Origin: a virus
Length of the DNA stretch: 64,000 bases
Direction: 5' to 3' (one strand)
Virus record (IMG/VR): IMGVR_UViG_3300046543_000266
Span: 1 to 64,000 of that record
Shown here: piece after piece, positions 1-64,000 of the stretch
Numbering within the stretch: the first letter of the stretch is position 1
Layout of the letters: each line of letters begins with the position of its first letter
Program-made: the position numbers and the translations under genes
Notes under the pieces: generated by a model
Database searches by the model: none
What the model saw: only the letters and a program-made list of their open reading frames with translations
Told to the model about the DNA's origin: nothing

Positions 1-17
1 ACAAGGAGTATCACACA

Positions 18-566
18 ATGCCCCGTAAATCCACCGCAATTCCCGCTGCGAAACCGGCTGCAATTCCCGCCAAGCCTGTGACCAAAGTCGCGCGCAAGCT
101 GACGCCGGAGCATTCGGCAGGTTCGCTTACGCGCGATGACATTCTCGCAGTCGTCGGACAGGCGATCGCAACGCATCCGGCACTGCAACGCGCAGACGTG
201 CAAGTCGTCGCAGACGCAAACGGCCCGATCGTTGGCAACTCGCAGAAGTCGCTTCAGCTTCAGGCTGGCCCGGCGACTTCGGGTGTTCCCGCAACGCCGA
301 TCAATCACGCGCTCGACGAACTGCATCTGCAACTGCAACTGCTGAACGCCGACCTCGGCTCGATGCAAGAAGTGCTGCGTCCGCACCTGCAGAACGCAGT
401 CTTCGACGACACGCCCGCCGAGAGCGGCTCGGTCCAACGCGCTGAAACGTATCGCACCTACGGCAGCGACATGTCGCCGACACTCGTCGCCCTCAACTGT
501 TCGCTGAACTTCGTCGAAGGACTGCGCGAGCGTATCTCGTTCCTGACCCGCAACGTCGTGAACTAA
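18..566 (+). CDS. Hypothetical protein with Ala/Pro/Lys-rich N-terminus
   Basis: 182 residues, not recognised. The first ~35 residues are rich in Ala, Pro and Lys, like the basic tails on several other proteins in this window; the rest looks helical, with a Leu-rich stretch (ELHLQLQLLNADLG) near residue 100. AAGGAG stands about 9 bases before the ATG. A strong terminator follows, so this gene closes a transcription unit that starts outside the window. Confidence 0.85.
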   Translation: MPRKSTAIPAAKPAAIPAKPVTKVARKLTPEHSAGSLTRDDILAVVGQAIATHPALQRADVQVVADANGPIVGNSQKSLQLQAGPATSGVPATPINHALDELHLQLQLLNADLGSMQEVLRPHLQNAVFDDTPAESGSVQRAETYRTYGSDMSPTLVALNCSLNFVEGLRERISFLTRNVVN

Positions 567-604
567 TCAGACGGCGCGAGAAGCACTACCTGAAGTAGCA
601 ATGG

Positions 605-640
605 AAGGCCCGACACTGTATGCAAGGTGTCGGGCCTTTT
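605..640 (+). terminator. Rho-independent terminator
   Basis: AGGCCCGACAC pairs with GTGTCGGGCCT across a short loop and runs into TTTT. It ends the unit containing the gene at 18-566. Confidence 0.9.
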
Positions 641-878
641 GCCGTTTGTGGTTCGCCACACATAGAGCAAACCCGTAAACCTCCACATCACGTGGGGAGC
701 CTGACGTGAGGCGTTTTACTCCGGGTAACCGGAAAACAGCCCTGTTGCAAACTGACCACAACCCGGTTTTGGCGTCGTGCAGGGTTTTTATTGGCGTGGT
801 ATAATGTACGTACCGGCAGAGGTATCCGTGCCGGGCCAAACAAACCAGTAACCTGCAAACATGCCAATAGGGGCAAAC
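641..878 (+). other. Non-coding region with promoter
   Basis: No credible gene between the terminator at 640 and the start at 879. The region holds a GTTGC...CAAC pair (744-762) and a TATAAT box (800-805). An in-frame ATG at 861 exists but lacks a ribosome binding site. Confidence 0.6.
790..815 (+). promoter_or_regulatory. Promoter with TATAAT at 800-805
   Basis: TGGTATAATGTACG matches the -10 context seen at 15530, 31447 and 39062 (TGGTAYAAT). There is no good TTGACA box 17 bases upstream; the run GGGTTTTTATTGG lies there instead. It would drive the gene at 879. Confidence 0.6.
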
Positions 879-1157
879 ATGCAAACGCAAATGCAGTCGC
901 GCTGTGTCTCGCACCGGTCTGATCGTTCGGTGGTCTTCGTCAAGTCTTACGAAGAACGCCGTCTCGACGGAATCGCTCGCAAGCGCGAAGCGCGTCGCAA
1001 GCTGTTGGCGACACTCGCCGAACTCAACGCCGAGTTCGTGCATCCGGCGCACCATCTGCGCTGGAGCGAAGGCCAGTCCGAGGATCTTCTGATCACTTGG
1101 GCGTACTCGCAAGACTTGCTGTCCAGTCGTGATCAGCGCACCTTGCTGATGATGTAA
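879..1157 (+). CDS. Hypothetical basic protein
   Basis: 92 residues, not recognised. Basic helical centre (ERRLDGIARKREARRKLLATLAEL). The ATG at 879 is preferred over the in-frame ATG at 861 because AGGGG lies 6 bases before 879. First gene after the promoter at 800; a UCCG-loop hairpin follows the stop. Confidence 0.7.
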   Translation: MQTQMQSRCVSHRSDRSVVFVKSYEERRLDGIARKREARRKLLATLAELNAEFVHPAHHLRWSEGQSEDLLITWAYSQDLLSSRDQRTLLMM

Positions 1158-1165
1158 CGCAGGAC

Positions 1166-1181
1166 GGGACCTCCGGGTCCC
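1166..1181 (+). promoter_or_regulatory. Intergenic GGGACC-UCCG-GGUCCC hairpin
   Basis: Perfect 6-bp stem with a four-base loop and no U-tract, followed 28 bases later by a GATATC/CTCC-N9-GGAG leader. The same arrangement with UUCG loops recurs at 31901, 32658 and 33338. More likely an RNA processing or stability element than a terminator. Confidence 0.55.
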
Positions 1182-1221
1182 TGTTCTTGTATCGGCTGTC
1201 TGCAACACCAATGATATCTGT

Positions 1222-1238
1222 CTCCTTACGATCCGGAG
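1222..1238 (+). promoter_or_regulatory. Leader hairpin CTCC-N9-GGAG masking the RBS
   Basis: CTCC (1222-1225) can pair with the Shine-Dalgarno GGAG (1235-1238) across a 9-base loop, and ATGATATC precedes it. One of eight copies of this leader. Confidence 0.6.
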
Positions 1239-1244
1239 TGCCGC

Positions 1245-1553
1245 ATGAAATCCCAAGTACAAATTTTCGCAGCAAACGTCCGCAACACTACGCGCACATT
1301 CGCAGAATCGCTGGTCGCTGCTGGCGTGAAAGTCAAAAGTGTCCGCCGTCTGTTTCTGCAAGACGTGCCGTCGGCCGACGCAATCACGGTTCGTGGCAAG
1401 GGTCGCTTCGATGCGCTCCTGCGCCTGAACTACGAGCTCGGCCACTTCGAGGTCTCGGTGTACAGCAAGCGCGGCACCCAGATGAAGGCAGTCGTCGCAT
1501 CGCACCACGAGTTGAGTGCGCTATTCAAGGTCTGGAACATCGCTTCGTACTGA
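1245..1553 (+). CDS. Hypothetical protein
   Basis: 102 residues, not recognised; mixed alpha/beta with an amphipathic N-terminal helix and no Cys. The start follows GGAG by 6 bases, inside the shared leader hairpin. The next gene begins 10 bases after the stop, so the two are probably co-translated. Confidence 0.8.
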   Translation: MKSQVQIFAANVRNTTRTFAESLVAAGVKVKSVRRLFLQDVPSADAITVRGKGRFDALLRLNYELGHFEVSVYSKRGTQMKAVVASHHELSALFKVWNIASY

Positions 1554-1563
1554 GGAGACCATC

Positions 1564-1740
1564 ATGATCGAAGCGCTCAACAAGACTGCGGCTCACCGCT
1601 CGTTCGTTTCCACCACGTACCTCCGTTACGTGATCAGCCTGTACAATCGGCAGCGCGTTGACTGCCTGTATCACAGCCATATCGACTACCGCAACATGGT
1701 AGGCTATCTGGCCGGTCGCATCATCGCATCCTCGCTGTAG
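1564..1740 (+). CDS. Hypothetical small protein
   Basis: 58 residues, not recognised, rich in Tyr, His and Arg. ATG at 1564 is chosen because GAGGAG (1552-1557) overlaps the previous stop codon and is well spaced; the reading frame is open further upstream but without a ribosome binding site. Confidence 0.7.
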   Translation: MIEALNKTAAHRSFVSTTYLRYVISLYNRQRVDCLYHSHIDYRNMVGYLAGRIIASSL

Positions 1741-1825
1741 AGTACCCTATCCCTCCGAGAAGTAGAAGCAACCACACGCGAATGCAACTATCACCAACTA
1801 AACCTTCACCAAAAGGAGCTTCACC

Positions 1826-2155
1826 ATGAAATCCCTCAAGTTCGTCATCAACACCAAGTCCCTCCTGAAACTCGTGGATGCCTCGACCATCTGCGCTCAC
1901 TTCGAAGTGCAGCAGACCAACGCCCTCGAAGCGGGCAAGATCAGCCGCCGCATCCCGCATCGCCGTCTGCAAACCTACGCGGAGGAATGCCACGCGTCGC
2001 TGCGCAGCCAAATCCGCCAATGTGTTTCGCCGAAGGACGCCGCTGTGTTGTACAACAATCTCGAGAAGCAGATCGGTCCGCACCGTCTGGGATTTCTCGG
2101 GGCCGCATGGCGCGGCGACCGGCGCTCCACTCTGAAGGCACTCAACGGCGGCTGA
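1826..2155 (+). CDS. Hypothetical basic protein
   Basis: 109 residues, basic, not recognised. Arg/Lys-rich stretches at residues ~36-50 and 90-104 could contact nucleic acid, but no fold is identifiable. AAAAGGAGC ribosome binding site 8 bases before ATG. Confidence 0.8.
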   Translation: MKSLKFVINTKSLLKLVDASTICAHFEVQQTNALEAGKISRRIPHRRLQTYAEECHASLRSQIRQCVSPKDAAVLYNNLEKQIGPHRLGFLGAAWRGDRRSTLKALNGG

Positions 2156-2220
2156 CCAGTCTATCAGCCGTCTGTATCAACTACAACGAACAACTCGGGC
2201 ATCGCCCATAGGACCAGACC

Positions 2221-2562
2221 ATGAAATTCCTGAACGGTAAACGTGTCGTCGACTACGCCAACGAACTGCACACGATCAAGAAGCGCCAGCGTGAACTCCG
2301 GGAAGAGTTCCGCACACTGCGAGCACAGGGCGAGGCCATCGAAGAGTTCCTGTACCGCCGTTCGGGTGGCGAGAACTTCCGGTTCAACGGCGACGATGAC
2401 TACGTCAAGGAGCTGGACTTCGTGCCGCGTTCCCGCGAGGACATCGACGACGCTGCAGTCCGCCGCATCTTCGCCCGGCTCAACAAGAAGGTGCCGGTCA
2501 AGAGCAGCGAGTGGATCGAAATCAAAATCCGTTACGTAACCGAAGACGAGGCTGAAGAATGA
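2221..2562 (+). CDS. Hypothetical coiled-coil protein
   Basis: 113 residues. Residues ~10-48 form a likely coiled coil (heptad Leu with EL/REL/EEF), followed by an acidic, charged C-terminus. Not recognised. Its stop overlaps the next ATG (ATGA), starting a short chain of membrane-protein genes. Confidence 0.8.
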   Translation: MKFLNGKRVVDYANELHTIKKRQRELREEFRTLRAQGEAIEEFLYRRSGGENFRFNGDDDYVKELDFVPRSREDIDDAAVRRIFARLNKKVPVKSSEWIEIKIRYVTEDEAEE

Positions 2563-2714
2563 ACCCGGTACAGGTGCTCCAAGACACTATGATCCGCACG
2601 GCAATCGTGGTGCCACTGGTCTGCGTGTTCTGTGTAGCCATAGCATACGGCGTCCGTTGCTTCTTCAAGCGGATTCTCGACGACATCGATGGTAAGAGTA
2701 AGGATTGGAAATGA
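2559..2714 (+). CDS. Small single-span membrane protein
   Basis: 51 residues: MNPVQVLQDTM, then one hydrophobic span (about residues 13-35, IRTAIVVPLVCVFCVAIAYG), then a charged tail. Start overlaps the upstream stop and its own stop overlaps the next ATG, so translation is probably coupled. Function unknown. Confidence 0.7.
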   Translation: MNPVQVLQDTMIRTAIVVPLVCVFCVAIAYGVRCFFKRILDDIDGKSKDWK

Positions 2715-2896
2715 CTTGGAAAGCAGTAGTGTTGTGGACGTGCGTTATCACGCTGGCGGTGGCGCTCGTAGCGTTCGGCCTCCACGCGGTTGGGACGCCG
2801 CAGCCTGTCGTATCCATCATGTGTGTTGGCGTAGCTCTGACCCTGAACCGTGCTCACAGCGTCTGGCTCAACCGTCAGCGCGCCAAGGCCCGATAG
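2711..2896 (+). CDS. Small two-span membrane protein
   Basis: 61 residues with two hydrophobic segments (about residues 5-26 and 33-47) and a basic tail NRQRAKAR. ATG at 2711 overlaps the preceding TGA. Likely inner-membrane; no family recognised. Confidence 0.7.
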   Translation: MTWKAVVLWTCVITLAVALVAFGLHAVGTPQPVVSIMCVGVALTLNRAHSVWLNRQRAKAR

Positions 2897-2940
2897 TCTG
2901 AAGTAGATAACACCCACTCAACGACAATAGGATATAAATC

Positions 2941-3267
2941 ATGAAGAAGCAAGAAGGCAAGAAGGCATTTGTCCGCAACCTCAAACGAACGATGTTCGCG
3001 CAACTGGCGTTCATGTGCTACGTGTACGGCACATCCCACACCGAGAGCCAGCTTCTGGTGGCACACGTAGTCTGTGTGTTGACCGCAGTCATGGCCGTCC
3101 TCCTGGCTATGTTGGGTGCAGTCCACACGGAGCAGCGTGCTCAGCAAGAATGGCTGGCCTCGCAACGGGCCTCCGTTCATTACCCGGCGGGCGCTGCCTT
3201 CCAAGCTAAGGTCGACCGTGCGGAGCAGTCGTACCGCACACGTGGCCGCGTCAACGAGTTTGTCTAA
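2941..3267 (+). CDS. Small membrane protein
   Basis: 108 residues: basic N-terminus (KKQEGKKAF), hydrophobic segments about residues 18-30 and 38-62, then a soluble charged tail. Not recognised. AGGAT 8-12 bases before ATG is a weak ribosome binding site. Third membrane gene in a row. Confidence 0.75.
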   Translation: MKKQEGKKAFVRNLKRTMFAQLAFMCYVYGTSHTESQLLVAHVVCVLTAVMAVLLAMLGAVHTEQRAQQEWLASQRASVHYPAGAAFQAKVDRAEQSYRTRGRVNEFV

Positions 3268-3304
3268 CCTCAACAAGTTTGTTTTTAATAAAAGGAGTCT
3301 TACT

Positions 3305-3715
3305 ATGCCGTGCCGTGATTACGATGACGATACCAATAGCAGCCGAGCCTACAACGACATGGAGCAGCGTCTGAAAGCTCGCAACGATGAGTTGGCTCGC
3401 CATGCCTGTATCCTGGGGGCTGTTCTTGAAGACATCGCCCGTGCTCGGCGCATTCCGGCGGACGAACTCCACGAGAAGATCCGCGTCAAGCACGCGGCGT
3501 TCGGCCCGGCCGCGCTCAAGTGGTGGCTCGCACACAAGAAGGCCGACGCCGATCGCTTGAAGGAAGAAGCCAAGCAGGATGCTCTGAAGAAGCAGGGGCG
3601 CAATCTGCTGGACAAGCTCAGTGCCGAGGACCACGAAGCACTCAAGGCTGTAGGCGTTGATCTTGCCAAACTCACTAAGTTCGGCAAGACTGCCAAGACC
3701 AAGAAGGCCGCATGA
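3305..3715 (+). CDS. KWW...HKK conserved phage protein, copy 1
   Basis: 136 residues. Contains MPCRDYDDD at the start and KWWLAHKKADADRLKEEA in the middle, then a Lys/Ala tail. The KWWxxHKK...LxKLxxxxxxxL pattern is shared with the gene at 4530. I associate this kind of small 'WWxxHK' protein with many phages but know no function. AAGGAG precedes the ATG at 3305; upstream in-frame starts lack one. Confidence 0.75.
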   Translation: MPCRDYDDDTNSSRAYNDMEQRLKARNDELARHACILGAVLEDIARARRIPADELHEKIRVKHAAFGPAALKWWLAHKKADADRLKEEAKQDALKKQGRNLLDKLSAEDHEALKAVGVDLAKLTKFGKTAKTKKAA

Positions 3716-3981
3716 TGAGCGGCGCTAACCGAACCTACTTCTCAGCGAAGTCCAACCCGGAGTCCGACGTTGAACCGTGGAAGTTCACTGTCGGCAGCAA
3801 GGTTGTCCCGCTCAAGACGGTTACTGCTATTCATCACGCGGATCGGACGATAGTCCAGCGGATGGTCGACCACGATACGGGAAAGCGTTACTACCGCTTC
3901 GTGTTGGGGCGCATGGGTACTGGTTTGGATAGCGCCTTCATGATGGAACAGGATTTCGAGTTGGCTCCCCAATCAAGATAA
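3712..3981 (+). CDS. Hypothetical protein, possible SH3-like barrel
   Basis: 89 residues, overlapping the previous stop (ATGATGA, so either Met is possible). Opens after residue 20 with KFTVGSKVVPLKTV, a pattern common at the start of small SH3-like barrels, and is largely beta by inspection. Function unknown. Confidence 0.7.
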   Translation: MMSGANRTYFSAKSNPESDVEPWKFTVGSKVVPLKTVTAIHHADRTIVQRMVDHDTGKRYYRFVLGRMGTGLDSAFMMEQDFELAPQSR

Positions 3982-3994
3982 GCTTGAGGTCAGC

Positions 3995-4315
3995 ATGACG
4001 ACGTTAGAAGAAGCGCGGAAACAGTTCAAGGCGTTCGTCGATGCGTGGCGGGAGCCGATGGTTACGAGTGGTATGTTGATCGATTACGATGAAGACGTCG
4101 TGATCTTCATGAAGGACCACTCCGAGCTGATGATAGACATAGTGGCGAACGGTCGTGAGTTCATGCACTTCGAAGGTGAGTTCTCGGTCCACGTCATGTA
4201 CGATGGCAATGACTACCGGCTGACCGAGTCTGTAATCGGCCAGTCCCTGGATTCGGTGTTGAAAGACCTGCTTGAGCTGTACCGTACTTGCATGAGACAG
4301 ATCGCGTCGAAGTAG
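3995..4315 (+). CDS. Hypothetical protein
   Basis: 106 acidic residues, mixed alpha/beta with a C-terminal helix (SVLKDLLELYRTCMRQ). Not recognised. GAGGT ribosome binding site 7 bases before ATG. Confidence 0.8.
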   Translation: MTTLEEARKQFKAFVDAWREPMVTSGMLIDYDEDVVIFMKDHSELMIDIVANGREFMHFEGEFSVHVMYDGNDYRLTESVIGQSLDSVLKDLLELYRTCMRQIASK

Positions 4316-4360
4316 TCGTATTCTGGTTGTGCGCTTTGTAACTCTAGCCCAAGGAACTGG

Positions 4361-4498
4361 ATGATCATGTCCACCAAAATAACATCATGCATCAGCATCA
4401 CCAATAGCCACTCCAACACGCGTTGGAACCCGTCTTCGTTTCTGATTCAAACGTTTGCACTTCCGTACGACGAGAAGTTGCACCTGTACAAAGGCTGA
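4361..4498 (+). CDS. Short hypothetical protein
   Basis: 45 residues (MIMSTKITSC... to ...HLYKG). AAGGA lies 5 bases before the ATG and the gene fills an otherwise empty gap, but it is short, Ser/Thr-rich and has no family support. Coding status uncertain. Confidence 0.4.
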   Translation: MIMSTKITSCISITNSHSNTRWNPSSFLIQTFALPYDEKLHLYKG

Positions 4499-4529
4499 TC
4501 TCAGCCACAAACCACCCTGGAGCTGTTCC

Positions 4530-4862
4530 ATGCTGAACCGTGACATTCTTAACGCCAATAGCTACGAACGTGATCTGATCGCTCGCGCCCACAAGCTCGC
4601 GCGCATCGCTACCAACGCGCTGAACTTCCTCGAATCCCAAGATTTGTTGGGAGTGATGATCGAGTCCATCCCCGACCCGATTCAGCGCCAAGAACTCGAA
4701 AAATGGTGGGACAACCATAAGAAGGTCGTAGAGCGAGACAGTGAGAAGAAGCAGAAGGCCGAAGAGCGCGCACGCAAGGTGCAGAAAGCGCTGGCAAAGT
4801 TGACTCCGGCTGAACGAAGACTGCTTCGGATCAAGATCAAGAACGAAAGCGGAACGGCGTAG
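4530..4862 (+). CDS. KWW...HKK conserved phage protein, copy 2
   Basis: 110 residues; paralogue of 3305-3715 by KWWDNHKK (near residue 60) followed by a Lys/Glu-rich helix and LAKLTPAERRLL. The N-terminal part is helical. CTGGAG precedes ATG 4530. Two copies 1 kb apart suggest local duplication. Function unknown. Confidence 0.75.
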   Translation: MLNRDILNANSYERDLIARAHKLARIATNALNFLESQDLLGVMIESIPDPIQRQELEKWWDNHKKVVERDSEKKQKAEERARKVQKALAKLTPAERRLLRIKIKNESGTA

Positions 4863-4972
4863 TTCAAGTTCAGCATCTGAGTGGTGACCACGCGGTTGCC
4901 CGTTTTCAGCTGTCTGTTCCCACTCAGTTATGAACACCCCAGTCCGACAACCCCACAAATCATGGAGAGTAC

Positions 4973-5152
4973 ATGGCATCGACCAGCAAGACCCGCACTT
5001 ACCAGCGACTGGCCTCCGTAGGCCGAGTTTTCGGACACTGGCGGAAAGTGTGGTATAATAGTGTTACGGGGCCTCCGCCCCGGAGCAAACCCGGCAAATA
5101 CTCAGGTACGCTGGCAAACGCCTACAAAGCTCCCGGCGCACCCTTGTTGTAA
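4973..5152 (+). CDS. Possible small basic protein
   Basis: 59 residues, basic, not recognised. GGAGAG is 7 bases before ATG, so translation is plausible. Against it, a promoter-like TGGTATAAT lies inside the frame (5054-5059) and the composition is Pro/Gly-rich toward the end. Either the TATAAT is chance or this is leader DNA. Confidence 0.4.
   Translation: MASTSKTRTYQRLASVGRVFGHWRKVWYNSVTGPPPRSKPGKYSGTLANAYKAPGAPLL
5040..5062 (+). promoter_or_regulatory. Promoter-like TATAAT at 5054-5059
   Basis: AAGTGTGGTATAATAG matches the TGTGGTAYAAT context at 15530 and, less well, 8970; GTTTTCGG occurs upstream as at 15484. A GTTG...CAAC element lies downstream (5146-5161), not upstream. Would serve the gene at 5185. 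Confidence 0.45.
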
Positions 5153-5184
5153 AAACGCAACACCCGCGCAACCCGGAGTGCCCT

Positions 5185-5367
5185 ATGGCAAAACGTTCCC
5201 TGAAGTACAAAGTGGTCGTGGCACCAAGCGTCCAGCAGTTGGAAGACGATGTGAACATCGCGCTGAAGTCTGGCTGGCTTCCACTCGGCGCTCCAGTCAT
5301 CGACTCCGGTAGTATCGGTTCCACGCGGTTCTATCAGGCGCTGATCCTCCAGCTGCAACCTGACTAG
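5185..5367 (+). CDS. DUF1737-like small protein
   Basis: 60 residues. YKVVVAPSVQQLEDDVN, then SGWLPLGAPV and FYQALI, match the pattern of DUF1737-type proteins (YKVV...LE..VN..L..GW.P.G......YYQA), known in phages and bacteria without a firm function. CGGAG precedes the ATG. Length is typical for the family. Confidence 0.65.
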   Translation: MAKRSLKYKVVVAPSVQQLEDDVNIALKSGWLPLGAPVIDSGSIGSTRFYQALILQLQPD

Positions 5368-5377
5368 TATGAGAAGG

Positions 5378-5387
5378 GTAGTAAATA
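5378..5387 (+). promoter_or_regulatory. Late-promoter-like GTAGTAAATA
   Basis: Exact copy of the recurrent motif. The expected start of transcription falls at the CTGATC box that opens the leader of the gene at 5432, 45 bases downstream. Confidence 0.6.
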
Positions 5388-5408
5388 CCCTGTAGCATCT
5401 GATCCTTA

Positions 5409-5425
5409 CTCCCAACGAAACGGAG
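5409..5425 (+). promoter_or_regulatory. Leader hairpin CTCC-N9-GGAG
   Basis: CTCC, loop CAACGAAAC, GGAG; identical loop at 31942, 32688 and 33379. Preceded by CTGATC. Confidence 0.65.
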
Positions 5426-5431
5426 CGCTTC

Positions 5432-5923
5432 ATGCAAATCTATCAACACCTGTCCCGCGATGACACCGCATCTGCCACGGTTCGTTTGAACCGCACCGAA
5501 ATGGCAGAACTGCGCAAGTTCATGCACACTCCCGAGTTTCACCAGTTCGTCGGCTTCCCCAACGGAGTCCGTCTGTATTATCGCAGCAAAGGCTGGTATC
5601 GCCTCGAAGCTACCCGCGACTACCGCGCTTGTGACAAGATCCGCGCAGCTCTGGCAATTCTGCGCAAATTCAAACGGGAGTTTCAGGCGTTGCTCGTAAC
5701 CGACATCCGCCGTCTGATCCTCGCGAAACACCCGGAGTTGCAGACCGTCGCCTATGTGGACGAATCCGACAACGCGCTGATCGGCACTTTCCATGTGCGC
5801 AACACGAAGGAGCCGCTGTCCACCGTCGCGCCTATGGAATCGCGGTTGCCTGTTGATTCCTCCAAGCTTGAGGAGTTGGCCGCAACCTTCGCCAAGTCCA
5901 ATCGAACCCGGCACCACGCATGA
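5432..5923 (+). CDS. Hypothetical protein
   Basis: 163 residues, not recognised. A basic helical middle (KIRAALAILRKFKREFQALL) and a C-terminal Ser/Thr-rich stretch. Preceded by both a late-type promoter motif and the RBS-masking leader. Its stop overlaps the next ATG. Confidence 0.8.
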   Translation: MQIYQHLSRDDTASATVRLNRTEMAELRKFMHTPEFHQFVGFPNGVRLYYRSKGWYRLEATRDYRACDKIRAALAILRKFKREFQALLVTDIRRLILAKHPELQTVAYVDESDNALIGTFHVRNTKEPLSTVAPMESRLPVDSSKLEELAATFAKSNRTRHHA

Positions 5924-6123
5924 ACGACACCGTATTCCACATCTTCCTGATCGTCTGGGGCGTGTATCACTTCTACACGGTATTCTGCTCGGTGTACAAC
6001 CAGGAAGTCCACAAAGATACGTCGCCGGTCGTAACCCGCTGGCGCTTTGTTGGCTACGTTCTTCTGGCAGAATACCTCGTCATCGTTGTGTGGGCGGCGT
6101 CGCTGCTCCACTTACAATTCTAA
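5920..6123 (+). CDS. Small two-span membrane protein
   Basis: 67 residues with hydrophobic segments at about 5-25 and 44-64 separated by a charged loop. ATGA overlap with the gene before it. No family recognised. Confidence 0.75.
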   Translation: MNDTVFHIFLIVWGVYHFYTVFCSVYNQEVHKDTSPVVTRWRFVGYVLLAEYLVIVVWAASLLHLQF

Positions 6124-6145
6124 CTTCATACCAAGGAACCACACC

Positions 6146-6475
6146 ATGTTCGCATTCAACAAGAAGGCCACCGAAATCCAAGCCGCCGTCGAATACTGCG
6201 CACCGCACTGGATCGTGGTGATCCGCAATCCGCGCGAGTCCAAGTGGACGCCGCTGCGATCGCTCACCAAGAAGGTGCGTGTGCAGGACGAGTTCGGCAA
6301 CGAGAAGTCCAGCCGTCCGGCGATCGAGAGCTTCGAATCCAAGCAGAAAGCCGATGTGTGGGTCAAGGAAAACATGCCTGGAGTCGCGCTGACGCAGCGT
6401 AGTTCGGTGGAGCGCAACAAGGATCACGAGTGGTTCGGTTCGTCGGGTCCTTCGATTAGCGGAGAAATGCAGTGA
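6146..6475 (+). CDS. Hypothetical protein
   Basis: 109 residues, basic, not recognised; contains AVEYCAPHWIVVIRNP and a charged C-terminus. AAGGAACC 6-12 bases before ATG 6146. Followed directly by a late-type motif. Confidence 0.75.
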   Translation: MFAFNKKATEIQAAVEYCAPHWIVVIRNPRESKWTPLRSLTKKVRVQDEFGNEKSSRPAIESFESKQKADVWVKENMPGVALTQRSSVERNKDHEWFGSSGPSISGEMQ

Positions 6476-6477
6476 TC

Positions 6478-6487
6478 GTAGTAAATA
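6478..6487 (+). promoter_or_regulatory. Late-promoter-like GTAGTAAATA
   Basis: Lies just after the stop at 6475 and 69 bases before ATG 6556. Its position argues against a GTG start at 6472 for the next gene. Confidence 0.6.
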
Positions 6488-6555
6488 GACTGGCAAGCAA
6501 CGTTTCCCCCGCCACCAATTACATACCTGCATCAATCCCCTTGGACAGCGCAACC

Positions 6556-6873
6556 ATGAAGAACCTCGTTCCTCCCATTGGTACGATGGTGCCCATCCGC
6601 TCCGGTGACGCGTCGTTGTCGAAAGACGACAAGACGTATATGTGCCGCATCACGTTCGACGAATCCACGAAGACTTGGATCATCGCGTCGCGGTTCAATC
6701 AAGCAACCGGCCGGTGGGCGCCGACTACCAAACACAAACGTCTGGGCTTCATCGTGTTCCTCAACGACAAGCCGGACACCGACGATACCCATGTGCGTAT
6801 CTCGGCAATCCAGCCTTCCGGGCAGGGAGCATACGGTGACAGCATCAAGCAATCCACGGCCAGTGAGTCGTGA
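6556..6873 (+). CDS. Hypothetical protein
   Basis: 105 residues, predominantly beta by inspection (KTWIIASRFN, LGFIVFLND). Not recognised. ATG 6556 is chosen because a promoter motif occupies the in-frame upstream segment that begins with GTG 6472. The 3-prime end overlaps the next gene by 11 bases. Confidence 0.7.
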   Translation: MKNLVPPIGTMVPIRSGDASLSKDDKTYMCRITFDESTKTWIIASRFNQATGRWAPTTKHKRLGFIVFLNDKPDTDDTHVRISAIQPSGQGAYGDSIKQSTASES

Positions 6874-7546
6874 ACTGTCGGTGTTCCCGGCTCTCGATAT
6901 CGGTCGGCTAGCTCGATATCGGCAGTTACAGCAGCAGGTGACTGTTGCTCGCAATCGGTATTTCAAGTTTCATGCTCAGGTCTTGCAAATCGCCAACGAG
7001 TATTACGATGCGCTACCCGAAGCGGAAGTAGTTATCCGCTTGCGTCGTGAGATCCGTATGGCAAGCAAGGGCACTCCGGAGACGATGGCTGTAGACAGTA
7101 TTACGAGTGCTGGCTACGTATCGTTTGGAACTGAGCAGCTTTACAACGCAGAGGCGCATCTGGTGAAGAAGGCGTATCGTATGCTGGCTCCGATGGTTCA
7201 CCCCGATCGGTGCGGCGGCGATGTAACTCGCTTCCAGCTAGTAAATGCAGCATACCGGCTTCGCGATCTGACGTTTCTGCAGGAACTGTACATCCAGTTG
7301 GTGAAGGACAATCTGTGGTATCGCACCACGGACGAAGCCTTTGCATACCTGGAGCAGGAACTTCAGCGTCCGGCGGTGAGCACGATGTTGCTGCGCAGTC
7401 AGCCTGAGTTCACAATCGCACAGCTTCACCTGTCGGGAAACCTGGACGCAGCGCAAGCCACCGCCCGGCGCCGTATCCTGGAACTGGTCCGCACGCTCAA
7501 CAACGAGCTGGCCTACCTGCTAACGAAAACAACCCATCCCAACTAA
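6863..7546 (+). CDS. J-domain (DnaJ-like) protein
   Basis: About 227 residues. YRMLAPMVHPDRCGGD (HPD at residues 113-115) followed by FQLVNAAYRLRD is the helix II-HPD-helix III core of a J domain, the part that stimulates Hsp70 ATPase. Helical segments lie on both sides; no Gly/Phe region or zinc fingers, so it is a J-domain-only protein. Likely recruits host DnaK. The GTG start at 6863 is inferred; the first in-frame ATG (near 7057) would cut into the helical part. Confidence 0.7.
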   Translation: MSRELSVFPALDIGRLARYRQLQQQVTVARNRYFKFHAQVLQIANEYYDALPEAEVVIRLRREIRMASKGTPETMAVDSITSAGYVSFGTEQLYNAEAHLVKKAYRMLAPMVHPDRCGGDVTRFQLVNAAYRLRDLTFLQELYIQLVKDNLWYRTTDEAFAYLEQELQRPAVSTMLLRSQPEFTIAQLHLSGNLDAAQATARRRILELVRTLNNELAYLLTKTTHPN

Positions 7547-7554
7547 GGACCATC

Positions 7555-8328
7555 ATGGCAATTCAGAAGAAAGTGAAATCGACGGTAGCAGAAAAGCCGC
7601 CGGTCAAGAAGAGCAAGACTGCAGTCGCCGCCCCCGCTCCGGCAGCGAAGAAGGGTGTCCCCGCCAAGAAGGGCTTCCCCGCGAAGAAGGTTGGTGGTCC
7701 GGCACGTAAGCGCCCGGCGACGGCACGCAAGCCGCTCGCAACGTGGCAAGCTCCCGCCGACTTCAAGCCGCACTTCATCGAGATCGGTGTGCGTACCGAC
7801 AAGGACGGGCTGCTCAGCAACGCCATCAAGGCCACGCGCTACCAAGGTCGCTACGATCCGGAAGCCGAGGACAAGAAGAAGTTCGACGTGGGTGGTTACG
7901 ACATGGCGACGCTGGTTGGCATTCAAGCGCGTCTCGCTGGTGTGACGTTCCGCGCCAACGCAGATCGCAAGTACCCGTCGGGCATCAAGGAACGCAACGC
8001 CACGGAAACGCTGAAGAAGGAAGACGGCACCAAGCGTGAAGCCCTCGTGTTCCGCGCCGCACATCGGTTGCCCGCCAACACGACGTTCCGCATCCTGCTG
8101 CGCGTCAACAAGAAGTCGGCCGACGGCACGCTGTCGATCGTGTTCAAGCATGTCGAGCAACTCGTGAAATCGGCGAAGACGGGCAACGTCTCGCCGGTTC
8201 TGCTGGACAAGAAGGATCCGGTGTACCGCGCTTTCCGCAAGGCGAACCGCATCCTCCCGGCAGCGTTCAAGAACGTGCTCATGCCGCCGAAGCGCACTCG
8301 CGGTCGCAACGTGCCTGACGAAGAGTAA
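7555..8328 (+). CDS. Protein with H1-like basic N-terminal tail
   Basis: 257 residues. Residues 1-62 are Lys/Ala/Pro-rich with PAKKG repeats, like histone H1 tails; residues 63-257 look folded (beta-rich, ending RGRNVPDEE). The tail would bind DNA or another acidic partner. Similar tails occur on the proteins at 9144, 16117 and 17549. Folded domain not recognised. Confidence 0.75.
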   Translation: MAIQKKVKSTVAEKPPVKKSKTAVAAPAPAAKKGVPAKKGFPAKKVGGPARKRPATARKPLATWQAPADFKPHFIEIGVRTDKDGLLSNAIKATRYQGRYDPEAEDKKKFDVGGYDMATLVGIQARLAGVTFRANADRKYPSGIKERNATETLKKEDGTKREALVFRAAHRLPANTTFRILLRVNKKSADGTLSIVFKHVEQLVKSAKTGNVSPVLLDKKDPVYRAFRKANRILPAAFKNVLMPPKRTRGRNVPDEE

Positions 8329-8390
8329 CTCCTCGGGCCGCAGTAAAGTAATTCGGTAACAACAAAAACCAACCCCACGAGGTTCCCAGT

Positions 8391-8951
8391 ATGTTCGTCC
8401 AGTCCCCCAAGCAGATCACCGCTCGCATCATCGTCCCTTCGCTTATCGCCGGTGCCGCCGACGAAATCATCACCGTCCAGATGGACCTCCTGCAAGATGC
8501 AAAGAAGCAGGGTGATGTCAAGTCGGCACTCCGCGTGGTAGTCGTCAACGGAACGGTGTTTGCCGCCAAGGGCGATCTCGAACCGGTGTTCGGCATGTTC
8601 GTCAGCAAGTTCGGTATCGGCAGCCGCGACGTCGAAAACGCAACGCTGAAGTTCGGCTCGCAGCTGACTCGCCTCACGGCCGAGGCCTACTATCTGCTTG
8701 GTGGCATGACGACCAAGCAATATCGTGTTTCGAAGCTCCGGCTTGCTGAGGAAATCCGCAAGGAGCGGGAGCGCGACATGAAGGCGCAGGGTGCAGGGAT
8801 GCTGCTCGATCTGATCGACGACGGGTTCATCACGGCGGCCGAAGCCAAGAAGTTGATCGACAAGCGTATCCGGGAAATCAAGCAGCAAGGCGCAGTAGCA
8901 ACAAAGCCTGCCGCCGAATCCACCGATCCGCTGTGGGACAACATCGGCTGA
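8391..8951 (+). CDS. Hypothetical protein
   Basis: 186 residues, not recognised. N-terminal half Val/Ile/Leu-rich alpha/beta; residues ~110-160 form a charged helix (KLRLAEEIRKERERDMKAQ) and a helix-turn-helix-like pair (DDGFITAAEAKKLIDKRIREI). Ends PLWDNIG. Confidence 0.75.
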   Translation: MFVQSPKQITARIIVPSLIAGAADEIITVQMDLLQDAKKQGDVKSALRVVVVNGTVFAAKGDLEPVFGMFVSKFGIGSRDVENATLKFGSQLTRLTAEAYYLLGGMTTKQYRVSKLRLAEEIRKERERDMKAQGAGMLLDLIDDGFITAAEAKKLIDKRIREIKQQGAVATKPAAESTDPLWDNIG

Positions 8952-8959
8952 CCGGTTTT

Positions 8960-8980
8960 CGAAGTGTGTTACAATACTGC
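8960..8980 (+). promoter_or_regulatory. Possible promoter, TACAAT at 8970-8975
   Basis: GTGTGTTACAAT preceded by GGTTTTCG, similar to the sites at 5054 and 15530. Two late-type motifs follow within 85 bases, so the gene at 9144 may have several promoters. Confidence 0.4.
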
Positions 8981-9008
8981 CAGCCGCCGCGCACAGCATT
9001 CCCGGCGG

Positions 9009-9018
9009 GTAGTAAATA
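9009..9018 (+). promoter_or_regulatory. Late-promoter-like GTAGTAAATA
   Basis: First of two copies upstream of the gene at 9144. Confidence 0.55.
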
Positions 9019-9044
9019 CAGCACAGTAGCAAACTCCGCAGCAC

Positions 9045-9054
9045 GTAGTAAATA
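9045..9054 (+). promoter_or_regulatory. Late-promoter-like GTAGTAAATA
   Basis: Second copy, 90 bases before ATG 9144. The doubled motif suggests strong expression. Confidence 0.6.
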
Positions 9055-9143
9055 TCGTATGTACGGGGCAGTCTGTACTCGCAATCACAGACATCACAAC
9101 CAATCCAACGTTTCACCATTCTTTATCGATAAAGGAATACAAA

Positions 9144-10052
9144 ATGGCAATCCGCAACGCAGCGAAGGGCACGAAGGCAGCAGCAGGTAAGGCTAAGGCA
9201 GCTCCGGCACGCAAGACGGCAGCTCCGGCTCGCGGTCGTGGTCGCGCAGCAGCTCCGGCTCCGGCGAAGCAAGGCCCGAAGGCTCGTGCAGCAGCGGCAG
9301 CAGCGAAGGCTGAAGCTCTGGCAGCGCGCAAGGCGAAGGCTCTGGCAGCGAAGAAGAAGGCAGCAGCTCCGAAGAAGCCGGTTCGTGGCGCGAAGGCCGC
9401 TCCGGTTCGTCAAGCTCGTGGCGCGAAGGCAGTGAAGGCAGTTGCTCAGCAAGCAGTCGGCACGCAAGTGTTCATCAAGATGGTCGTGACCACGCAAGCT
9501 GGCGGCAAGCCGACCGAAGCATCGTACTTCGGCGCACAAGGCCAGATCATCCCGCGTTCGACGGTCAAGGCAGTGGTCGGCAGCGTAATCTATCACGAAG
9601 TGCTGGTCCCGATGGGCACGGTCACCGAAGTGAAGGTGCAGAAGGGCATCACGATCTACATCACGGAAAACGGCCCGGTCATCGCGCTGGACCCGGCTTC
9701 GGTGTTCACCTCGTTCGGCGGCGCATCGGCAGTGATCGCCCCGGCTGGTGACGAAGACGAAGACGGCGTCGAAGGTGACGACGAAGAAGATGAAGACGAA
9801 GACGGCGTCGAAGGTGACGACGAGGACGAAGAGTCCGACGAAGAAGAAGACGAAGACGAAGAAGAAGACGAGGACGAAGAGTCAGACGACGGCGACGAAG
9901 AAGACGAAGAGTCGGACGACGGCGACGAAGAAGACGAAGACGAAGAAGAAGACGACGGCGACGAAGAAGACGAAGAAGAAGAAGACGACGGCGACGAAGA
10001 AGACGAAGACGACGGCGACGAAGAAGACGAAGACGAAGACGAACTGTTCTAA
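9144..10052 (+). CDS. H1-like basic tail plus long acidic tail protein
   Basis: 302 residues in three parts: residues 1-105 Ala/Lys-rich (histone-H1-like), 106-199 a compact beta-rich region (TQVFIKMVVTTQAGGK, then HEVLVPMGTVTEV), and 200-302 nearly all Asp/Glu with Gly spacers. Such a bipolar protein could bind DNA with one end and mask or compete with the other. Ahead are two late-type motifs; a strong terminator follows, so it is likely an abundant single-gene transcript. Function not known. Confidence 0.8.
   Translation: MAIRNAAKGTKAAAGKAKAAPARKTAAPARGRGRAAAPAPAKQGPKARAAAAAAKAEALAARKAKALAAKKKAAAPKKPVRGAKAAPVRQARGAKAVKAVAQQAVGTQVFIKMVVTTQAGGKPTEASYFGAQGQIIPRSTVKAVVGSVIYHEVLVPMGTVTEVKVQKGITIYITENGPVIALDPASVFTSFGGASAVIAPAGDEDEDGVEGDDEEDEDEDGVEGDDEDEESDEEEDEDEEEDEDEESDDGDEEDEESDDGDEEDEDEEEDDGDEEDEEEEDDGDEEDEDDGDEEDEDEDELF
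9745..10048 (+). repeat. Acidic-codon tandem repeat
   Basis: Imperfect repeats of GACGGCGACGAAGAAGACGA-type units encode the Asp/Glu tail. Prone to length variation. Confidence 0.8.
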
Positions 10053-10079
10053 TCTTCCGGCATCGGCGGTATAGGTCAG

Positions 10080-10111
10080 GGCTGGGAGCACACAAGGGCT
10101 CCCAGCCTTTT
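10080..10111 (+). terminator. Rho-independent terminator
   Basis: GGCTGGGAGC pairs with GCTCCCAGCC and is followed by TTTT. Confidence 0.9.
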
Positions 10112-10146
10112 CAGCATTTGCTGGCTGCACACAACAGAGACGTCCC

Positions 10147-10449
10147 GTGGCAAAAGAGCATCTAGCACTTTACTCTAATGACTGTAAGCGATGCCGACAT
10201 CTGGACCCGTCCGAGGCCAGAGCCTTTGCGAAGTGTCACTACAGCAAGGGTAACAAGCATTGTCCAGCGCAAGATCTGGTCATTGTAGTCGTAGGCCAAG
10301 CGTACCGTTGGGCGAATCTGGTGATTGCTGCCCGCGAGAAACGTGACGCCGCGTCTGAAGCTCGCATCCTGGCGCAGGTGGCGAAGAAACCTGCATCGTT
10401 CCAAGAACGCTTTTATTCAGCAATCGAAAATCCGGCGGACATCCGATGA
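10147..10449 (+). CDS. Zinc-binding-like Cys protein
   Basis: 100 residues from a GTG start. CKRC (residues 13-16), then a Cys at ~29 and HCPA at ~37-40, give a four-Cys/His set that could bind zinc. The rest is helical. Not assigned to a family. Stop overlaps the next ATG. Confidence 0.65.
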   Translation: MAKEHLALYSNDCKRCRHLDPSEARAFAKCHYSKGNKHCPAQDLVIVVVGQAYRWANLVIAAREKRDAASEARILAQVAKKPASFQERFYSAIENPADIR

Positions 10450-11192
10450 ACAAGGCGATACCAGCGGCTACGAAACCCGCATCTAACTCTCCCACCGTAA
10501 TCCGCTTGACGAAGATCAAGCAGTGGTGGCTCCCAGTCGACGCCGAGTCCTACTTGGCTTTGCGCGAGGCCGGTGTGCCACTCGTCCGCTTTCATGTGGA
10601 CTTCCTCCCAGCGCTATCCCTCATTACGAAGAAGCATCGCATCCGTGCGAAGGAAGTATCCTTCAAGGATGAAATCCTGACGCCGTTCCTCAATCTGGTC
10701 GGCACCACCTGGAACAAGAAGCAACACTGCCGGGCAACCATCGCCGCGCGGTCCATGAAGTTCGAGACCCTGAAGCCCGAGGTCTACACGAAAGCGAAAG
10801 AGAGCATCACGAAGCTCACCGACATCCTCGAGAAGTTCTTTGTTCGGTGGGGCTTCAAATACCAGTTCGAGTACAGCGAGTCGCGCGGTAAGTGTAAATT
10901 GAATGTGGAGTACTACTTCGACAGCACCAAGATGCCGGTCATTCCTCTGGAGACCCCGGTCACTGATCTGCCGAAGGTCCAACTGAAGATCGGCTTTACG
11001 CGCATCACGATGACGTTCGGCGACCGCTATGTGGATACGCTGATCGAAGTCAGTCAGGGTGGCAAGTTCACCCCGTTGCACTCAACGCGTTGCACGTACT
11101 CGCAGATATCCTCAGTCAAACCTATGATCGCGGCACTCATGCAGGTGCCCGATCATGACATTCACAACTTCGACAACTCGGCCACCCCATGA
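10446..11192 (+). CDS. Hypothetical protein
   Basis: 248 residues, alpha/beta, not recognised. A coiled helix (AKESITKLTDILEKFFVRWGF) lies near residue 120. It sits directly ahead of, and overlaps by ATGA, the topoisomerase II large-subunit gene, so it may act with it, but no motif shows this. Confidence 0.8.
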   Translation: MNKAIPAATKPASNSPTVIRLTKIKQWWLPVDAESYLALREAGVPLVRFHVDFLPALSLITKKHRIRAKEVSFKDEILTPFLNLVGTTWNKKQHCRATIAARSMKFETLKPEVYTKAKESITKLTDILEKFFVRWGFKYQFEYSESRGKCKLNVEYYFDSTKMPVIPLETPVTDLPKVQLKIGFTRITMTFGDRYVDTLIEVSQGGKFTPLHSTRCTYSQISSVKPMIAALMQVPDHDIHNFDNSATP

Positions 11193-13870
11193 TTATGGCT
11201 CTCGCCAAAAAGAAAGTCGCCGCTCCGACAAAGAAGGCGGCTTCGTATTCGAGCAAGGACATCACAACCTTGCGCTTCCCGGACAACGTCCGCTCGAACC
11301 CTTCGATGTATCTTGGGTCGGTGGACGCCGCTGGTGTGTGGCTCACGGCCCGGGAATTGCTGGACAACGCGCTGGATGAGCATCTGGCGCACCGTAACGA
11401 CGCAGTCATGCTGCACGTCGATAAGGACGGCTCCTATTGGGTGCTGGATCGTGGTCACGGCGTGCCGCAGGGTGTGAAGAAGTTCAGCGTGCACGTCAAC
11501 GGCAAGGACATCGAGACGAAGATGCCCACGATGCAAGCCGTCTTCGGTGAACTGCATACGTCGGGCAAGTATCGCTCGGATGCATACGCAACCTCGGTTG
11601 GTACGCACGGCATCGGCGCCAAGGGCACCAACGCAACCTCGGAGTTCTTCGAGGTCTTCACGTTCTACGAAGGCCAGTGGTTCACCATCGGCTTCAAGAA
11701 GGGCAAGCTGGTCAAGCACGTCGCGAAGTGCAGCGCCCCGAAGGGTCCCGACGGCAAGACTGTTACCAAGGGCACGGTCATCCACTTCAAGCCGGATCCC
11801 ACGATCTTCACCGTCAAGTCCTTCCCACCCTCGATGGTGATGGAATGGGCCGACGTGATGTCGCATCTGAATCCCGGCTTCGCAATCGTCGTATCCAGCC
11901 CCAAGGGCAAGAAGCAGTTCCTGTCGAAAATCGGCCCGGCCGGTTACGTCCAGCAGCGCATCGAGAAGTTGAAGACCGAAGCTGAACGCCTGATGTTCGA
12001 GTACAAGTCGGATCTGGCGGACGTCGTGGTGGCCTTCTCGAACTATGACGGCTGCGACGTGCGCGGTTTCACGAACGGCCTGAACAATGCTCAGGGCGGC
12101 AAACATCTGGACGCTGTGACCGGCGCACTGTACGCGGGCCTCAAGCCCTACATCAAAACCAAGCGCGTGGAAGGGAAGCCGGTTCCGGTGTTCCGCGAGG
12201 CTGACTTCAAGGAAGGCTTGGTTGGTCTTGTCAACGCCAAGCTCCACAAGGCCGAGTTCAGTTCGCAGGACAAGGCACGGCTGACTGATGCTCGTATGGG
12301 TGCGGCGTTCGAGAAAGAGCTCACGCTGGCAACCATCAAGTTCTTCAAGGACAACAAGGCACTGGCACTGCGTCTGTGTGCGCGGGCCACAAAGCTCAAC
12401 GAACTGAAGACCAAGTTCACGTTGTCGAAGAAGGCTGCGTCCACGCTCAACGCTATGAAGCGCAACGGTCTGCCCGCCAAGTACGCTGGATTCGACAGCA
12501 AGACGAAGACCGAAGACCGCGAACTGTTCATCGTCGAAGGGGATTCGGCAGGTGGTACGGTCAAGAAGGGTCGCTTCCCGTATCAGGCAGTGCTGCCCCT
12601 CAAGGGCAAGATCATGAACGCGTTGAAGGATGGCAAGGGCAAGACGCTGGAGTCGGAGGAAATCCTGAACATCCTGGCGGCTATCGGCTTCGACGTCAAG
12701 GCAGTCGACCCGTATGCCAAGCTCACGGTCGGCAAGATTGTGTGTCTGGCTGACCCGGATCCGGACGGCCCCTTCATCGGCGACACCCGCATCAACTTCC
12801 GCTACAATACGCACGGCACGACGCAGTCGGCCAGCATCGAGTGCCTCGCCAAGATGGCAGCTGATGGTACGGAGTTCGTGGTTCCGGTGTGGAACGGCCA
12901 AACCGAAGTGTGGGCCAGCGCCAGCGCTCGCCTCGAACGCAACGTCGAGCAACTGGTTGCTCTCGAGATCGGCAAGACGAAGTACAAGGTCAGCGTCGAT
13001 CACAAGTGGCTGTGTGTTAAAACCGATGCGCTGCGCGGCCGCGACGTGGGCGAACATGCAGACAACCTCGTGTTCGTCAGGGCGGCTGATCTGAAGGTAG
13101 GCGACCGGGTGTTCATGCCCGCAGCTAACAACACGCGGGACAAGTCTAGCTGCGACTACGCGACGAAGCTCGGGTTCGCCCCAGTCTCGAAGATGCGCAT
13201 CCAGCAGTTGGACCAGCCGGTTCCGGTGTACTGTCTGAGCGTGCCGAAGTATCACCACTTCATGCTGCCTTCGGGTATCGTGTCGAGCAACTGCCACATC
13301 AACTCGTTGCTGCTCACGCTGTTCTACCGCTATCTGCCTGAGCTGTTCAGCCGGGGCATGGTGTTCGTTGCCAACAGCCCGGAGTTCTACAGCATCCACA
13401 AGAATCAGCTGGTGACCGGCGAGTCGCTGTCGGCAATGGGCAAGAACCTGAAGCGCATCAAGGCACCGGCCAACACGCCGATCCATCACATCAAGGGTTG
13501 GGGAGAAATCGATGCTCCGCTGATGCGCATCTTGGCAATGGACCCGGCCACGCGGAAGCTCATCAAGATTGGCGCAATCGAGCACGACGACAAGGTTGAC
13601 TTCGAGCGGCTCATGAACGACGACGTTGCCTATCGCCGTGACATGTTGGGCTTGCCGTCCAATGCCGTCGGCGGTGACGTGGAGGAGGAAGGCACTCCGA
13701 AGTCCAAGGCCGCACGTAAAGTACCTGTGAACAAAGCGGTCGTCGCAGCCAAGAAAATTGCGACAGCCAACCGGAAGATCGTTCACCGTCGCGATGAAAT
13801 CGAAGCCAAGCGCATCGAGAAGCGACGTGGCCTCCGTCCGGTGGGCAAGACGTTGCGCAAAGCCGCATAA
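11189..13870 (+). CDS. Type II DNA topoisomerase large (ATPase/TOPRIM) subunit with intein
   Basis: 893 residues including a 174-residue intein. GyrB/ParE/T4-gp39 family: GHKL ATPase with ELLDNALDE (56-64), DRGHG (87-91) and GTHGIGAKG (138-146); TOPRIM with EGDSAGG (450-456) and DPDPDG (522-527), metal-binding residues for DNA cleavage; IKGWGEI replaces the usual YKGLGEM. The intein splits DPDPDG from CHINSLLL. Basic Lys/Ala tails are added at both ends. Works with the subunit at 13880 to relax DNA ahead of replication forks. Splicing is needed for an intact TOPRIM domain. Confidence 0.93.
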   Translation: MIMALAKKKVAAPTKKAASYSSKDITTLRFPDNVRSNPSMYLGSVDAAGVWLTARELLDNALDEHLAHRNDAVMLHVDKDGSYWVLDRGHGVPQGVKKFSVHVNGKDIETKMPTMQAVFGELHTSGKYRSDAYATSVGTHGIGAKGTNATSEFFEVFTFYEGQWFTIGFKKGKLVKHVAKCSAPKGPDGKTVTKGTVIHFKPDPTIFTVKSFPPSMVMEWADVMSHLNPGFAIVVSSPKGKKQFLSKIGPAGYVQQRIEKLKTEAERLMFEYKSDLADVVVAFSNYDGCDVRGFTNGLNNAQGGKHLDAVTGALYAGLKPYIKTKRVEGKPVPVFREADFKEGLVGLVNAKLHKAEFSSQDKARLTDARMGAAFEKELTLATIKFFKDNKALALRLCARATKLNELKTKFTLSKKAASTLNAMKRNGLPAKYAGFDSKTKTEDRELFIVEGDSAGGTVKKGRFPYQAVLPLKGKIMNALKDGKGKTLESEEILNILAAIGFDVKAVDPYAKLTVGKIVCLADPDPDGPFIGDTRINFRYNTHGTTQSASIECLAKMAADGTEFVVPVWNGQTEVWASASARLERNVEQLVALEIGKTKYKVSVDHKWLCVKTDALRGRDVGEHADNLVFVRAADLKVGDRVFMPAANNTRDKSSCDYATKLGFAPVSKMRIQQLDQPVPVYCLSVPKYHHFMLPSGIVSSNCHINSLLLTLFYRYLPELFSRGMVFVANSPEFYSIHKNQLVTGESLSAMGKNLKRIKAPANTPIHHIKGWGEIDAPLMRILAMDPATRKLIKIGAIEHDDKVDFERLMNDDVAYRRDMLGLPSNAVGGDVEEEGTPKSKAARKVPVNKAVVAAKKIATANRKIVHRRDEIEAKRIEKRRGLRPVGKTLRKAA
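12770..13291 (+). other. Mini-intein in topoisomerase large subunit
   Basis: In-frame, residues 528-701 (174 aa, no homing endonuclease domain). Block A is PFIGDTRINF (usual CxxGDTxI), block B KVSVDHKWLCV (TxxH-type), block F VYCLSVPKYHHFM and block G GIVSSN followed by Cys702. It starts with Pro instead of Cys/Ser and has Ser instead of the usual penultimate His; the Asn701/Cys+1 pair is intact. Removing it joins DPDPDG to CHINSLLL, the expected TOPRIM sequence. Confidence 0.88.
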
Positions 13871-13879
13871 GGAATCGAC

Positions 13880-15463
13880 ATGGTAATCAAAAGACGAGTA
13901 GCGAAGCCCGAAGCCGACGATATGGACTTCGACAAACCCGCACCGCGCACACGGGCTCCGGCCCGTCGTGGCAAAGCGCCGGTCAAGCGGGTTCTGAAGG
14001 GTACTGAGGACAAGCACGTCGATAACGAAAGCATCCGTAGCTTCGGCAAGCGCAACATGACCACGTATGCTGTGGCGGTCAACCTCGATCGCAGCGTGCC
14101 TGACATGTACGACGGGTGGAAGCCTGTGCATCGCCGCATCATCTGGGCGGCTTCCACTCAGGCTCGCGACCTAACCAAGACGGCGCGGGTCGTGGGCGAT
14201 ACGCTTGGCAAGTATCACCCCCACGGTGACCGCAGCGTGGCCGACGCCATCGAGACGATGGTCAACATGCCTACTGCTCCGCTTTTGGGCAAGGGCAATT
14301 GGGGATCGATGATCGACAGCGCGGCAGCCATGCGATACACCAACATGAAGCTGTCGGCGTATGGCCTCACGTTCCTGAACCCGCACTACATCCACTCGGA
14401 AGTCACGTCGTTCGTACCCAACTACGACGACAAGGACGTGGAGCCGGTCACGCTTCCGGCGCAGTTGCCGAACGTGCTGATCAACGGCTCCGAGGGTATC
14501 GGCGTTGGCATTACCACTGGCTTGCCGTCGTTCACGCCTGAGTCGATGATCAGTGTGCTGGAGAGCATGCTCAAGGGTGAGAAGCTGAAGGCCGTCGACT
14601 TCGCGAAGCGCCTGAAGTTCGCTCACAAGTGGGGCGGGCAGATCGTCCAGTCGAAGGAGAACCGCTTATCAATGATGGGCATCTTCAACGGCAGCGTCGG
14701 CACTGTACAGTTCGAGTCGGCCATCGAAGTGGATCGTGACCGCAAGAGCATGACCATCGGCGACTGGCCTCCAGGCACTAACCTCGAGAAGTTCGTGGCG
14801 CGTGTCCGGGCCATGCCTGAATGTCAGCGCTGCTATAACAGCGAAGGCGTCACCAACTTCACGATCGAGTGCAAGCCCGCCTACAACTATGTGCAGTTCG
14901 ACAAGTTCGTTGAGAAGGTTCAGGCGGCGACTCGGCAGAAGCGCAACTACAAGATCAACGTAACGCAGCGTGTCGCCAACGATAACGACGGCGTCATTAG
15001 CTTCGAGACCAAGTTCTTGGCGCTGTCGGTGCCTGAGCTGATCTTGCAGTGGTTGCGTATGCGCCTCCAGTTGGAACTGAAAAGTCTGACGTTCCGGATC
15101 AAGAAGCAGGAAGCAGCCATCGCCTACTCCGAGCTCCTGATCTACGCGTGCGACAAACTGGATCTGATCTTCAAGGCGATTCGTAGCAGCGACCCGAAAG
15201 CCGCGATGGTAAAGCTGCTGAAGATCACCGAGGAGCAAGCCAAGCAAATCCTGGAGTTGCGCTTGTCACAACTCACGCGCATGGATCAAAGCGCGATGAA
15301 GGAAAAGCTGGCCGAGCAACGCAGTCATCACAAGCAACTGCTCGTGTGGCAGAAGAAGCCTCGCAGCAAGGTGCTTCTCGATCTCGAAGATGTCCGAGCC
15401 GCAATCGACAAGGACCGGAAGTTCGAAAACACCAAGGAAGAGCAGTCGCTTACGGTGGTGTAA
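13880..15463 (+). CDS. Type II DNA topoisomerase medium (cleavage) subunit
   Basis: 527 residues, GyrA/ParC/T4-gp52 family. DGWKPVHRRI, GDTLGKYHPHGD (~107-118) and AMRYTNMKLS with catalytic Tyr153 form the winged-helix cleavage centre. The GyrA C-terminal beta-pinwheel is missing, as in T4 gp52, so it should relax rather than supercoil. The N-terminus carries a basic Arg/Lys/Ala/Pro tail (residues 1-45). Begins 9 bases after the large subunit; clearly an operon. Confidence 0.93.
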   Translation: MVIKRRVAKPEADDMDFDKPAPRTRAPARRGKAPVKRVLKGTEDKHVDNESIRSFGKRNMTTYAVAVNLDRSVPDMYDGWKPVHRRIIWAASTQARDLTKTARVVGDTLGKYHPHGDRSVADAIETMVNMPTAPLLGKGNWGSMIDSAAAMRYTNMKLSAYGLTFLNPHYIHSEVTSFVPNYDDKDVEPVTLPAQLPNVLINGSEGIGVGITTGLPSFTPESMISVLESMLKGEKLKAVDFAKRLKFAHKWGGQIVQSKENRLSMMGIFNGSVGTVQFESAIEVDRDRKSMTIGDWPPGTNLEKFVARVRAMPECQRCYNSEGVTNFTIECKPAYNYVQFDKFVEKVQAATRQKRNYKINVTQRVANDNDGVISFETKFLALSVPELILQWLRMRLQLELKSLTFRIKKQEAAIAYSELLIYACDKLDLIFKAIRSSDPKAAMVKLLKITEEQAKQILELRLSQLTRMDQSAMKEKLAEQRSHHKQLLVWQKKPRSKVLLDLEDVRAAIDKDRKFENTKEEQSLTVV

Positions 15464-15492
15464 CCGCCTCGCGTCACTGCCGGGTTTTCGGT

Positions 15493-15540
15493 GTTGCAAA
15501 AACGCAACAGAGCGGTTCGCGCGGTGTGGTACAATATGGT
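15493..15540 (+). promoter_or_regulatory. Promoter: GTTGC-N6-GCAAC element plus TACAAT (15530-15535)
   Basis: An inverted repeat GTTGC/GCAAC ends 21 bases before TACAAT (25 from CAAC start), the same distance as at 31447 and 49999. TGTGG precedes the -10. Drives the gene at 15667. Confidence 0.65.
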
Positions 15541-15666
15541 ACGTGCCGCGCGCACGTCGTGCAGGGTTTTGGCCGGTTTTACCCGCACGGTGCAAAAGCA
15601 CAAAATCGGCAAGTAGGTCTACCCGCTCGCGGGTTCGTAGTTCATCCAAACCACAGGAGCAGCACA

Positions 15667-16038
15667 ATGCCAGCACTCGCACACTTCCAGGTAGCGAAAA
15701 CCGTCTACGATCTGGTAGACAAACGTACCAAGGCGGGAGATCCGCCAAACCGTCGGGAGCTCATGGCTGAACTCCGCCCCGTACTCAGTCTTCTGGGCCG
15801 GGCGGAATCTACCGCGCAGCAAATGCTCGATGTTCTCATGCGCATCGGCGCAATCGAGCGCGACGTCAGCCGGTACTATCAGACGGTGCGGGAAATCGAT
15901 CTCGCGAAGTTTGCGACTGCAGTCGATCGCAACAACAAACGGCGCAAGATGCTGATCTCGTATCAGGAACTCCCGGTTCCGGCCGGTGCCGCCGAGTGGG
16001 TCGAAGAATCCGACTTCGCGGAATCGACGGCTCTGTAA
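15667..16038 (+). CDS. Hypothetical helical protein
   Basis: 123 residues, mostly helical; PPNRRELMAELRPVLSLLGRAESTAQQMLDVLMRIGAIERD resembles a winged-helix-like arrangement with a short hairpin, but no family is certain. AGGAGC precedes ATG 15667. Confidence 0.7.
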   Translation: MPALAHFQVAKTVYDLVDKRTKAGDPPNRRELMAELRPVLSLLGRAESTAQQMLDVLMRIGAIERDVSRYYQTVREIDLAKFATAVDRNNKRRKMLISYQELPVPAGAAEWVEESDFAESTAL

Positions 16039-16116
16039 CAACCCACGCATCACACGGGCTTCGCCGGGCTCCCGCATCCAACGTCCGGCACATTCCACAA
16101 CAGGAAACGTATCATC

Positions 16117-17397
16117 ATGGCTAAGGCACAAATCGCAGCATCCTCCAAGTCCAACGCAGCAGCAGCCAAGAAGGCGACGGCGAAGAAAGCATTCGCAGCC
16201 AAGAAGGTAGCGCCGAAGGCAAAAGTCGGCGCATCGGCCCGCAGTGGTAACGCAAAGCGTGGTGCCGAGCAGCGCGTCAAGGTAAGCCAGGATGCTGTGA
16301 AGGCATTCGCGTTCCCGACTCGCAAGTCGATGAAAGCGCTCGCCAAGACTCTGACTGTCGGCACTGTGGTTGGTGAAAAGGGTGGTCAGGAGCGCGTCGG
16401 TATGGTCCACGCTGTACCGGGAAGCGGCTCCACGATCCCGACAGGCACGGTCGGCGTCATCTGGGACGAGGGCAAAGGCGTGGAAGTCTACGCGGTCGGA
16501 ATGCTGGAAGTCGTGAAGAACCCGAGCAAGCTCCTGAAGGCGGATATCGGCACCGCCATCGAACAGAACCGCGAGTACGCGAAGCTCGCCAAGAAGTACA
16601 CACTCGGTGCCGAAGTGCAAGAGCTTCAGGAACCCAAGCGTCACGGCATCGTGCAAGCGGTCGCGGCGAAAGGCAGTGGTTACGTGACTGTGCAGTTCGG
16701 TATCGCAGTCGAGGCCAAGCATGTAGGCGACCTCAAGCTGTTGGGCCAGCATCAAGCGCTTCTGGCCCCGACGACTTCGGCTCCGGTTGTCCACACCGCA
16801 TGGGAAGTCGGCACCCGCGTTGAGCATCCGACACACGGATTGGGTGTCGTGGCTATCAGCGCAGAAGGTATGCCCGACGACGTCGCCACCGTCCACTTCG
16901 ATGACGGTGATCAAGTGGCGAAGGAAATCGCAGCCAGCGAACTGAAAGTGATCAACGATACGTTTGCAGTTGGCGAGATCGTCGAGCACGCGGAACACGG
17001 TATGGGTCGCATCGAGACGCTGCATCCCAACGCCACTACCGCAGCGGTTCGTTTCCTGGACGCTGACGTGGTTGTTACGCGCAAGCTCAGCGAATTGCAT
17101 TCGCTCAAGGACGCAGAGATCACCATCGAGCGCGCCGCCGATGCCGCAGTCACGCCGGTCTCGAAGGTCAAGCGCGTCCGCTTCGATGAGCTCGGGCTGT
17201 TCGAAGCGTTCGTCCACGAAGACCGCACGCATGTCAAGGTCGGCAACACTAGCGCGCTCCGCGTTGTCGTCGCCGGAATCACGAGCGAGCCGTTCGCAAT
17301 GCTGGCAACCCAGGAATCGAAACTGGTGAAGGATGCCAAGGTGCGCTTCCGTCTGAAAGACAAGGTCGCCCGTTACGCAGTTCACGCCGCGCAGTAA
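16117..17397 (+). CDS. H1-like tail fused to four SH3/Tudor-like repeats
   Basis: 426 residues. Residues 1-55 are a Lys/Ala H1-like tail. Then four similar beta-barrel units at about 79-133, 161-209, 229-279 and 283-330, each opening like LTVGTVV, YTLGAEV, WEVGTRVEHPTHGLG or FAVGEIVEHAEHGMG. The third and fourth resemble the CarD/UvrD-C Tudor pattern (GxxVxHxxxGxG), domains that bind RNA polymerase. A role in transcription or DNA packing is inference. Its stop codon lies inside a late-type motif. Confidence 0.7.
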   Translation: MAKAQIAASSKSNAAAAKKATAKKAFAAKKVAPKAKVGASARSGNAKRGAEQRVKVSQDAVKAFAFPTRKSMKALAKTLTVGTVVGEKGGQERVGMVHAVPGSGSTIPTGTVGVIWDEGKGVEVYAVGMLEVVKNPSKLLKADIGTAIEQNREYAKLAKKYTLGAEVQELQEPKRHGIVQAVAAKGSGYVTVQFGIAVEAKHVGDLKLLGQHQALLAPTTSAPVVHTAWEVGTRVEHPTHGLGVVAISAEGMPDDVATVHFDDGDQVAKEIAASELKVINDTFAVGEIVEHAEHGMGRIETLHPNATTAAVRFLDADVVVTRKLSELHSLKDAEITIERAADAAVTPVSKVKRVRFDELGLFEAFVHEDRTHVKVGNTSALRVVVAGITSEPFAMLATQESKLVKDAKVRFRLKDKVARYAVHAAQ

Positions 17398-17400
17398 ATA
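17391..17400 (+). promoter_or_regulatory. Late-promoter-like GCAGTAAATA
   Basis: One mismatch to the motif; includes the stop codon of the preceding gene. 149 bases before ATG 17549. Confidence 0.45.
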
Positions 17401-17465
17401 GCAGGTAAGTCGGGGCGGGTGTGTTCTGCCCGTTCCCGCAATCAGTAATTTGAAGTTCCACTCTC

Positions 17466-17475
17466 GTAGTAAATA
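17466..17475 (+). promoter_or_regulatory. Late-promoter-like GTAGTAAATA
   Basis: 74 bases before ATG 17549; downstream AACGGTGTGCC resembles AACGGTGTAGC after the site at 59228. Confidence 0.6.
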
Positions 17476-17548
17476 AACGGTGTGCCACAAACCACACAGC
17501 ACAACGTCTTCTGTATTATCAACCTTTCCCAATCAAGGAATACAAATC

Positions 17549-18034
17549 ATGGCAACGCAAATCAACGCAGTTCAAGCAGCTCGCTCGGTCGCACAAACGG
17601 TCGCTCAACTCACGCGCAAAGTTGCACAGCAAGAAAAGCTGATCGCTCGTCTGCAAGCGAAGGGCAACGGCGCGGCGAAGCCGGTTCGTGCAGCAAAGGG
17701 TCCGAAGGCTGCTCCGGCTGCGAAGAAGGCTGGCAAGATCGTGCGCGAAGCGCGTGAAGGTCGCGGCGCAGCGAAGAACGTGAAGGTCAACGCGAAGGCG
17801 GCTGGTCGTGCTGGCAAGGCATCGGCAGAAGACGACGAAGACGCTCCGGTTGCGAAGCGCGTGAAGGTCGCTGGCAAGGCTGGTCGCGTGGTGAAGGGTC
17901 CGAAGGCTGTCGCAGGCAAGCAAGGTCCGGTCGCGAAGAAGCAAGCAGCGGGCAAGGGTCCGAAGGCTGCTCCGGCGAAGGCTGGCAAGCCGGTCAAGGC
18001 TGCGAAGAAGGGCGGCGACGACTTCCTGCTGTAA
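17549..18034 (+). CDS. Histone-H1-like basic protein
   Basis: 161 residues. Residues 1-40 form a coiled coil with Gln/Leu heptads (ARSVAQTVAQLTRKVAQQEK); the rest is Ala/Lys/Gly/Pro repeats (KGPKAAPA) as in H1 or bacterial AlgP/HctB-like proteins, ending DDFLL. Likely binds DNA without sequence preference. Two late-type motifs precede and a terminator follows, fitting high expression. Confidence 0.75.
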   Translation: MATQINAVQAARSVAQTVAQLTRKVAQQEKLIARLQAKGNGAAKPVRAAKGPKAAPAAKKAGKIVREAREGRGAAKNVKVNAKAAGRAGKASAEDDEDAPVAKRVKVAGKAGRVVKGPKAVAGKQGPVAKKQAAGKGPKAAPAKAGKPVKAAKKGGDDFLL

Positions 18035-18084
18035 TCGGCCGGTCGGCAACACGCAACACGATGTAAATCTGCATTAGGCAGATC

Positions 18085-18130
18085 GAAGGGCGAAACGCGA
18101 ATTCCGAATCCCGGTTGCGTTTCGCCCTTC
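18085..18130 (+). terminator. Rho-independent terminator
   Basis: GAAGGGCGAAACGC pairs fully with GCGTTTCGCCCTTC; 14-bp stem, 18-base loop. Few Us follow. Confidence 0.75.
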
Positions 18131-18192
18131 TGCCGTTTCGGCACTGCGCGAATTTAATGGGGTCGCCCAGAATTCACGCCACGGAGATAACT

Positions 18193-19206
18193 GTGAAAAA
18201 CGTACAGCGCGTAGCAGATACAAACTTTGATCGCTTCCAGGCCAAGCAAGGTCTGACTGCGAAGAACCAGTCGCAAATGACGAAACTCCTGCCGATGTTG
18301 CAGGTTGGTAGCAAGGCCGGACCTGACGACGCACAGGTCCTCGCTAAGATGGAAGCACGGCTCACCGCGCTCAAAGAATTGCGGGCATCGTTGCACAAGA
18401 CGACGATCTCCCTAGCCAAGCTCCACATAGTAGACAAGGAGCAACAGCTGAAGAAACTCACGATCGCACGCAAGAAGGTGGTGGCGATCGCCGAATCGAA
18501 ACCGCCGGTCGGCGTGTCCAAAGCATTGCGCGCATGTCTGAACGAACTGACGTCGCTGCGCGAGGGTGTGTACGTCGGCACCGCCACTACCCGCAAGACG
18601 CTGGCAATCGTGGCGTGCAGCGATGCTGTCGAGCATGTCGATGGTCTGATCGCCAAGACGACGAAGCGCCTCGAAGCTGCGAAGTCGCAGACGCAAGCTG
18701 GCTCCGGCGATCCGGTGTTCCAGGACGAAGTGGTGAAGGTCATCCAGCGCACGGCCGAAGACGCACACAAGCTGGAGTCGCTGAAGGGCAAGTCGTTCGT
18801 CGTGTGTCGCGTCCCGGTGGTTGCTGTCGCGAAGACGATGCTCGACGCCAACAAGTTGAAAGCCAAGGGCTTCAAGGCCGAAGACATCGGCGGGTATCCG
18901 GTCCTGCACAATCAGCTGGTGATCGGTATCAACAAGGCGATGCTCAACCTCAAGAAGAACGAGATGGACGAGCAAGGTAACAGCCTCAAGCCACTGAGCA
19001 CCGACCGTTGGGTCAACGCCGCCGATCAAGTGCTGGCGATGATCCGCAAGCAGACGAAGGTCAAGTATCAGCTGGTGGATGCGCGTCCGTACGGACATGC
19101 TGGTGGTGCGTGGTTCTGGGCGATGCCGGAACGTGATCTGAATCTGTTTGCTACGTCGTTCCCGGGCAAGGCAGTTTCCCTGCAATCGTGGGGCTTCGGC
19201 TTCTAA
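18193..19206 (+). CDS. Hypothetical helical protein
   Basis: 337 residues from GTG 18193 (GGAG 8 bases upstream; earlier in-frame starts fall in the terminator). Residues ~40-100 and 150-180 look like coiled coils rich in Lys/Leu/Ala; the C-terminal third is alpha/beta with a Trp/Phe-rich end. Not recognised. Confidence 0.75.
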   Translation: MKNVQRVADTNFDRFQAKQGLTAKNQSQMTKLLPMLQVGSKAGPDDAQVLAKMEARLTALKELRASLHKTTISLAKLHIVDKEQQLKKLTIARKKVVAIAESKPPVGVSKALRACLNELTSLREGVYVGTATTRKTLAIVACSDAVEHVDGLIAKTTKRLEAAKSQTQAGSGDPVFQDEVVKVIQRTAEDAHKLESLKGKSFVVCRVPVVAVAKTMLDANKLKAKGFKAEDIGGYPVLHNQLVIGINKAMLNLKKNEMDEQGNSLKPLSTDRWVNAADQVLAMIRKQTKVKYQLVDARPYGHAGGAWFWAMPERDLNLFATSFPGKAVSLQSWGFGF

Positions 19207-19224
19207 CAGGCGGAGGTGCCAACC

Positions 19225-19737
19225 ATGCTTGTCCATCAACTGGTAGTGCTTCCGACGCCGGAAACTCTCGACTATCTCGGGAAAGTGTTTTCGGCGTGTC
19301 CGTTCAACCTCGATCTGTCGCAAGCGTATGTCGAGATAAACAGCTCGCAGACGTCGATGGTTCCCGACACTGCCCGCATCTACACGGCGCGAGCAGGAAA
19401 TCTGCAGGTGTTCTACGACGCGTCCACTCAGCAGACGTCGTTGCTGTTGCCGTTGCACAGTCCGGCGCTCGAATCGCGCGTTTCCGAACTGCGGGAGTCT
19501 GCGCCGTCTGCGTTCTACGGCGAGCACTACTTCCCGAATCTGGTGCTGGTCCGCGGAATGCCGCCGCTGGCTCGGACGTACCGCTCGTTCATTGCCAGTG
19601 TTGCAACCACGCTGGCGAGCGATCCCAACCAAGTGTTGACGTTCGACGCCGAGCTCGTGATGTCCAAGGATTTCCACACCATCCCGGACGCCGACTACTA
19701 CGAATCGCAGTTGGCAAACAACTTCGCACGTCGTTGA
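19225..19737 (+). CDS. Hypothetical protein
   Basis: 170 residues, alpha/beta, not recognised. GGAGG is 9 bases before ATG 19225, favouring it over the in-frame GTG at 19216. Follows the previous gene by 18 bases. Confidence 0.8.
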   Translation: MLVHQLVVLPTPETLDYLGKVFSACPFNLDLSQAYVEINSSQTSMVPDTARIYTARAGNLQVFYDASTQQTSLLLPLHSPALESRVSELRESAPSAFYGEHYFPNLVLVRGMPPLARTYRSFIASVATTLASDPNQVLTFDAELVMSKDFHTIPDADYYESQLANNFARR

Positions 19738-19786
19738 TCCTGGAATAGCCGTATGCACGCGGAGCAGTTTTACAACTCCGCGTGCC

Positions 19787-19796
19787 CTAGTAAATA
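19787..19796 (+). promoter_or_regulatory. Late-promoter-like CTAGTAAATA
   Basis: One mismatch at the first base. 104 bases before ATG 19900. Confidence 0.5.
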
Positions 19797-19899
19797 GTTT
19801 GCAGTTACCTGATCTTCTCTAACCTATCGAAAGGGTTATCGCGCGTTACCTGTTGTCGGCGTTCAGTCGATACCATTACTCCCCACGCTGAAATAAACT

Positions 19900-20352
19900 A
19901 TGGACTCAATCGTCCTTCCACATTGTTGGGTCTGTGAGAAACGTTTCACAGATGCCAGTCCACCCGGACCCGCCAACAAGGAAATCCACCACATCATCCC
20001 TCGTCAGGCTGGTGGATCCGACGGACCGACAGTTACGATTTGTGACGGTCATCACGCGGCGCTCCACAAGATTGCGCTGCGTATGAAAAGCGGCAAACCC
20101 CACTTCGATCTTCTGGTAGGCGACACACCGCCCCAGAAGCAGAAGGTGCTTTGGCTGGCGTCCCGGGTCCACATCGCGTTCGAGGCCGTCAAGAATGACC
20201 CGAACAAGAAGGTGGTGGTAGTCATGGGTCTCAACGCACAGCAGCAGTTGATGATTGATCGCCTCAAGAAAGTGTATCCCACCCTGAAGTCTCGCGAGGC
20301 CATTTTCAATCTCGCACTTCAGAACCTTTACAACCGTCACTTCCAGGAGTAA
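19900..20352 (+). CDS. HNH endonuclease-like protein
   Basis: 150 residues. C9-x2-C12, EIHHIIPRQAGG (28-39), then C48 and H51-H52 (ICDGHHAALHK) form a zinc-stabilised HNH (beta-beta-alpha metal) nuclease motif. A C-terminal helical extension of ~70 residues lacks a known match. Stand-alone HNH genes in phages are often homing endonucleases or packaging nicking enzymes; neither can be chosen here. Confidence 0.75.
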   Translation: MDSIVLPHCWVCEKRFTDASPPGPANKEIHHIIPRQAGGSDGPTVTICDGHHAALHKIALRMKSGKPHFDLLVGDTPPQKQKVLWLASRVHIAFEAVKNDPNKKVVVVMGLNAQQQLMIDRLKKVYPTLKSREAIFNLALQNLYNRHFQE

Positions 20353-20356
20353 GTTC

Positions 20357-20743
20357 ATGGATGAAATCAAAACCGGTGAAGTTATCATCGTCCACCTGAC
20401 CAACGGTCAGACCATCGTTGGCAGGGGTGCTCCCAACATCGACTCCGTCGAGGACGGCTTGCTGCTCGACTCGCCCCACGAATTGATTGGTGGTCAGCGC
20501 CCGGACGGCACTCTTGGCTTCGGGATGCAACCGTATCTGTCGATGGGTGGTCTGCTTCCGGCGTTTGAGCGCTTCGCCTTCGAGTGGGACAACATCGTCA
20601 CCGCCCGCGAATGTCCGGAGCAGATTCAGCGTGCGTTCCTGGAACTGACGAGTGGACTGCAGATTGCCAAGACGCTGCCGACCGGTGGACAAAACGGGCA
20701 AGGCCGACCCACAAACCCGGCCAGTTTGCTAGTGGTGCCCTAA
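20357..20743 (+). CDS. Hypothetical protein, possibly Sm-like
   Basis: 128 residues. The opening EVIIVHLTNGQTIVGRG resembles the first two strands of an Sm/Lsm fold, and FEWDNIVTARE a later one, but the match is loose. Ends with a Gly/Pro-rich tail. AGGAG 8 bases before ATG. Confidence 0.6.
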   Translation: MDEIKTGEVIIVHLTNGQTIVGRGAPNIDSVEDGLLLDSPHELIGGQRPDGTLGFGMQPYLSMGGLLPAFERFAFEWDNIVTARECPEQIQRAFLELTSGLQIAKTLPTGGQNGQGRPTNPASLLVVP

Positions 20744-21074
20744 TTAAAAGCCGGTAAAGTCACGCGGTAACATTTACTGGCGGGCATTTCTGCAGGGTCT
20801 ACTTACCGCAAATAGGCAATAACGCCATTGTACATACGGTATAATGTTTCCAGTGGTGCTTAATTGGTTTGCGGGTTTATAGCAGGTTGCGTTTTACCAA
20901 ACTCGCAAACCAGTCACGTGCTGGTAATCCACAGCAGGCATCACAGGTCCCGCGTATCGTATATCCACTCAGTCTGGTGGAAGGCTCTAGATCAGATCCG
21001 TGCTACGAGGCTCGGGTTCGTACTCCTCAAACACATATCATAAAAACGGTCGACCCTCAGGGTCACACATCACT
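20744..21074 (+). other. Non-coding region with TATAAT promoter
   Basis: 331 bases without a supported gene. TATAAT at 20840-20845 is the clearest signal. A stretch at 20965-21035 has tRNA-like fragments (CTCAGTCTGGTGG, GGGTTCG) but no consistent cloverleaf. Confidence 0.55.
20828..20850 (+). promoter_or_regulatory. Promoter, TATAAT at 20840-20845
   Basis: CATACGGTATAATGTTTCC with no clear -35 box at 17 bases; gives a long (~230-base) leader to the gene at 21075. Confidence 0.5.
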
Positions 21075-21749
21075 ATGCTGAAGAAAGACACTCTTGGTAG
21101 TGCCAGTGCCAAATCCCTCGATGAGGCCTTCAAATGTGGTGAGTGCGTACACTTCAAGCAGCACGCGCACTCCAGTCGTCAGCAGGTATGTTCAAAAGAA
21201 GGGATACGTGCCGTCGGCATCGCCCCTAAGTGTTTCACCCCGGACGTTACGGTCATCGCCCAGAACTCCGACCACTTCGTCCAGGTCGCAGCAATGTTTC
21301 AGTCGTTCACACCAAAGCAGCGCCGCATCTTTCTGGCGCTCCTGCGCAGCAACAAGAAGAAGCCGCACGCGATGGGAACCAAGCTGTACTTCAAGGTCGG
21401 CAAGGATTTCATCAGCAACTACCTGTGCGGTTATGTCGCGGGCTACACATCCAGTGGCGAGCTCATGCTCATCGGCAGCCCGGATCGCAAAACTCGTGGT
21501 ACGTCGTTCGTGTCTTACCTTGCTCCTGATAGTGCTGGACTGCTTACTGCCTCTGAATGGAAAGTGAAACGTCAATCCTTGAAGGAACGCAATCTGATTC
21601 ACGATCCCTCAAATCGTGTGATCAAGCGTGCCTCGGTCGTAGACAACTACGAACCGCCGACCATCGACAACGCCCCGTCGTCGTGGTACGACAAAAAGGA
21701 ACCGGTCAAGCGCCGGAAGACGGATTCACTTTCCTTCAACATCAGTTAA
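21075..21749 (+). CDS. Zinc-binding-like Cys protein
   Basis: 224 residues. CGECVHF (residues 21-27) with Cys at ~40 and ~53 (PKCFTPD) forms a four-Cys set likely to bind zinc; this N-terminal unit recurs in phage proteins of unknown role. The remainder includes a charged C-terminus (KKEPVKRRKTDS). Start chosen at ATG 21075, with only a weak AGGG upstream. Confidence 0.65.
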   Translation: MLKKDTLGSASAKSLDEAFKCGECVHFKQHAHSSRQQVCSKEGIRAVGIAPKCFTPDVTVIAQNSDHFVQVAAMFQSFTPKQRRIFLALLRSNKKKPHAMGTKLYFKVGKDFISNYLCGYVAGYTSSGELMLIGSPDRKTRGTSFVSYLAPDSAGLLTASEWKVKRQSLKERNLIHDPSNRVIKRASVVDNYEPPTIDNAPSSWYDKKEPVKRRKTDSLSFNIS

Positions 21750-21766
21750 TAAAAAGAGGCAGTATT

Positions 21767-22711
21767 TTGTTACGGCAACTTTTGGGTCTCCGGCCTTCGG
21801 AGATGGCGAAAATCGGCGGGGCCGTTTTCGCCTACTTGTTTCATCGGATCACACAGCGCGAGCTCGTGGCGATCATCGATGATAAAGAGAAAGAGGAACG
21901 TATCCTTGAAGTCGTTAGACGCAAGGGCTACGTTCTTCGAGACTGCAAACTGTACGCTTGGGCGGCGTACCGTGCGCGTTTCGGCTATCCCAAGCCAAGC
22001 ATTAAAGAGTTCGGTGTTACTCGAAGGGACGCCGCCTTCTTGTCCCGGCTCAATCTCGGTCACTTGTCCATTGACTTCGAGTCTTACAATTTGGAAGACT
22101 TCAAGGCTCTTGTAGAAGGCACGGTGAAGAGTCCGACCATGGATGCATACATCGGACGCTTCATTAGCAAGAAGATGTTGTTCTTAACTCGCAGTTACGG
22201 GGTGAAGCGCAGTGATCTCGAATCCGACATGCTGTCCGGCGCTCTGCGTGCCGTGTACATGCACTTCCCGAGATTCGAGTCGCTGCTGCATTTCACAAAT
22301 GTGGCAAAGGCGGCAATCCATAACACTGGTATGTCGCTCATCACGTACCACACCAGTCCAGCCCGACAACGGCTGTTTATCAACGAGAGCGGTGGCTTCG
22401 AGGCGACCCACGTCGATGTGGACGTGATGTCCAGCGTCGAGGCACCGCAGCAATACATGGCCCACGCGAAGGAATCCCTGGAGGTCCTCGTAAAGCTGGC
22501 GCACAAAATGCGTCCCGATGTTCAACGGTTCTTGTTGTGTTGTGCAGGTCACTACGACGAGGGATTCTCGGACTACCTGGAAACCGATAACTCCTTGGCC
22601 GTAGATAGCATGGCGTACTCGCGGTATCTGGGTAAGGCCCGGAAGTACTTCGAGTTCAGTGAAACGCAGGTACAGAAACTCTTCGAGAAATTGAAGATGC
22701 ATTTAGAGTAA
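21767..22711 (+). CDS. Candidate sigma-like transcription factor
   Basis: 314 residues from TTG 21767 (AGAGG 7 bases upstream). Residues ~128-203 follow the pattern of sigma-70 region 2: MLFLTRSYGVKRSDLESDML, LRAVYMHFPRFESLLHFTN, then a basic segment YHTSPARQRL, as in (D)LxQEGxxGLxRAxxxF...FxTYA...IR. The C-terminal ~60 residues are helical and could be region-4-like. Given the T4-late-like promoter motif across the window, a gp55-like role is attractive but unproven. Confidence 0.45.
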   Translation: MLRQLLGLRPSEMAKIGGAVFAYLFHRITQRELVAIIDDKEKEERILEVVRRKGYVLRDCKLYAWAAYRARFGYPKPSIKEFGVTRRDAAFLSRLNLGHLSIDFESYNLEDFKALVEGTVKSPTMDAYIGRFISKKMLFLTRSYGVKRSDLESDMLSGALRAVYMHFPRFESLLHFTNVAKAAIHNTGMSLITYHTSPARQRLFINESGGFEATHVDVDVMSSVEAPQQYMAHAKESLEVLVKLAHKMRPDVQRFLLCCAGHYDEGFSDYLETDNSLAVDSMAYSRYLGKARKYFEFSETQVQKLFEKLKMHLE

Positions 22712-22727
22712 CCAACGGGGTGCTTTA

Positions 22728-23039
22728 ATGTGTAACGACGCAGCGGTCCTGTCCAGAGAACTAACCGAGTTCCAACGACGTCAGCAGGTGTTTGCCGCTC
22801 AGTTCAATCTGAGCCTTGATGAATACCTTCGCATCATGCGAGCATCCACGACCGAAGAAGCTATCGTGATCCTCGAACTGACAAAAGTAAGGAAGCACCG
22901 CTCGTTACACCGTAGTAAGGCACATGACCAAGTTCGCAGGTGGCTAGATCTGAATCTGTTGGATAAGCCCCTGCACCCTTCCCAGTACATATTCTTCCGG
23001 CCGAAGTGGCCGATCACGTGGCAGTTCCCTAAACCCTAA
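22728..23039 (+). CDS. Hypothetical protein
   Basis: 103 residues, basic, helical first half (FQRRQQVFAAQFNLSLDEYLRIM), Pro/Trp-rich end. Not recognised. GGGG 10 bases before ATG. Confidence 0.75.
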   Translation: MCNDAAVLSRELTEFQRRQQVFAAQFNLSLDEYLRIMRASTTEEAIVILELTKVRKHRSLHRSKAHDQVRRWLDLNLLDKPLHPSQYIFFRPKWPITWQFPKP

Positions 23040-23052
23040 CCTCCAGTCAGCT

Positions 23053-23130
23053 ATGCAAGGTATCTACGTTCTTATTGGCATCGTCATCGCAGGTACGGCA
23101 TTTCTATCAGCCGTCGGCTACGGCTACTGA
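23053..23130 (+). CDS. Possible 25-residue membrane peptide
   Basis: MQGIYVLIGIVIAGTAFLSA then VGYGY: one hydrophobic span and little else. No ribosome binding site is visible, so expression is uncertain. Confidence 0.3.
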   Translation: MQGIYVLIGIVIAGTAFLSAVGYGY

Positions 23131-23173
23131 CTAGCCTAGCCATTCATCAATCAACCCTCTGAGGTTCATTACT

Positions 23174-23617
<444 letters not shown>

Positions 23618-23653
23618 CCTGCTGCATCCAACGCTCATTATTGAGGAGAAGTA

Positions 23654-23809
23654 ATGCACGGAAAACGATATGGGGTTGATCGCTTCGCGGCTCGTGACAA
23701 GAAGCTGAACCACCTCCATTCGCGTCTTGCTCTGATGGAGCGGGCTGGCAACACGGCGGAGATCACCCGCCTTCACAAGTTGATCAAGCAACTGTCGTGC
23801 TCTATCTGA
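23654..23809 (+). CDS. Small basic helical protein
   Basis: 51 residues, His/Arg/Lys/Leu-rich, probably two helices. GAGGAG 6 bases before ATG is an excellent ribosome binding site. Not recognised. Confidence 0.7.
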   Translation: MHGKRYGVDRFAARDKKLNHLHSRLALMERAGNTAEITRLHKLIKQLSCSI

Positions 23810-23873
23810 AGTAGTCGTTCATCTTGTTTCGCTTGTAGCACTTTGCAGTATAGGCCAATCTAAAATCACAAAC

Positions 23874-23914
23874 GGGACACACCGACCCTTCCCAAACAAT
23901 CATCGGTGTGTCCC
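23874..23914 (+). promoter_or_regulatory. 12-bp hairpin ahead of the adhesin gene
   Basis: GGGACACACCGA pairs perfectly with TCGGTGTGTCCC over a 17-base loop, ending 20 bases before ATG 23935 with only TT after it. May end upstream transcription or act as a leader structure for the adhesin. Confidence 0.65.
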
Positions 23915-23934
23915 TTAAAACAAAGGTAATAAAA

Positions 23935-25692
23935 ATGAAAAAGACGACCATCGCAATCGCAATCCTGTCCTCGTTCGCAGCTCCGGCATTCGCAACGCAG
24001 TACGTGGCCTACGACACGGTTCCGGGCAGTCACGGCCAGTCGGAAGTGGACTACGGCAACGTCACGATGCAGGGTACGAACGGCACGAAGATCCACAACG
24101 TCGCGGCGGGTACGTCAGGCACGGATGCAGTCAATGTCAACCAGCTGAACAGCGCAATCGCTACGGTCAAGACCCAGAAGGGCGATACCGGCGCGACGGG
24201 TGCCACAGGTGCTCAAGGGGTCGCGGGTAAGGACGGCAAGAACGGCATCGATGGTAAGAACGGCATCGATGGTAAGAACGGCATCGATGGAGCAGCGGGT
24301 GCGACCGGCGCTCAAGGCGTCGCAGGTAAGGATGGTGCGAAGGGCGACACTGGCGCACAGGGTATCCAGGGTGTGAAAGGCGATAAGGGTGAGAAGGGCA
24401 ACACTGGCGCTTCTGTTGCTGGCGTGTCTATCAACGGCACGACTGTGACGACAACGCTCGACAACGGTTCGCAGGTGAACGGCACTATCACGGGTCTGGC
24501 TACGACGGAGCAGTTGAACCAGACGAACGTCAACGCCAGCGCTCTGGGTTCGAAGGTGGACCAAGCTACCACGACGGCGAATCAAGCCAAGTCCATCGCA
24601 CAAGGGGCAGACGCCAAGTCGAACACGGCAATCGGCATCGCCGCCGGAGCAGCTATCACCGCGACCGGTGCAGCCATCGTCAGCGGCATCGCCTACGAGA
24701 AGGCTGACAATGCTCAGCAAGTCGCTGGTCAGGCCAACGCCACGTCCAACCAAGCGAAGAACATCGCTCAAGGTGCGGCGTACCAAGCCAGTCACGCAGA
24801 CCAAGTCGCGGCTGAAGCCAACACGACGGCAGGTAAGGCAACCGTCACAGCACAGGCAGCAGATGCGAAGTCGGACATCGCACTGGCAACCGGCGTGAAG
24901 AACAGCGGTGACATCAACAAGCTGAACGCGGGCTTGGCGACTACCAACTCGCATGTCGCGCAGAACACGGCAGACATAGCGGCCAATCAGCAAGCCATCC
25001 GCTCGGAAGCTGGCCGTGCTCAAGACGCTGAGTGGAAGCTGGGATCAGCGATCACGTCGGAAACGTCGCGCGCAACGGCTGCCGAGCAGGGCATCCAGTC
25101 GCAAGTGACGGGCAACACGAAGAGCATCAACAATCTCAACGCACGCCAAGCCAACACCGAAGCGTGGATCGGAAATGCGAACGCGGGAGCCATCGGTCAA
25201 GGCTCGCAAGTGAAGGCGAACAACGCAGTTGCACTCGGTGCTGGCTCCGTGGCAGATCGTGACAATACCGTGTCCGTAGGCGCTGCTGGTCAGGAGCGTC
25301 AGGTCACCAACGTCGCAGCCGGTACGCAAGCAACCGACGCGGTGAACGTGTCGCAGCTGAACAGCTACATGCGTCAGACAGCAAAGGCGGTGGACAACTC
25401 GAATGCCTACACGGATCAGCGAGTCAACGCTCTGCAGTCGTCGTTCGATAGCTTCAAGAAGGATACCTACGGCGGCATCGCAACGGCGCTGGCAATTGCA
25501 GGACTGCCGCAGCCGACGGCTCCGGGTCGTTCGATGGTGTCGGTGGCGGGTTCCACGTATCACGGGGCAACCGGTCTGGCCGCTGGCTACTCGCAGGTAA
25601 CGCAAGACGAGCGTTGGGTGATGAAGGCGTCGGTTACCACGAGCAACCGTGGCGACTTCGGTGCTGTGCTCGGCGCTGGTCGTCAATTCTGA
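23935..25692 (+). CDS. YadA-type trimeric autotransporter adhesin
   Basis: 585 residues. Signal peptide 1-20 (MKKTTIAIAIL...APAFA), neck motif GTDAVNVNQLNS (~62-74), collagen-like Gly-X-Y stretch (~82-160), a long helical stalk, a YadA head-like repeat (NAVALGAGSVADRDNTVSVG), a second neck TDAVNVSQLN (~465-475), then an outer-membrane anchor of four strands (residues ~510-585) ending in Phe. All parts for Sec export and outer-membrane display are present, so it should decorate the infected cell rather than the virion. Such a gene in a phage is a bacterial-type acquisition. Confidence 0.88.
   Translation: MKKTTIAIAILSSFAAPAFATQYVAYDTVPGSHGQSEVDYGNVTMQGTNGTKIHNVAAGTSGTDAVNVNQLNSAIATVKTQKGDTGATGATGAQGVAGKDGKNGIDGKNGIDGKNGIDGAAGATGAQGVAGKDGAKGDTGAQGIQGVKGDKGEKGNTGASVAGVSINGTTVTTTLDNGSQVNGTITGLATTEQLNQTNVNASALGSKVDQATTTANQAKSIAQGADAKSNTAIGIAAGAAITATGAAIVSGIAYEKADNAQQVAGQANATSNQAKNIAQGAAYQASHADQVAAEANTTAGKATVTAQAADAKSDIALATGVKNSGDINKLNAGLATTNSHVAQNTADIAANQQAIRSEAGRAQDAEWKLGSAITSETSRATAAEQGIQSQVTGNTKSINNLNARQANTEAWIGNANAGAIGQGSQVKANNAVALGAGSVADRDNTVSVGAAGQERQVTNVAAGTQATDAVNVSQLNSYMRQTAKAVDNSNAYTDQRVNALQSSFDSFKKDTYGGIATALAIAGLPQPTAPGRSMVSVAGSTYHGATGLAAGYSQVTQDERWVMKASVTTSNRGDFGAVLGAGRQF
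24238..24290 (+). repeat. Tandem 18-bp repeat encoding KNGIDG
   Basis: Three near-identical copies of GATGGTAAGAACGGCATC in the collagen-like stalk; likely to vary in number by slippage. Confidence 0.85.
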
Positions 25693-25695
25693 CGC

Positions 25696-25705
25696 GTAGT
25701 AAATA
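25696..25705 (+). promoter_or_regulatory. Late-promoter-like GTAGTAAATA
   Basis: Four bases after the adhesin stop codon and just ahead of the terminator; 91 bases before ATG 25796. Confidence 0.5.
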
Positions 25706-25712
25706 GCAGTAC

Positions 25713-25742
25713 AAGAGGGGTTCCTTGTTTGGGACCCCTCTT
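25713..25742 (+). terminator. Terminator hairpin
   Basis: AAGAGGGGTTCC pairs with GGGACCCCTCTT across TTGTTT. Only a short T run follows. It ends the adhesin transcript, but also lies downstream of the motif at 25696. Confidence 0.7.
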
Positions 25743-25795
25743 CGTCATTTCAGTTGTTACGAAATGTATCTTCCATTTCCAATTTGAGCACATTC

Positions 25796-26068
25796 ATGAA
25801 TCTCTTCGAACGAATTCCCCTCTCCGCAGACGAGCAAGCCGCCGCAAACAACGACGTGCAAGACTGGGGCGAGTCGCTGTCCAACATGACGATCTCTCTG
25901 TGCCAGCTCAACGAATCGGTGCCGAACGGCCAGATCGAGCGCACCGCCCACTACTTCGAGTTGCTCGAAGCCAACGCACGCCATCTCCGTAAGTTCCTGG
26001 AAATCCGCGGCGCTCTCGCCAAGGTCGAAGCTCTCGACGTGCGCGCAGCCGAAGAGCCCACGCTCTGA
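25796..26068 (+). CDS. Hypothetical helical protein
   Basis: 90 acidic residues, nearly all helical (residues 10-80). Not recognised. GAGCAC is a weak ribosome binding site before ATG 25796. Confidence 0.7.
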   Translation: MNLFERIPLSADEQAAANNDVQDWGESLSNMTISLCQLNESVPNGQIERTAHYFELLEANARHLRKFLEIRGALAKVEALDVRAAEEPTL

Positions 26069-26149
26069 CAAGTATAACCTCGGGACGTCGCTGACGGAAA
26101 GAGGATACGAACCCACCCACGTTAACCTTCCTTAGGAGTCGTCCCGACC

Positions 26150-26548
26150 ATGGATATCTCAGCAACCACCCCGATTCTCCAACGATCCATCCTGCCTGAC
26201 GTGCGCCCCTTCTCGTGCGTAGTCGGCCAGAAGTCGATCAGCGGCACCGTCACGTACTACACGCCGCTCGTATCGCCCGACACTCACGGTGTCTACACCG
26301 TAGAAGCCCTCGTCGGCTACACGCAGTACAAGTTTGCCATCAACAGGACGGGGTCCGTGTGGTCCACGGGTATCGTCTCCGTGTACGATCACGGCAAGAT
26401 TGAAAGCCTGGACGCGTTCATCCTGTCACACCCCAAGATTGAGGAACTGTTTGAACAGGCGCTGACCACCCTCACAACGTATCGCAATCACGGCGTCGCT
26501 GGCATCGACTCGACTCAGCCGATCGATACGACGCGGCCCCCAAACTAA
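26150..26548 (+). CDS. Hypothetical beta-rich protein
   Basis: 132 residues. FSCVVGQKSISGTVTYY near residue 21 resembles VSCVVGSHQIMGTVYL in the protein at 27196, so the two may be distant paralogues. C-terminal helix and Thr/Pro tail. AGGAG ribosome binding site. Confidence 0.75.
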   Translation: MDISATTPILQRSILPDVRPFSCVVGQKSISGTVTYYTPLVSPDTHGVYTVEALVGYTQYKFAINRTGSVWSTGIVSVYDHGKIESLDAFILSHPKIEELFEQALTTLTTYRNHGVAGIDSTQPIDTTRPPN

Positions 26549-26569
26549 ATAACGGAGCACGGTTCAGTC

Positions 26570-27199
26570 ATGGACGACATCAATCTGTATCCGCAGCAGC
26601 GGGACGAGATGAAGCAGGACGATACCAGTATGCAGCAAGCCTTGGACTGGCTCAAGGATCAACCAGCAAACGCGAACATCACTAGCGAGCGTATCGCCGC
26701 CTTGCACGAGGAACTGTCCGGGCTCAACCAGCGGGACGCGTTCCTGGAAGTGGCCGCACGCCACGGTATCATGGTTGTCGATCACTCGGGGTCGATCGAC
26801 AGTGTGGACCGCGTTCTCAAGTGGCAGAACCCTGCACGCATCGTCGATCACGACATCCTCGGCAACCCCATCTACGATCCGACCGAGATCGCAATCCTGA
26901 ACGCGCCGGTTCCGCAGCTGGACATACCGGAAGTTCCCAAGGACCAGCCGGTCCTGGTGGTTGGTGGTGACGGGAGCCGCGCGAGTTCCACGCTCCGCCG
27001 TCTGGCGCTGATAGAATCGTTCGGCTCCGCCATCCTCGGCCCGAACTTCGTGGACGACTTCATTGACCGCAGTATCCCGGCCCGCTTCAAGCCCAAGGAA
27101 CCGCGCAAGCAAACCGATGCTGACCGTCTGGCAATGGCGCGCGCTGAATCCAAGCGTCTGGCGAAGGCAGCGAAGCTGCAGAAGAGGGGTGGGAAATGA
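26570..27199 (+). CDS. Hypothetical protein
   Basis: 209 residues, acidic helical N-terminus, beta-rich middle, and a Lys/Arg/Ala-rich helical C-terminus (AMARAESKRLAKAAKLQKRG). Not recognised. Overlaps the next gene by ATGA. Confidence 0.8.
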   Translation: MDDINLYPQQRDEMKQDDTSMQQALDWLKDQPANANITSERIAALHEELSGLNQRDAFLEVAARHGIMVVDHSGSIDSVDRVLKWQNPARIVDHDILGNPIYDPTEIAILNAPVPQLDIPEVPKDQPVLVVGGDGSRASSTLRRLALIESFGSAILGPNFVDDFIDRSIPARFKPKEPRKQTDADRLAMARAESKRLAKAAKLQKRGGK

Positions 27200-27507
27200 C
27201 AGCCCGCGAACGCACAGTCTCCTGCGTAGTTGGATCCCATCAGATCATGGGAACCGTGTACTTGGACAGCGGTGCGGGCATTCGTGATTACGCAGTCATT
27301 CTCAGTGTTGATGGGAAAGCCTCGTACTCTTTCCGTCTAGTCATGTCCGGCTTCGGGTCGGTTCCCCTGTTCAGCTGTCGCGGCTTCCTTATCAACGAGG
27401 AACGCTTCATAACCATCGACCGGCCGCCGCGTCCCCTGACGGCCCCTCATATGTTCGAGTACGTCGTCCACAAGATCGTGGAGTCCCATGACATCAACCA
27501 CCGGTAG
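27196..27507 (+). CDS. Hypothetical beta-rich protein
   Basis: 103 residues; shares the SCVVG...GTV opening with 26150-26548. Not recognised. Overlaps genes on both sides, so part of a coupled chain. Confidence 0.75.
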   Translation: MTARERTVSCVVGSHQIMGTVYLDSGAGIRDYAVILSVDGKASYSFRLVMSGFGSVPLFSCRGFLINEERFITIDRPPRPLTAPHMFEYVVHKIVESHDINHR

Positions 27508-27787
27508 ACCGTTAACGGATAACACTGGCGCTTGCGGCGTCATCGAGCACAAGCATAACGCCACTACCGTAACCATGACTGGATCGGGTACGGTCACCGT
27601 GTCGATAGGTGCCAGCAACGTCACAGCAACCGGACCAGTAGCGCGGATCAGCTTCCGTGATGCCGATACCTGCGTATCGCCGTTCGGAACGCTGGACGAG
27701 ATGCGCAAGATCGCTCAGACCGTACACGAAAACAGCTACTATCAACGATTCAACAAGCAACGTGTCCCGAGGAAGATGAAGACATGA
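27488..27787 (+). CDS. Hypothetical protein
   Basis: 99 residues, Thr/Val-rich beta first half (TTVTMTGSGTVTVSIG), basic helical end. Overlaps the previous gene by 20 bases; GTGGAG precedes its ATG. Confidence 0.7.
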   Translation: MTSTTGRPLTDNTGACGVIEHKHNATTVTMTGSGTVTVSIGASNVTATGPVARISFRDADTCVSPFGTLDEMRKIAQTVHENSYYQRFNKQRVPRKMKT

Positions 27788-28188
27788 ATATCCGTGACCA
27801 GTTCATCAAGTCGTTTCTGCAGCACGCGTGCCCGCCCGGCTTTGGTGAAGGCACTGCAACTCACACGATGTACCGCGACAAGGCAGTGGCTCTGATTGAA
27901 TGCAACGACACCGCGTTCGTCATGTTCAAGCAGGGAGTAGCATCCGCTGTGCGGGACCGGCCGACCGTGTATCTGTCGGAGTTCTCCAATGGAGTAGGCG
28001 GTAAGCCCGCAGTCTCAATCTCGAATCTCAGTATGGACGTCAGCGGCCCGGACCACTCCTGGGATAACAACAGCATGTTCCTCGTGCAACCGGGCCACAA
28101 TGGAAAAGGTGTGATCCGTATGTCGGACACGCTGACAACGCTTCGCAACATCCTGGGTAACGCTGGGATCATAACCGTCACGGAATAA
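27784..28188 (+). CDS. Hypothetical protein
   Basis: 134 residues, alpha/beta, not recognised. ATGA overlap with the gene before it; the next starts 3 bases after its stop. Confidence 0.75.
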   Translation: MNIRDQFIKSFLQHACPPGFGEGTATHTMYRDKAVALIECNDTAFVMFKQGVASAVRDRPTVYLSEFSNGVGGKPAVSISNLSMDVSGPDHSWDNNSMFLVQPGHNGKGVIRMSDTLTTLRNILGNAGIITVTE

Positions 28189-28190
28189 CA

Positions 28191-28526
28191 ATGAAAACAA
28201 TCTATCGTGCCGACGACGGCAAAGAATTCGACACCGCTCTCGACTGCCATAGATACGAGCGCAGCATGTCCATTGGTTCTGACGCCCGCTTCGTCGACAA
28301 GCTGGCGGTCATTCTGCAGCCGGTTATCGCTTCCGACGATCGAGGCAACGACGTCATCCATGCAAGTACTGATGACACGGATGAGTACAGTCTGACGGAA
28401 ATGGCGATCTACCTTGCGGATCATCTCGACGAGCTGGTTGAACTGCGAGACCAGATAGCGCACGAGCGCATGAAGCCGAAGAATCCCGGGTACAAGGTCA
28501 AGCCCAAGTCGAACCGTAGTAAATAA
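28191..28526 (+). CDS. Hypothetical protein
   Basis: 111 residues. The opening YRADDGKEFDTALDCHRYE resembles YSAPDGKVFPSEQQAQRHA in the protein at 46544, a short phage unit in which a DGKxF strand is followed by a helix. Basic C-terminus. A late-type motif covers its stop codon. Confidence 0.75.
   Translation: MKTIYRADDGKEFDTALDCHRYERSMSIGSDARFVDKLAVILQPVIASDDRGNDVIHASTDDTDEYSLTEMAIYLADHLDELVELRDQIAHERMKPKNPGYKVKPKSNRSK
28516..28525 (+). promoter_or_regulatory. Late-promoter-like GTAGTAAATA
   Basis: Overlaps the stop of the preceding gene; 48 bases before ATG 28573. Confidence 0.6.
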
Positions 28527-28572
28527 CTGGTAAGCAGTCCACCAACCAGACAACCAAACACCGGAGCAACCC

Positions 28573-29094
28573 ATGAGCGACATTCAACAGTTCAAGATGG
28601 AAGACGTGCAGAAGCGCGTGGCCGAAACGATCAAGGCGCAGTTCGCAATGCTGATCCCGGAAGAAGCCTTCAACGAGATGGCGAAGACGGCGATCAACGA
28701 CTTCTTCAACACTGAGCAGTCGTACAAGGTAACGCGCAACGAGCGCCGGATCCCCAATCCGTCGGGCTACGGCGATCGCACTGAAACGTGGTATCAGCTG
28801 GCGACACCACTCACGCCGTTCAAGGTCATGCTGTGGGAAGCTATCCGCGAGGAAGTCGAGCAGCGCGTCAAGCGGTGGAGTGGTGAGCAGCAGGCCGCAC
28901 TCAAGGCAGAGATTGACCAGTTCTTCGCAGTGGGAACCGAGTTCCATGGCGAGTTCTCTGGGCAAATCGAAGTGCTCGCCAAGAAGATGGCAGCCGCCAT
29001 GCAGATGTCCATCATCAATCAAGCCACTGGAATCGCGCACAGCAATCTCCAAAGCTTCGCCTCAGCCAACAACCTACGGGTTCCGGGCTACTAA
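28573..29094 (+). CDS. Hypothetical protein
   Basis: 173 residues, mostly helical with an amphipathic C-terminal half. Not recognised. Flanked by a late-type motif and a terminator, so a single-gene transcript. Confidence 0.8.
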   Translation: MSDIQQFKMEDVQKRVAETIKAQFAMLIPEEAFNEMAKTAINDFFNTEQSYKVTRNERRIPNPSGYGDRTETWYQLATPLTPFKVMLWEAIREEVEQRVKRWSGEQQAALKAEIDQFFAVGTEFHGEFSGQIEVLAKKMAAAMQMSIINQATGIAHSNLQSFASANNLRVPGY

Positions 29095-29120
29095 CAATCC
29101 GCAACAAGCAATCAACCATG

Positions 29121-29154
29121 AGGGGAACTGTCAGTTATCTGCCGTTCCCCTTTT
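29121..29154 (+). terminator. Rho-independent terminator
   Basis: AGGGGAAC pairs with GTTCCCCT and TTTT follows. Confidence 0.85.
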
Positions 29155-29173
29155 GCACGACTGGGAGCAGGTA

Positions 29174-29446
29174 ATGACCGCCGACCAAGTTCTTGTGGAC
29201 TTCGAGTTTCTGGCATGGATAGAACGCTGCATGTTCTTCCGCAAAGACATGGCCCTTCACCTGAAACGGATTGGCCTCGACGATCAGGCAGTCTTCGAGT
29301 TCACCCACTCTGACGCCGTCAAGGCCGCCAGTGTGGTCCAGCTCTATCAAGACATAGGCATGTATCGCCCGGAAGAGTTCAAGCTGTTCATCATGGATTG
29401 CTGGAACACCTACCAAACACTCTCTGCCATAGTGCATCCGACATGA
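29174..29446 (+). CDS. Hypothetical helical protein
   Basis: 90 residues, rich in Phe, His and Asp; not recognised. Starts at ATG 29174 after GCAGGTA. Stop overlaps the next start. Confidence 0.7.
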   Translation: MTADQVLVDFEFLAWIERCMFFRKDMALHLKRIGLDDQAVFEFTHSDAVKAASVVQLYQDIGMYRPEEFKLFIMDCWNTYQTLSAIVHPT

Positions 29447-30084
29447 ATCAGCAACTGTTCTTCACAGCAGACCTGCACTTCGGTCATGCTGGCATCCTGA
29501 AGCATACCGCACGCGGCACCCTCTTCGACAGCATCAACCAGCATGACCTCCACGTGGTCGACTCTATCAACAAGGTCGTTGGCGCCAAGGACATCCTGTA
29601 CATTCTCGGTGACGTTTCGTGGTACGGTCAGTGGGTCACCGGCGCATTGATCGACGGCATCCGCTGCCAGAACCGCTATCTGGTGTACGGCAATCACGAC
29701 AACAAGCTGCGCGACTTCTACAAGACGTCCGGTCTATTCAAGGAATGCAGCGACCGCATGTTCTTCAAGCACTACAGCAACAAGCTCTGTCTCGACCACT
29801 TCCCGAGCGCTGAGTGGGCCGAAGCCCATCATGGCAGCTGGATGTTGCATGGTCACACGCATGGTTCTTTCGACTACGAGGCACGAGGCCTCGCCAACTA
29901 TCGCATCTTCGATGTGGGTTGGGACGAGAGCCCCAAGCACGACACGGGTTATGGCTACCATCCCGATGCTCATGGGTACAAACCCTTCAGCCTCGACTTC
30001 CTGAACAAGCAGATCGGCAGCAAGGAGAAACTCCCACATCATGGTTACACGCGCCCGGACGGCTACGAAAGCGAATCCCGATAG
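29443..30084 (+). CDS. Calcineurin-like metallophosphoesterase
   Basis: 213 residues. All metal-binding motifs are present: DLHFGH (10-15), GDVSW (56-60), GNHDN (83-87), H119 and HGHTHG (136-141). Members hydrolyse phosphodiesters or phosphomonoesters; small phage versions have unclear substrates. Cytoplasmic, no signal peptide. ATGA overlap with the preceding gene. Confidence 0.88.
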   Translation: MNQQLFFTADLHFGHAGILKHTARGTLFDSINQHDLHVVDSINKVVGAKDILYILGDVSWYGQWVTGALIDGIRCQNRYLVYGNHDNKLRDFYKTSGLFKECSDRMFFKHYSNKLCLDHFPSAEWAEAHHGSWMLHGHTHGSFDYEARGLANYRIFDVGWDESPKHDTGYGYHPDAHGYKPFSLDFLNKQIGSKEKLPHHGYTRPDGYESESR

Positions 30085-30247
30085 GTTCCACGTACGACTG
30101 CGTGACATCGAAGAAACCTTCTGGTGGTCATACAACGTGCCCGCCAAGTCACACGGACATGCAGTGGAACTCGCCAAGCTTCACATGGGTTGGGGCAACT
30201 GCCACTGTGTGGCCTCTGTCAAGAAACTGGCGATTCGAAATCGTTGA
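30041..30247 (+). CDS. Hypothetical basic protein
   Basis: 68 residues in another frame, overlapping the phosphoesterase by 44 bases. Basic, with Trp, His and Cys; not recognised. GGAG 14 bases upstream. Confidence 0.6.
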   Translation: MVTRARTATKANPDRFHVRLRDIEETFWWSYNVPAKSHGHAVELAKLHMGWGNCHCVASVKKLAIRNR

Positions 30248-30256
30248 GGAGTCAAC

Positions 30257-30679
30257 ATGAAAGTCAGAACTGATGAGTTGAGCGGTGCGGCGCTGGATTG
30301 GATGGTCGCGCAGTGCGAAGGTTACACCTTGACCACGGACGGGATCAACAAACTGGTCGAGAAGGACAATAAGCTCGACATCCTCGGCCCCTGCACTACG
30401 GGACAAGGCATCCCCTGTGGTTACAGCCCGAGTAGCTACTGGAGCATAGGCGGGCCGATCATCGAGCGCGAGCACATCAACATCGAACATCGTGGGGATT
30501 CGGGAGGATGGCGCGCAAGGATTTGGGCCGAGGCTGCGATGGATTTCATCGAGGTCGGGTTCAGCGGGCCATACTGCAAAACTGCGTTGATCGCGGCGAT
30601 GCGCTGCTACGTTGCCTCGAAGCTCGGCGTCGAAGTCGATGTCCCCGCCGGACTGCCTGGAGCTCGCCTCAATGCTTAA
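30257..30679 (+). CDS. DUF2591-family protein
   Basis: 140 residues. MKVRTDELSGAALDWMVAQCEG, YSPSSYWSIGGPIIERE and LIAAMRCYVASKLGVEVDVP are the hallmark blocks of DUF2591, common in phages and prophages, function unknown. Full family length. TGAGGAG before the ATG. Confidence 0.82.
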   Translation: MKVRTDELSGAALDWMVAQCEGYTLTTDGINKLVEKDNKLDILGPCTTGQGIPCGYSPSSYWSIGGPIIEREHINIEHRGDSGGWRARIWAEAAMDFIEVGFSGPYCKTALIAAMRCYVASKLGVEVDVPAGLPGARLNA

Positions 30680-30869
30680 AGATCTGGGTCTGGACCGTAA
30701 CGACATCTTCATAATCGTGGCCTGTATCGTCGGCGTAATCGTCGCGATAGTCGGCGTGTATTACTTCTATGTAGCCCTCCTATGGGCTACGGCAAAAGCC
30801 ATTGGCTATGTCCTCGGTGCGTTCTTCGGCAACTTCGTCGACGCGTACCGTGCAATCGCACACCACTGA
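30672..30869 (+). CDS. Small membrane protein
   Basis: 65 residues with a continuous hydrophobic region (residues ~12-55) that could form two spans. Overlaps the DUF2591 gene by 8 bases; GGAG lies inside that gene. Confidence 0.7.
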   Translation: MLKDLGLDRNDIFIIVACIVGVIVAIVGVYYFYVALLWATAKAIGYVLGAFFGNFVDAYRAIAHH

Positions 30870-30879
30870 GTAAGCATCT

Positions 30880-31197
30880 ATGATCTGTAGCAAGTGTAAA
30901 CAAGCACGCGGCCGTCACATGGCGGTCAGCTACCATTGCCCTACCGAAAACGGCAAGTTCCACAAGACCGAGCGCTTCAGCCTCGACGTCGAGCGCCTCA
31001 CACCAACCGAATTCCAAGGATATCTTGGGCGCGGCCGGGGCCGTACCCCCGAGAACCTAGAGCGCGAAGTCGCCAAGCGAGTGTTGAAACAAGTTGAAGC
31101 GGCACTCGCCGTGTATGACCTGCAGTCCAAATCTAACTACACCCGACAAGAGCTGATCTCCAACCTGGAGCTGATCAAGCGTGGGTATCAACTATAA
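30880..31197 (+). CDS. Zinc-ribbon-like protein, copy 1
   Basis: 105 residues. CSKCKQARGRHMAVSYHCP (C-x2-C-x6-H-x6-C) matches the same spacing in the protein at 44592. Basic middle (GRGRGRTPE) and a helical end. A small zinc site is likely; role unknown. Confidence 0.7.
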   Translation: MICSKCKQARGRHMAVSYHCPTENGKFHKTERFSLDVERLTPTEFQGYLGRGRGRTPENLEREVAKRVLKQVEAALAVYDLQSKSNYTRQELISNLELIKRGYQL

Positions 31198-31211
31198 GAA
31201 GGCTGACCACC

Positions 31212-31403
31212 ATGTTCCAAATGTTCACGCACGTACCGTCGCTCCACGCACTGTGGATTCTTGTAATGATCGCCGCAGCAGTCTTGGTCGGTATGTTCGT
31301 GGTGTGTGCCTGTCGGACAGCGGCAGCCTATGACCGCAGCCTAGATTCTGTGGAAGTTTCAGCGGCACCGAATGTGGAGCAAATCACCTCCATACAGCCT
31401 TAA
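31212..31403 (+). CDS. Small single-span membrane protein
   Basis: 63 residues: one span (about 14-34, ALWILVMIAAAVLVGMFVVC) then a polar tail. Not recognised. Closes the unit before the promoter at 31447. Confidence 0.7.
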   Translation: MFQMFTHVPSLHALWILVMIAAAVLVGMFVVCACRTAAAYDRSLDSVEVSAAPNVEQITSIQP

Positions 31404-31460
31404 AACCGCGTTGTTTTTACGCAACACGGGCCTTCGGAGGGCATGGTATAATAAAGTGCG
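31404..31460 (+). promoter_or_regulatory. Promoter: GTTG...CAAC (31410-31425) plus TATAAT (31447-31452)
   Basis: CAAC begins 25 bases before TATAAT, as at 15530 and 49999. Context TGGTATAATAAAGTGCGGG is nearly the same as at 39062. Confidence 0.7.
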
Positions 31461-31551
31461 GGCGCGCCTCTTCCGCACTGGAGCACTGTGCAATTGTCCC
31501 CGGCAATGCGGCAGCCGGTGTGTCCGTCGCGCGTCCCGCACCCTCTGATAC

Positions 31552-31568
31552 CTCCTTCCGATATGGAG
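31552..31568 (+). promoter_or_regulatory. Leader hairpin CTCC-N9-GGAG
   Basis: CTCC, loop TTCCGATAT, GGAG; CTGATA 10 bases upstream. Confidence 0.65.
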
Positions 31569-31573
31569 CAAGA

Positions 31574-31894
31574 ATGGAACATCGTCAATGGCTGCTGGCC
31601 CCGAAGTACCCGCTGATCACCAAGCTGCTCAACGCATACCTCGTACACATCCAGGTCGAAGGCGTCGACCCGGAGTCAATCCTGGCCGAGATTGACGAAG
31701 ACTTCGGTGACGAGAACGGCTTCGATGCCGCCGAAGCGTATCTTGCCACTCTGGGCGAAGAGCAGTTCGTGAAGCTCGCGTCCTCCGAAGCTGGCAAGGA
31801 ATACGAAGCCTTCTCCAAGTCCATTCCCGACGAGCACCACGGAGCGCGGTCAGCACTGGCGGACTTGTTCGAAACCGCCGACAACTTCAAGTAA
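31574..31894 (+). CDS. Paralogue family protein, N-module
   Basis: 106 acidic residues. YPLITKLLNAYLVHI and HHGARSALADLFETAD align with YPTTNKLIRMYLDEV and HYGARSALADLFTACD in the first half of the protein at 32707. Function unknown. First gene of the leader-hairpin cluster. Confidence 0.75.
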   Translation: MEHRQWLLAPKYPLITKLLNAYLVHIQVEGVDPESILAEIDEDFGDENGFDAAEAYLATLGEEQFVKLASSEAGKEYEAFSKSIPDEHHGARSALADLFETADNFK

Positions 31895-31900
31895 CATGAC

Positions 31901-31918
31901 GGGGGCCTTCGGGTCCCC
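31901..31918 (+). promoter_or_regulatory. UUCG hairpin
   Basis: GGGGGCC-TTCG-GGTCCCC with no U-tract, ahead of the next leader. Confidence 0.6.
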
Positions 31919-31937
31919 ATCCGCACTTCTGATAAAC

Positions 31938-31954
31938 CTCCCAACGAAACGGAG
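31938..31954 (+). promoter_or_regulatory. Leader hairpin CTCC-N9-GGAG
   Basis: CTCC-CAACGAAAC-GGAG after CTGATA. Confidence 0.65.
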
Positions 31955-31959
31955 AACAC

Positions 31960-32310
31960 ATGAACAACGCACAACACAAGTGGGCAGTCATCACCAATGG
32001 CGATCTGCTGGTCCAAGAATGCGACGACCGCAATCATGCAGAGCGCATCGCAAAGAAGGCCAACGACTGGCACGCCTCGCAAGTGGCCGAGGGTCTTATC
32101 CAAGGACTCGGCACTGTGCGTTACGGTGTCCGCAGCCCCGCTGGTCAACGCATCTTCGCTGGAGTGGTCGAGACCGCCGTCCAGCCGGTCCTGCTCCAAG
32201 CGGCTCTTCGTCGCAACGGCGTCTGGCTTGTTGACACCAACGGCAACGCCACTGACTTCTATCATCGCGGCTGCTTCCAACACAATCTGCAGTCGAAGGC
32301 TGTCCACTGA
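31960..32310 (+). CDS. Hypothetical protein
   Basis: 116 residues, alpha/beta (HKWAVITNGDLLVQECDDRN). Not recognised and not visibly related to its neighbours, though it shares their leader. Confidence 0.75.
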   Translation: MNNAQHKWAVITNGDLLVQECDDRNHAERIAKKANDWHASQVAEGLIQGLGTVRYGVRSPAGQRIFAGVVETAVQPVLLQAALRRNGVWLVDTNGNATDFYHRGCFQHNLQSKAVH

Positions 32311-32316
32311 TATCTA

Positions 32317-32333
32317 CTCCCTACGAAACGGAG
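32317..32333 (+). promoter_or_regulatory. Leader hairpin CTCC-N9-GGAG
   Basis: CTCC-CTACGAAAC-GGAG after CTGATATC. Confidence 0.65.
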
Positions 32334-32339
32334 ATCGCA

Positions 32340-32645
32340 ATGTCCCAAGCCAAAGCACACCCGCAACAAACGTTCCCGACTCTGCTGTACAAACCGCAGT
32401 TCATTACGACCAACACGTCGACCACCGACCCGCAAGACATGATGTTCTTCGTCGGCTTCGAGATGGTCGGCTTCGTCCACAAGCCCAAGTTCGAGCCCCT
32501 CGGCGAAGACGGTCGTCTGGACTGCCGCACCTTCTGGGACGGCGACGCCGCTCAAGCCGCTCTCGACGAGCTCCTCCACTGGTACGATACCGAGGGCGTC
32601 AAGTGGGGCGATACGAAGCCCGACAATCTCGGTATCATTGCCTAA
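32340..32645 (+). CDS. Paralogue family protein, C-module
   Basis: 101 residues. MMFFVGFEMVGFVHKPKF, LDELLHWYDTEG and NLGIIA align with MKFFTGFSAHMEPNF, LAELVAWYATNG and NLTIAQ in the second half of the protein at 32707. Function unknown. Confidence 0.75.
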   Translation: MSQAKAHPQQTFPTLLYKPQFITTNTSTTDPQDMMFFVGFEMVGFVHKPKFEPLGEDGRLDCRTFWDGDAAQAALDELLHWYDTEGVKWGDTKPDNLGIIA

Positions 32646-32657
32646 CCTTGCAGACCC

Positions 32658-32671
32658 GGCCCTTCGGGGCC
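32658..32671 (+). promoter_or_regulatory. UUCG hairpin
   Basis: GGCCC-TTCG-GGGCC just before the next leader. Confidence 0.55.
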
Positions 32672-32683
32672 TCCTGATATAAA

Positions 32684-32700
32684 CTCCCAACGAAACGGAG
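32684..32700 (+). promoter_or_regulatory. Leader hairpin CTCC-N9-GGAG
   Basis: CTCC-CAACGAAAC-GGAG after CTGATATA. Confidence 0.65.
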
Positions 32701-32706
32701 CACCAC

Positions 32707-33330
32707 ATGACAAAGATCACCAATCTCAAGACCCTCGCCGATCTGTACCCGACCACCAACAAGCTGATCCGGATGTATCTCGACGAGGTCGACGCCGGTG
32801 ACGTGCATGTTGCTGACGTGTACATCGAGATGGAATCGGGTCCCGGGGAACCCGCTCTGATGGCGGTGGAGTGGTACTGCAAGACGCTTACCGAAGATCA
32901 GCTTGAGCAAATGGTCGAGATGGCTGTCGATAACTTCGACAAGTATGCCAAGACCATCCCGCCTCAGCATTACGGCGCACGCTCGGCACTGGCCGATCTG
33001 TTCACTGCGTGCGACGTCTACGCGGATGGTGGTAGCGAAGCGGCACTGCTCCCAGCAGATGTCCTGCCACTGGCGAAGAAGCCATACTTCTTGGTCCTCA
33101 AGCCCAACGCAGCGCCGCATCTCGACAAAGAAATGAAGTTCTTCACCGGATTCAGCGCGCACATGGAACCCAACTTCGTAGCACTTCCGGACAACAGCCC
33201 GCTGGAAATTGGCCTTCGCGTCGTCACGTACTGGACAAAGAGCGCGGCGGCTGCGGGATTGGCTGAGCTGGTCGCGTGGTATGCGACGAACGGCCAGACA
33301 CCTTCGCGTAACCTGACCATAGCACAGTAA
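32707..33330 (+). CDS. Two-module protein: fusion of the 31574 and 32340 families
   Basis: 207 residues. Residues ~10-103 match the protein at 31574 and residues ~135-207 match the one at 32340, so it is either the ancestral fusion or a join of its two upstream neighbours. The linked modules suggest that the two separate proteins interact. No known family. Confidence 0.78.
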   Translation: MTKITNLKTLADLYPTTNKLIRMYLDEVDAGDVHVADVYIEMESGPGEPALMAVEWYCKTLTEDQLEQMVEMAVDNFDKYAKTIPPQHYGARSALADLFTACDVYADGGSEAALLPADVLPLAKKPYFLVLKPNAAPHLDKEMKFFTGFSAHMEPNFVALPDNSPLEIGLRVVTYWTKSAAAAGLAELVAWYATNGQTPSRNLTIAQ

Positions 33331-33337
33331 CAAGATG

Positions 33338-33353
33338 GGGACCTTCGGGTCCC
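33338..33353 (+). promoter_or_regulatory. UUCG hairpin
   Basis: GGGACC-TTCG-GGTCCC, identical stem to 1166-1181. Confidence 0.6.
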
Positions 33354-33374
33354 TATCGGCGCTTCTGATACAAA

Positions 33375-33391
33375 CTCCCAACGAAACGGAG
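33375..33391 (+). promoter_or_regulatory. Leader hairpin CTCC-N9-GGAG
   Basis: CTCC-CAACGAAAC-GGAG after CTGATACAA. Confidence 0.65.
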
Positions 33392-33397
33392 CATTCC

Positions 33398-33604
33398 ATG
33401 CCAGCCATCTACGTAACTCTCGTGAACTCTGGGTCCTACGACCGCAGCAAAGACCGTTCCACCATCGTGTACTCCACCACCCCAACGCATGAACTTATCA
33501 TGTGGGTTCACAAGTCGTATCCGGATCTGGGTATGACTCAAGCAGTTGTCCAGCACATCCTCAAGCAGTTGAAGCTCGGCCGTTCCAACTGCACCATCGC
33601 CTGA
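33398..33604 (+). CDS. Hypothetical protein
   Basis: 68 residues, alpha/beta, not recognised. Last of the genes with the shared leader in this cluster. Confidence 0.72.
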   Translation: MPAIYVTLVNSGSYDRSKDRSTIVYSTTPTHELIMWVHKSYPDLGMTQAVVQHILKQLKLGRSNCTIA

Positions 33605-33630
33605 TCTCGCAGTCATCTACGGAGAAGACA

Positions 33631-33855
33631 GTGAAGAACTTTCAACAAACGCCCAAGCAGCGTCGGCTTCAGAAGCAGAAGCTGGAGTTGTCCAAACGCG
33701 CCGCCGCTCACTCGAAGCCGCACTTCACGCCGCGCGACTCGTGGACTTCCAAGCGCAAGATCGGGGATGCCCCGCTCTCGGTGCTGGCTCGCAAGCAACC
33801 CAGTCTGGCTGCCGTCTTTGACTGGCCCGGTTGGGGTTGGGGCGAAAGCTGGTAA
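33631..33855 (+). CDS. Hypothetical basic protein
   Basis: 74 residues from GTG 33631 (GGAGAAG 6 bases upstream). Lys/Arg/Gln-rich N-terminus (PKQRRLQKQKLELSKRA), Trp/Gly-rich end (DWPGWGWGESW). Not recognised. Confidence 0.7.
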   Translation: MKNFQQTPKQRRLQKQKLELSKRAAAHSKPHFTPRDSWTSKRKIGDAPLSVLARKQPSLAAVFDWPGWGWGESW

Positions 33856-33870
33856 CTTCAATCAATCAAC

Positions 33871-33894
33871 AGCGGTCACCACATGGTGACCGCT
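33871..33894 (+). terminator. Possible terminator hairpin
   Basis: AGCGGTCACC-ACAT-GGTGACCGCT, a perfect 10-bp stem, but only TTC follows. Confidence 0.55.
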
Positions 33895-33935
33895 TCATCG
33901 CCGTAATCTATCAGACACACAGTGGAGCATCGAAC

Positions 33936-34391
33936 ATGAAAGCGAAGCAGCAAGCATCGACCCCGACCCTCGTTCTACGTTCAGTCCGGCCGTCGAAGCT
34001 CGCCACACCGCAGAGTCTGAATCAGATTCTGTCACACCTGCGCTTGGCTTCCGAGCGCCTCGGTTCCTGCATACCCTTGGCTGAATGTCACGACGACCGC
34101 GTCGCCAAGTGTGGTTACAACGGCCACGAAACACATACCCGCGTCGAGTCTGGAGCCATCGAATTGTGGCTGACTGAGGATCAGGACTCGACGTTCACAC
34201 GCGCCTCCAATCTGGGGTGGGTGCTCGTAGGATGCTGGTCTGCGCCTGTGACCTACGGTCCGGCCAAGATTCTGCTGATCCTTGGCAACCGTGACCAAGT
34301 AGTTGGCCTCATGCCGAGCGGCAAGATGGAGCGAGCTCCTGCTGGTAGCAGGTCATTCGTCATCCCACGTCAGTGGTGGAATGCGCGGTAA
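33936..34391 (+). CDS. Hypothetical protein
   Basis: 151 residues, beta-rich, with scattered Cys; not recognised. TGGAGC before ATG 33936. Confidence 0.75.
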   Translation: MKAKQQASTPTLVLRSVRPSKLATPQSLNQILSHLRLASERLGSCIPLAECHDDRVAKCGYNGHETHTRVESGAIELWLTEDQDSTFTRASNLGWVLVGCWSAPVTYGPAKILLILGNRDQVVGLMPSGKMERAPAGSRSFVIPRQWWNAR

Positions 34392-34407
34392 TCACAACGA
34401 GGCTCCA

Positions 34408-34917
34408 ATGCAAATCAATCGAGATAGTGAAGTGTTCAACGTGGTAGCCGGAGCCCTGTCGTTGGCTAGTCCGGCGCATCCGATGCCGCGATACGTAACC
34501 CCACGCAGTTCATTGCAAGTCAACGTCCACGGTTCGCGTGGCATCAACTGGCGATTGCTGGTCACAACCATCAACGCTCGAATCCCCGCAATGCCACCCA
34601 TCACCGTTGAAGAGGCGAGCGGTTGCATCACAGTGGCTGACCTGTGTCGTTTGGTTGCGTCGCGACAGTCCGGCGAGTCGTCGGTCACCAACACGCTGAC
34701 TCCGCGCCAGACCTATGCGTGCTCGTTGCTCGTCGGTCAGTTGCGTGATTTCACGCCCGAGGCATTGCGTGGCTTTGGTGAGTATTTGGCAACTCGCGAC
34801 GGTGATCGGGATCTGGTGCTGGATCAGTTGCGCAAGATGGTGAGCTCCATCGTCAGCCATGCCCCCGGTTCCGGCACCTCACAGGTGCTACCCTTTCGAC
34901 ACAAAGTCAACGATTGA
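34408..34917 (+). CDS. Hypothetical protein with possible degenerate ACP-like segment
   Basis: 169 residues. INARIPAMPPITVEEASGCI then TVADLCRLV loosely resembles the second half of an acyl carrier protein, but the Ser attachment motif (DSL) is replaced by SRGIN. C-terminal ~70 residues helical. Tentative. Confidence 0.65.
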   Translation: MQINRDSEVFNVVAGALSLASPAHPMPRYVTPRSSLQVNVHGSRGINWRLLVTTINARIPAMPPITVEEASGCITVADLCRLVASRQSGESSVTNTLTPRQTYACSLLVGQLRDFTPEALRGFGEYLATRDGDRDLVLDQLRKMVSSIVSHAPGSGTSQVLPFRHKVND

Positions 34918-34942
34918 AATTTCTGAATACGAAGGTGAATCC

Positions 34943-35230
34943 ATGACCGATCCGAACCCGCCGTATGAAAAGGAAGTCTCTCCCTCGGAGCAAAAGAGCC
35001 GTGATCATGTGACCGGCTCGCGCTTTCGCCTAACCACCGACGCCTATCACGAGTGGGCGTCTCATAAGTGGGTGATGTATGCCGCGGTCACCATCCGCGG
35101 TAAGCAGTTGCTCATGGAAGGCAACATGCTCGGTATGTACCGTGTGACCATTGGGTCCCACGTGGATACTCCGCGCTATCACGGCCCCAGTCTTGTGGAT
35201 GCAGTCAACGCGTACAACGAGGAACTGTAA
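34943..35230 (+). CDS. Hypothetical protein
   Basis: 95 residues, charged N-terminus then a compact beta/alpha region. Not recognised. GAAGGTG before ATG 34943; stop overlaps the next ATG (TAATG). Confidence 0.72.
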   Translation: MTDPNPPYEKEVSPSEQKSRDHVTGSRFRLTTDAYHEWASHKWVMYAAVTIRGKQLLMEGNMLGMYRVTIGSHVDTPRYHGPSLVDAVNAYNEEL

Positions 35231-35679
35231 TGGCTGAGCCGCGCATCTCGACGACTAATCCGGATTGGTCCTCTCTTGAGGAGGACATCGGCAAGATCAT
35301 GTTCGACAATGTCCGGGCCCATAGAGTGGTTCCGAACCTAGCAGACTTCCTGCTAACACAGGCTGAAGCTTCGGCGTTCGCCAAGTTGGTTCTGTCTAAC
35401 ACGAAGCCCATGGATATGCCGTATCTGTCTGTGGGTATAAACGGTTTGTCCCACGACCGGCTGATCACATGGTCCAGGACCAGTTCCTTCGACGCTCCGC
35501 ACAACAACGATGGCGTAGTCATTCAGGTGCTTGGTAATGGTGGCGTGGAAATCAGTCGCGAGGGTCACTGGCCCTTCGCCGCATTCTTGGTGAGTTATCG
35601 CCTAGATCACACAGGCAACATCAGGCAAGCAAAATGCTTGATATCCGACAACCAATCCGATCCCAACAAGGAGTTATAA
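35230..35679 (+). CDS. Hypothetical protein
   Basis: 149 residues, alpha/beta, not recognised. Translationally coupled to the gene before it. Confidence 0.75.
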   Translation: MAEPRISTTNPDWSSLEEDIGKIMFDNVRAHRVVPNLADFLLTQAEASAFAKLVLSNTKPMDMPYLSVGINGLSHDRLITWSRTSSFDAPHNNDGVVIQVLGNGGVEISREGHWPFAAFLVSYRLDHTGNIRQAKCLISDNQSDPNKEL

Positions 35680-35680
35680 C

Positions 35681-35896
35681 ATGCCTTTCGATATCCGCTT
35701 CAAACGTGCTACTGCGGTTGCCGACGCGCTCGACGATTACTTCTTGGCGAAGGATCTCTTCGCGAAGGTTAGTAACGAGTGCCGTGAAAATCACGGTATG
35801 GTCATTCACGACATCGTTCACAACGAGCAGAGTGCGCTGGATGCAACTCGTCAGACGTTCATCCGAGCCTTGGTTGACATTCAGACCGGCATCTGA
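35681..35896 (+). CDS. Hypothetical small helical protein
   Basis: 71 residues, helical, not recognised. AAGGAG overlaps the end of the preceding gene. Confidence 0.75.
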   Translation: MPFDIRFKRATAVADALDDYFLAKDLFAKVSNECRENHGMVIHDIVHNEQSALDATRQTFIRALVDIQTGI

Positions 35897-35938
35897 ACAT
35901 CTAAACCTCCGCAAGAACTCACATAACTGGAGAGTACC

Positions 35939-36493
35939 ATGACCAAGAAAGCAACTATGAAGCTCAAGCCTCAGTCCACGCTTGAACAAGTCCGGGCGGC
36001 GGTATGTCAAGCGTTGGGTCTCAACAAGAGTGCGCTTCGCGATGACGCCCACTTCGCAAACGATCTGGGTGCCGATAGTATCGACCTCGGCGAGATCTTC
36101 ACCAATCTCGAAGAGGCGTTCGACATTTCGATTACCGATGAAGAAGCCGCGCTGTGCTGCACGGTTCAGCACGCCACTAGACTGGTTGAACTGAAGCTTC
36201 GGCCCGAAGAGGGCACTCGCTGGTACATCGTGTATCTCGACAACGACCCGAGCGTCTTGGGCCTCGTCGAGTTGAAGATCAACAGTGTGCCGCTGGACCA
36301 CAAGCCCTACGGTAACCGAGGTGACGAGATAGACCATCTGCACACGGTGCCGAACAAGTCGCACCTGAAGCGGGCGTCCTATCAAGCCTTCCCCAAGATG
36401 GAAGACGCTGCCGAGTACGGGGCTCAGCTGGCTCGTACACATAGCAAGTCGTTCTACCTGTTTGACACACAGTTCCGCATTCTCGACAACTAA
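35939..36493 (+). CDS. Acyl-carrier-protein-like domain with C-terminal extension
   Basis: 184 residues. Residues 14-92 follow the ACP pattern: LEQVRAAVCQALGL, FANDLGADSIDLGEI (Ser47 in the phosphopantetheine site), LEEAFDISITDEEA and TVQHATRLV. Residues 93-184 are an extra alpha/beta part with no match. ACP-like proteins carry acyl or aminoacyl groups after pantetheinylation by a host transferase. No synthase gene is nearby. Confidence 0.8.
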   Translation: MTKKATMKLKPQSTLEQVRAAVCQALGLNKSALRDDAHFANDLGADSIDLGEIFTNLEEAFDISITDEEAALCCTVQHATRLVELKLRPEEGTRWYIVYLDNDPSVLGLVELKINSVPLDHKPYGNRGDEIDHLHTVPNKSHLKRASYQAFPKMEDAAEYGAQLARTHSKSFYLFDTQFRILDN

Positions 36494-36504
36494 CAGAGGC
36501 CATA

Positions 36505-36750
36505 ATGAAAACACGCCAACTGTGGGCGCACGTACGAGCCAATGTGTTCTGTCTGGGAAGACTGTGTCTTTTGGTCAAAACCGGCAAAGCATGGTCGGTG
36601 GAAACCCAGAGTGTCGAATTAGACGGTGGGTCCACCACCGTGGCGTATATTGGAGCAGTCCATGTACCCAAGGGTCAGTCGTGGCCCAATGGTGAAGGCA
36701 TAGAGCGTGTCGCGTTCTATGGACGCCGCCTCACACTGAAGGAACTTTAG
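36505..36750 (+). CDS. Hypothetical protein
   Basis: 81 residues, beta-rich, basic; not recognised. GAGG before ATG. Confidence 0.7.
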   Translation: MKTRQLWAHVRANVFCLGRLCLLVKTGKAWSVETQSVELDGGSTTVAYIGAVHVPKGQSWPNGEGIERVAFYGRRLTLKEL

Positions 36751-36796
36751 AACGGCTCCTACCTAGGAGCTGCCAAACAATCACGGAGATACGCGC

Positions 36797-37132
36797 ATGA
36801 ATGCACATACTATCACGGCGACGAACCCGATCACGGCTGTGCGCAAGGTCCACCTGATGGATCTGCTGTGTAAGTACCGTATGGAAGTAACGATAGACCA
36901 GGACGCCGAGTGGGAATGGGAACCCAACAATCAGCTGTCCATACATGACGTCGTGTACGACCTATCGGTCAAGGCCGAGTGGGGAGGCAAGCGTTCAGAC
37001 AACTTCAGCTTCCGGCCACAGGCAGGTCGGGCCGGTGGTGATGCCTACTTCCGAGCCTTGGAACAGGCTATCCATTCCTGGGTCAAGAAGAATGGTAAGC
37101 ACGAAGCCGCGTTCAGTGCGGAGCCCCTCTAA
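36797..37132 (+). CDS. Hypothetical protein
   Basis: 111 residues with an acidic/Trp patch (DAEWEWEPNN) and a C-terminal helix. Not recognised. Stop overlaps next ATG. Confidence 0.75.
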   Translation: MNAHTITATNPITAVRKVHLMDLLCKYRMEVTIDQDAEWEWEPNNQLSIHDVVYDLSVKAEWGGKRSDNFSFRPQAGRAGGDAYFRALEQAIHSWVKKNGKHEAAFSAEPL

Positions 37133-37335
37133 TGTTCCGAGTCATCATCAAGGGGCCGAACAACACGCAAGCAGTCCTCAATCCCGAACAGTTCCAGGCA
37201 GTGCGTCATATCATCGTGAAGATGATGAACAACGGTATGACGCGTGCCCGCGCCCATATCACGATAGCCGAGCGTCTGGCCGAAGTTGGCCTTCCCCTAC
37301 AATTCGTTGAACGGAGTAATAAACATGCCGACTAA
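37132..37335 (+). CDS. Hypothetical protein
   Basis: 67 residues, beta-hairpin then helices, basic. Not recognised. Overlaps both neighbours. Confidence 0.72.
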   Translation: MFRVIIKGPNNTQAVLNPEQFQAVRHIIVKMMNNGMTRARAHITIAERLAEVGLPLQFVERSNKHAD

Positions 37336-37825
37336 ATCTGGTGTAGCAACCCTTGCGGATCTGAAGCAAGGTGTGTCCCTGTTCTATGTGTTCAGTGTGT
37401 CCGACGCCAGCGGTACGCGTCGTGTTGCTCATGAAGTAGAACGCTTTGAAGTCATCCGAGTAACTCGCGATTTTATCGGGAATCGGTATTCGACTCGCGT
37501 CCACTTCAAGAGCCCCGACCGCTGGTCTATCGATCACCCGCAGGGCCGTCCGGCACCGATGGACGTTGACCAGATGTTTGCTGAGGACATGGGTATCCAT
37601 CCCAAGGGCCGAGTCTGGATCCGAGACGTTGGTCACAAGTGTTTCCTGTCGTATGCCCGCGCCGAGTCGTATCGCAAACGTCTGATCGCAACACCGCAGT
37701 CCGCGAAGGAAACAAAGCACGCCATCTACGTACACCAGCTCCTTCTGAAGTCGATGTCTACTGCACAAAGGTTCGGTGCCCCTAAGGAACAGTTGTTCAA
37801 GATGGTCGAACAGATGGAGGGTTAA
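37325..37825 (+). CDS. Hypothetical protein
   Basis: 166 residues, beta-rich first 120 then a helical end (LLLKSMSTAQRFGAPKEQLF). Not recognised. CGGAG 8 bases before ATG 37325; overlaps the previous gene by 11 bases. Confidence 0.75.
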   Translation: MPTKSGVATLADLKQGVSLFYVFSVSDASGTRRVAHEVERFEVIRVTRDFIGNRYSTRVHFKSPDRWSIDHPQGRPAPMDVDQMFAEDMGIHPKGRVWIRDVGHKCFLSYARAESYRKRLIATPQSAKETKHAIYVHQLLLKSMSTAQRFGAPKEQLFKMVEQMEG

Positions 37826-37852
37826 TACCACATCAACCAACGGAGGGCTACC

Positions 37853-38107
37853 GTGCCGAAGATAAAGAAGATGTTCGAACCGCCCCCAGTCTCTGGACGG
37901 TTCACGTATCGGGGAACGAAGAACAGTCGGCCGCCTCCCAACAAGCCCGCGCTGTTCATTTGTCAGCAGCAAGTAGGTATCTTCGACCTGAACGATCCGT
38001 TCGTGGTCGCTGCCTACAACAATGCCGTTCTACTGTATCCGCACAGTGATATGCTGACGGATCTTCAGTTGTTCAATGATCTATGCAATACCTTTCTAGC
38101 GAGGTAA
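37853..38107 (+). CDS. Hypothetical protein
   Basis: 84 residues from GTG 37853 with GGAGGG 7 bases upstream. Pro/Lys-rich start, then alpha/beta. Not recognised. Confidence 0.72.
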   Translation: MPKIKKMFEPPPVSGRFTYRGTKNSRPPPNKPALFICQQQVGIFDLNDPFVVAAYNNAVLLYPHSDMLTDLQLFNDLCNTFLAR

Positions 38108-38109
38108 CA

Positions 38110-38631
38110 ATGCCAGCCAAGAAGACAAGCAAGTCCAAGGTGGTCGACGCCGTTGAAGAACGCACGCCCAAGCCAACCAAGCCAGCCAAATCAAGCAAGA
38201 CGACGAAGGTGGGTGCTCCTGAATGCTCGCGATTCGTCAACCTGTTGACTGAGGCGCTGCGCACCAACGCGCTCCTGGAACGCCATCGTATTGAAGTCGA
38301 ACTCATGCTAGGTGTCGAGGACGCGTATGCCACGGCCGGAACTCTCGGAGCGCAGTTCTCTTACCCCGAAACGGACGATCACTGCCCGGCCGACGCGCAG
38401 TTCTTGAACGGTAAGAAGCATGTGGTTATCGTCAACCTCGAGTCCAATGACTACCTATTCGAAGACACGGCCGCCGGGATGCGGGCTCTTATCGGTGTAG
38501 AAGCTCATGAAGCCATCGTGCGCAAACGCAAGGACGCTGCCCTTCGCAAGCTCACTCAGGAAGAGCGGGAAGCGCTGAACATGGGGCATTGGGTTGACCC
38601 GTTCAGGCAAGCGGCCAAGCCGAATCAATAA
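38110..38631 (+). CDS. Protein with basic Lys/Pro N-terminal tail
   Basis: 173 residues. Residues 1-38 are Lys/Thr/Pro/Ala-rich (KKTSKSKVVD, KPTKPAKSSKTTK), a shorter version of the tails seen at 7555-18034; the rest is alpha/beta and not recognised. Confidence 0.72.
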   Translation: MPAKKTSKSKVVDAVEERTPKPTKPAKSSKTTKVGAPECSRFVNLLTEALRTNALLERHRIEVELMLGVEDAYATAGTLGAQFSYPETDDHCPADAQFLNGKKHVVIVNLESNDYLFEDTAAGMRALIGVEAHEAIVRKRKDAALRKLTQEEREALNMGHWVDPFRQAAKPNQ

Positions 38632-38658
38632 CTACCGTCTATACAGGAACGCCCATTC

Positions 38659-39000
38659 ATGCCACATCACCAGTCTCATCTGGATGCCTTTCATAAGAAC
38701 GCTTCCCTACACTGCCGGATTGGCGATCTCCCAGTTGGATCCAAGGCCATCATCCTCAGTATGCACTTCAAGCGCGCCTTGATAGTCCGCTTGAATGGGC
38801 GTGCTACCGACGGAATGCACATCTACGGCACGGTGCTGTTCCCGAAAGGAATCAGCCCCAAGGGTGCAGAGCAGAAGTTCGACCGTGTGGCGAGCGCACT
38901 GGCTCTGCCATTGACGGACGCGCAAGCCAACGAGTACATCGCAGCAGCCGAAGCGGCGGTCGCCCATCGGTCCGAAGCACAGAAGGCCAGCCACTCCTAG
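38659..39000 (+). CDS. Hypothetical protein
   Basis: 113 residues, alpha/beta, Ala-rich helical end. Not recognised. CAGGAA 10 bases before ATG. Confidence 0.72.
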   Translation: MPHHQSHLDAFHKNASLHCRIGDLPVGSKAIILSMHFKRALIVRLNGRATDGMHIYGTVLFPKGISPKGAEQKFDRVASALALPLTDAQANEYIAAAEAAVAHRSEAQKASHS

Positions 39001-39009
39001 GCTCGCAAC

Positions 39010-39075
39010 TCGGTGTTGTTTTGACGCAACACGCCCGCTAGGAGGCTATGTTAGGGCGTGGTATAATAAGGTGCG
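39010..39075 (+). promoter_or_regulatory. Promoter: GTTG...CAAC (39015-39030) plus TATAAT (39062-39067)
   Basis: Here CAAC begins 35 bases before TATAAT, exactly 10 bases (about one helical turn) more than at 31447, 49999 and 15530. TGGTATAATAAGGTGCGGG otherwise matches 31447. Confidence 0.7.
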
Positions 39076-39169
39076 GGCGCAGCGCGCATCACTCACAGCG
39101 CGTGGCACGTCTACTCCAGGCGGCGCTCCTGCCCCGCATCTGATAACGTCTAACGAAAGGACAACCAAT

Positions 39170-39931
39170 ATGAAACGCGTTTACTGGTCGCAAGCTGAGA
39201 AGAAAGAAGTCGCCGAAGTATCCTTCACCTTCCGCAACGACCACGCATTCACCGGCTCGGATTTGGATTGCGTGCGCGAGGCAATGCGCAAGTGCCTACG
39301 ACCGGATCGTCATCGCAACCTCATTTCCATGGCTGAAGTCCCGTGGTTGCGCGGCTGCTGGATCGAACTCAGCCACGCAGTCAAAGAACATAAGCGTCCG
39401 CTCATTCAAGGTGCTGTGCATCCGCACGTCGAGCGAGAACATGCTCCGCAGTTCAGCCTGACCGACGTTTCCATAGCCGACCTCTTCAAGGAACTGTCGA
39501 AGCGCATCGACGATCTTGCCAATCCGAACAAGCTCCGCGCGCTGATCCGCGCTGAGGTTAATGCAACCATCGACCGTCGGTTGCCCGGCGTCATCCCACC
39601 GGATACGCTGGATGTTGCCGACAAGCCGAAGCCTCGCGCTGTAGTTCCGAAGGTCGCGGTCATAGGTTTGCTTGGTCAGCAGCAACACATGCTGAAGCAG
39701 CATTACAATGGACAGGTGGACTTCCACTGGTTGGAAGGTAACGAAGGTAGCCAGCGAGTCAAGAACACGGCCCGTACTATGGACCTGACGATCAAGTCCA
39801 AGTGGTCCAAGGGGGAGTTGGGTTCCACCAAGGACTTCGAGAAGTTCCACGCAGTCAACGGCGGACTAGGCCAGATCCGGGCCCTCATCAACCGCACGTT
39901 CATGCTCGACGGTACACCTGCCGCCAAGTAA
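39170..39931 (+). CDS. Conserved phage protein, DUF2325-like C-terminus
   Basis: 253 residues. Residues ~160-250 (VAVIGLLGQQQHMLKQHY, DFHWLEGNEG, MDLTIKSKWSK) resemble the Rossmann-like DUF2325 pattern. The N-terminal part is helical with basic patches. Function unknown. Leader has CTGATA but a degraded form of the hairpin. Confidence 0.6.
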   Translation: MKRVYWSQAEKKEVAEVSFTFRNDHAFTGSDLDCVREAMRKCLRPDRHRNLISMAEVPWLRGCWIELSHAVKEHKRPLIQGAVHPHVEREHAPQFSLTDVSIADLFKELSKRIDDLANPNKLRALIRAEVNATIDRRLPGVIPPDTLDVADKPKPRAVVPKVAVIGLLGQQQHMLKQHYNGQVDFHWLEGNEGSQRVKNTARTMDLTIKSKWSKGELGSTKDFEKFHAVNGGLGQIRALINRTFMLDGTPAAK

Positions 39932-39941
39932 AACCCAACAC

Positions 39942-39957
39942 AGCCCCGAAAGGGGCT
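39942..39957 (+). terminator. Possible terminator hairpin
   Basis: AGCCCC-GAAA-GGGGCT, 6-bp stem with GNRA loop; U-tract poor. Confidence 0.45.
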
Positions 39958-39999
39958 ATTCCCGTTTCTGATCCACGCACCCATCGCACAGGCATGAAC

Positions 40000-40173
40000 A
40001 TGAAAGGCCGACTCTTGCTTCTCGCAGCAACCATCGCAGCTCTGATCCTGTACTACCTCAGCCCGTCTCACGTGGAAGTCGGGTTCGAGGATGAAGTCTG
40101 GGCGGATTGCCGGGTGGACGATCATAACGTGTGCGTTCCTACCCAACGACCGAAGTACCAATCAAACATCTGA
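40000..40173 (+). CDS. Small membrane-anchored protein
   Basis: 57 residues: one N-terminal hydrophobic span (GRLLLLAATIAALILYYL) then an acidic tail with two Cys, probably periplasmic. ATG 40000 fits CAGG at 7 bases; ATG 39994 is an alternative. Confidence 0.65.
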   Translation: MKGRLLLLAATIAALILYYLSPSHVEVGFEDEVWADCRVDDHNVCVPTQRPKYQSNI

Positions 40174-40175
40174 TC

Positions 40176-40838
40176 ATGAAGATCCAAAGCCGATACAAGG
40201 ATTACTACGATTACGTCGCCCATCAGTTCGGCGGCGGCGATCCAAAGGTGGTGTACGAGCGGGAGCGTGTGGTTGCCCCGACGTATCACGACGGGCAGAT
40301 TGCGTACGAGAACACGATGGACGTTCCTACCAACATGTCGCTGTACATTCCGAACTCCAGTCTCAGGTGGGGACGGAACATCACGGGCTCATCGTGGTAC
40401 TTCAAAGGACTGGTCGTAGCCGGTCGCTGGTACATGCTTCGACAGGAGTCGCGTGCGCCAGCAGTCCGAGGCACGAGCAAGGAGTTCCCGAAGCGCGAGC
40501 TCGGCCCCTGGACGATCCATATAACCCGCGAAGCATCTGGTCAGTTCCAACCTCGAATGGTGGAGCTCTCGCGTCTGGTTAAGGCTCCAGTGTTCACGGT
40601 GGTTGGTGACGGATACAACTACCACAAGGTGGAGGGCAAAGTGCCCCATCTTGGTGACTTGGGGTTCGCCAAGATCATGAGTCCGGAGCAGTGCTATCAG
40701 GAGATCGCCATGTTTCTCGGGAACACCATCTTGGTGAACCCTGACGAGACTCCCGAGTCCAAGCCGCCGCTCACAAACGAAGAGCGTGCTGTTGCACACG
40801 GATTCGACAAGAAGGTGTCGTTCCGTCACCGCAAGTAG
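40176..40838 (+). CDS. Conserved jumbo-phage-type hypothetical protein
   Basis: 220 residues. The opening MKIQSRYKDYYDYVAHQFGG followed by a beta-rich body is a pattern I associate with a protein found in many large phages; no function is known. No metal-binding or catalytic motif is visible. Confidence 0.75.
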   Translation: MKIQSRYKDYYDYVAHQFGGGDPKVVYERERVVAPTYHDGQIAYENTMDVPTNMSLYIPNSSLRWGRNITGSSWYFKGLVVAGRWYMLRQESRAPAVRGTSKEFPKRELGPWTIHITREASGQFQPRMVELSRLVKAPVFTVVGDGYNYHKVEGKVPHLGDLGFAKIMSPEQCYQEIAMFLGNTILVNPDETPESKPPLTNEERAVAHGFDKKVSFRHRK

Positions 40839-40846
40839 GCAACATC

Positions 40847-41053
40847 ATGGGCAAGCAGCTTTACGATAAGCCTATGACCAACATCGCGTGCCGCCTGAGT
40901 GACGAGGACATCGAGTTGTTCCGCGAGCTTGGTGGCGGCAGCTACTCGTTGGGCATCCGTCGAGCAGCACGCATGATCCGTGAGAACCGCCTGTCTATGA
41001 GCGCCGCCGTTCCCAGGCGCGATCTAGATTGGGTTGAAGTAAATAAGTCATAA
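40847..41053 (+). CDS. Small protein, possible ribbon-helix-helix
   Basis: 68 residues. IACRLSDEDIELFRELGGGS then YSLGIRRAARMI could be strand-helix-turn-helix as in CopG/Arc-type DNA-binding proteins. Modest evidence. Its stop lies in a late-type motif. Confidence 0.6.
   Translation: MGKQLYDKPMTNIACRLSDEDIELFRELGGGSYSLGIRRAARMIRENRLSMSAAVPRRDLDWVEVNKS
41036..41045 (+). promoter_or_regulatory. Late-promoter-like GAAGTAAATA
   Basis: One mismatch; overlaps the preceding coding end, 30 bases before ATG 41075. Confidence 0.4.
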
Positions 41054-41074
41054 CAATAATTCTGGAGTACCTAC

Positions 41075-41314
41075 ATGATAACGCTGACTGTGTTGGAAGC
41101 TGAGAAACTACGGTTGTACAAGAAGCGCATCGGTGCGATGACCGCGGCTGAAGCGTTAGAGCTTGCTATGGAGTCAGAGCAGTTCATGCGAGACTGTGGC
41201 CCGTTCGACGCGGCGTTCGAGCACTTTGCGCGTTCCTGCCGGGAAATGACCAACTACGCGGAACTCCTGGAGAAGGAAGAGCAGTCAGCGGCGTTGGCAG
41301 TAGCAAACACATAA
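41075..41314 (+). CDS. Hypothetical helical protein
   Basis: 79 acidic residues, nearly all helical. TGGAG before ATG. Not recognised; sits just ahead of the ligase gene. Confidence 0.75.
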   Translation: MITLTVLEAEKLRLYKKRIGAMTAAEALELAMESEQFMRDCGPFDAAFEHFARSCREMTNYAELLEKEEQSAALAVANT

Positions 41315-41331
41315 CCAATACAACTCAAATC

Positions 41332-43263
41332 ATGAATACCAATCAAGATCTCGTATCGTTGAAGCGACAGTACAAACGGGCGGTGGTCGCGTACTACAAC
41401 GCAGACAAGCCCATCATGACAGACGCCGCCTTCGACAAGCTGGAGGACCAGATCCGCAAGGCTGATCCGTCGTGGAAGGAACTGGCTAACACTGGCGTCA
41501 AGGTTGCGGACAAGAAGACCGAGGCACCGTTGGTCGAGTTCATGCCTAGTCTCAACAAGATGTACCCGGAAGCGGTCAGCAAGTTCTACGCTCGCCCCGC
41601 GTCGGCCAAGGTCGGCGCATGGCTATGGATGGACAAGCTGGATGGGACCAGCCTCCAGCTAGTGTACAAGAACGGTCGCCCCTTCAAGCTTATCACGCGT
41701 GGCGACGGCACTCTTGGTGGTGACATCAGCTTCTTCCTGCCTACCTTGGTGAAGCTCAAGCGTATCCCGGCCCAGATCCCCACCAACGGACAGGTGGTGT
41801 TCCGCATCGAGGGTCTGATGTCAGTCAAGACGTTCGCGAAGAAGTGGTCGCGAGGCGTCCGGGGTAAGCTCGGGTTCGACAACATCCGCAACATGGTGAA
41901 CGGCCTCTTCAACAAGAAGGACATGCATCCGGCGCTGGTTGATGTGGACTTGGTGGTGTTGGGAGTGTACGACATGACCATGTACAAAGGTCTGCAGACG
42001 GCAGCCCAATGGGGATTCAACGTCGTGCATTATCAAGTAGTGAAGGGTCACAAGGATTCAGAGAAGGGTCACAAGGACGCAGAAGCGCACGGCAAAGCGT
42101 TGGAGGATCGTCGTGCCGCCAGCATTTACGAGATGGATGGTCTGGTGATTGCTCCGATGATGTTCGAGTTGTCCTATCCCAACGCGGACAAGCCCAAGGC
42201 ACTGATCGCCTTCAAGTTCAACGACGAGGAAAATGCGCAGCAGGTCGTGGTAGAGGACATCATCTGGCAAAAGACGCGGCTCAAGCGCTGGATACCGAAG
42301 ATCAACATCAAGCCCACCAAGATGGACGGCGTCATGGTTTCGAATGCGGCCGCCCACAACGCTGAGTGGATGAAGGAGAAGGGTATCGGGCCGGGAGCTA
42401 TCGTCAAGGTTCTGCGCAGTGGTGGCGTCATCCCGAAGATTGTGGGCGTCGTCAAGAAGGCTGCATTCAAGGAACCGCCTGGACCGTATGAAGTTCAGGG
42501 CGTCCACTTCGTCATGGCCGAGCACGACAAGGCAACCGAAGTACGTGGCATCCACTTCTTCATGACCACGCTTGGCGTCGAGCTCCTGGCCTCGAAGACC
42601 ATCAGCTTGCTGTATGACCACGGCTTCACGACGCCTGAATCCTATATCAAGCTGGCCCACGCATCGGACAAGATCATCAAGCATACGCTGGCTCCCGCAG
42701 AGTTGGGTCCAAAGCAAAGCGCCAAGATCATCGCTGAGCTGAAGCGCGTGCTGTGCAACACGGTGTCGCTGCGTCTGCTGATGGTGGCGTCGGGTGCCTT
42801 CGAGAAGGGTGGCATGGGTAAGCGCAAGCTGGAGCAGCTGGAGGACGCTGGTATCGCAATGGCCCGCTTGTGCAACATGAAGAGCCCTGAGCTTATCAGC
42901 ACGGTGGAAAACATCAAGGGCTTCAGCAGCAAGACTGCCACGATTCTGAATGACGGCGTGAAGGTGTTCCGTGAATGGTATCGTCCGCTGAAGGGCGTGC
43001 TCACCGTGGACGGCGCGTTACCTAAGAAGGCGAAGCCAGTCGCTGGTGGCAAGCTGTCTGGTATCAACGTGGCCTGGACTTCGTACCGGGACAAGGATCA
43101 GGAAGCGAAGGTTGTGGCCCTCGGCGGTGCCGTGGTTCCGTACGGTGCCAAGATGACGGTCCTGCTGTACAAGGAAGGAGCCAAGTTCGCAGCCAAGATC
43201 GAGAAGGCTGGCGACAAGGCCATGACGTGGGAAACGTTCACCAACAATTATGGAGTCAAGTAA
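41332..43263 (+). CDS. ligA: NAD-dependent DNA ligase
   Basis: 643 residues. Domain Ia (YYNADKPIMTDAAFDKLEDQ, 21-40), nucleotidyltransferase with KLDG (adenylated Lys102) and EMDGLVI, OB fold (VLRSGGVIPKIV), HhH region (GMGKRKLEQL, IKGFSSKTA) and a BRCT-like end. The four-Cys zinc finger of bacterial LigA is absent: its place has HFVMAEHDKATEVRGIHFFM with no Cys. A short insert KGHKDSEKGHKDAE is a direct repeat. Seals nicks with NAD. Stop overlaps the next ATG. Confidence 0.93.
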   Translation: MNTNQDLVSLKRQYKRAVVAYYNADKPIMTDAAFDKLEDQIRKADPSWKELANTGVKVADKKTEAPLVEFMPSLNKMYPEAVSKFYARPASAKVGAWLWMDKLDGTSLQLVYKNGRPFKLITRGDGTLGGDISFFLPTLVKLKRIPAQIPTNGQVVFRIEGLMSVKTFAKKWSRGVRGKLGFDNIRNMVNGLFNKKDMHPALVDVDLVVLGVYDMTMYKGLQTAAQWGFNVVHYQVVKGHKDSEKGHKDAEAHGKALEDRRAASIYEMDGLVIAPMMFELSYPNADKPKALIAFKFNDEENAQQVVVEDIIWQKTRLKRWIPKINIKPTKMDGVMVSNAAAHNAEWMKEKGIGPGAIVKVLRSGGVIPKIVGVVKKAAFKEPPGPYEVQGVHFVMAEHDKATEVRGIHFFMTTLGVELLASKTISLLYDHGFTTPESYIKLAHASDKIIKHTLAPAELGPKQSAKIIAELKRVLCNTVSLRLLMVASGAFEKGGMGKRKLEQLEDAGIAMARLCNMKSPELISTVENIKGFSSKTATILNDGVKVFREWYRPLKGVLTVDGALPKKAKPVAGGKLSGINVAWTSYRDKDQEAKVVALGGAVVPYGAKMTVLLYKEGAKFAAKIEKAGDKAMTWETFTNNYGVK

Positions 43264-43607
43264 TGCTGATGCCTATGCTGGAAGTACGTGCCGGAAGCGC
43301 CTATTGGTTCAGCCTCTGCAACGCTCGTGGGAACACAGTGTGGGTTCCCGCGTTGGTTGTCGAGGTGAACGGTGCGCTGATGGCGATCAATCATGCAACG
43401 GCCCTTCCGTTGGATATCTCGGACAAGCGCTGGCAAGCCGCCAAGCTGATGTCGGAGTACACCTTCCACCGCTTCCTGTCGAAGACCTATGCCAAGATGG
43501 GTAATCATGAGAAGTCCATGGAACTGTACTGGAAAGCGATGGGGTCGTTAACTCCGGATCAGCATCGCAGCATTATCGAGTCCAAATCCACGCACGCGGT
43601 TTCCTGA
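43263..43607 (+). CDS. Hypothetical protein
   Basis: 114 residues: beta-rich 1-55, helical 60-114. TAATG overlap with the ligase gene. Not recognised. Confidence 0.75.
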   Translation: MLMPMLEVRAGSAYWFSLCNARGNTVWVPALVVEVNGALMAINHATALPLDISDKRWQAAKLMSEYTFHRFLSKTYAKMGNHEKSMELYWKAMGSLTPDQHRSIIESKSTHAVS

Positions 43608-43616
43608 GGAGCTACC

Positions 43617-43832
43617 ATGTCGCCATACGCTGGACTGGCGCTGTCGGTGGTTGTCACCAGTTCCTTCTTCCTGTATTTGCTTCCCGCGATCATCGCCAGC
43701 CGCCGTAGACATCGTCACGAGAACACCATCTTGGCACTCACCGTCGTATTCGGGTGGACTGTCATCATATGGCTGGCTCTGTTCGCATGGGCGCTGTACG
43801 GTGAAGTGCTTCCCAATCGCATCAACCGCTGA
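43617..43832 (+). CDS. Imm-like superinfection immunity membrane protein
   Basis: 71 residues, two spans. LYLLPAIIASRRRHRHENTI followed by FGWTVIIWLALFAWALY matches the T4 Imm-type pattern (LPxxIAxxRxHxNxxxI...GWTxxGWxxALxWA). Imm sits in the inner membrane and blocks DNA entry of later phages. GAGGAG before ATG; membrane gene 43844 is next. Confidence 0.78.
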   Translation: MSPYAGLALSVVVTSSFFLYLLPAIIASRRRHRHENTILALTVVFGWTVIIWLALFAWALYGEVLPNRINR

Positions 43833-43843
43833 TCGAGTCAACT

Positions 43844-44056
43844 ATGAAATATCCGTATCCTCACCACAGCTCCACGTATCACCGCTCTTCATCGGGTGGT
43901 GGCAATGCTGAAGACAACCTCAAATACTTTCAAGACAAAGCCCTTAACGCGAATGACGAGATGCTTGCCACCGCTATCGGCATCGCTGTCGGTGCCGTAG
44001 CAACTATCGCAGCGGCATGGGTCTGTCATCACTTGTTCACCAGGAAGACGAAATGA
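43844..44056 (+). CDS. Small membrane protein
   Basis: 70 residues: polar, His/Ser/Gly-rich N-terminus and one span (about 43-62, ATAIGIAVGAVATIAAAWVC). Follows the Imm-like gene by 11 bases; may cooperate with it. ATGA overlap with the next gene. Confidence 0.68.
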   Translation: MKYPYPHHSSTYHRSSSGGGNAEDNLKYFQDKALNANDEMLATAIGIAVGAVATIAAAWVCHHLFTRKTK

Positions 44057-44382
44057 TTCAACGTTTACTTTCGCTGTTCCGTAACGCGAAGCCTACGTTC
44101 GGCCAGCGCCTTGAATGTGGACCCGGTCGGCAAATCGGTGTTCATGGCCGGATCATCAAGGGATTAGGTGGTCTGAACGATTCCATGTTGTGTACGCGTT
44201 GTGGATACGAGCGCTATGAAGAACGCTGGTCCCAGGAAGAATACGACCGGGCAGTTCCGGCGGAGGCCACCGAAGCCATGTTCGCCGAAGTCATGAAGGC
44301 CCGCAGTCTGCCCGGCGGCATCTACGAAGAGGCCGACCTGGAAGCTATCCACTACCGACCGTATAAGAAGGAGAATACGTGA
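44053..44382 (+). CDS. Hypothetical protein with CTRC motif
   Basis: 109 residues. MLCTRCGYERYEERW looks like half of a zinc ribbon; only one other Cys (residue 22) is near. Not recognised. Confidence 0.68.
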   Translation: MIQRLLSLFRNAKPTFGQRLECGPGRQIGVHGRIIKGLGGLNDSMLCTRCGYERYEERWSQEEYDRAVPAEATEAMFAEVMKARSLPGGIYEEADLEAIHYRPYKKENT

Positions 44383-44574
44383 ATGAGCAATCACCAAGTG
44401 CGTCGCGGCGGTCCGAACGGTGTGACCTGTCTGGGAAACAACGAGCCGGACCGCAAGCCTTACTTGGCTAACTGGAACGGCGTGTCTATAGGCTGCTACA
44501 CCAAGGAAGAGGCTGCGGCAAAAGTTATTCAGCTTCGTGAAGCGGCCCGCAATGAATACCTCGATAACGACTAG
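44383..44574 (+). CDS. Hypothetical small protein
   Basis: 63 residues, ending in a helix (TKEEAAAKVIQLREAARNEY). AAGGAG 11 bases before ATG. Not recognised. Confidence 0.68.
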   Translation: MSNHQVRRGGPNGVTCLGNNEPDRKPYLANWNGVSIGCYTKEEAAAKVIQLREAARNEYLDND

Positions 44575-44591
44575 AAGGAGCGCCACTGAAA

Positions 44592-44939
44592 ATGGCAAGG
44601 CAACGACAACCATCACCCCTGAAGTGTGCGGTGTGCAAGAAGGCACACGGGGATCACAAGGAAGGAACTCTGAACTGTCCTATGGGAATGCGTCACCGAG
44701 CTGGAACCTATTCGTACTTCAGCAAGGATCAGTACTTCACGCTTCCGTTGCCAGACGTCAGCATTCGTACTCGTAGGCTACTCGAACGGTTCGATGTGCG
44801 TGCCCGTGAGTGGGGACGTATGCACGAGTTCGGCACTGGCCCGACTGTGGAGTTGGCCGAACGTGAATTCCGTCAAGCTCGTACCGCCTTGTACAAGCGT
44901 ATAGCCGAGCTCGAAGACGCCTTGTCCAAGGAAAGCTAA
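44592..44939 (+). CDS. Zinc-ribbon-like protein, copy 2
   Basis: 115 residues. CAVCKKAHGDHKEGTLNCP has the same C-x2-C-x6-H-x6-C spacing as the protein at 30880, then a helical end. Likely zinc-binding; role unknown. Stop overlaps next ATG. Confidence 0.7.
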   Translation: MARQRQPSPLKCAVCKKAHGDHKEGTLNCPMGMRHRAGTYSYFSKDQYFTLPLPDVSIRTRRLLERFDVRAREWGRMHEFGTGPTVELAEREFRQARTALYKRIAELEDALSKES

Positions 44940-45256
44940 TGCTCAAAGCTGTCGAGTATAAAGTCCGATTGTTCAATCGGGAAATTCGCAAGCTACCATT
45001 CGTCCTGTCGTTAACCACTGACTATTGCATCAACGGCGACCTGCTGCCGATCGTGGAGATTACTGCGGTGATCGAAACCAAAGAGCCGGTGCAAACATCG
45101 CAGTACCTGAAAATCATCGAACTGTTCATCAACCACTTTGGTGATCAGGCGATACCCACAATCGAGACTGGCCCGACCACTGTCGTCATCAGCAAGGGCC
45201 GGTTCACCAACGAAACTGAAGTCATACATAAAAGCTTCTATGCCCAACTCTATTAA
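44939..45256 (+). CDS. Hypothetical protein
   Basis: 105 residues, alternating strands and helices (LLPIVEITAVIETKEPVQTS). Not recognised. Overlaps neighbours on both sides. Confidence 0.72.
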   Translation: MLKAVEYKVRLFNREIRKLPFVLSLTTDYCINGDLLPIVEITAVIETKEPVQTSQYLKIIELFINHFGDQAIPTIETGPTTVVISKGRFTNETEVIHKSFYAQLY

Positions 45257-45647
45257 AGACCCAACCGCCACCGCCGTCGGGTATGATACCGACGATATCA
45301 TAGACATCGCCGAAGACTTCGGCACCGTAGTCGAGCCGGATCCGCGTGAAGGCATCCAAGGATTCGTGAGCTTCAGCTTCGAAGGGTTCATCAACTTCGC
45401 CAAGGCGCTGATCGTAGATGTGCGCAATGACGACTATTCTTCGCGCCTCAGCATGGACCACAAGCTTGACGTGGTGATGGCCCACGCTATCACCACGGCG
45501 CTCGGTCACGGCCTGTACGATCAATATGGTCCGTACATCCGCAACTGGCCCAAGGACGACAAGTACGTGCTGATGCATAGCGCACTCACCAAGCTTCTTG
45601 AAGAGCATCGTCAACGGCAAGCAGACAAGAGTCTACAAGAAGTGTAG
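45240..45647 (+). CDS. Hypothetical protein
   Basis: 135 residues, acidic first 40, helical end. Overlaps the preceding gene by 17 bases. Not recognised. A weak terminator covers its stop. Confidence 0.7.
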   Translation: MPNSIKDPTATAVGYDTDDIIDIAEDFGTVVEPDPREGIQGFVSFSFEGFINFAKALIVDVRNDDYSSRLSMDHKLDVVMAHAITTALGHGLYDQYGPYIRNWPKDDKYVLMHSALTKLLEEHRQRQADKSLQEV

Positions 45648-45651
45648 ATTT
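45632..45651 (+). terminator. Weak terminator
   Basis: TCTACA-AGAAG-TGTAGA followed by TTT; overlaps the stop codon. Confidence 0.4.
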
Positions 45652-45705
45652 ACACAAACTCGATTGTTCACAACATCATAAACAGAAATCACAAAGGGGT
45701 GTTTT

Positions 45706-46101
45706 ATGAAACGATTCTTGCTTCTGGCTGCGCTCGCGTCGACGGGTGTTGCTCATGCAGAGACTAACATGATCTTCACCGGGAACTTCGGCACGGGTCG
45801 AGCATCGTATGACCAATACGTCGACGGGTACAGTGTTCGTTCCGAAGGTAGCGAGGTCTACATCGCGGTAGCGGTTAAGCAGTACAAGATGGCGCAGACG
45901 TGGCCGGGTGCGGAGCGCAAGATGTACACTCACATGTTCATGCGCACGCGTGTGAACTGCGGTACGGGAACCGTAGGGTTTGAGCGTGTGATAGTTTCGG
46001 CCAACGGTCAAGAAGTCGACGATTTCACGACAGACGGCGAAATGATGTCTGCTGGCTTCAACACCAACAAGTCGGCGATCCGCGATCTTATCTGCAAGTA
46101 A
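45706..46101 (+). CDS. Exported protein, Adhesin_E-like
   Basis: 131 residues with signal peptide 1-18 (MKRFLLLAALASTGVAHA), so periplasmic. The mature part is beta-rich with two Cys (VNCGTGTVG and DLICK at the end), a layout similar to the surface-adhesin-E family, which have a disulfide. Family match tentative; export is clear. Genes of this kind in phages often alter the envelope. Confidence 0.7.
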   Translation: MKRFLLLAALASTGVAHAETNMIFTGNFGTGRASYDQYVDGYSVRSEGSEVYIAVAVKQYKMAQTWPGAERKMYTHMFMRTRVNCGTGTVGFERVIVSANGQEVDDFTTDGEMMSAGFNTNKSAIRDLICK

Positions 46102-46180
46102 CACTCGATTGCGTACGAAGAACACCTGTCATTTGCATCCGCCGGAAGTACTAACCTTCTCCACACAAAGATAATAAATC

Positions 46181-46519
46181 ATGAAAAAGATCATTGCTAT
46201 CGTCCTTGCATCCTTCGCACTCAACGCACACGCGGTCACCCCTGAACAGCAGATGGAGCGCGACGCCAATTGCGATATGATGGCGGGCTTCGGTGAGGTG
46301 GCAGCCCAGATGAAGGCCAAAGGTGGTAAGTACACCGACTACGCAGAAGTGGTCGACGCGACGCTTCGTCAAGAGCCGGCGGGCAAGCGGTACTCGATGG
46401 GGATTCATCGCATTGGCTCGTGGGTCTTCAGCCGGAACCAGCCTATGACCGACGTAGAAGTCAAGCGCAACACTCGCATCTCGTGCCAGCTCATGCCTGA
46501 GTGGTACGGTGTGAAGTAA
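46181..46519 (+). CDS. Small exported protein
   Basis: 112 residues; signal peptide 1-18 (MKKIIAIVLASFALNAHA). Mature part has two Cys (ANCDMM and RISCQL) that could pair. Not recognised. Forms an envelope-directed pair with the gene before it. Confidence 0.72.
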   Translation: MKKIIAIVLASFALNAHAVTPEQQMERDANCDMMAGFGEVAAQMKAKGGKYTDYAEVVDATLRQEPAGKRYSMGIHRIGSWVFSRNQPMTDVEVKRNTRISCQLMPEWYGVK

Positions 46520-46543
46520 CCCCTTTCCAACAAAGATAACATC

Positions 46544-46813
46544 ATGAATAACCGAATCGCAAAGGTTCCGATGATCCGAGAGGTCACGCAGTACTCCGCA
46601 CCTGACGGCAAGGTATTCCCCTCAGAGCAACAGGCTCAGCGTCACGCTGATGACCTGCTGTGCAACAAGCTCGAAGCGTTGATCAATCTTGCATTCCCAA
46701 CCGGTCACCGCCCTTCCACAATCAAAGCGGTAGAGCTTCTAGCCGAAGATCGCACTATCGCCGTTTCCATGTTGCGTGGGCTGCTCGACGTCCTTACCTA
46801 CGGCGACGAGTAA
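46544..46813 (+). CDS. Hypothetical protein
   Basis: 89 residues, opening with VTQYSAPDGKVFPSEQQAQR, similar to the start of the protein at 28191; helical end. Function unknown. Confidence 0.72.
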   Translation: MNNRIAKVPMIREVTQYSAPDGKVFPSEQQAQRHADDLLCNKLEALINLAFPTGHRPSTIKAVELLAEDRTIAVSMLRGLLDVLTYGDE

Positions 46814-46863
46814 CCAACTCGACTAACAAACCCGGTTCTATAACAATCTATGGAGAAGTAGCA

Positions 46864-47394
46864 ATGGACAACCAACACAAACACATCCGTGGCTATCGCG
46901 ATCTGACTGCTGCCGACATCGCGCTGATGAACACGTTGAAGCGGCAGGAGGCGAGCCTCAACCGCATTCTGACGGAAACCACGCAGACGTTCATGCGCAT
47001 CCTGGAAAGCGAGGCGACCAACGGTCTGCTGGCGCAACCCATCTACAGCGACAAGGTCCACACGCACAGCGAGCTGATGTCGAAGGCTAGGGACCAGCTG
47101 ATGGTGGGCTTCATGCTGGCGATCCGGTCCGTGGCACAGCCGCAACCTCTGCAGGAAGAGCAGACGCCGTTCGTGCCGTGGCGACGTGTCAACATTGACT
47201 CGATGTCCGACGAGAAGCTGAAGGCCAGCCCAGATCAGTTGGTACTCGCGATCAACGAGGACGGTCAGATCGAGCAGACCACGTATGCCACGATCCGATC
47301 AACGTTTGCCCGCACTGTCCCGTCCAGCCGTGGCATTCCCAGTTACTATCGCGCGTTCTGCCCGCTGTCGGATCTGCCGCTGCCCAAGGAGTGA
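46864..47394 (+). CDS. Acb2-like candidate anti-CBASS protein
   Basis: 176 residues. HIRGYRDLTAADIALMNTLK (7-26) and ARDQLMVGFMLAIRSVAQP (75-93) match the two signature helices of the Acb2 family (GYRxLxxxEIxLxNxxK ... ARTxLQxGFMxLxRAVAxP), which sequester cyclic nucleotides made by CBASS defence. The C-terminal ~80 residues are extra and unmatched. GAAGTAG precedes ATG 46864. Identification is by pattern only. Confidence 0.68.
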   Translation: MDNQHKHIRGYRDLTAADIALMNTLKRQEASLNRILTETTQTFMRILESEATNGLLAQPIYSDKVHTHSELMSKARDQLMVGFMLAIRSVAQPQPLQEEQTPFVPWRRVNIDSMSDEKLKASPDQLVLAINEDGQIEQTTYATIRSTFARTVPSSRGIPSYYRAFCPLSDLPLPKE

Positions 47395-47396
47395 TG

Positions 47397-47969
47397 ATGC
47401 AACTTGATTTGCGTCGACGTGCAGTCATGGGCACGTTCTTGTTCAATCCTGCGTGGGTTGCGCAAGTGCCCACTCCAGGCTTTCAATCGAGAAGCATCTG
47501 GGCCAGCGCTCCCACGGTGTTCCAGGACATCTGGCCGGAAGCGAAGTCAAGTTCACCCGTCGCTGCACTGTGCGGTTCGCTTACCTTGCAAGGTCTACTG
47601 TACGTAGCTGCTCGGGTCGAAAGCGTGTGGCGTCCGTCCACGGATCAACGCGCAGTTATGCCTTCCATTCCTTTGGACGGTGTTCGTTACGAGTCCCCAC
47701 TGTTCGCACCTACTGAAGCCGGTATGCAATATCTGCTGACTAGCGACGATTTCGACCACCGGTCACTAGTCGAGCTCGGCATCCCGCGCGGCTGGCGCAA
47801 GATTGCCTACGACGCGCAGAACACCAAAGTCAGTCGGATGTTCGAGCACTTCGTCCATTACACGGTGGATGAACGCGATCATCTGATCGGCCGTGCCCTA
47901 GCGCGGCGACGACAACCGCGATCTGGAAACTCGCGTGGGAAGCAACCAGCAATTCTGAAGGGTGATTGA
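47397..47969 (+). CDS. Hypothetical protein
   Basis: 190 residues, alpha/beta, basic C-terminus (ARRRQPRSGNSRGK). Not recognised. AAGGAG (47386-47391) serves ATG 47394 or 47397. Adjacent to the Acb2-like gene. Confidence 0.72.
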   Translation: MQLDLRRRAVMGTFLFNPAWVAQVPTPGFQSRSIWASAPTVFQDIWPEAKSSSPVAALCGSLTLQGLLYVAARVESVWRPSTDQRAVMPSIPLDGVRYESPLFAPTEAGMQYLLTSDDFDHRSLVELGIPRGWRKIAYDAQNTKVSRMFEHFVHYTVDERDHLIGRALARRRQPRSGNSRGKQPAILKGD

Positions 47970-47980
47970 CGGAGGCGGTC

Positions 47981-48223
47981 ATGATTGGCATTAGCTCTAA
48001 ACCGAAGTACGCTCGTGGTGAGGAAGTCAGGCTAAGTCACACGGTAGACGCGGTGACTGGATTGGTAATCGATGTATTGCCGGGCGAGATCAACACAAAG
48101 CGATTGCTGTACGTGGTTGCCCTCAAGAATCCTCTGATCGACACTGCTGACGTGCACAATCGATACACCATTCAGTTCCTCGAAGCTGAAGAGCTTCGAC
48201 CATACGTAGCGGAGAGTTCATAA
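47981..48223 (+). CDS. Small SH3-like barrel candidate
   Basis: 80 residues. KYARGEEVRLSHTVDAVTGL and LYVVALKN read as strands of an SH3-like barrel. GGAGG before ATG 47981; TAATG overlap downstream. Confidence 0.65.
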   Translation: MIGISSKPKYARGEEVRLSHTVDAVTGLVIDVLPGEINTKRLLYVVALKNPLIDTADVHNRYTIQFLEAEELRPYVAESS

Positions 48224-48570
48224 TGGGTATCGGCCCTGGATACAAGTATCGAGGTTGTTCATCCTCGCCGTATAGCGTGCCGGACAGCAATCCGATACCG
48301 ACACGCTTCACGGTGCTGGATTGGCAGTACTTCCGCAACCGAAAGGGGAAACTGTATTTGCTTGTGAAGGTGAAGTACCCAGACGCCACGAACTTCGACG
48401 GCATCAAGGTTATGCTGTACCAAGGCTTTGCTCACGTGGATGATCTGCTGAATGCCACGAACAACGAGCTCGATCCGCACTTCTCTGAGCATGGCATCAG
48501 CCCAATCGCGCGGTTCCCACCCACTGACGCCGGATGGCGCCGAGCCCTCCGCTTCGCAGGTTCACTATGA
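48223..48570 (+). CDS. Hypothetical protein
   Basis: 115 residues, beta-rich centre (GKLYLLVKVKYPD). Not recognised. Overlaps both neighbours. Confidence 0.72.
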   Translation: MGIGPGYKYRGCSSSPYSVPDSNPIPTRFTVLDWQYFRNRKGKLYLLVKVKYPDATNFDGIKVMLYQGFAHVDDLLNATNNELDPHFSEHGISPIARFPPTDAGWRRALRFAGSL

Positions 48571-49079
48571 ACAACAAGCACACTATGAACAACAAGCATG
48601 AAGTGACCGTTACCTCCGCCCCGGCCGCGTATCGGGTGTGGCCTTCCGGTGGAAACGCCTGGATTCTCACCCATGACGCGGCGTTTGTGGACTTCGCACG
48701 GCTCCACAAGTGGGAAGTCGTTGAACTGTTCGACAAAAGACAACTGCTACTGGTCGACGGCCTACCTGAGCCACGCATCGCCGAGTTAGCAGAGGCGACT
48801 CTGTGGCTCGCTTCGCGTTCGTTAGATGGTAGAATCGAAGATTACCTTGTGGACGCGATCACCACTGCGGTTCACGAGGCGGTCAGCGTATCTCAGGAAC
48901 ATGATCGCCTAGACGCCGACCGATGGCGAGCCTTCATGGCCGCCGGTATCCGTGGTGACTTGTGGGTCACGGCGTATCGACCACTAGGTCGAGCGAAGAA
49001 ACCTTCGGCTGTGCCTGTTATGGACCTGAATAGTTTCGCAGACGGACTTATCAACCCATCAACAAAGAGGGAATCGTGA
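48567..49079 (+). CDS. Hypothetical protein with duplicated start
   Basis: 170 residues. Begins MNNKHTMNNKHEVTV: a 15-base direct repeat duplicates the start codon, so translation could begin at 48567 or 48585. Body helical, not recognised. GTGA overlap with the next gene. Confidence 0.72.
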   Translation: MNNKHTMNNKHEVTVTSAPAAYRVWPSGGNAWILTHDAAFVDFARLHKWEVVELFDKRQLLLVDGLPEPRIAELAEATLWLASRSLDGRIEDYLVDAITTAVHEAVSVSQEHDRLDADRWRAFMAAGIRGDLWVTAYRPLGRAKKPSAVPVMDLNSFADGLINPSTKRES

Positions 49080-49600
49080 CTACGTATGCATCGCTCATCG
49101 GAATGAACCCCAATCTTTCAGGGCAAGAAATCTTCGACGCTGGGATTGCCGAAGGCACTCGTCGCCTACGTGATTCGGATTATCCGAAGACGCATTTCAC
49201 GTTGGCGCAAGTCGAGGAACACGACAAGCACCTTCTCGATGCAGTAGTCGGCATCCTGCGCAACACACTGCAAGCGGCGGCGTTCATCGACTACCCGGTC
49301 TACACTCTAAACGTGGCGATCAAGCAGATAAACGGTCTGCGCGATGGCATGGCACCGAAGCAGGTTTTGCGTTGGAAAGTCACTCACATGCTGCCGGTCT
49401 GTAGCACGGAACCACGCAGTGAGGGTGTTCCAGTCGTGGTCTGGTCCACAGCGATGCCCGCGTTACCACTCGCGATGGACGCCTTCTACGGTATGCGACT
49501 GGCTGTGTCCCCTGAGCAGCCGCCGTGTTTCTACCATGCCGGAGGCTTGATCCCGGGCGTCACCAACTGGCGATACCGCGACGAAACACCCAACACGTAA
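49076..49600 (+). CDS. Hypothetical protein
   Basis: 174 residues from GTG 49076 (AGAGGG 7 bases upstream). Alpha/beta, not recognised. Confidence 0.75.
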   Translation: MTTYASLIGMNPNLSGQEIFDAGIAEGTRRLRDSDYPKTHFTLAQVEEHDKHLLDAVVGILRNTLQAAAFIDYPVYTLNVAIKQINGLRDGMAPKQVLRWKVTHMLPVCSTEPRSEGVPVVVWSTAMPALPLAMDAFYGMRLAVSPEQPPCFYHAGGLIPGVTNWRYRDETPNT

Positions 49601-49630
49601 AACCCAAACACTAAAGAGGTCACTAATAAA

Positions 49631-49930
49631 ATGAATCATCCTGTAACTGCCGAAGAAAAGCTCGTTGATGCCTTGCTGGAAATCCACCGTCTGAAAGAAC
49701 AGCTCGCGGCTGTGAACGGGCAGAAGAAGGCTGTGCTTCCATGGCAAGATCCGGATACGGTCAAAGGCCAGCGTCTGATGAAATACAACTTGGCAATCAA
49801 GCCTGAGCTGTACTTGAAAGTCAAGTGGCTCTTAGAACACAAGGGTGGACTCAAGTCAATGCAGGTGTTCTTCGAGAGGGCGGCTAACAAGCTGGCTGAT
49901 GAATACGTGGCGGAGCTCAGCGCCAAGTGA
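49631..49930 (+). CDS. Small protein, possible ribbon-helix-helix
   Basis: 99 residues. N-terminal coiled helix (EEKLVDALLEIHRLKEQL); YNLAIKPELYLKVKWLLEH then KGGLKSMQVFFERA resembles strand-helix-helix DNA-binding proteins. Tentative. A terminator follows. Confidence 0.6.
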   Translation: MNHPVTAEEKLVDALLEIHRLKEQLAAVNGQKKAVLPWQDPDTVKGQRLMKYNLAIKPELYLKVKWLLEHKGGLKSMQVFFERAANKLADEYVAELSAK

Positions 49931-49931
49931 G

Positions 49932-49957
49932 AAAAGGGAGCCTCTGTGGCTCCTTTT
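49932..49957 (+). terminator. Rho-independent terminator
   Basis: AAAAGGGAGCC pairs with GGCTCCTTTT with one bulge. Directly followed by the next promoter. Confidence 0.75.
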
Positions 49958-49959
49958 AC

Positions 49960-50010
49960 GCGTTGTTTTTACGCAACACTGCCGGTTGCCCCGTATGTTA
50001 TAATAAGGTG
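49960..50010 (+). promoter_or_regulatory. Promoter: GTTG...CAAC (49962-49977) plus TATAAT (49999-50004)
   Basis: CAAC begins 25 bases before TATAAT. The CGTTGTTTTTACGCAACAC element is identical to that at 31409-31427. Confidence 0.7.
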
Positions 50011-50102
50011 CGCCCACGCGCACTCCATCAAGGCGCGCGTGGCTCACGGCGCACAGCAAACAAACATAAGTAAGCGCGGCCTCCGTCGCGCACTGTTATC
50101 TA

Positions 50103-50119
50103 CTCCTTCCGAAACGGAG
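50103..50119 (+). promoter_or_regulatory. Leader hairpin CTCC-N9-GGAG
   Basis: CTCC-TTCCGAAAC-GGAG, as in the leader at 31552. Confidence 0.65.
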
Positions 50120-50125
50120 CACTGC

Positions 50126-50230
50126 ATGAAATCCCAAGTTATCGCATTCCTGAATTCCAAGAACCTCGGTCTGGTCGGCGCTTGCCTCACTGGCGCAGTC
50201 CTCGCAGCAACGGTCTTCTTCAGCTTCTGA
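50126..50230 (+). CDS. 34-residue membrane peptide
   Basis: MKSQVIAFLNSKNLGLVG then one hydrophobic span. Short, but it has its own promoter and the shared leader with GGAG 6 bases before ATG, which makes expression likely. Confidence 0.62.
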   Translation: MKSQVIAFLNSKNLGLVGACLTGAVLAATVFFSF

Positions 50231-50241
50231 TCGAGGTCGTC

Positions 50242-50508
50242 ATGAACAAGACGCAACTGCAAGCGGCACGATTCGTGACCAACCGCGTAGAGCACGCCAA
50301 TCGTATGCGCTCTGGCGATCCGATGAACGGCGTCATCACTTGGCGTCAACTCGATTGGGGCGACAACGTTGTCGTGCTCGACGGGTCGAATGTCAACGAC
50401 GAGAAGAAGTGGTTCGAGACGCACATCCACGTTATCGCCGAGATCGGCCCGCGTGGTGGTGTCAAGCTTCGCCATTGCGAAGGCATTCGCATAACCGTTT
50501 TGAAGTGA
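50242..50508 (+). CDS. Hypothetical protein
   Basis: 88 residues, basic, beta-rich end. GAGGT before ATG. Not recognised. Confidence 0.72.
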   Translation: MNKTQLQAARFVTNRVEHANRMRSGDPMNGVITWRQLDWGDNVVVLDGSNVNDEKKWFETHIHVIAEIGPRGGVKLRHCEGIRITVLK

Positions 50509-50523
50509 TCGGAGCGCGCAATC

Positions 50524-50847
50524 ATGTGGATGATCAAGGCTGGCACCACGATTCTCATCGACGCACCGTTCGGCAAGATCGGTGGTCCTCGTTCGGTCCC
50601 GTCGTCGGACGGGTTGAGTTCGGTAACCGATACCGCTCCCTGGAAGGCGTATGTCACGCCAGAAGATCGCTTCTATGAGAAGGAGCAGGTTTGGGATACG
50701 GTTCGGGTTCACAACAATCAGCATACGGAGGACATTCCGTACTGGATCAGCCACAACATCGAGCTGCTGCGTGGTGCTGAAGTCATCGTGCAGTGCAAAG
50801 GCAAGTGGGCGCGAGTCAAGCGCTCGGATATCGAATACCTGGACTAA
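50524..50847 (+). CDS. Hypothetical protein
   Basis: 107 residues; IELLRGAEVIVQCKGKWARVKRSDI suggests a small barrel at the end. Not recognised. Confidence 0.72.
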   Translation: MWMIKAGTTILIDAPFGKIGGPRSVPSSDGLSSVTDTAPWKAYVTPEDRFYEKEQVWDTVRVHNNQHTEDIPYWISHNIELLRGAEVIVQCKGKWARVKRSDIEYLD

Positions 50848-50851
50848 TCGC

Positions 50852-51007
50852 ATGAGCTATATCGCCCAACGAGTTCTCGAGCTCGCACATCTCGACAAGC
50901 AGAACCGCGTATTCATCCACCGCCTCGGCGGTAGTGTGCAACGCGATGGCTACAATGCAACGATGCTACGCGTCCTCGCGCTGCGCATCATCGCCAACGA
51001 TTACTAA
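50852..51007 (+). CDS. Small helical protein
   Basis: 51 residues, basic and helical, not recognised. Four bases after the preceding stop. Confidence 0.6.
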   Translation: MSYIAQRVLELAHLDKQNRVFIHRLGGSVQRDGYNATMLRVLALRIIANDY

Positions 51008-51030
51008 CCCCATCGCAGTACCAATTCAAC

Positions 51031-51651
51031 ATGACACAAGATCTCGCAATGAAAAACGAAAACCAACAAATCGCGAACGCTGCTCCCATCATGTTGGTGA
51101 CGCCGATCGCCAGCAACAAGAAGCCGGGAACGGTTATCGCACGCGTCGGTAAGCAACTGTGCTTCTTCGAGTCGGACGAGCCGATGCCGGCTCCGAACGT
51201 CCCCGTATCAGTGATGATCACGCGGTGTCTGTACCGCAAGCATCCCGACGGGCACTACGACTTCACGCAGGTGATGGCGCTAGTCTTGCGCGTTGTCACC
51301 GACGAGTACATGCTCGTTGGTCACCACGGCTTCGAGAACGAGGGTTCCATGTGCCGCACTACGGCGCAGACGACTCTGCGGTTTAAGAACGACCAGCCGG
51401 ATAGTGCGGGACTGCATCGCACGCTAACTCCTGGTCGTACCGGAGTGTACGTGTGCGACAACCACGGCGTTGATTGGGACAACGCAGTCAATCGCACCTA
51501 TGGTGACGGGCAGAAGCAAACCAGCCGGAATCCCAGCAAGCCAGGACATGTGTACGTCAAGCGGGCCGACATGCTCCGCAGCGGGGTGGTTCGCGCGGAG
51601 GGGTTGGTATCAGTGCTTGACGGGGAGTTCTCCGAGCACTTACAAAAATAA
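51031..51651 (+). CDS. Hypothetical protein
   Basis: 206 residues, beta-rich, not recognised. No clear ribosome binding site at ATG 51031; ATG 51049 is also possible. Confidence 0.72.
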   Translation: MTQDLAMKNENQQIANAAPIMLVTPIASNKKPGTVIARVGKQLCFFESDEPMPAPNVPVSVMITRCLYRKHPDGHYDFTQVMALVLRVVTDEYMLVGHHGFENEGSMCRTTAQTTLRFKNDQPDSAGLHRTLTPGRTGVYVCDNHGVDWDNAVNRTYGDGQKQTSRNPSKPGHVYVKRADMLRSGVVRAEGLVSVLDGEFSEHLQK

Positions 51652-51660
51652 GAGCGCCCT

Positions 51661-51676
51661 ACCCCGAAAGGGGTTT
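51661..51676 (+). terminator. Possible terminator hairpin
   Basis: ACCCC-GAAA-GGGGT then TT; short stem. Confidence 0.4.
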
Positions 51677-51780
51677 GGTCGTCTGTGGCTACCTAACAAG
51701 GAACTGGAGCTCGCGTTGGCCTCGTCGCGAAGTTCCAGCCAGTCACCATCAACTATCCATATGAATTACCGGAGGTAGTA

Positions 51781-52191
51781 ATGAAGGACAAGGAAGACAA
51801 CCTGGACGCTGTTCGCTTGTGCCTAATGGCTCGTTACTGCCAGACGCACACGCGAAATCTGAAGTGCGTCCAGCCCCGTCAGGTCTCGGTGTTAACTCAT
51901 GCCGACGATGACTGGCTCCTCAAACGTCAGCTTGAGGATAAGCGCAATCTCTTCCTTCTGCTAACTGACTCGCGGGCTTACACGAAACTGGAATGGCCTG
52001 ATCTCGTGATATACGAAGGGCGGCTGTTTCGTAGCGTGATGTCAGTTCCCCTACCGAAAGAGCTTTGCACCAAATCTTACTTCGGACTGCGGCTGTACGA
52101 GCAAGTGCTCACGTTCGACCGCTCCGAACCGTACTCCCTTATCGACCTTAGCAAGCCAGCAGATACATCTATCCAGGAGGCTCACCAATGA
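51781..52191 (+). CDS. Hypothetical protein
   Basis: 136 residues, alpha/beta; not recognised. GGAGG 6 bases before ATG. ATGA overlap with the next gene. Confidence 0.75.
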   Translation: MKDKEDNLDAVRLCLMARYCQTHTRNLKCVQPRQVSVLTHADDDWLLKRQLEDKRNLFLLLTDSRAYTKLEWPDLVIYEGRLFRSVMSVPLPKELCTKSYFGLRLYEQVLTFDRSEPYSLIDLSKPADTSIQEAHQ

Positions 52192-52520
52192 AGAAGACAA
52201 TCATGCGCATCATTGTTACCACCCTGTTAGGCGCAATCGCTTTCGGGCTGTTCATTTGCTACGACCCGTGGACCATTCATACCGACCCGTGGCTTCGCAG
52301 CGCCGTGTTTGCTAGTCTAGTGGCGCTGTCCTTCTTCGTGGGTCTGCTGCTTGCCAGTGATCCACAGGTTGCGGAAACGCGTCGCACGTTGGATCGGCTG
52401 CATCGCGATCGTCAGGAGTTTCTGGCGCGGAAGGTTCCGAATCGGCCCCGTCGTGTGCATCCGCAGCGTGCTCACATGGAAGCCAAGTTCGCAGTTACTG
52501 ACTGGAATCACAAGAGCTGA
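52188..52520 (+). CDS. Two-span membrane protein
   Basis: 110 residues with spans about 7-25 and 36-55, then a basic cytoplasmic tail (RRTLDRLHRDRQEFLARK). Not recognised. Confidence 0.72.
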   Translation: MKKTIMRIIVTTLLGAIAFGLFICYDPWTIHTDPWLRSAVFASLVALSFFVGLLLASDPQVAETRRTLDRLHRDRQEFLARKVPNRPRRVHPQRAHMEAKFAVTDWNHKS

Positions 52521-52554
52521 AGTCGTTAATAATCAACCCTTCCAACGGAGCTTC

Positions 52555-52887
52555 ATGATGGCAACCAAACAGAACAAGGTAGTAACGCTCGACTCCGACG
52601 TTTCCCAAAAGAGCCTGTTCCCGTATCGGGGCGTTATCAAACCTGCGCACGTCCTGTCGTATGGTCCGACGAACAGTCCGATGATCATGCTCTTGCTGGT
52701 CGACTCCCACATGACCAACTCGTACTGGCCGAAGTATGTGCGAGTCGGCGGTCTGGTGTATGTTCGAGGCGCACTCCAGCCGGTTCCAGATCATCTGACG
52801 CGGGAAGTGTACATGGCCCGTGAGTACCAGACGTTGGCAAGTCACGCAGCAGTGGTCAAGGACACGTTCGATCTGCTGGAGCTCTGA
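52555..52887 (+). CDS. Hypothetical protein
   Basis: 110 residues, alpha/beta, not recognised. ACGGAG serves ATG 52555 or 52558. Confidence 0.72.
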   Translation: MMATKQNKVVTLDSDVSQKSLFPYRGVIKPAHVLSYGPTNSPMIMLLLVDSHMTNSYWPKYVRVGGLVYVRGALQPVPDHLTREVYMAREYQTLASHAAVVKDTFDLLEL

Positions 52888-52888
52888 C

Positions 52889-53236
52889 ATGCGGACCGGA
52901 CCTTTCCCGACGACCCCTGTGAATGCGTTCATGCTGCATCGTGGCATGGGCGTCATGGTGTGGCAGGACAACGCGTGGCGTCCAGCCACCGTCCTGAAGG
53001 TGAATCGGTTCACGATCCGAGTTCTTGAATACCCAAGAGTCCTGTTTGGATTCGAACACGTTAACACGAAACTGGTGAACGTTGATGAAAGCATCCAAGT
53101 TAAAGGCAGCGAAGTTGCGCCTCAAGGTCAAGGAAGCGAAAGCGACGGAGGTCCGCAAGTTGGAGGCGAAAGCCGCGAGCCTAAAGTCCCAGACGTTGGG
53201 ATTAGCCCGCACTCCGCGCAAGAAGGCAGTGACTGA
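52889..53236 (+). CDS. Possible SH3-like protein with overlapping tail
   Basis: 115 residues. GMGVMVWQDNAWRPATVLKV looks like a small barrel. From residue ~66 the sequence is low-complexity Gly/Ser/Glu and overlaps the next gene in another frame by about 150 bases, so the true end may be shorter or joined by frameshift. Confidence 0.55.
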   Translation: MRTGPFPTTPVNAFMLHRGMGVMVWQDNAWRPATVLKVNRFTIRVLEYPRVLFGFEHVNTKLVNVDESIQVKGSEVAPQGQGSESDGGPQVGGESREPKVPDVGISPHSAQEGSD

Positions 53237-53507
53237 CGCCTTCGAGGCCAGCAAGATGCCGCAGTATGCGAAGCAACGAGCGATCCAGCACACTCGTCCA
53301 GTAGAGGATCGCTTCACAATGGCCGAGCCCAAGCCTTCTCGTCAGCTCACCGGCGAGATGTTGGCTCGGGAGTTGGCCGCCAAGGAGATCTACGAGACGA
53401 AGATGAAACCCCGCATCGGTCCGGCGTTCAACAAGTCTGGGGACATGTATCTGTCTGAGTCCGAGCTAGATGCTGAAAAGAAGGGAGAACTGCGGAGACG
53501 CTCGTGA
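53085..53507 (+). CDS. Basic Lys/Ala-rich protein
   Basis: 140 residues; residues 1-50 are a Lys/Ala/Leu helix (KASKLKAAKLRLKVKEAKAT) of the type seen in other tails here. Not recognised. Overlaps the previous gene by 152 bases. Confidence 0.68.
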   Translation: MKASKLKAAKLRLKVKEAKATEVRKLEAKAASLKSQTLGLARTPRKKAVTDAFEASKMPQYAKQRAIQHTRPVEDRFTMAEPKPSRQLTGEMLARELAAKEIYETKMKPRIGPAFNKSGDMYLSESELDAEKKGELRRRS

Positions 53508-53860
53508 CTCCCACCGGATGGTCGCACTCAGTGACCCATCGCCCTCCGGCAACCTTCCCGCCGCCGAACACGTTCAACCGGAAGGCCAAGGAGGTGTACC
53601 TGATTATGCGTCGCCCGAAAGTCAGTCCAAATGGTTTGGCGTCGGCCATTCAGATGACGCAGTTCTTCATCAATCGTGCGGGCAAGGCCATGCCCGAGAA
53701 GCAGAAGCATGAGCTTCGCAAGGCGATCGAGATGTTGCGCATCGAACTGCGTTTCCTCAAGCAATCAGAAGCGTGTGGGTTGAAGGGAAAGGCCAAGCCC
53801 GTTCACCCACCACCGGCGAAACGCATCGGTGGTCGCTTCGGTTATAACTGGAAAGGATGA
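53504..53860 (+). CDS. Hypothetical basic protein
   Basis: 118 residues from GTG (GTGA overlap). Pro-rich N-terminus, basic helices, Gly-rich end. GCGGAG upstream. Not recognised. Confidence 0.7.
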   Translation: MTPTGWSHSVTHRPPATFPPPNTFNRKAKEVYLIMRRPKVSPNGLASAIQMTQFFINRAGKAMPEKQKHELRKAIEMLRIELRFLKQSEACGLKGKAKPVHPPPAKRIGGRFGYNWKG

Positions 53861-53863
53861 ATC

Positions 53864-54055
53864 ATGAGAACAGAGCGGTTGGTAGAACTGTTGCAGCACG
53901 ACGTGCACGAAGCTGTAGAGTTACTGCGATCCGTAGACGACTACGGCATCCGCCTCACTATGGGTGGCGAATGGTGTCATCGGGTGGATCGGTTGCTTGC
54001 CAAGTATCCACAGCATAACGGTGCTGCTCACGCCGCCGACGGAGATTCAGAATGA
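53864..54055 (+). CDS. Small helical protein
   Basis: 63 residues, helical, not recognised. AAGGA before ATG; ATGA overlap downstream. Confidence 0.7.
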   Translation: MRTERLVELLQHDVHEAVELLRSVDDYGIRLTMGGEWCHRVDRLLAKYPQHNGAAHAADGDSE

Positions 54056-54366
54056 ACATGGACGATGACGTTGTGACTCAACTCGTGTTGCTCGTACTCG
54101 TCGTCATTCTTTTCGTCGGGTGGCTCTGGTCGGAGCGATGGGCACGTAGAAAGCTGCGGGCCTACGGGGACTCTCCTACTAACGATCCCTACATCGAGTC
54201 GGTGCGGGCCATGCGGGAAGCCAATCCCAGCATTCCCCCGTGCGCCGTGTCGATTCAAGATCGTGAGACTGGTGAGTTCTACTACTATCCGGCCGGTTCG
54301 GAACTCCGTATGAAACGTAACAAGAACGGTCGGCTGTACGCAGACCCGGCCGTTCAGCAGAAGTAG
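54052..54366 (+). CDS. Single-span membrane protein
   Basis: 104 residues: span about 9-26 (QLVLLVLVVILFVGWLW) then a basic, soluble tail. Not recognised. Confidence 0.72.
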   Translation: MNMDDDVVTQLVLLVLVVILFVGWLWSERWARRKLRAYGDSPTNDPYIESVRAMREANPSIPPCAVSIQDRETGEFYYYPAGSELRMKRNKNGRLYADPAVQQK

Positions 54367-54375
54367 TAAGACTTG

Positions 54376-54972
54376 ATGAATATCTTTTGGCTTGACCTTG
54401 ACGTAGAGCGTTCTGCCAAGTTCGCAATGGATCAGCACATAGTCAAGATGCAGACCGAGCACACGCAGCAGATGGCGACCATCCTGACAGAGTTCGGGTT
54501 ATCCGCCTACATGCGACCCACTCACAGTGGACATCCGTGCGTCCGTTGGCTGGCCGAAGACTTCGCCAACTTCGTGTACCTGTATCAGCTGAACGGCGCG
54601 TACTTCAAGCAGTATGCGCTCCGATACACCAAGCGTGAGGGTCACGGAGGCTACATCAAGGGTGTTACCGCAGTCATGCAGAATGGGTGGTCGACAATCC
54701 GTCGAGCCTACCGAGCACACGGTGCTGACCGGACCGGTGCTAAGTTGAAGGACATGCTGGCTCTTCCACACGAGTACATAACGGTTCCGCCACAAGCGAT
54801 ACCGGTAGATGTTCGAGTGGCACTGACCGGCGATCGAGTCCAGGACCTGCGAGGCGTAGTAAAAGCATACCGACGTTGCTATCAGATTCACAAGAGTTGG
54901 TTTGCCCGGTATCATCATTCCGATGTACCGGCGTTCATGGCAGACTACGTATTCTTCTTCAACCGTAGGTAG
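54376..54972 (+). CDS. Pyrimidine dimer DNA glycosylase-like protein
   Basis: 198 residues. MNIFWLDLDVERSAKFAMDQ then HIVKMQTEHTQQM follows the start of a phage family annotated as pyrimidine dimer glycosylase (MNIFxLDxDxxxAAxxxxDKHxVKMxxExAQ). It would excise UV dimers or act as a related nuclease. Lys and His near residues 22-25 are conserved in the pattern; the enzyme activity is inferred. Confidence 0.65.
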   Translation: MNIFWLDLDVERSAKFAMDQHIVKMQTEHTQQMATILTEFGLSAYMRPTHSGHPCVRWLAEDFANFVYLYQLNGAYFKQYALRYTKREGHGGYIKGVTAVMQNGWSTIRRAYRAHGADRTGAKLKDMLALPHEYITVPPQAIPVDVRVALTGDRVQDLRGVVKAYRRCYQIHKSWFARYHHSDVPAFMADYVFFFNRR

Positions 54973-55013
54973 ACTCAACACTCGTTCTTCAACCCCGCAT
55001 GTGGAGGTTAACG

Positions 55014-55172
55014 ATGGGCGCTGTCACTTATACGCTGTGGTTACTAGCCAGACTTCTAATCATACTCCTCGTAGTCGCGGCCGTCGTGGCGTGCGGGGCA
55101 ACGGCATTTGTAATCGAGAGGATGGCTAAACATAGAGGTGCTTCGCCCTACGAGTCGACTCTAAAGGACTGA
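55014..55172 (+). CDS. Small membrane protein
   Basis: 52 residues with a long hydrophobic stretch (8-34) and a basic end. GGAGG 8 bases before ATG supports it. Not recognised. Confidence 0.65.
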   Translation: MGAVTYTLWLLARLLIILLVVAAVVACGATAFVIERMAKHRGASPYESTLKD

Positions 55173-55175
55173 GCC

Positions 55176-55382
55176 ATGCACTACGTCACTAACATGGGCC
55201 AACTATACTCTTTGTCTACCCGGCGATACCGGGAGTTCTTGCGTATGGTTAGTATGGGGATCAGTATCCACGAAGCCCTTGATGGTGCGAACGCGCGCTT
55301 TATTGGTATCAACATCAACGTTACAGGGTGGGGAACAGCCGAAGCTCGGATTGCCCACTCTACCCTTTCGCCACGCAGTTAA
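55176..55382 (+). CDS. Hypothetical small protein
   Basis: 68 residues, helix then beta. Not recognised. Starts 3 bases after the previous stop. Confidence 0.65.
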   Translation: MHYVTNMGQLYSLSTRRYREFLRMVSMGISIHEALDGANARFIGININVTGWGTAEARIAHSTLSPRS

Positions 55383-55394
55383 AGGAGCCCTGAC

Positions 55395-55607
55395 ATGACG
55401 TCCCAACAAATCCAGCATCTTGCAATCCTTCTGCCCCTCGCAATCTTGTGGGTTGCCAGTGCTATCCACGTCCACGCGAACACTGGCATGTCGTATCCGT
55501 ATGCGATTGCTCAGGGGATGGGATTCGCCGCGCTGATGTTCGTGTGCGGTTACGCGATGTTCCTGTTCGTTGGGCGGCCGCTCGTTCGACGCATCGCGCG
55601 TCGGTAA
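55395..55607 (+). CDS. Two-span membrane protein
   Basis: 70 residues; spans about 8-25 and 38-58, basic C-terminus (RPLVRRIARR). GGAG before ATG. Not recognised. Confidence 0.72.
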   Translation: MTSQQIQHLAILLPLAILWVASAIHVHANTGMSYPYAIAQGMGFAALMFVCGYAMFLFVGRPLVRRIARR

Positions 55608-55617
55608 CACGTAAATA
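55607..55617 (+). promoter_or_regulatory. Late-promoter-like CACGTAAATA
   Basis: Core GTAAATA conserved, TA before it lost. 39 bases before ATG 55656. Confidence 0.4.
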
Positions 55618-55655
55618 GACAGTACCAAACAACGTTGTTCTCGGAAAACCAATCT

Positions 55656-56054
55656 ATGTCCAATCTCGTAACACCAAACTATCACAACAATGATCGGGTA
55701 GAGCGCCTTCAGCGCGTGGTCAATGCCCTGCTTCAAAGCTCGCCGGTCAACCTGCATTCCACGATCGTGGTGATCGCCCCGCGCGGCACTCAACGCCTGT
55801 GGATGCACGCCGAGTCGGTCCTTCACACTGGCCGTCACTTCGTCTATGTCGAACCGCGCAAGGTAGGAATGGTGGTCCAAGCCACTGATCATCAGGTAGT
55901 GTTTGTCACCGACGACATTGCTGAGGCCGACCGTCCGGCGGTACTCACAGAACTGAAGAAGCTGAACATGGACCTCGGCCATCGCATGTTCCTGACTTTC
56001 TCGGTTGACGATCTAGAACAGAGCAACTCACCGCTGTCGTTGATCAAGCAGTAA
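55656..56054 (+). CDS. Hypothetical protein
   Basis: 132 residues, alternating strands and helices (STIVVIAPRG, HFVYVEPRKVGMVV, HQVVFVTDD), perhaps a Rossmann-like fold. Not recognised. Confidence 0.72.
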   Translation: MSNLVTPNYHNNDRVERLQRVVNALLQSSPVNLHSTIVVIAPRGTQRLWMHAESVLHTGRHFVYVEPRKVGMVVQATDHQVVFVTDDIAEADRPAVLTELKKLNMDLGHRMFLTFSVDDLEQSNSPLSLIKQ

Positions 56055-56058
56055 ACTT

Positions 56059-56379
56059 GTGGACGGAGTCTGGTATCGCTGTTCGTTGCGTCAGCCACTC
56101 ATGCAGCTACCTCGGGGCCAAGTGGTAGCGGTTATAAAATCCAAGCTGGCGCACGCTTCTATCGGATCCACGTTCTGGATCCTTTCCACGGATTACGACG
56201 TCATCTATCAAGTGGCCGAGTCGGCCTACGGTCGTAATCTCAACCAACTTATAATAAAGGAGCGCCCGGTCAAAAGCCAGGAGCTCTGCAAGATTAACGC
56301 TAATCGTCTACTGTCCACCGGGCAGTACGGCCTGGAGCATCGTCATGAAATCCGCAAACTTATCAAGCGTCGCCGTTAA
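56059..56379 (+). CDS. Hypothetical protein
   Basis: 106 residues from GTG 56059 with no clear ribosome binding site; start uncertain. Basic end (HEIRKLIKRRR). Overlaps the next gene by 35 bases. Confidence 0.6.
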   Translation: MDGVWYRCSLRQPLMQLPRGQVVAVIKSKLAHASIGSTFWILSTDYDVIYQVAESAYGRNLNQLIIKERPVKSQELCKINANRLLSTGQYGLEHRHEIRKLIKRRR

Positions 56380-56773
56380 TTCCGTAAGTAGCACCCGCAT
56401 CTCACGCATGGAGCGTGCTCGACGCCGCACACCGGCGATCCTAGTCAAGCACGCTATGCTACTAGACGCGAACGGCAACGCCGCATTGGTTCGTCTTGCT
56501 GACCTTCCGCACGGGATCATCAAGTCTTCATACGGTATGAAGGTGTGGGAGACTGACGAAGTTATCAAGCCGCCGTCGAAGACCTTCCAGTTCCCACTCG
56601 TCGCGCCACTCGCGCACGTTGTTCGCGCCCAAACCCGTTACGGTCGTGAACAGTTCGGCGACAAGGCAGTCATCTGGGAAATGGGGTTGCAGAACGACTC
56701 CGGATTCAGCATTCCGGCAGCCGACATCATCAACTCGCTGTACGTGGTTGTACCCAACAAGGAGAGTCATTGA
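56345..56773 (+). CDS. Hypothetical protein
   Basis: 142 residues, basic N-terminus, beta-rich rest. CTGGAG before ATG. Not recognised. Confidence 0.72.
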   Translation: MKSANLSSVAVNSVSSTRISRMERARRRTPAILVKHAMLLDANGNAALVRLADLPHGIIKSSYGMKVWETDEVIKPPSKTFQFPLVAPLAHVVRAQTRYGREQFGDKAVIWEMGLQNDSGFSIPAADIINSLYVVVPNKESH

Positions 56774-57096
56774 TGAACACCAATTCAACGAACGCAGTTC
56801 CGTCGTGCCCTTACTGTGGAAACCTTCACCAGACGGTGTGTCCGATGGTCAAAGCTATCGAATATCATCCCGACGGTGTGAGCGTCAAGCGTGTCGAGTT
56901 CAAGACGGCAATGGACTACCCACAGTCCCACGTGTTCGTGCCTGGAGCTACGCCGGACCTGCGGTTCAATCCAGGTCAGGGTTTACCCTTCCATCCTGGA
57001 CAGTCCTACGGTCCAATCGGAATGGGCTCCGTAGCAACCACACGCACTCAGCAGTTCCAGGACGAGGCCGCAGTCACTCCGCAGGTACAAGGGTGA
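56773..57096 (+). CDS. CPYC zinc-motif protein
   Basis: 107 residues. CPYCGNLHQTVCPMVKAIEY with KRVEF is a short zinc-like motif that opens many phage proteins, followed by a Gly/Pro-rich variable tail. Role unknown. TGATG overlap upstream, GTGA overlap downstream. Confidence 0.7.
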   Translation: MNTNSTNAVPSCPYCGNLHQTVCPMVKAIEYHPDGVSVKRVEFKTAMDYPQSHVFVPGATPDLRFNPGQGLPFHPGQSYGPIGMGSVATTRTQQFQDEAAVTPQVQG

Positions 57097-57218
57097 CTAC
57101 ACCCGGCAAGCTGCGAGCGTATCTGGATAAGATCCGCGTGAAGGCCGCTCTGAAACGGAAGCAGCGCCAGAAGTTCAACAAGGCAAAGAAGCAACGTCGT
57201 GCTCGCACTGGAAGGTGA
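57093..57218 (+). CDS. 41-residue basic protein
   Basis: Very basic (RKQRQKFNKAKKQRRARTGR), GTG start overlapping the previous stop. Likely nucleic-acid or ribosome contact if expressed. Confidence 0.55.
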   Translation: MTTPGKLRAYLDKIRVKAALKRKQRQKFNKAKKQRRARTGR

Positions 57219-57220
57219 CT

Positions 57221-57583
57221 ATGAATCAAATCAACAGCTTGTCTGATAGCTACGTGGATGCGTGGCTCGCCTATTGTCTGGACTACTCCAACATCGGGGT
57301 GGTCAACGGTCGTTTGTACGCATGTGATCCGATTCAAGGGTCGTGGCAACCGGTTGACTTTCACACCGAGAATGTTGGAACCGAGCTGATCGATACACAA
57401 CCTGTATCGATCGAGCCGCACTGGAAAGAAGGGGTTCACATTGGCTGGCGCGCACACTGTCGCAACGGAATGTTCAGCGGAGCTGGTGTGTCTCATCGTC
57501 AGGCTGCGCTACGCTGCATACTTGCCACGCTGATGAACAGTCGCGACGTACCGTCCGACCTTCCGCCAGCCAAACGCAAGTAA
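57221..57583 (+). CDS. Possible distant DUF2591 relative
   Basis: 120 residues. Order of blocks (DAWLAYCLDYSN, EGVHIGWRAHCRNGMFSG, AALRCILATLMNSRDVPSDL) mirrors the DUF2591 protein at 30257, but identity is low. GAAGGTG before ATG 57221. Confidence 0.6.
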   Translation: MNQINSLSDSYVDAWLAYCLDYSNIGVVNGRLYACDPIQGSWQPVDFHTENVGTELIDTQPVSIEPHWKEGVHIGWRAHCRNGMFSGAGVSHRQAALRCILATLMNSRDVPSDLPPAKRK

Positions 57584-57654
57584 TCACGCCGCCCTGAGCC
57601 TCGCGTTTCAACCACGTCCAATCATTAACAAACTTAAACGGATAGAGTACCAAA

Positions 57655-57906
57655 ATGGCTAAGCTCGTGAAAGTATCACCGACCAAAGCGTATCGTATCG
57701 AAGCGATCCAGATCGATGACAATCAGATGATCTCCATCCGCCAGATGTACGCCACCAAGAAGGACCCGAAGTTGAAGCCGGGGCGTCAGGGCCTCACCAT
57801 TCCGCTTGAACAAGCCGAGCGGGTTGCCAAGTGGATCAAGCAATTGGCGACCGACCCGAACACTGAATTCACCGTGCTCGAAGCACGTGGAGGTAGCGAC
57901 GAATGA
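57655..57906 (+). CDS. PC4-like (p15) candidate ssDNA-binding protein
   Basis: 83 residues. MISIRQMYATKKDPKLKPGR then QGLTIPLEQAERVAKWIKQL fits the PC4/p15 pattern: beta strands with (I/V)xIRxxY, a basic PGxKG turn and one C-terminal helix. PC4 relatives bind ssDNA and affect transcription or replication. Pattern match only. Confidence 0.58.
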   Translation: MAKLVKVSPTKAYRIEAIQIDDNQMISIRQMYATKKDPKLKPGRQGLTIPLEQAERVAKWIKQLATDPNTEFTVLEARGGSDE

Positions 57907-58082
57907 AAGTCCAACGCGTAGTTTGGGATCAAGGAATGCCGCAAGAGTCGGTGCAGTACATTGACACTGCGACTGGTAAGACCGTGCAACCGCCGCAGCG
58001 GCCGCGGATCGAAGGCTTCAACGGCCAGACGTGGGACCGCGGTATGCCCCAAGAAACGTTTGAACGGTGGGACGACAAATGA
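57903..58082 (+). CDS. Small protein with WDxGMPQE repeat
   Basis: 59 residues. WDQGMPQESVQY (8-19) and WDRGMPQETFERW (44-56) are two copies of a short unit. Not recognised. ATGA overlaps on both sides. Confidence 0.68.
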   Translation: MKVQRVVWDQGMPQESVQYIDTATGKTVQPPQRPRIEGFNGQTWDRGMPQETFERWDDK

Positions 58083-58378
58083 GTGAAGCCCAAGTGCCCA
58101 CGCCAACACCCCACCAATCCGAGTCAGTCTTCGGCTGTCTTGGTACAGTGTATCGCAGCACCTACACTGGATGCGAAGGCTGGAACAGCACCAAGATTGG
58201 CACCGTATCCGTGTACGGTGCGTTGCCTCAGCTTGCGAAGTTGAAGGCCGACAAAGAGGCTGCGTATCCGCCCGGTCCCGCGTTCATGCGTACCACGATC
58301 AAGTGGGGTGACCCGGTTGCGCTGCATGACTTGTCGGACATTTGGAAGTTCCTTCACGGTGACGTTGTTACTCACTAG
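58079..58378 (+). CDS. Hypothetical protein
   Basis: 99 residues, Pro/Thr-rich start, not recognised. Confidence 0.7.
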   Translation: MSEAQVPTPTPHQSESVFGCLGTVYRSTYTGCEGWNSTKIGTVSVYGALPQLAKLKADKEAAYPPGPAFMRTTIKWGDPVALHDLSDIWKFLHGDVVTH

Positions 58379-58387
58379 GAGTTGGTC

Positions 58388-58672
58388 ATGTCGCGGGAAC
58401 AAGAACACCGAATTCAGATTACCGTCAGTCCCAGCAAGTCGCCGAAGGATTATCCAGTGGTTCGCACCTTCCGCATCCCGAACGTTGGGGTCAGGACTGA
58501 CGTTTCAGCATACGTAGTGTTAGACGGCAATCAGTATCGCTTGGTAGTGGGTCGCGGCAATGGGCGACTGGGGTTCGCCGAACCTGAAGAGATCTACCAG
58601 TTGCTCCGTGAGCTAGTCTCCTACATCGATGAATTGACCTACACTCTTCTCCTCCTACACAAAACGCCATGA
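58388..58672 (+). CDS. Hypothetical protein
   Basis: 94 residues, beta-rich with a helical end. AGGAG before ATG 58388. Not recognised. Confidence 0.72.
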   Translation: MSREQEHRIQITVSPSKSPKDYPVVRTFRIPNVGVRTDVSAYVVLDGNQYRLVVGRGNGRLGFAEPEEIYQLLRELVSYIDELTYTLLLLHKTP

Positions 58673-58986
58673 ACTACAACGACTACGACGACATTCCCGA
58701 TTTCCCACCGTCCCCGTACATTGACCGGATGGCTCAAGCTAAGGGTCGAACCTCCGTTCAACCGGCGTCCGCTCCGGTGCCGGTGACCTTCGACGAAGTT
58801 CGTATGGAAGTCCGTATCGCCCGCTACCTGTCGTCACAGTCGGTTCAGCTGGAAGTCGCCCATCACTTCTACTATCAGGGGGTACGGGTGGTGAAGGGCC
58901 GGTGGACGTTTCTAGTAGTGAGCGATCAAACCGCCAACCACTTAATCATGCACGGAATCTCAGGCAGCGTCCAGTGCAGGGAATAG
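58669..58986 (+). CDS. Hypothetical protein
   Basis: 105 residues, acidic Pro-rich start, then alpha/beta. ATGA overlap upstream. Not recognised. Confidence 0.72.
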   Translation: MNYNDYDDIPDFPPSPYIDRMAQAKGRTSVQPASAPVPVTFDEVRMEVRIARYLSSQSVQLEVAHHFYYQGVRVVKGRWTFLVVSDQTANHLIMHGISGSVQCRE

Positions 58987-58998
58987 AGGAATATTCTT

Positions 58999-59238
58999 AT
59001 GGAACTTCTGGTTCTCTACTCGCAGATCAATTCTTCAACTGGCGAACCTGTCCAGCGCCGGAGGCTCGTCAATACGTTGAGCAGGTTCATGTCGGACATG
59101 GATGCGAAGGGTCGTGACTACGAACTCATCGATGCGTACCCGGTGACCGACACGGCGGCTGAGGGACTTCGATGGGACATCGACGCTGAGAACGAGGCGC
59201 AGCGAACAAAAGCAAAGTCTGGGAAGGCTAGTAAATAA
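58999..59238 (+). CDS. Hypothetical protein
   Basis: 79 residues, alpha/beta; a late-type motif covers its stop. Not recognised. Confidence 0.7.
   Translation: MELLVLYSQINSSTGEPVQRRRLVNTLSRFMSDMDAKGRDYELIDAYPVTDTAAEGLRWDIDAENEAQRTKAKSGKASK
59228..59237 (+). promoter_or_regulatory. Late-promoter-like CTAGTAAATA
   Basis: 54 bases before ATG 59291; downstream AACGGTGTAGC resembles the site at 17466. Confidence 0.55.
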
Positions 59239-59290
59239 ACGGTGTAGCAACCAAACAAAACTACCCTTCCCAACACACAGGATCCGTATC

Positions 59291-60139
59291 ATGAACATCG
59301 AAGAATACCAACACGTAGTCGGCTCGACCTCCGCAGAATTCGCATCGACCGGTTTGCATATCGGCCAGCTCTTCATGTGGCAGATCATCAAGCAGAATCA
59401 GATGTACAGCCTCCCGGTCAACAAGTACCCGACGCTCGACGGCTTGAACGAAAGCCCGCTGAAGCGCATGACTGGCTTCATGGAAACGCTCAAGCAGGAA
59501 ATGGAAGAGGGTTACGAAATCCACGCAGTCATGCAACTCCGCGAGATGTTCGGCGCGTCGCTCGACACCTCGGCTTACTCCGAGTCGGGCATCCTCACGC
59601 ATCTCGTGGCGAACGGCGTCGACGGCAAGCGTGCAGCAAAGCTGGCACCGGAAGTGTTCCAGTGGATTCAGAACTCGGCTGAACCCTACGAAGACGGCAC
59701 CACGGAACTGGATCGCCAGATCCTCGTGATGCTCGCCGACTGGCTTGGCGACATGAACGTGTACAACCGCTCGGAAGCGCTGAAGTACGGCATTCCGCTG
59801 GAAGGCGTACTGGCCTGTATCATGGGTTCGAACTTCACGAAGCTCGGAGCGGACGGCCAGCCTATCATCAACCCGGACAACGGCAAGGTGCTGAAGGGCC
59901 CGAACTTCACGCCGCCGGAAGACCACATCTACGCAACCATGTTCGGCACCAACGAACTGTACGACGACCTCGAAGCCAAGAAGAACGAAGTCGCCGACAT
60001 TCAAGCCATCGCTGGCGAAGTTATCGTCGATCCGATGACGGAAGTGTTTGCAGCGTTCGACGCGGTTGACGAAGAGGAGTTTGGCTTCGACGACGCTTCG
60101 GAAGAAGAGGCAGAAGACGACGAAGAAGAACTCGGTTAA
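59291..60139 (+). CDS. MazG-like nucleotide pyrophosphohydrolase
   Basis: 282 residues. ETLKQEMEEGYEI (65-77) and ADWLGDMNVY (149-158) supply the metal-binding Glu/Asp helices, and SEALKYGIPLEGVLACIMGS then NFTKLGADGQPI is the signature of phage all-alpha NTP-PPases. These hydrolyse NTPs, and MazG types may lower (p)ppGpp. The last ~25 residues are an acidic tail. Ahead is a late-type motif; a terminator follows. Confidence 0.82.
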   Translation: MNIEEYQHVVGSTSAEFASTGLHIGQLFMWQIIKQNQMYSLPVNKYPTLDGLNESPLKRMTGFMETLKQEMEEGYEIHAVMQLREMFGASLDTSAYSESGILTHLVANGVDGKRAAKLAPEVFQWIQNSAEPYEDGTTELDRQILVMLADWLGDMNVYNRSEALKYGIPLEGVLACIMGSNFTKLGADGQPIINPDNGKVLKGPNFTPPEDHIYATMFGTNELYDDLEAKKNEVADIQAIAGEVIVDPMTEVFAAFDAVDEEEFGFDDASEEEAEDDEEELG

Positions 60140-60158
60140 TTGTAATCTATCGAGTATG

Positions 60159-60193
60159 AGGCCGGTCATTCCAACAGGAGTGCCCGGCCTTTT
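60159..60193 (+). terminator. Rho-independent terminator
   Basis: AGGCCGG pairs with CCGGCCT; TTTT follows. Confidence 0.75.
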
Positions 60194-60241
60194 GTTCGTT
60201 GGTGGCAATTTTACGCCTGATACTACCGTCAGGATACCGCC

Positions 60242-61945
60242 GTGGACCAAACTAAAATCACCGCTTCACAGCTAGTCAATCTTCTCGAGATACTATACGT
60301 TCTCGTCATCGATTACGTTGAGAACGGACCCGAGCGCAAGCCGGACGCAGAAACCGCTGAAGAGCTCAAGCATCTGGGCAAACCTGCTGTCGCTCAGTGG
60401 GGCAAGGATCTGCCGGCTCTGCGAGACAGCATCAACGCGGCATTGGCTGGTCGCAGCAAAGCCGAGCAACTCGCGCTTCTCGGTGAAGAAGTGAAGGGTG
60501 CCTTCCAGAACTTCCGCGCCAACGAACGGTTCACCAGTCAGGAAATCGAACTGCTCAAGGCACTCGGCGCCTATCTGCGCACTGACTCCGAGATCGCGCT
60601 GCAGAAGATCAAGAAGTTCGCGGGCGTGATGAACAATCCGTACATCAGCAAGCGCATGGCTCCGGAAGTCGGCACACAGAAGAAGTCGTCGAATGCGTTG
60701 CGCCAACTCATCAAGAAGATGGTTGGTCGCGACGATACAGCTCTTACCTTGGACGAAGCGAAGATCGCCAAGGAGATGCATCCGGATCTGTATAAGCAAT
60801 ACATGGCGTATCGCAAACAGCACCGGGAAGTGTGGCAGAACGCGATGATCTCGTACATCCGTAACAGCGGACACAGCACGGTTCCGTACGAAGAGCTCCT
60901 GCAATATCTGCTGGCGAACGGCATCGACCACATGCTCCCGCTGGGATTCACTGGTCAGGTGGACGATCAAGGCAAGCTGTACACCAACGACGGTCATCTG
61001 ATCGACGGCGTGCCGCAAGCAACCAACTTCCCGAGCGTGGAAATGAACGCGCATTACGGTCAGCCGGGTGCCGAGCATTACGTGTTCCAAGCCATCCGCT
61101 CGAATGGCGGCCCCGGTCCGTACTTCTACACGTCTGACTTCAAGAAGGCCGCTAGTCGCGCCAAGTTTGAGAAGGTCGCCGATCTGGCACCGAAGCTCAA
61201 CTCAATGCAGAAGAAGTGGTTCGCCAACGTCAAGAAGTTCGATCCCGAGAACGTGCGCTGCGTCTGCGCTACCGTGCTGGAAATCCTGTACGAGTTCAGC
61301 GCCCGCGTCGGTTCCAAGGGTAACGCTGCGGCTGGACAATCCACGTTCGGTGTGTCCACGCTTCTGGTCCGTCACGTCAGCGTCGATCAAGGAGGCAATG
61401 TGATCCTGCGCTATCGCGGTAAGGACGCAGTGCCTACGATGCACAAGCTGATGAAGAACGATCCGCAGCAACGATTCGTGATCGCCAATCTGATGCAGCT
61501 GATGAACGGCAAGCAACCGAAGGATCGGCTGTTCACGGTGTCCAGTCCAACAGGACGACTCAAACCAGTTGGCGGTGCCGCGGTCAACGCGTACTTCCGT
61601 AGTCTGGGTGCGCCCGAAGGTGTGACCGTCCACAAGCTGCGTACCTTCCGTGGCACTGCGCTGTTCCGTGAGCTGATGGACAAGCTCTTCGAGAGTGGTA
61701 AGCTTCCGAAGGACGAACGCGCTGCAACCCTCATGTTCAACAAGATGGCGATGGCCGTCGGCAAAGCGCTCAATCACGTGCGCCGTGGTGCGAACGGGAC
61801 GTCAGTCACCGGGACAACTGCGCTTGCCAACTACATCGACCCCTCCATCCAAATCACCTTCTGGCGTCAGTTGGGCTTCCGACCGCCGAAGTCCCTCGAA
61901 CGCTTCGATGTCGGTGGTGGCGCTGGTTCCACTGACGAAGAATAA
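60242..61945 (+). CDS. Type IB DNA topoisomerase
   Basis: 567 residues from GTG (AGGATA upstream). The C-terminal third carries a complete IB active site: Arg355 (ARVGSKGNAAAGQSTFG), Lys394 (YRGKDAV), Arg467 (HKLRTFRGTA), His512 (KALNHVRRG) and the nucleophile Tyr531 (ANYIDPSI). The N-terminal ~220 residues are helical and extra relative to small poxvirus-like enzymes. It relaxes DNA without ATP via a 3-prime phosphotyrosine. First of a run with Nudix and SprT genes. Confidence 0.88.
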   Translation: MDQTKITASQLVNLLEILYVLVIDYVENGPERKPDAETAEELKHLGKPAVAQWGKDLPALRDSINAALAGRSKAEQLALLGEEVKGAFQNFRANERFTSQEIELLKALGAYLRTDSEIALQKIKKFAGVMNNPYISKRMAPEVGTQKKSSNALRQLIKKMVGRDDTALTLDEAKIAKEMHPDLYKQYMAYRKQHREVWQNAMISYIRNSGHSTVPYEELLQYLLANGIDHMLPLGFTGQVDDQGKLYTNDGHLIDGVPQATNFPSVEMNAHYGQPGAEHYVFQAIRSNGGPGPYFYTSDFKKAASRAKFEKVADLAPKLNSMQKKWFANVKKFDPENVRCVCATVLEILYEFSARVGSKGNAAAGQSTFGVSTLLVRHVSVDQGGNVILRYRGKDAVPTMHKLMKNDPQQRFVIANLMQLMNGKQPKDRLFTVSSPTGRLKPVGGAAVNAYFRSLGAPEGVTVHKLRTFRGTALFRELMDKLFESGKLPKDERAATLMFNKMAMAVGKALNHVRRGANGTSVTGTTALANYIDPSIQITFWRQLGFRPPKSLERFDVGGGAGSTDEE

Positions 61946-61953
61946 GGACACCT

Positions 61954-62511
61954 ATGACAGTCAAGCTAACTGCACTCACTCGCCTTCTGCTCACCGAGGG
62001 TGAGATCGCGGATGCTACCGAGCAGGGGCTGTTCAAGCAGCCTCTGCAAGACACCGACTACTGGAAGTCTATGGCTGCCGGTGGTCTGGTGCTGGCGCGT
62101 GATACCAAACGGTTGCTCCTCAACAAGCGAAGTTCCAAGGTATCTGATCCGGGCCTGTGGGGTGTGTTCGGTGGGACTGTCGATTGTGGTGAAACTCCCA
62201 AGAAGACGGTGCTACGGGAATTGAACGAAGAAGCCGGTCTGCCTGGAGGCAAGCCTTTCGGTGGCGGCAATACCAACGGAGCGCATCGAGTTTTCCCGAT
62301 GCTCACGTACCGTAACATGGATGCAGGATTCGTCTACTACAACTTCTTGGTCGTGGTCGAGAAGGAGTTCAAGCCGGTCCTGAACTGGGAATCCGAAGCT
62401 GCCGAGTGGTTCACCTACGGCAATTGGCCCAGTCCGCTGCATCCGGGCGTGACCGCGCTGTTCAACGACAAGGTATCCGTAGATACCATTCGTCATCATC
62501 TTCGCAGATAG
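61954..62511 (+). CDS. Nudix hydrolase
   Basis: 185 residues. Full Nudix box at 74-96 (G-x5-E80-x7-R88-E-L-x-E-E93-x-G-L) in GTVDCGETPKKTVLRELNEE. Hydrolyses nucleoside diphosphates linked to another group; substrate unknown. N-terminal ~40 residues precede the fold. Starts 8 bases after the topoisomerase. Confidence 0.9.
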   Translation: MTVKLTALTRLLLTEGEIADATEQGLFKQPLQDTDYWKSMAAGGLVLARDTKRLLLNKRSSKVSDPGLWGVFGGTVDCGETPKKTVLRELNEEAGLPGGKPFGGGNTNGAHRVFPMLTYRNMDAGFVYYNFLVVVEKEFKPVLNWESEAAEWFTYGNWPSPLHPGVTALFNDKVSVDTIRHHLRR

Positions 62512-62518
62512 GCATAGA

Positions 62519-63787
62519 ATGACAATCGCACTCAATGCGGCCGCACGTTTAACCGCGGCGATGGCCGACGAGAAGCAATCGTTGGTGTTCCTGCAGTCGC
62601 TCGGGTTCAATGGCCTTCGCTACAAGAACGCGGAAGAGGATCGCATCCGCTTCCACTACACGACGTATAACGAGCAGTTCCTCATCAAGCACTTTGGCAA
62701 GCCCGAAAGCATCAAGATCGGCAAAGTGTGGAAGTTCGGTACGGAAGGCGCTATCCTCGTGCGCACCACTATGAGTCTGGTGGTGCTCCGCAATGCCAAA
62801 GGCAACGCCAAGCGTCGGGCACCTGCTCCAGTCGCACCCGTTGCACCTATCGAGACGCATGTTCCGGCACCGGCACCGGCTCCCGCGCCAGAGCCGAAGC
62901 TTCCTCCGGCACAGGATCCGAATGTTCCAGGGGCTAAGGACAACGACGACGCGAATGTCCCGGTCACGCATTTGCCTGACAATCTGGTCAAGTTCTACAG
63001 CCGAGCCAAGGCACTGAAGGACGACCGGATATACCGTAAGCGCTTCATGGCTCTGCTGTGGCATTACCTGAACACCAACAAGTTCGGCGGTCAGTTGAAG
63101 GAACCACGCTTCAACTTGCTCAAGGATCAAGATGCGTATCGGATGCGACTGCGTGGTCGTTGGTGGCCGGGTAAGCGCGTGCTGGATATCGCGCCTCGTC
63201 TGTACAACGCACAGCAGAACTTCTTCGTCGAGATCTTCCTCCACGAGATGTGCCATCAGGCAGTGTCCGAAATCGACCACGCGGACTTCGACCCATCCGA
63301 GCGTTACCATAAGGGACACGGTCCGTACTGGCAAGACTGGATGCGCAAGGTCGGCTTGAACCCATTGCGGTTCGATCCGAATGACAACTCGACCTACATG
63401 ACCGAGGACGAGAAAGAAGAACATAAAGAACGCGTTGAACAGCGTAAAGAAGCATCGGAAGAACTGCGTGATCGGGGCATCACCCGTCTGATGTATTACG
63501 AGGGTATCACACCGGCAACCGCAGTGTGGCAGGGGAAGATCTTGGTTGGTCTGGCAGTATGCCCGACCGCCAAGAACGGTAAGGCTATCGCATTCCTCGA
63601 CATCAACGAGTTGCCCGGCAATTCGTTCAAGCTCGTAGCAGGAACCGCACTGTACAAGTTTTCGGGTACAGAAGAGCAGAAGGCCACGTTGTTGAGTGCC
63701 CCGTATCTGAGTAAGGCGAAGCGCATTGCTGATTACTACGGCGATAAGGCTCTTCTTCGTCAGCTCAAGCGGACGCGTCGTATCTAA
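62519..63787 (+). CDS. SprT-like zinc metalloprotease
   Basis: 422 residues. HEMCH (242-246) and YHKGHGPYWQDWMRKVG fit SprT/Spartan proteases (HExxH...HGxxW), enzymes that cleave DNA-bound proteins. Residues ~100-140 are a Pro/Ala linker (PAPAPAPAPEPK) joining an N-terminal alpha/beta part; the C-terminal ~130 residues have no match. Next to a topoisomerase IB, whose covalent DNA adducts are a typical Spartan target. Confidence 0.8.
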   Translation: MTIALNAAARLTAAMADEKQSLVFLQSLGFNGLRYKNAEEDRIRFHYTTYNEQFLIKHFGKPESIKIGKVWKFGTEGAILVRTTMSLVVLRNAKGNAKRRAPAPVAPVAPIETHVPAPAPAPAPEPKLPPAQDPNVPGAKDNDDANVPVTHLPDNLVKFYSRAKALKDDRIYRKRFMALLWHYLNTNKFGGQLKEPRFNLLKDQDAYRMRLRGRWWPGKRVLDIAPRLYNAQQNFFVEIFLHEMCHQAVSEIDHADFDPSERYHKGHGPYWQDWMRKVGLNPLRFDPNDNSTYMTEDEKEEHKERVEQRKEASEELRDRGITRLMYYEGITPATAVWQGKILVGLAVCPTAKNGKAIAFLDINELPGNSFKLVAGTALYKFSGTEEQKATLLSAPYLSKAKRIADYYGDKALLRQLKRTRRI

Positions 63788-63849
63788 TCAAAACACAATC
63801 ACCCACCTTCCCACACTCGTACCCCCCATAATCCATTGGAGTGCAGTGT

Positions 63850-64000
63850 ATGATATCTATCAGTAGCCCGGTTGCAGGCAGTGTCGTAAGCGGTACGGTG
63901 AACATCACCGGATCGTCCAGTCAATCAGTAAGCGCTCAGGTCGGAGCATCGGCACCCGGTACGCCGGTGGTCCTGCCTAGCGCAAGCTTCTCTGTGTCAG
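63850..64000 (+). CDS. Ig-like repeat protein (start only)
   Basis: 50 codons before the window ends. ISISSPVAGSVVSGTVNITG is typical of the start of bacterial Ig-like (Big) domains found in phage tail fibres and surface proteins. TTGGAG before ATG. Confidence 0.6.
   Translation, partial: MISISSPVAGSVVSGTVNITGSSSQSVSAQVGASAPGTPVVLPSASFSVS

What the first reader, a model, noticed from the sequence alone, without database searches (positions are those of the whole stretch)
5378..59237. Recurrent TAGTAAATA motif as a T4-late-like promoter
Copies at 5378, 6478, 9009, 9045, 17391, 17466, 19787, 25696, 28516, 41036, 55607 and 59228, all + strand, between genes or over stop codons, 30-150 bp ahead of a start codon, with no shared -35 box. 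T4 late promoters have TATAAATA alone. Likely class of genes: the H1-like proteins, MazG and unknown genes.
Basis: partly seen in the sequence, partly recalled or inferred. Interest (0 to 1): 0.8.

Follow-up and report, generated by a model that had tools for sequence, protein, structure and literature searches.

The report
Single-box promoter motif of giant phages
A short DNA word, AGTAAATA, sits in front of many genes of this giant bacterial virus and its relatives and very probably marks where transcription starts with the help of a virus-made sigma factor; it resembles the late start signal of phage T4, but it mostly precedes DNA-replication genes and not virus-particle genes.

Summary
TAGTAAATA occurs 9 times in the window, all on +, with 0.04 expected; the other three listed sites are variants. 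AGTAAATA is the most over-represented 8-mer upstream of genes: 22 seen, 0.22 expected. In about 190 kb of this 217.6-kb phage record, [AC]GTAAATA is 40:0 in the gene-sense direction. No -35 box is shared.

It is conserved. In 18 related sigma-gene loci GTAAATA is 62:2 sense:antisense, and 16 of 18 have a copy within 1 kb downstream of the sigma gene, 0.8 expected. Lu11's record annotates CTGTAAAT words as 'putative middle/late promoter'. The phage encodes a sigma factor (phrog_17569) modelled as sigma70 region 1.2 plus domain 2, with no recognisable domains 3-4, which fits a -10-only promoter.

'T4 late' is only an analogy. The sigma factor shows no sequence kinship to gp55. Replication genes carry the motif; the tail-fibre block has none and the head/tail block only copies inside genes. 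A second motif, AATTTNAY, lies at virion genes and ahead of the sigma operon. Timing and the sigma-motif pairing are inferred.

The parts
5379..5387 (+). TAGTAAATA promoter-like site, 45 nt before the gene at 5432
   Evidence: exact match; distance
6479..6487 (+). TAGTAAATA site, 3 nt past the stop of the gene ending at 6475
9010..9018 (+). TAGTAAATA site, first of a tandem pair ahead of the H1-like gene 9144-10052
9046..9054 (+). TAGTAAATA site, second of the tandem pair, 90 nt before 9144
17392..17400 (+). CAGTAAATA variant site; its TAA is the stop codon of gene 16117-17397
17467..17475 (+). TAGTAAATA site, 74 nt before the H1-like gene 17549-18034
19788..19796 (+). TAGTAAATA site, about 100 nt before the ORF starting at 19900
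25697..25705 (+). TAGTAAATA site just after the YadA-like gene 23935-25692
28517..28525 (+). TAGTAAATA site over the stop of gene 28191-28526, 48 nt before 28573
41037..41045 (+). AAGTAAATA variant site ahead of 41075/41114 and of the DNA ligase gene 41332-43263
55609..55617 (+). ACGTAAATA variant site, 39 nt before 55656
59229..59237 (+). TAGTAAATA site, 54 nt before the MazG-like gene 59291-60139
797..805 (+). TGGTATAAT extended -10, early-type promoter-like site (contrast class)
5051..5059 (+). TGGTATAAT extended -10, early-type site
31444..31452 (+). TGGTATAAT extended -10, early-type site
39059..39067 (+). TGGTATAAT extended -10, early-type site
49996..50004 (+). TGTTATAAT extended -10, early-type site
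60205..60214 (+). GCAATTTTAC, the second promoter-like motif, 37 nt before the topoisomerase IB gene 60242

Best explanation
[A/C]GTAAATA is a single-element (-10-only) promoter of this phage and of the Sarumanvirus/RSL1/Motura/Lu11-type jumbo phages. Shown: over-representation, coupling of strand to gene direction, absence of a -35 box, positional conservation in relatives, and a phage-encoded sigma factor modelled as sigma70 region 1.2 plus domain 2. Inferred: this sigma factor (genome position 170468-171439, - strand, outside the window) loads onto host RNA polymerase core, opens DNA at GTAAATA without a -35 contact, and starts RNA about 6-8 nt downstream. Also inferred: the class follows host-sigma70 early promoters and serves mainly replication, nucleotide and unknown genes (a middle class), while virion genes and the sigma operon use a second motif, AATTTNAY.
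For: 9 exact copies, all +, 0.04 expected. AGTAAATA 22 vs 0.22 upstream of genes, 1 antisense, 1 in coding sense. 40:0 gene-sense. Strand follows gene blocks genome-wide. No -35 box. Opposite-facing copies head both arms of the divergent pair at 211.1/211.5 kb. Related loci: GTAAATA 62:2, and TGTAAATA 37:5 in the Lu11-like clade; 16 of 18 loci have a copy just downstream of sigma, 0.8 expected. Lu11 record labels its copies putative middle/late promoters. Sigma factor: phrog_17569, E 1.3e-76; model pLDDT 85; superposes on sigma70 residues 96-448, Z 11-15.
Against: No transcription start has been mapped. The sigma-motif pairing rests on co-occurrence and fold; base differences between clades follow whole-genome descent as well. 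PaBG has the sigma but few GTAAATA. A second motif (AATTTNAY) also competes for the same sigma factor. Gene starts come from a simple caller. A strand-biased motif could in principle act in RNA.
Confidence: 0.8

Rival explanations
1. It is a true T4-type late promoter: a gp55-like factor with co-activator and sliding clamp drives virion genes from it.
For: Shared TAAATA core, no -35 box, sigma with no recognisable domains 3-4. T4-related Aeh1 also varies at -13/-12 (PMC2988020). A clamp-loader gene is present.
Against: TATAAATA absent. No sequence kinship to gp55. Virion blocks lack usable copies while replication genes have them. No clamp found with PF02768.
Confidence: 0.1
2. It is an RNA or translation element: a stop-codon context or mRNA processing site whose strand bias merely follows transcription.
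For: Sense-strand only, often over stop codons, and contains TAG TAA.
Against: Stop codons occur in several registers and many sites lie tens of bases beyond any stop. The motif heads both arms of a divergent gene pair. It resembles a -10 element and was independently labelled promoter in Lu11.
Confidence: 0.06
3. The phage sigma factor reads AATTTNAY, and GTAAATA is read by host polymerase with another phage protein (for example a CarD-like one).
For: AATTTNAY lies ahead of the sigma operon in 15 of 18 loci and is strand-biased 20:2. A weak CarD/TRCF RID match exists at 16117-17397.
Against: AATTTNAY shows no strand bias in the Lu11-like clade (17:14), although that clade has the same sigma family; GTAAATA is kept in both clades.
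Confidence: 0.15

Closest known systems
'Putative middle/late promoter' features in the GenBank record of Pseudomonas phage Lu11 (JQ768459)
   Same: GTAAAT core, upstream of genes, related phage-encoded sigma factor.
   Different: Lu11 uses AAAACTGTAAATA, here TAGTAAATA or CGTAAATA. The label is a prediction by its annotators; no experiment was found.
Burkholderia phages BcepSaruman/BcepSauron, Ralstonia phage RSL1, Achromobacter phage Motura
   Same: Same core (TAGTAAATA in Saruman, AAATCGTAAATA in Motura); homologous sigma factor (62% and 49% identity); in Saruman, Sauron and the RSL1-sized record a copy follows the sigma gene.
   Different: The motif is not annotated in the stretches read and no description was found in the papers searched. 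Flanking bases differ. The identification of record L053 with RSL1 rests on its length (231,255 bases) and my own knowledge.
Phage T4 late promoters (TATAAATA, gp55/gp33/gp45)
   Same: -10-like single element, TAAATA core, no -35, a sigma2-type phage factor (PMC2988020, PMC7892883).
   Different: [A/C]G in place of TA at the first two positions; factor unrelated to gp55 by sequence; gene set is replication-like; clamp dependence unknown.

Membership tests
T4-type late promoters | TATAAATA consensus at -10 | tested here: not met
   0 copies of TATAAATA in the window; core is [A/C]GTAAATA. Aeh1 shows that -13/-12 can vary among T4 relatives.
T4-type late promoters | No conserved -35 element | tested here: met
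   40 aligned sites, no upstream column above 0.3 bits.
T4-type late promoters | Recognised by a gp55-family factor | tested here: inconclusive
   Sigma family profile against a 15-member gp55 profile: probability 0.7%. Both are sigma2-type factors; gp55 chains were not among the listed structure matches, which excludes nothing.
T4-type late promoters | Activation by sliding clamp and co-activator | not testable with these tools
   Needs biochemistry. A clamp loader is encoded; no clamp was found with PF02768.
T4-type late promoters | Serves virion (late) genes | tested here: not met
   Tail-fibre block 0 copies; portal/tail/baseplate block only 3, inside genes. Replication genes carry it.
Lu11-type GTAAAT promoters (predicted class) | Strand-coupled GTAAATA upstream of genes together with a phrog_17569-type sigma factor | tested here: met
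   The base before GTAAATA differs (A/C here, T in Lu11).
phrog_17569 RNA polymerase sigma factor | Profile match over the full length | tested here: met
   E 1.3e-76, residues 19-322.
Minimal sigma factor (domain 2 only) | Sigma domain 2 present, domains 3 and 4 absent | tested here: inconclusive
   Domain 2 and region 1.2 seen by fold. Only about 70 residues follow and no domain 3/4 was recognised; absence of a match is not proof.

The most novel reading that the evidence does not exclude
These jumbo phages run a three-tier programme on host RNA polymerase: host-sigma70 extended -10 early promoters, then two different single-box promoter classes. NGTAAATA, read by a sigma2-only phage factor, serves replication; AATTTNAY serves virion genes and the sigma operon and is read by an unidentified factor. 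A T4-late-like promoter type would then have been deployed for the replication stage.
Probability: 0.35. Interest if true: 0.62.

Novelty: new variant of a known kind. Interest (0 to 1): 0.5.

Why it matters
It gives a little-studied branch of jumbo phages (RSL1, Sarumanvirus, Motura, Lu11 and metagenomic kin) a predicted promoter code and a candidate reader. It offers a second phage family, apart from T4 gp55, in which promoters may be recognised by a minimal sigma factor without a -35 contact. One start-site mapping experiment and one in vitro transcription assay would test it directly.

Tried and rejected
Tandem-stop-codon reading (TAG TAA): rejected because stop registers vary. A shared -35 or other upstream element: none. 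Nucleotide kinship to known phages: no megablast match. Kinship to T4 gp55 by sequence: none with one gp55 or a 15-member profile; gp55 did not appear in the structure lists, which is not evidence of absence. Sequence match of the sigma to solved structures: nothing useful. A gp55-like clamp-binding tail: sigma C-termini of near relatives often end like L..F.LE beside gp55's LDFLYE, but this is not kept in the Lu11 clade, so it is not claimed. A beta clamp in this genome by PF02768: not found. PF20225 was a wrong guess of mine. No Rfam family or tRNA in the window. Paper searches for the motif gave no phage promoter description among the listed papers; most subscription papers are not held. 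A first attempt to hand in this report was malformed.

Full report
Observation. TAGTAAATA occurs nine times in the 64-kb window, always on the + strand, where dinucleotide shuffles give 0.04. TATAAATA does not occur. The window is part of a 217,605-base virus record. TAAATA lies on + from 0 to 74 kb, on - from 94 to 211 kb and on + again to the end, which follows gene orientation where I called genes. In about 190 kb that I read, [AC]GTAAATA is 40:0 in the gene-sense direction of its block. An unbiased k-mer count upstream of genes puts AGTAAATA first: 22 against 0.22 expected, one antisense, one in coding sense. Forty aligned sites show no -35 box and only weak preferences next to the core. 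Gene starts come from a simple caller written here and are approximate.

Conservation. The nearest named phages are BcepSauron/BcepSaruman, then Motura, Lu11, PaBG and the P. putida Pori-4 group. GTAAATA exceeds its reversed control in Saruman, Sauron, Motura, Pori-4 and Y3, not in PaBG. Each lineage has its own flanks: TAGTAAATA in Saruman, AAATCGTAAATA in Motura, AAAACTGTAAATA in Lu11, TGTAAA[CT] in PaBG. The Lu11 record labels its copies 'putative middle/late promoter'. In 18 loci around related sigma genes from IMG/VR, GTAAATA is 62 sense to 2 antisense; in 12 loci of the more distant Lu11-like clade TGTAAATA is 37:5 while AGTAAATA is 2:5. In 16 of the 18 nearer loci a copy lies within 1 kb downstream of the sigma gene, that is ahead of the SSB gene where annotated; 0.8 were expected and none is antisense.

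Candidate reader. Genome position 170468-171439 (-) encodes a 323-residue protein of phrog_17569, 'RNA polymerase sigma factor', E 1.3e-76, next to SSB, UvsX and TerL as in Saruman and PaBG. The Pfam sigma region 2 match is weak. The AlphaFold2 model has mean pLDDT 85. Residues 5-250 superpose on sigma70 residues 96-448, the part with region 1.2, the non-conserved region and domain 2; the listed rows are sigma chains of RNA polymerase complexes or sigma70 fragments, Z 11-15. About 70 residues follow, too few for the usual domains 3 and 4, which fits a promoter without a -35 box. That this factor reads this motif is inference.

Comparison with T4. T4 late promoters have a -10-like box with no -35 element, read by gp55 (PMC2988020, PMC7892883), and Aeh1 has a/gC in place of TA at -13/-12. 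Here [A/C]G stands at the same two positions. In architecture it works like that type. It is not filed as a member: the consensus differs, the sigma family has no detectable sequence kinship to gp55, and the gene set differs. Genes behind the motif include DNA polymerase, SSB, UvsX, SbcC, thymidylate synthase and a phosphohydrolase. The tail-fibre block at 117.6-141.7 kb has no copy, and the three in the portal/tail/baseplate block are inside genes; for the one at 148459 this needed a reading of the frames.

Second and third classes. An expectation-maximisation search gave another motif, AATTTNA[CT], often near virion genes (66449, 116507, 128204, 131837, 140574, 163830). It is 20:2 sense:antisense in the 18 nearer loci and lies within 1 kb upstream of the sigma gene in 15 of 18, 2.2 expected (pattern slightly wider there). 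TGGTATAAT or TGTTATAAT extended -10 sites on + at 797, 5051, 31444, 39059 and 49996 look like host-sigma70 early promoters. The motif of this finding therefore looks like a middle class. Timing is untested.

Judgement. I call it a new variant of a known kind.

Noticed in passing
60205 + in the window; genome 66449, 116507, 128204, 131837, 140574, 163830, 171928: A second strand-biased motif, AATTTNA[CT], near virion genes and ahead of the sigma operon; probably another single-box promoter class with an unknown reader.
   Followed up: partly
31415-31452, 49954-50004; genome 74068-74095: GTTGTTTTTACGCAACA, a small inverted repeat, about 30-40 nt upstream of TATAAT-type extended -10 sites; possibly an early-promoter control element.
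   Followed up: no
genome 173506-174600 and 174672-175676 (L019): Thymidylate synthase family gene next to a 5-hmdU DNA kinase family gene (PF18723); the phage may carry hypermodified thymine, which could affect how a T-rich promoter is read.
   Followed up: no
16117-17397 +: Protein after GyrA with a weak CarD/TRCF RNA-polymerase-interacting-domain match (E 1.6e-4, below cut-off); C-terminal part 30% identical to BcepSaruman gp168 at the same place.
   Followed up: partly
before 5432, 31960, 32340, 32707 and 33398 +: Nearly identical leader CCCAACGAAACGGAG directly before several start codons.
   Followed up: no
23885, 52536, 59263 + and elsewhere in the genome: ACCCTTCCCA recurs in leaders of genes of several modules (motif 2); role unknown.
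   Followed up: no
9144-10052 and 17549-18034 +: Histone-H1-like Ala/Lys-rich proteins, each behind a motif site.
   Followed up: partly
23935-25692 +: A collagen-repeat protein with YadA stalk and membrane anchor, a trimeric-autotransporter layout that is unusual in a phage.
   Followed up: no
11195-15463 and 60242-61945 +: The phage encodes both a GyrB/GyrA-type topoisomerase and a eukaryotic-type topoisomerase IB.
   Followed up: no

Follow-up and report, generated by a model that had tools for sequence, protein, structure and literature searches.

A complete trimeric autotransporter adhesin gene in a jumbo phage genome, with predicted display on the infected cell

The adhesin gene and the genome that carries it

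The DNA analyzed here (the window) spans positions 1 to 64,000 of the virus record IMGVR_UViG_3300046543_000266, and an intact open reading frame on its plus strand (23935..25692) encodes a trimeric autotransporter adhesin (TAA) of 585 amino acids. All features described for this locus lie on the plus strand. A ribosome binding site read from the sequence, AAAGG (23922..23926), stands 8 nt before the ATG; an alternative GTG start at 23908 is possible, giving 594 amino acids, and would spoil the signal peptide. The N-terminus, MKKTTIAIAILSSFAAPAFA followed by TQ, shows by a simple rule the n/h/c pattern of a Sec signal peptide, which is assigned to residues 1-20 (23935..23994) with a predicted cut between AFA and TQ. 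It is followed by an N-terminal segment (23995..24180) whose neck motif HNVAAGTSGTDAVNVNQLN matches the necks of bacterial TAAs, and by a collagen-like stretch of 26 uninterrupted Gly-X-Y triplets (residues 83-160; 24181..24414) recognized by Pfam and by triplet count. Next come a post-collagen segment, ASVAGVSINGTTVTTTL...TGLATT (24406..24534), and an alanine-rich coiled-coil stalk including GAAITATGAAIV (24535..25173). Head repeats and a second neck occupy residues 414-494 (25174..25416; Pfam YadA_stalk at 456-494, together with PDB profile matches), and the YadA membrane anchor (PF03895; residues 525-585; 25507..25692) closes the protein with a C-terminal Phe directly before the stop.

The Pfam matches of the protein, each exceeding the curated cut-off, were YadA_anchor (E=5e-14, covering profile positions 1-60 of 60), YadA_stalk (E=1e-18, in two stretches) and Collagen (E=7e-14). 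A profile of the C-terminal 170 amino acids retrieved solved TAA structures, including those of Hia (3emo, 2gr7, 2gr8), BpaC (7o23) and YadA (2lme), and the PDB profile matches include head and neck modules. The protein ends in ...GAGRQF, the QF ending being common to all relatives of the same group, and its final Phe supplies the terminal aromatic residue of the outer-membrane beta-signal. AlphaFold returned a low-confidence monomer for the C-terminal domain (pLDDT 44) in which the anchor is modeled as a helix followed by four strands, as expected of a YadA anchor, a match that does not amount to independent proof. The features expected of type Vc secretion, namely a complete C-terminal anchor, a Sec signal peptide and a stalk with head and neck, are all present, and the initial annotation of a complete TAA with signal peptide, collagen-like stalk, necks, head repeats, anchor and terminal Phe is borne out by Pfam, PDB profiles and the sequence itself.

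Folding places a hairpin on either side of the gene, although a promoter and terminator scan around it reported none. Just 5' of the gene lies a perfect 12-bp hairpin (GGGACACACCGA / TCGGTGTGTCCC; 23874..23914) of -22.3 kcal/mol (z = -6.8, with no shuffled sequence folding as well), which is a candidate terminator of the preceding unit or a candidate leader structure. The hairpin on the 3' side (25713..25742; -23 kcal/mol, z = -5.9) has a terminator-like stem without a T run.

The full record measures 217,605 bp and has an exact 127-bp direct terminal repeat (window 1-127 = record 217479-217605), which indicates a closed genome. In a listing, the closed record is nevertheless named among those whose end repeats class them as possibly linear. 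The GyrA it encodes shares 61% identity with that of Burkholderia phages BcepSauron and BcepSaruman, and about 9 to 23 kb of the window is collinear with BcepSaruman genes, the TAA gene following a homolog of BcepSaruman_158; on its 3' side there is no further match to the BcepSaruman region compared. Homologs of sheath, tail tube, baseplate, fiber, terminase, DNA polymerase and lysis genes are found at 74-193 kb of the record, and a distance of more than 60 kb separates the TAA gene from the tail sheath, with over 80 kb between it and the tail-fiber genes. A profile search of the whole genome gave one YadA anchor, the one within the TAA. The genomes of BcepSauron and BcepSaruman contain no YadA anchor anywhere, so the TAA gene is accessory relative to both.

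Phage identity was judged from homologs of BcepSaruman genes, the terminase family PF03237 being uninformative as it was detected in none of these jumbo phages; no phage was matched when 22 kb of the window served as a megablast query. Taken together, the terminal repeat, the flanking genes shared with BcepSaruman and a full-length homolog in the isolated phage FLC9 establish this as a phage gene and exclude the case, raised initially as a ground for rejection, of host DNA joined in error. Domains of tyrosine integrases and serine resolvases were found in none of the window phage, FLC9, BcepSaruman and five IMG/VR relatives, whereas the controls were positive; by this domain search the gene is not carried by an integrating phage in the manner of the Eib-type TAAs of lysogenic conversion. 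Two other genes of the window deserve mention. A eukaryotic-type topoisomerase IB (PF01028, E=2e-23) is encoded at 60242-61945, in a phage that has a phage GyrA/GyrB pair as well, and a GyrB-like protein at 11189-13870 shows a weak intein-splicing match at residues 624-700, below the cut-off.

Relatives, ancestry and selection

The suggested search of other jumbo phages for homologs was productive. FLC9, an isolated and completely sequenced jumbo phage of 321,833 bp with B. glumae as its host, encodes a full-length TAA homolog of 721 amino acids (gp240, BDD79759.1, annotated as a hypothetical protein) that is 68% identical to the window TAA over the C-terminal 172 amino acids. Full-length relatives were also found on five IMG/VR contigs of 172-315 kb (L036, L037, L118, L119 and L120) and on a 245,075-bp contig filed under a Sulfuriferula MAG (L038; JARLJL010000015.1). 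The last of these has a 141-bp terminal repeat and homologs of phage endolysin and sheath proteins (L145-L157), and is apparently a complete jumbo phage misbinned as bacterial. Signal peptide and anchor are kept in all seven relatives, and each searched phage record carrying a TAA gene has exactly one YadA anchor.

An initial scan of viral contigs yielded chiefly matches to collagen. When the window protein was used as a BLAST query against phages, the hits other than FLC9 were restricted to contigs of bacterial appearance and two weak matches to coiled coils of Salmonella phages. The contigs CAKLQH020000029.1, AFYI01000003.1 and AGRM01000004.1 look like bacterial contigs in a phage collection, and their TAA matches therefore cannot be counted as phage.

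The gene holds one conserved place in FLC9 and its four close IMG/VR relatives (5/5 examined), and a neighboring gene used as a query retrieved those four IMG/VR contigs and no others, each of them with the TAA. L036 is only loosely collinear with FLC9, and a megablast of 20 kb of L036 against FLC9 matched solely in the 3' half of the TAA (82%). Upstream of the gene, an element TATATAAC recurs in several of the FLC9-like relatives, and in most of them a strong terminator stands 3' of the TAA gene; these elements, with the hairpins flanking the window gene, suggest that the TAA gene may be under separate control. A fiber-like gene of phrog_17105 (L001:25227-26165; L036:14628-15545; L038:1972-2892), 68-74% identical, was also observed close to the TAA gene of three jumbo phages that are divergent in other respects, at about 1-4 kb in L036 and L038 and about 10 kb in FLC9.

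The window phage and the FLC9 group are different lineages, since the FLC9-like phages lack the phage GyrA and the TAA is the sole gene shared between the window and the FLC9 region compared. Transfer of the TAA gene between jumbo phages is the simplest account. Among bacterial proteins, the closest are TAAs from the Burkholderia cepacia complex, whose C-terminal domain shows 60-63% identity, and in the tree the phage TAAs form one group beside Burkholderia with support of 95/66. Grouping of the window TAA with Burkholderia was not rejected (AU p = 0.52), and the tree points to no single bacterial source of the window gene.

The post-collagen segment is 63-77% identical in L036-L038 and 46% in FLC9, against at most weak matches in bacterial relatives (best E = 1e-3), and the stalk motifs QAKSIAQGA and GAAITATGAAIV occur in the phage proteins examined, with at most a trace in the bacterial relatives that were compared. 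Because these parts are shared among phages in this way, one phage lineage of the TAA gene is favored. The collagen part resembles phage tail-fiber families, while Gly-X-Y runs in the bacterial relatives do not exceed 4 triplets; among the TAAs compared the collagen content ranges from 0 to 55 triplets, and stalk length likewise varies widely. The window protein thus looks like a mosaic, with a phage-fiber tip on a bacterial anchor. Purifying selection on the phage TAAs, anchor included, is evident from substitution counts. For the anchor, dN/dS is 0.07-0.19 when the FLC9-type relatives and L038 are paired with one another, and pairing of the window protein with FLC9 and with L038 gives 0.18 and 0.33, respectively; all of these values are rough, as dS is close to saturation in most pairs.

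Other lytic-phage TAAs came into view when an enterobacterial anchor was used as the query, which was needed to see them. They belong to phiEco32 and other kuraviruses, to Salmonella phage Munch and other jumbo phages of about 340-370 kb, to the Erwinia phages Kaldavass, Hena1 and RF1, and to Pantoea phage LIET2. Full YadA anchors (E from 1e-13 to 1e-19) are present, several of the proteins have collagen, and signal peptides are found as well, in phiEco32 and LIET2 after correction of the start. The annotated starts of phiEco32 gp119 (L125:1982-2779) and LIET2 gp127 (L129:1505-2782) are probably too early, and the internal Met 40 and Met 27, respectively, give proper signal peptides. Thirteen IMG/VR loci have the same layout from signal peptide to anchor. 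As the anchors of phiEco32, Munch, Kaldavass, Hena1, LIET2 and RF1 form a separate, mostly Trp-ended group, phages have probably acquired TAAs at least twice. The texts of the papers on SU10, YF01 and Privateer make no mention of an adhesin.

Predicted display on the infected cell

We consider, with a probability of roughly 0.78, that this is a maintained gene of a jumbo phage of BcepSauron/BcepSaruman type and that its product is exported, anchored as a trimer and displayed on the infected cell as an adhesive fiber. During infection the product would be exported by the Sec system of the host, and three chains would come together in its outer membrane by way of the YadA-type anchor and the BAM machinery of the host, carrying the collagen and coiled-coil fiber outside, so that the infected cell would be coated with a virus-encoded adhesive fiber. 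The gene may ultimately derive from a bacterial TAA closely related to the Burkholderia ones, may have gained its phage-fiber-like collagen part and may then have been exchanged among jumbo phages. Location in the outer membrane of the infected cell, as proposed from the outset, is what the anatomy of signal peptide and complete anchor predicts, and because no integrase or resolvase domain occurs in the window phage or its relatives, display would most likely take place in lytic infection.

The principal competing account would make the protein a virion fiber, that is, a protein of the tail or a decoration protein, made up of TAA modules, in which the hydrophobic start and the anchor fold are retained by chance. 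The resemblance of the collagen part to tail fibers, the fiber-like genes situated 1-10 kb from the TAA gene in L038 and the FLC9-like phages, and the detection of a cyanophage YadA-domain protein in virions (PMC9146016) all speak for it. We nevertheless regard it as improbable. For a role in virions only, neither an outer-membrane barrel nor a signal peptide would have to be preserved, and both are retained here under purifying selection; moreover, the gene is remote from the tail genes in the window phage and seems to form a transcription unit of its own in most FLC9-like relatives, and the yadA homologs of virulent Salmonella phages are not near tail genes either (PMC3728262). Given the fiber-like genes beside it in relatives, a link of the TAA to a host-recognition module is possible.

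That the gene is a passenger, recently captured from bacteria and without function in the phage, would agree with the 60-63% identity of its bacterial relatives, its absence from BcepSauron and BcepSaruman and the window-Burkholderia grouping that the tree tolerates. It is set against the shared phage-only stalk segments, the support for the phage clade, dN/dS well below 1 and the retention of the gene by all FLC9-like phages examined, which largely refute it for the FLC9 group and make it very unlikely overall. That host DNA was joined to phage DNA during assembly, or that the gene was misread, has next to no probability: the genome is closed, the upstream phage genes are syntenic with BcepSaruman, a homolog sits in the completely sequenced FLC9, and nothing was found in its favor.

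As for what display would bring the phage, adhesion or aggregation of infected cells comes first in our ranking, followed by superinfection exclusion. Infected cells may stick to neighboring cells or to surfaces, keeping targets near the burst site, a tentative proposal that we would put somewhat below even odds. Superinfection exclusion shares the display step and differs only in the gain, the fiber coat or anchor blocking the phage receptors of the infected cell. Such exclusion would be an advantage to a phage with a long cycle, and the predicted surface location and the occurrence of TAAs in unrelated lytic phages are in line with it. It is judged rather unlikely: no receptor link emerged, and the widely varying stalk length and collagen content would suit an adhesin as well as a shield.

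Extended to the second group of phages, the balance is about even that several unrelated lytic lineages, several of them jumbo, acquired complete adhesins at least twice and keep them for productive infection, the rebuilt surface serving adherence to uninfected neighbors or the exclusion of rivals.

What is known of surface changes made by phages comes mostly from prophages. The presence of a conserved adhesin for surface display in phages in which no integrase was found suggests that contact between a cell and its neighbors may be altered before the burst in lytic infection as well; if true, it would be a viral counterpart of the prophage changes within the lytic cycle, relevant to how phages spread in soil and biofilms, to superinfection and to phage products. 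Among such phages, FLC9 has undergone testing for the control of rice seedling rot (PMC12388082), and this candidate agent carries a predicted adhesin gene that had gone unrecognized. As FLC9 and the E. coli phage phiEco32 are isolated phages, the question is within direct reach of testing.

Comparison with known systems

A TAA in a phage is not unique to this genome. Prophage TAAs (Eib) are present in databases, yadA homologs away from tail genes were reported in virulent Salmonella phages, with phiEco32 and others listed (Moreno Switt et al. 2013, PMC3728262), an ORF of a T4-like Serratia phage resembles the YadA anchor (PMC5449768), and several lytic phages have the same layout. The window gene adds a variant to what is already known; in the open-licence literature, no paper was found to describe complete TAAs as recurring among jumbo or lytic phages.

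The closest counterpart is FLC9 gp240, which likewise belongs to a jumbo phage and combines a signal peptide, a coiled stalk with the phage-only motifs, head, neck and anchor; it differs in its 721-amino-acid length, in having only a short Gly-X-Y run, in its phage lineage and in being unrecognized as an adhesin in its record. The chromosomal TAAs of the Burkholderia cepacia complex share the C-terminal head, neck and anchor at 60-63% identity but are bacterium-encoded and mostly of 900-1,800 amino acids, with no long collagen run and with another stalk and N-terminus. The 'agglutinating adhesins' of lytic phages (phiEco32 gp119, Munch_428, Kaldavass, Hena1 gp235, LIET2 gp127 and RF1) also have a signal peptide, a stalk and a full anchor, often with collagen, yet their anchors constitute a separate group with a mostly Trp end and were probably acquired independently. 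The cyanophage structural protein S-SZBM1_54 is similarly a phage protein for which a YadA-type domain is named, but it is a virion protein by mass spectrometry (PMC9146016). EibC and EibD of E. coli prophages resemble the window protein as phage-carried TAAs with head repeats and an anchor; they contain no collagen, are annotated as immunoglobulin-binding and, being prophage-carried, are shown by lysogens, whereas the window protein would most likely be displayed by cells in lytic infection.
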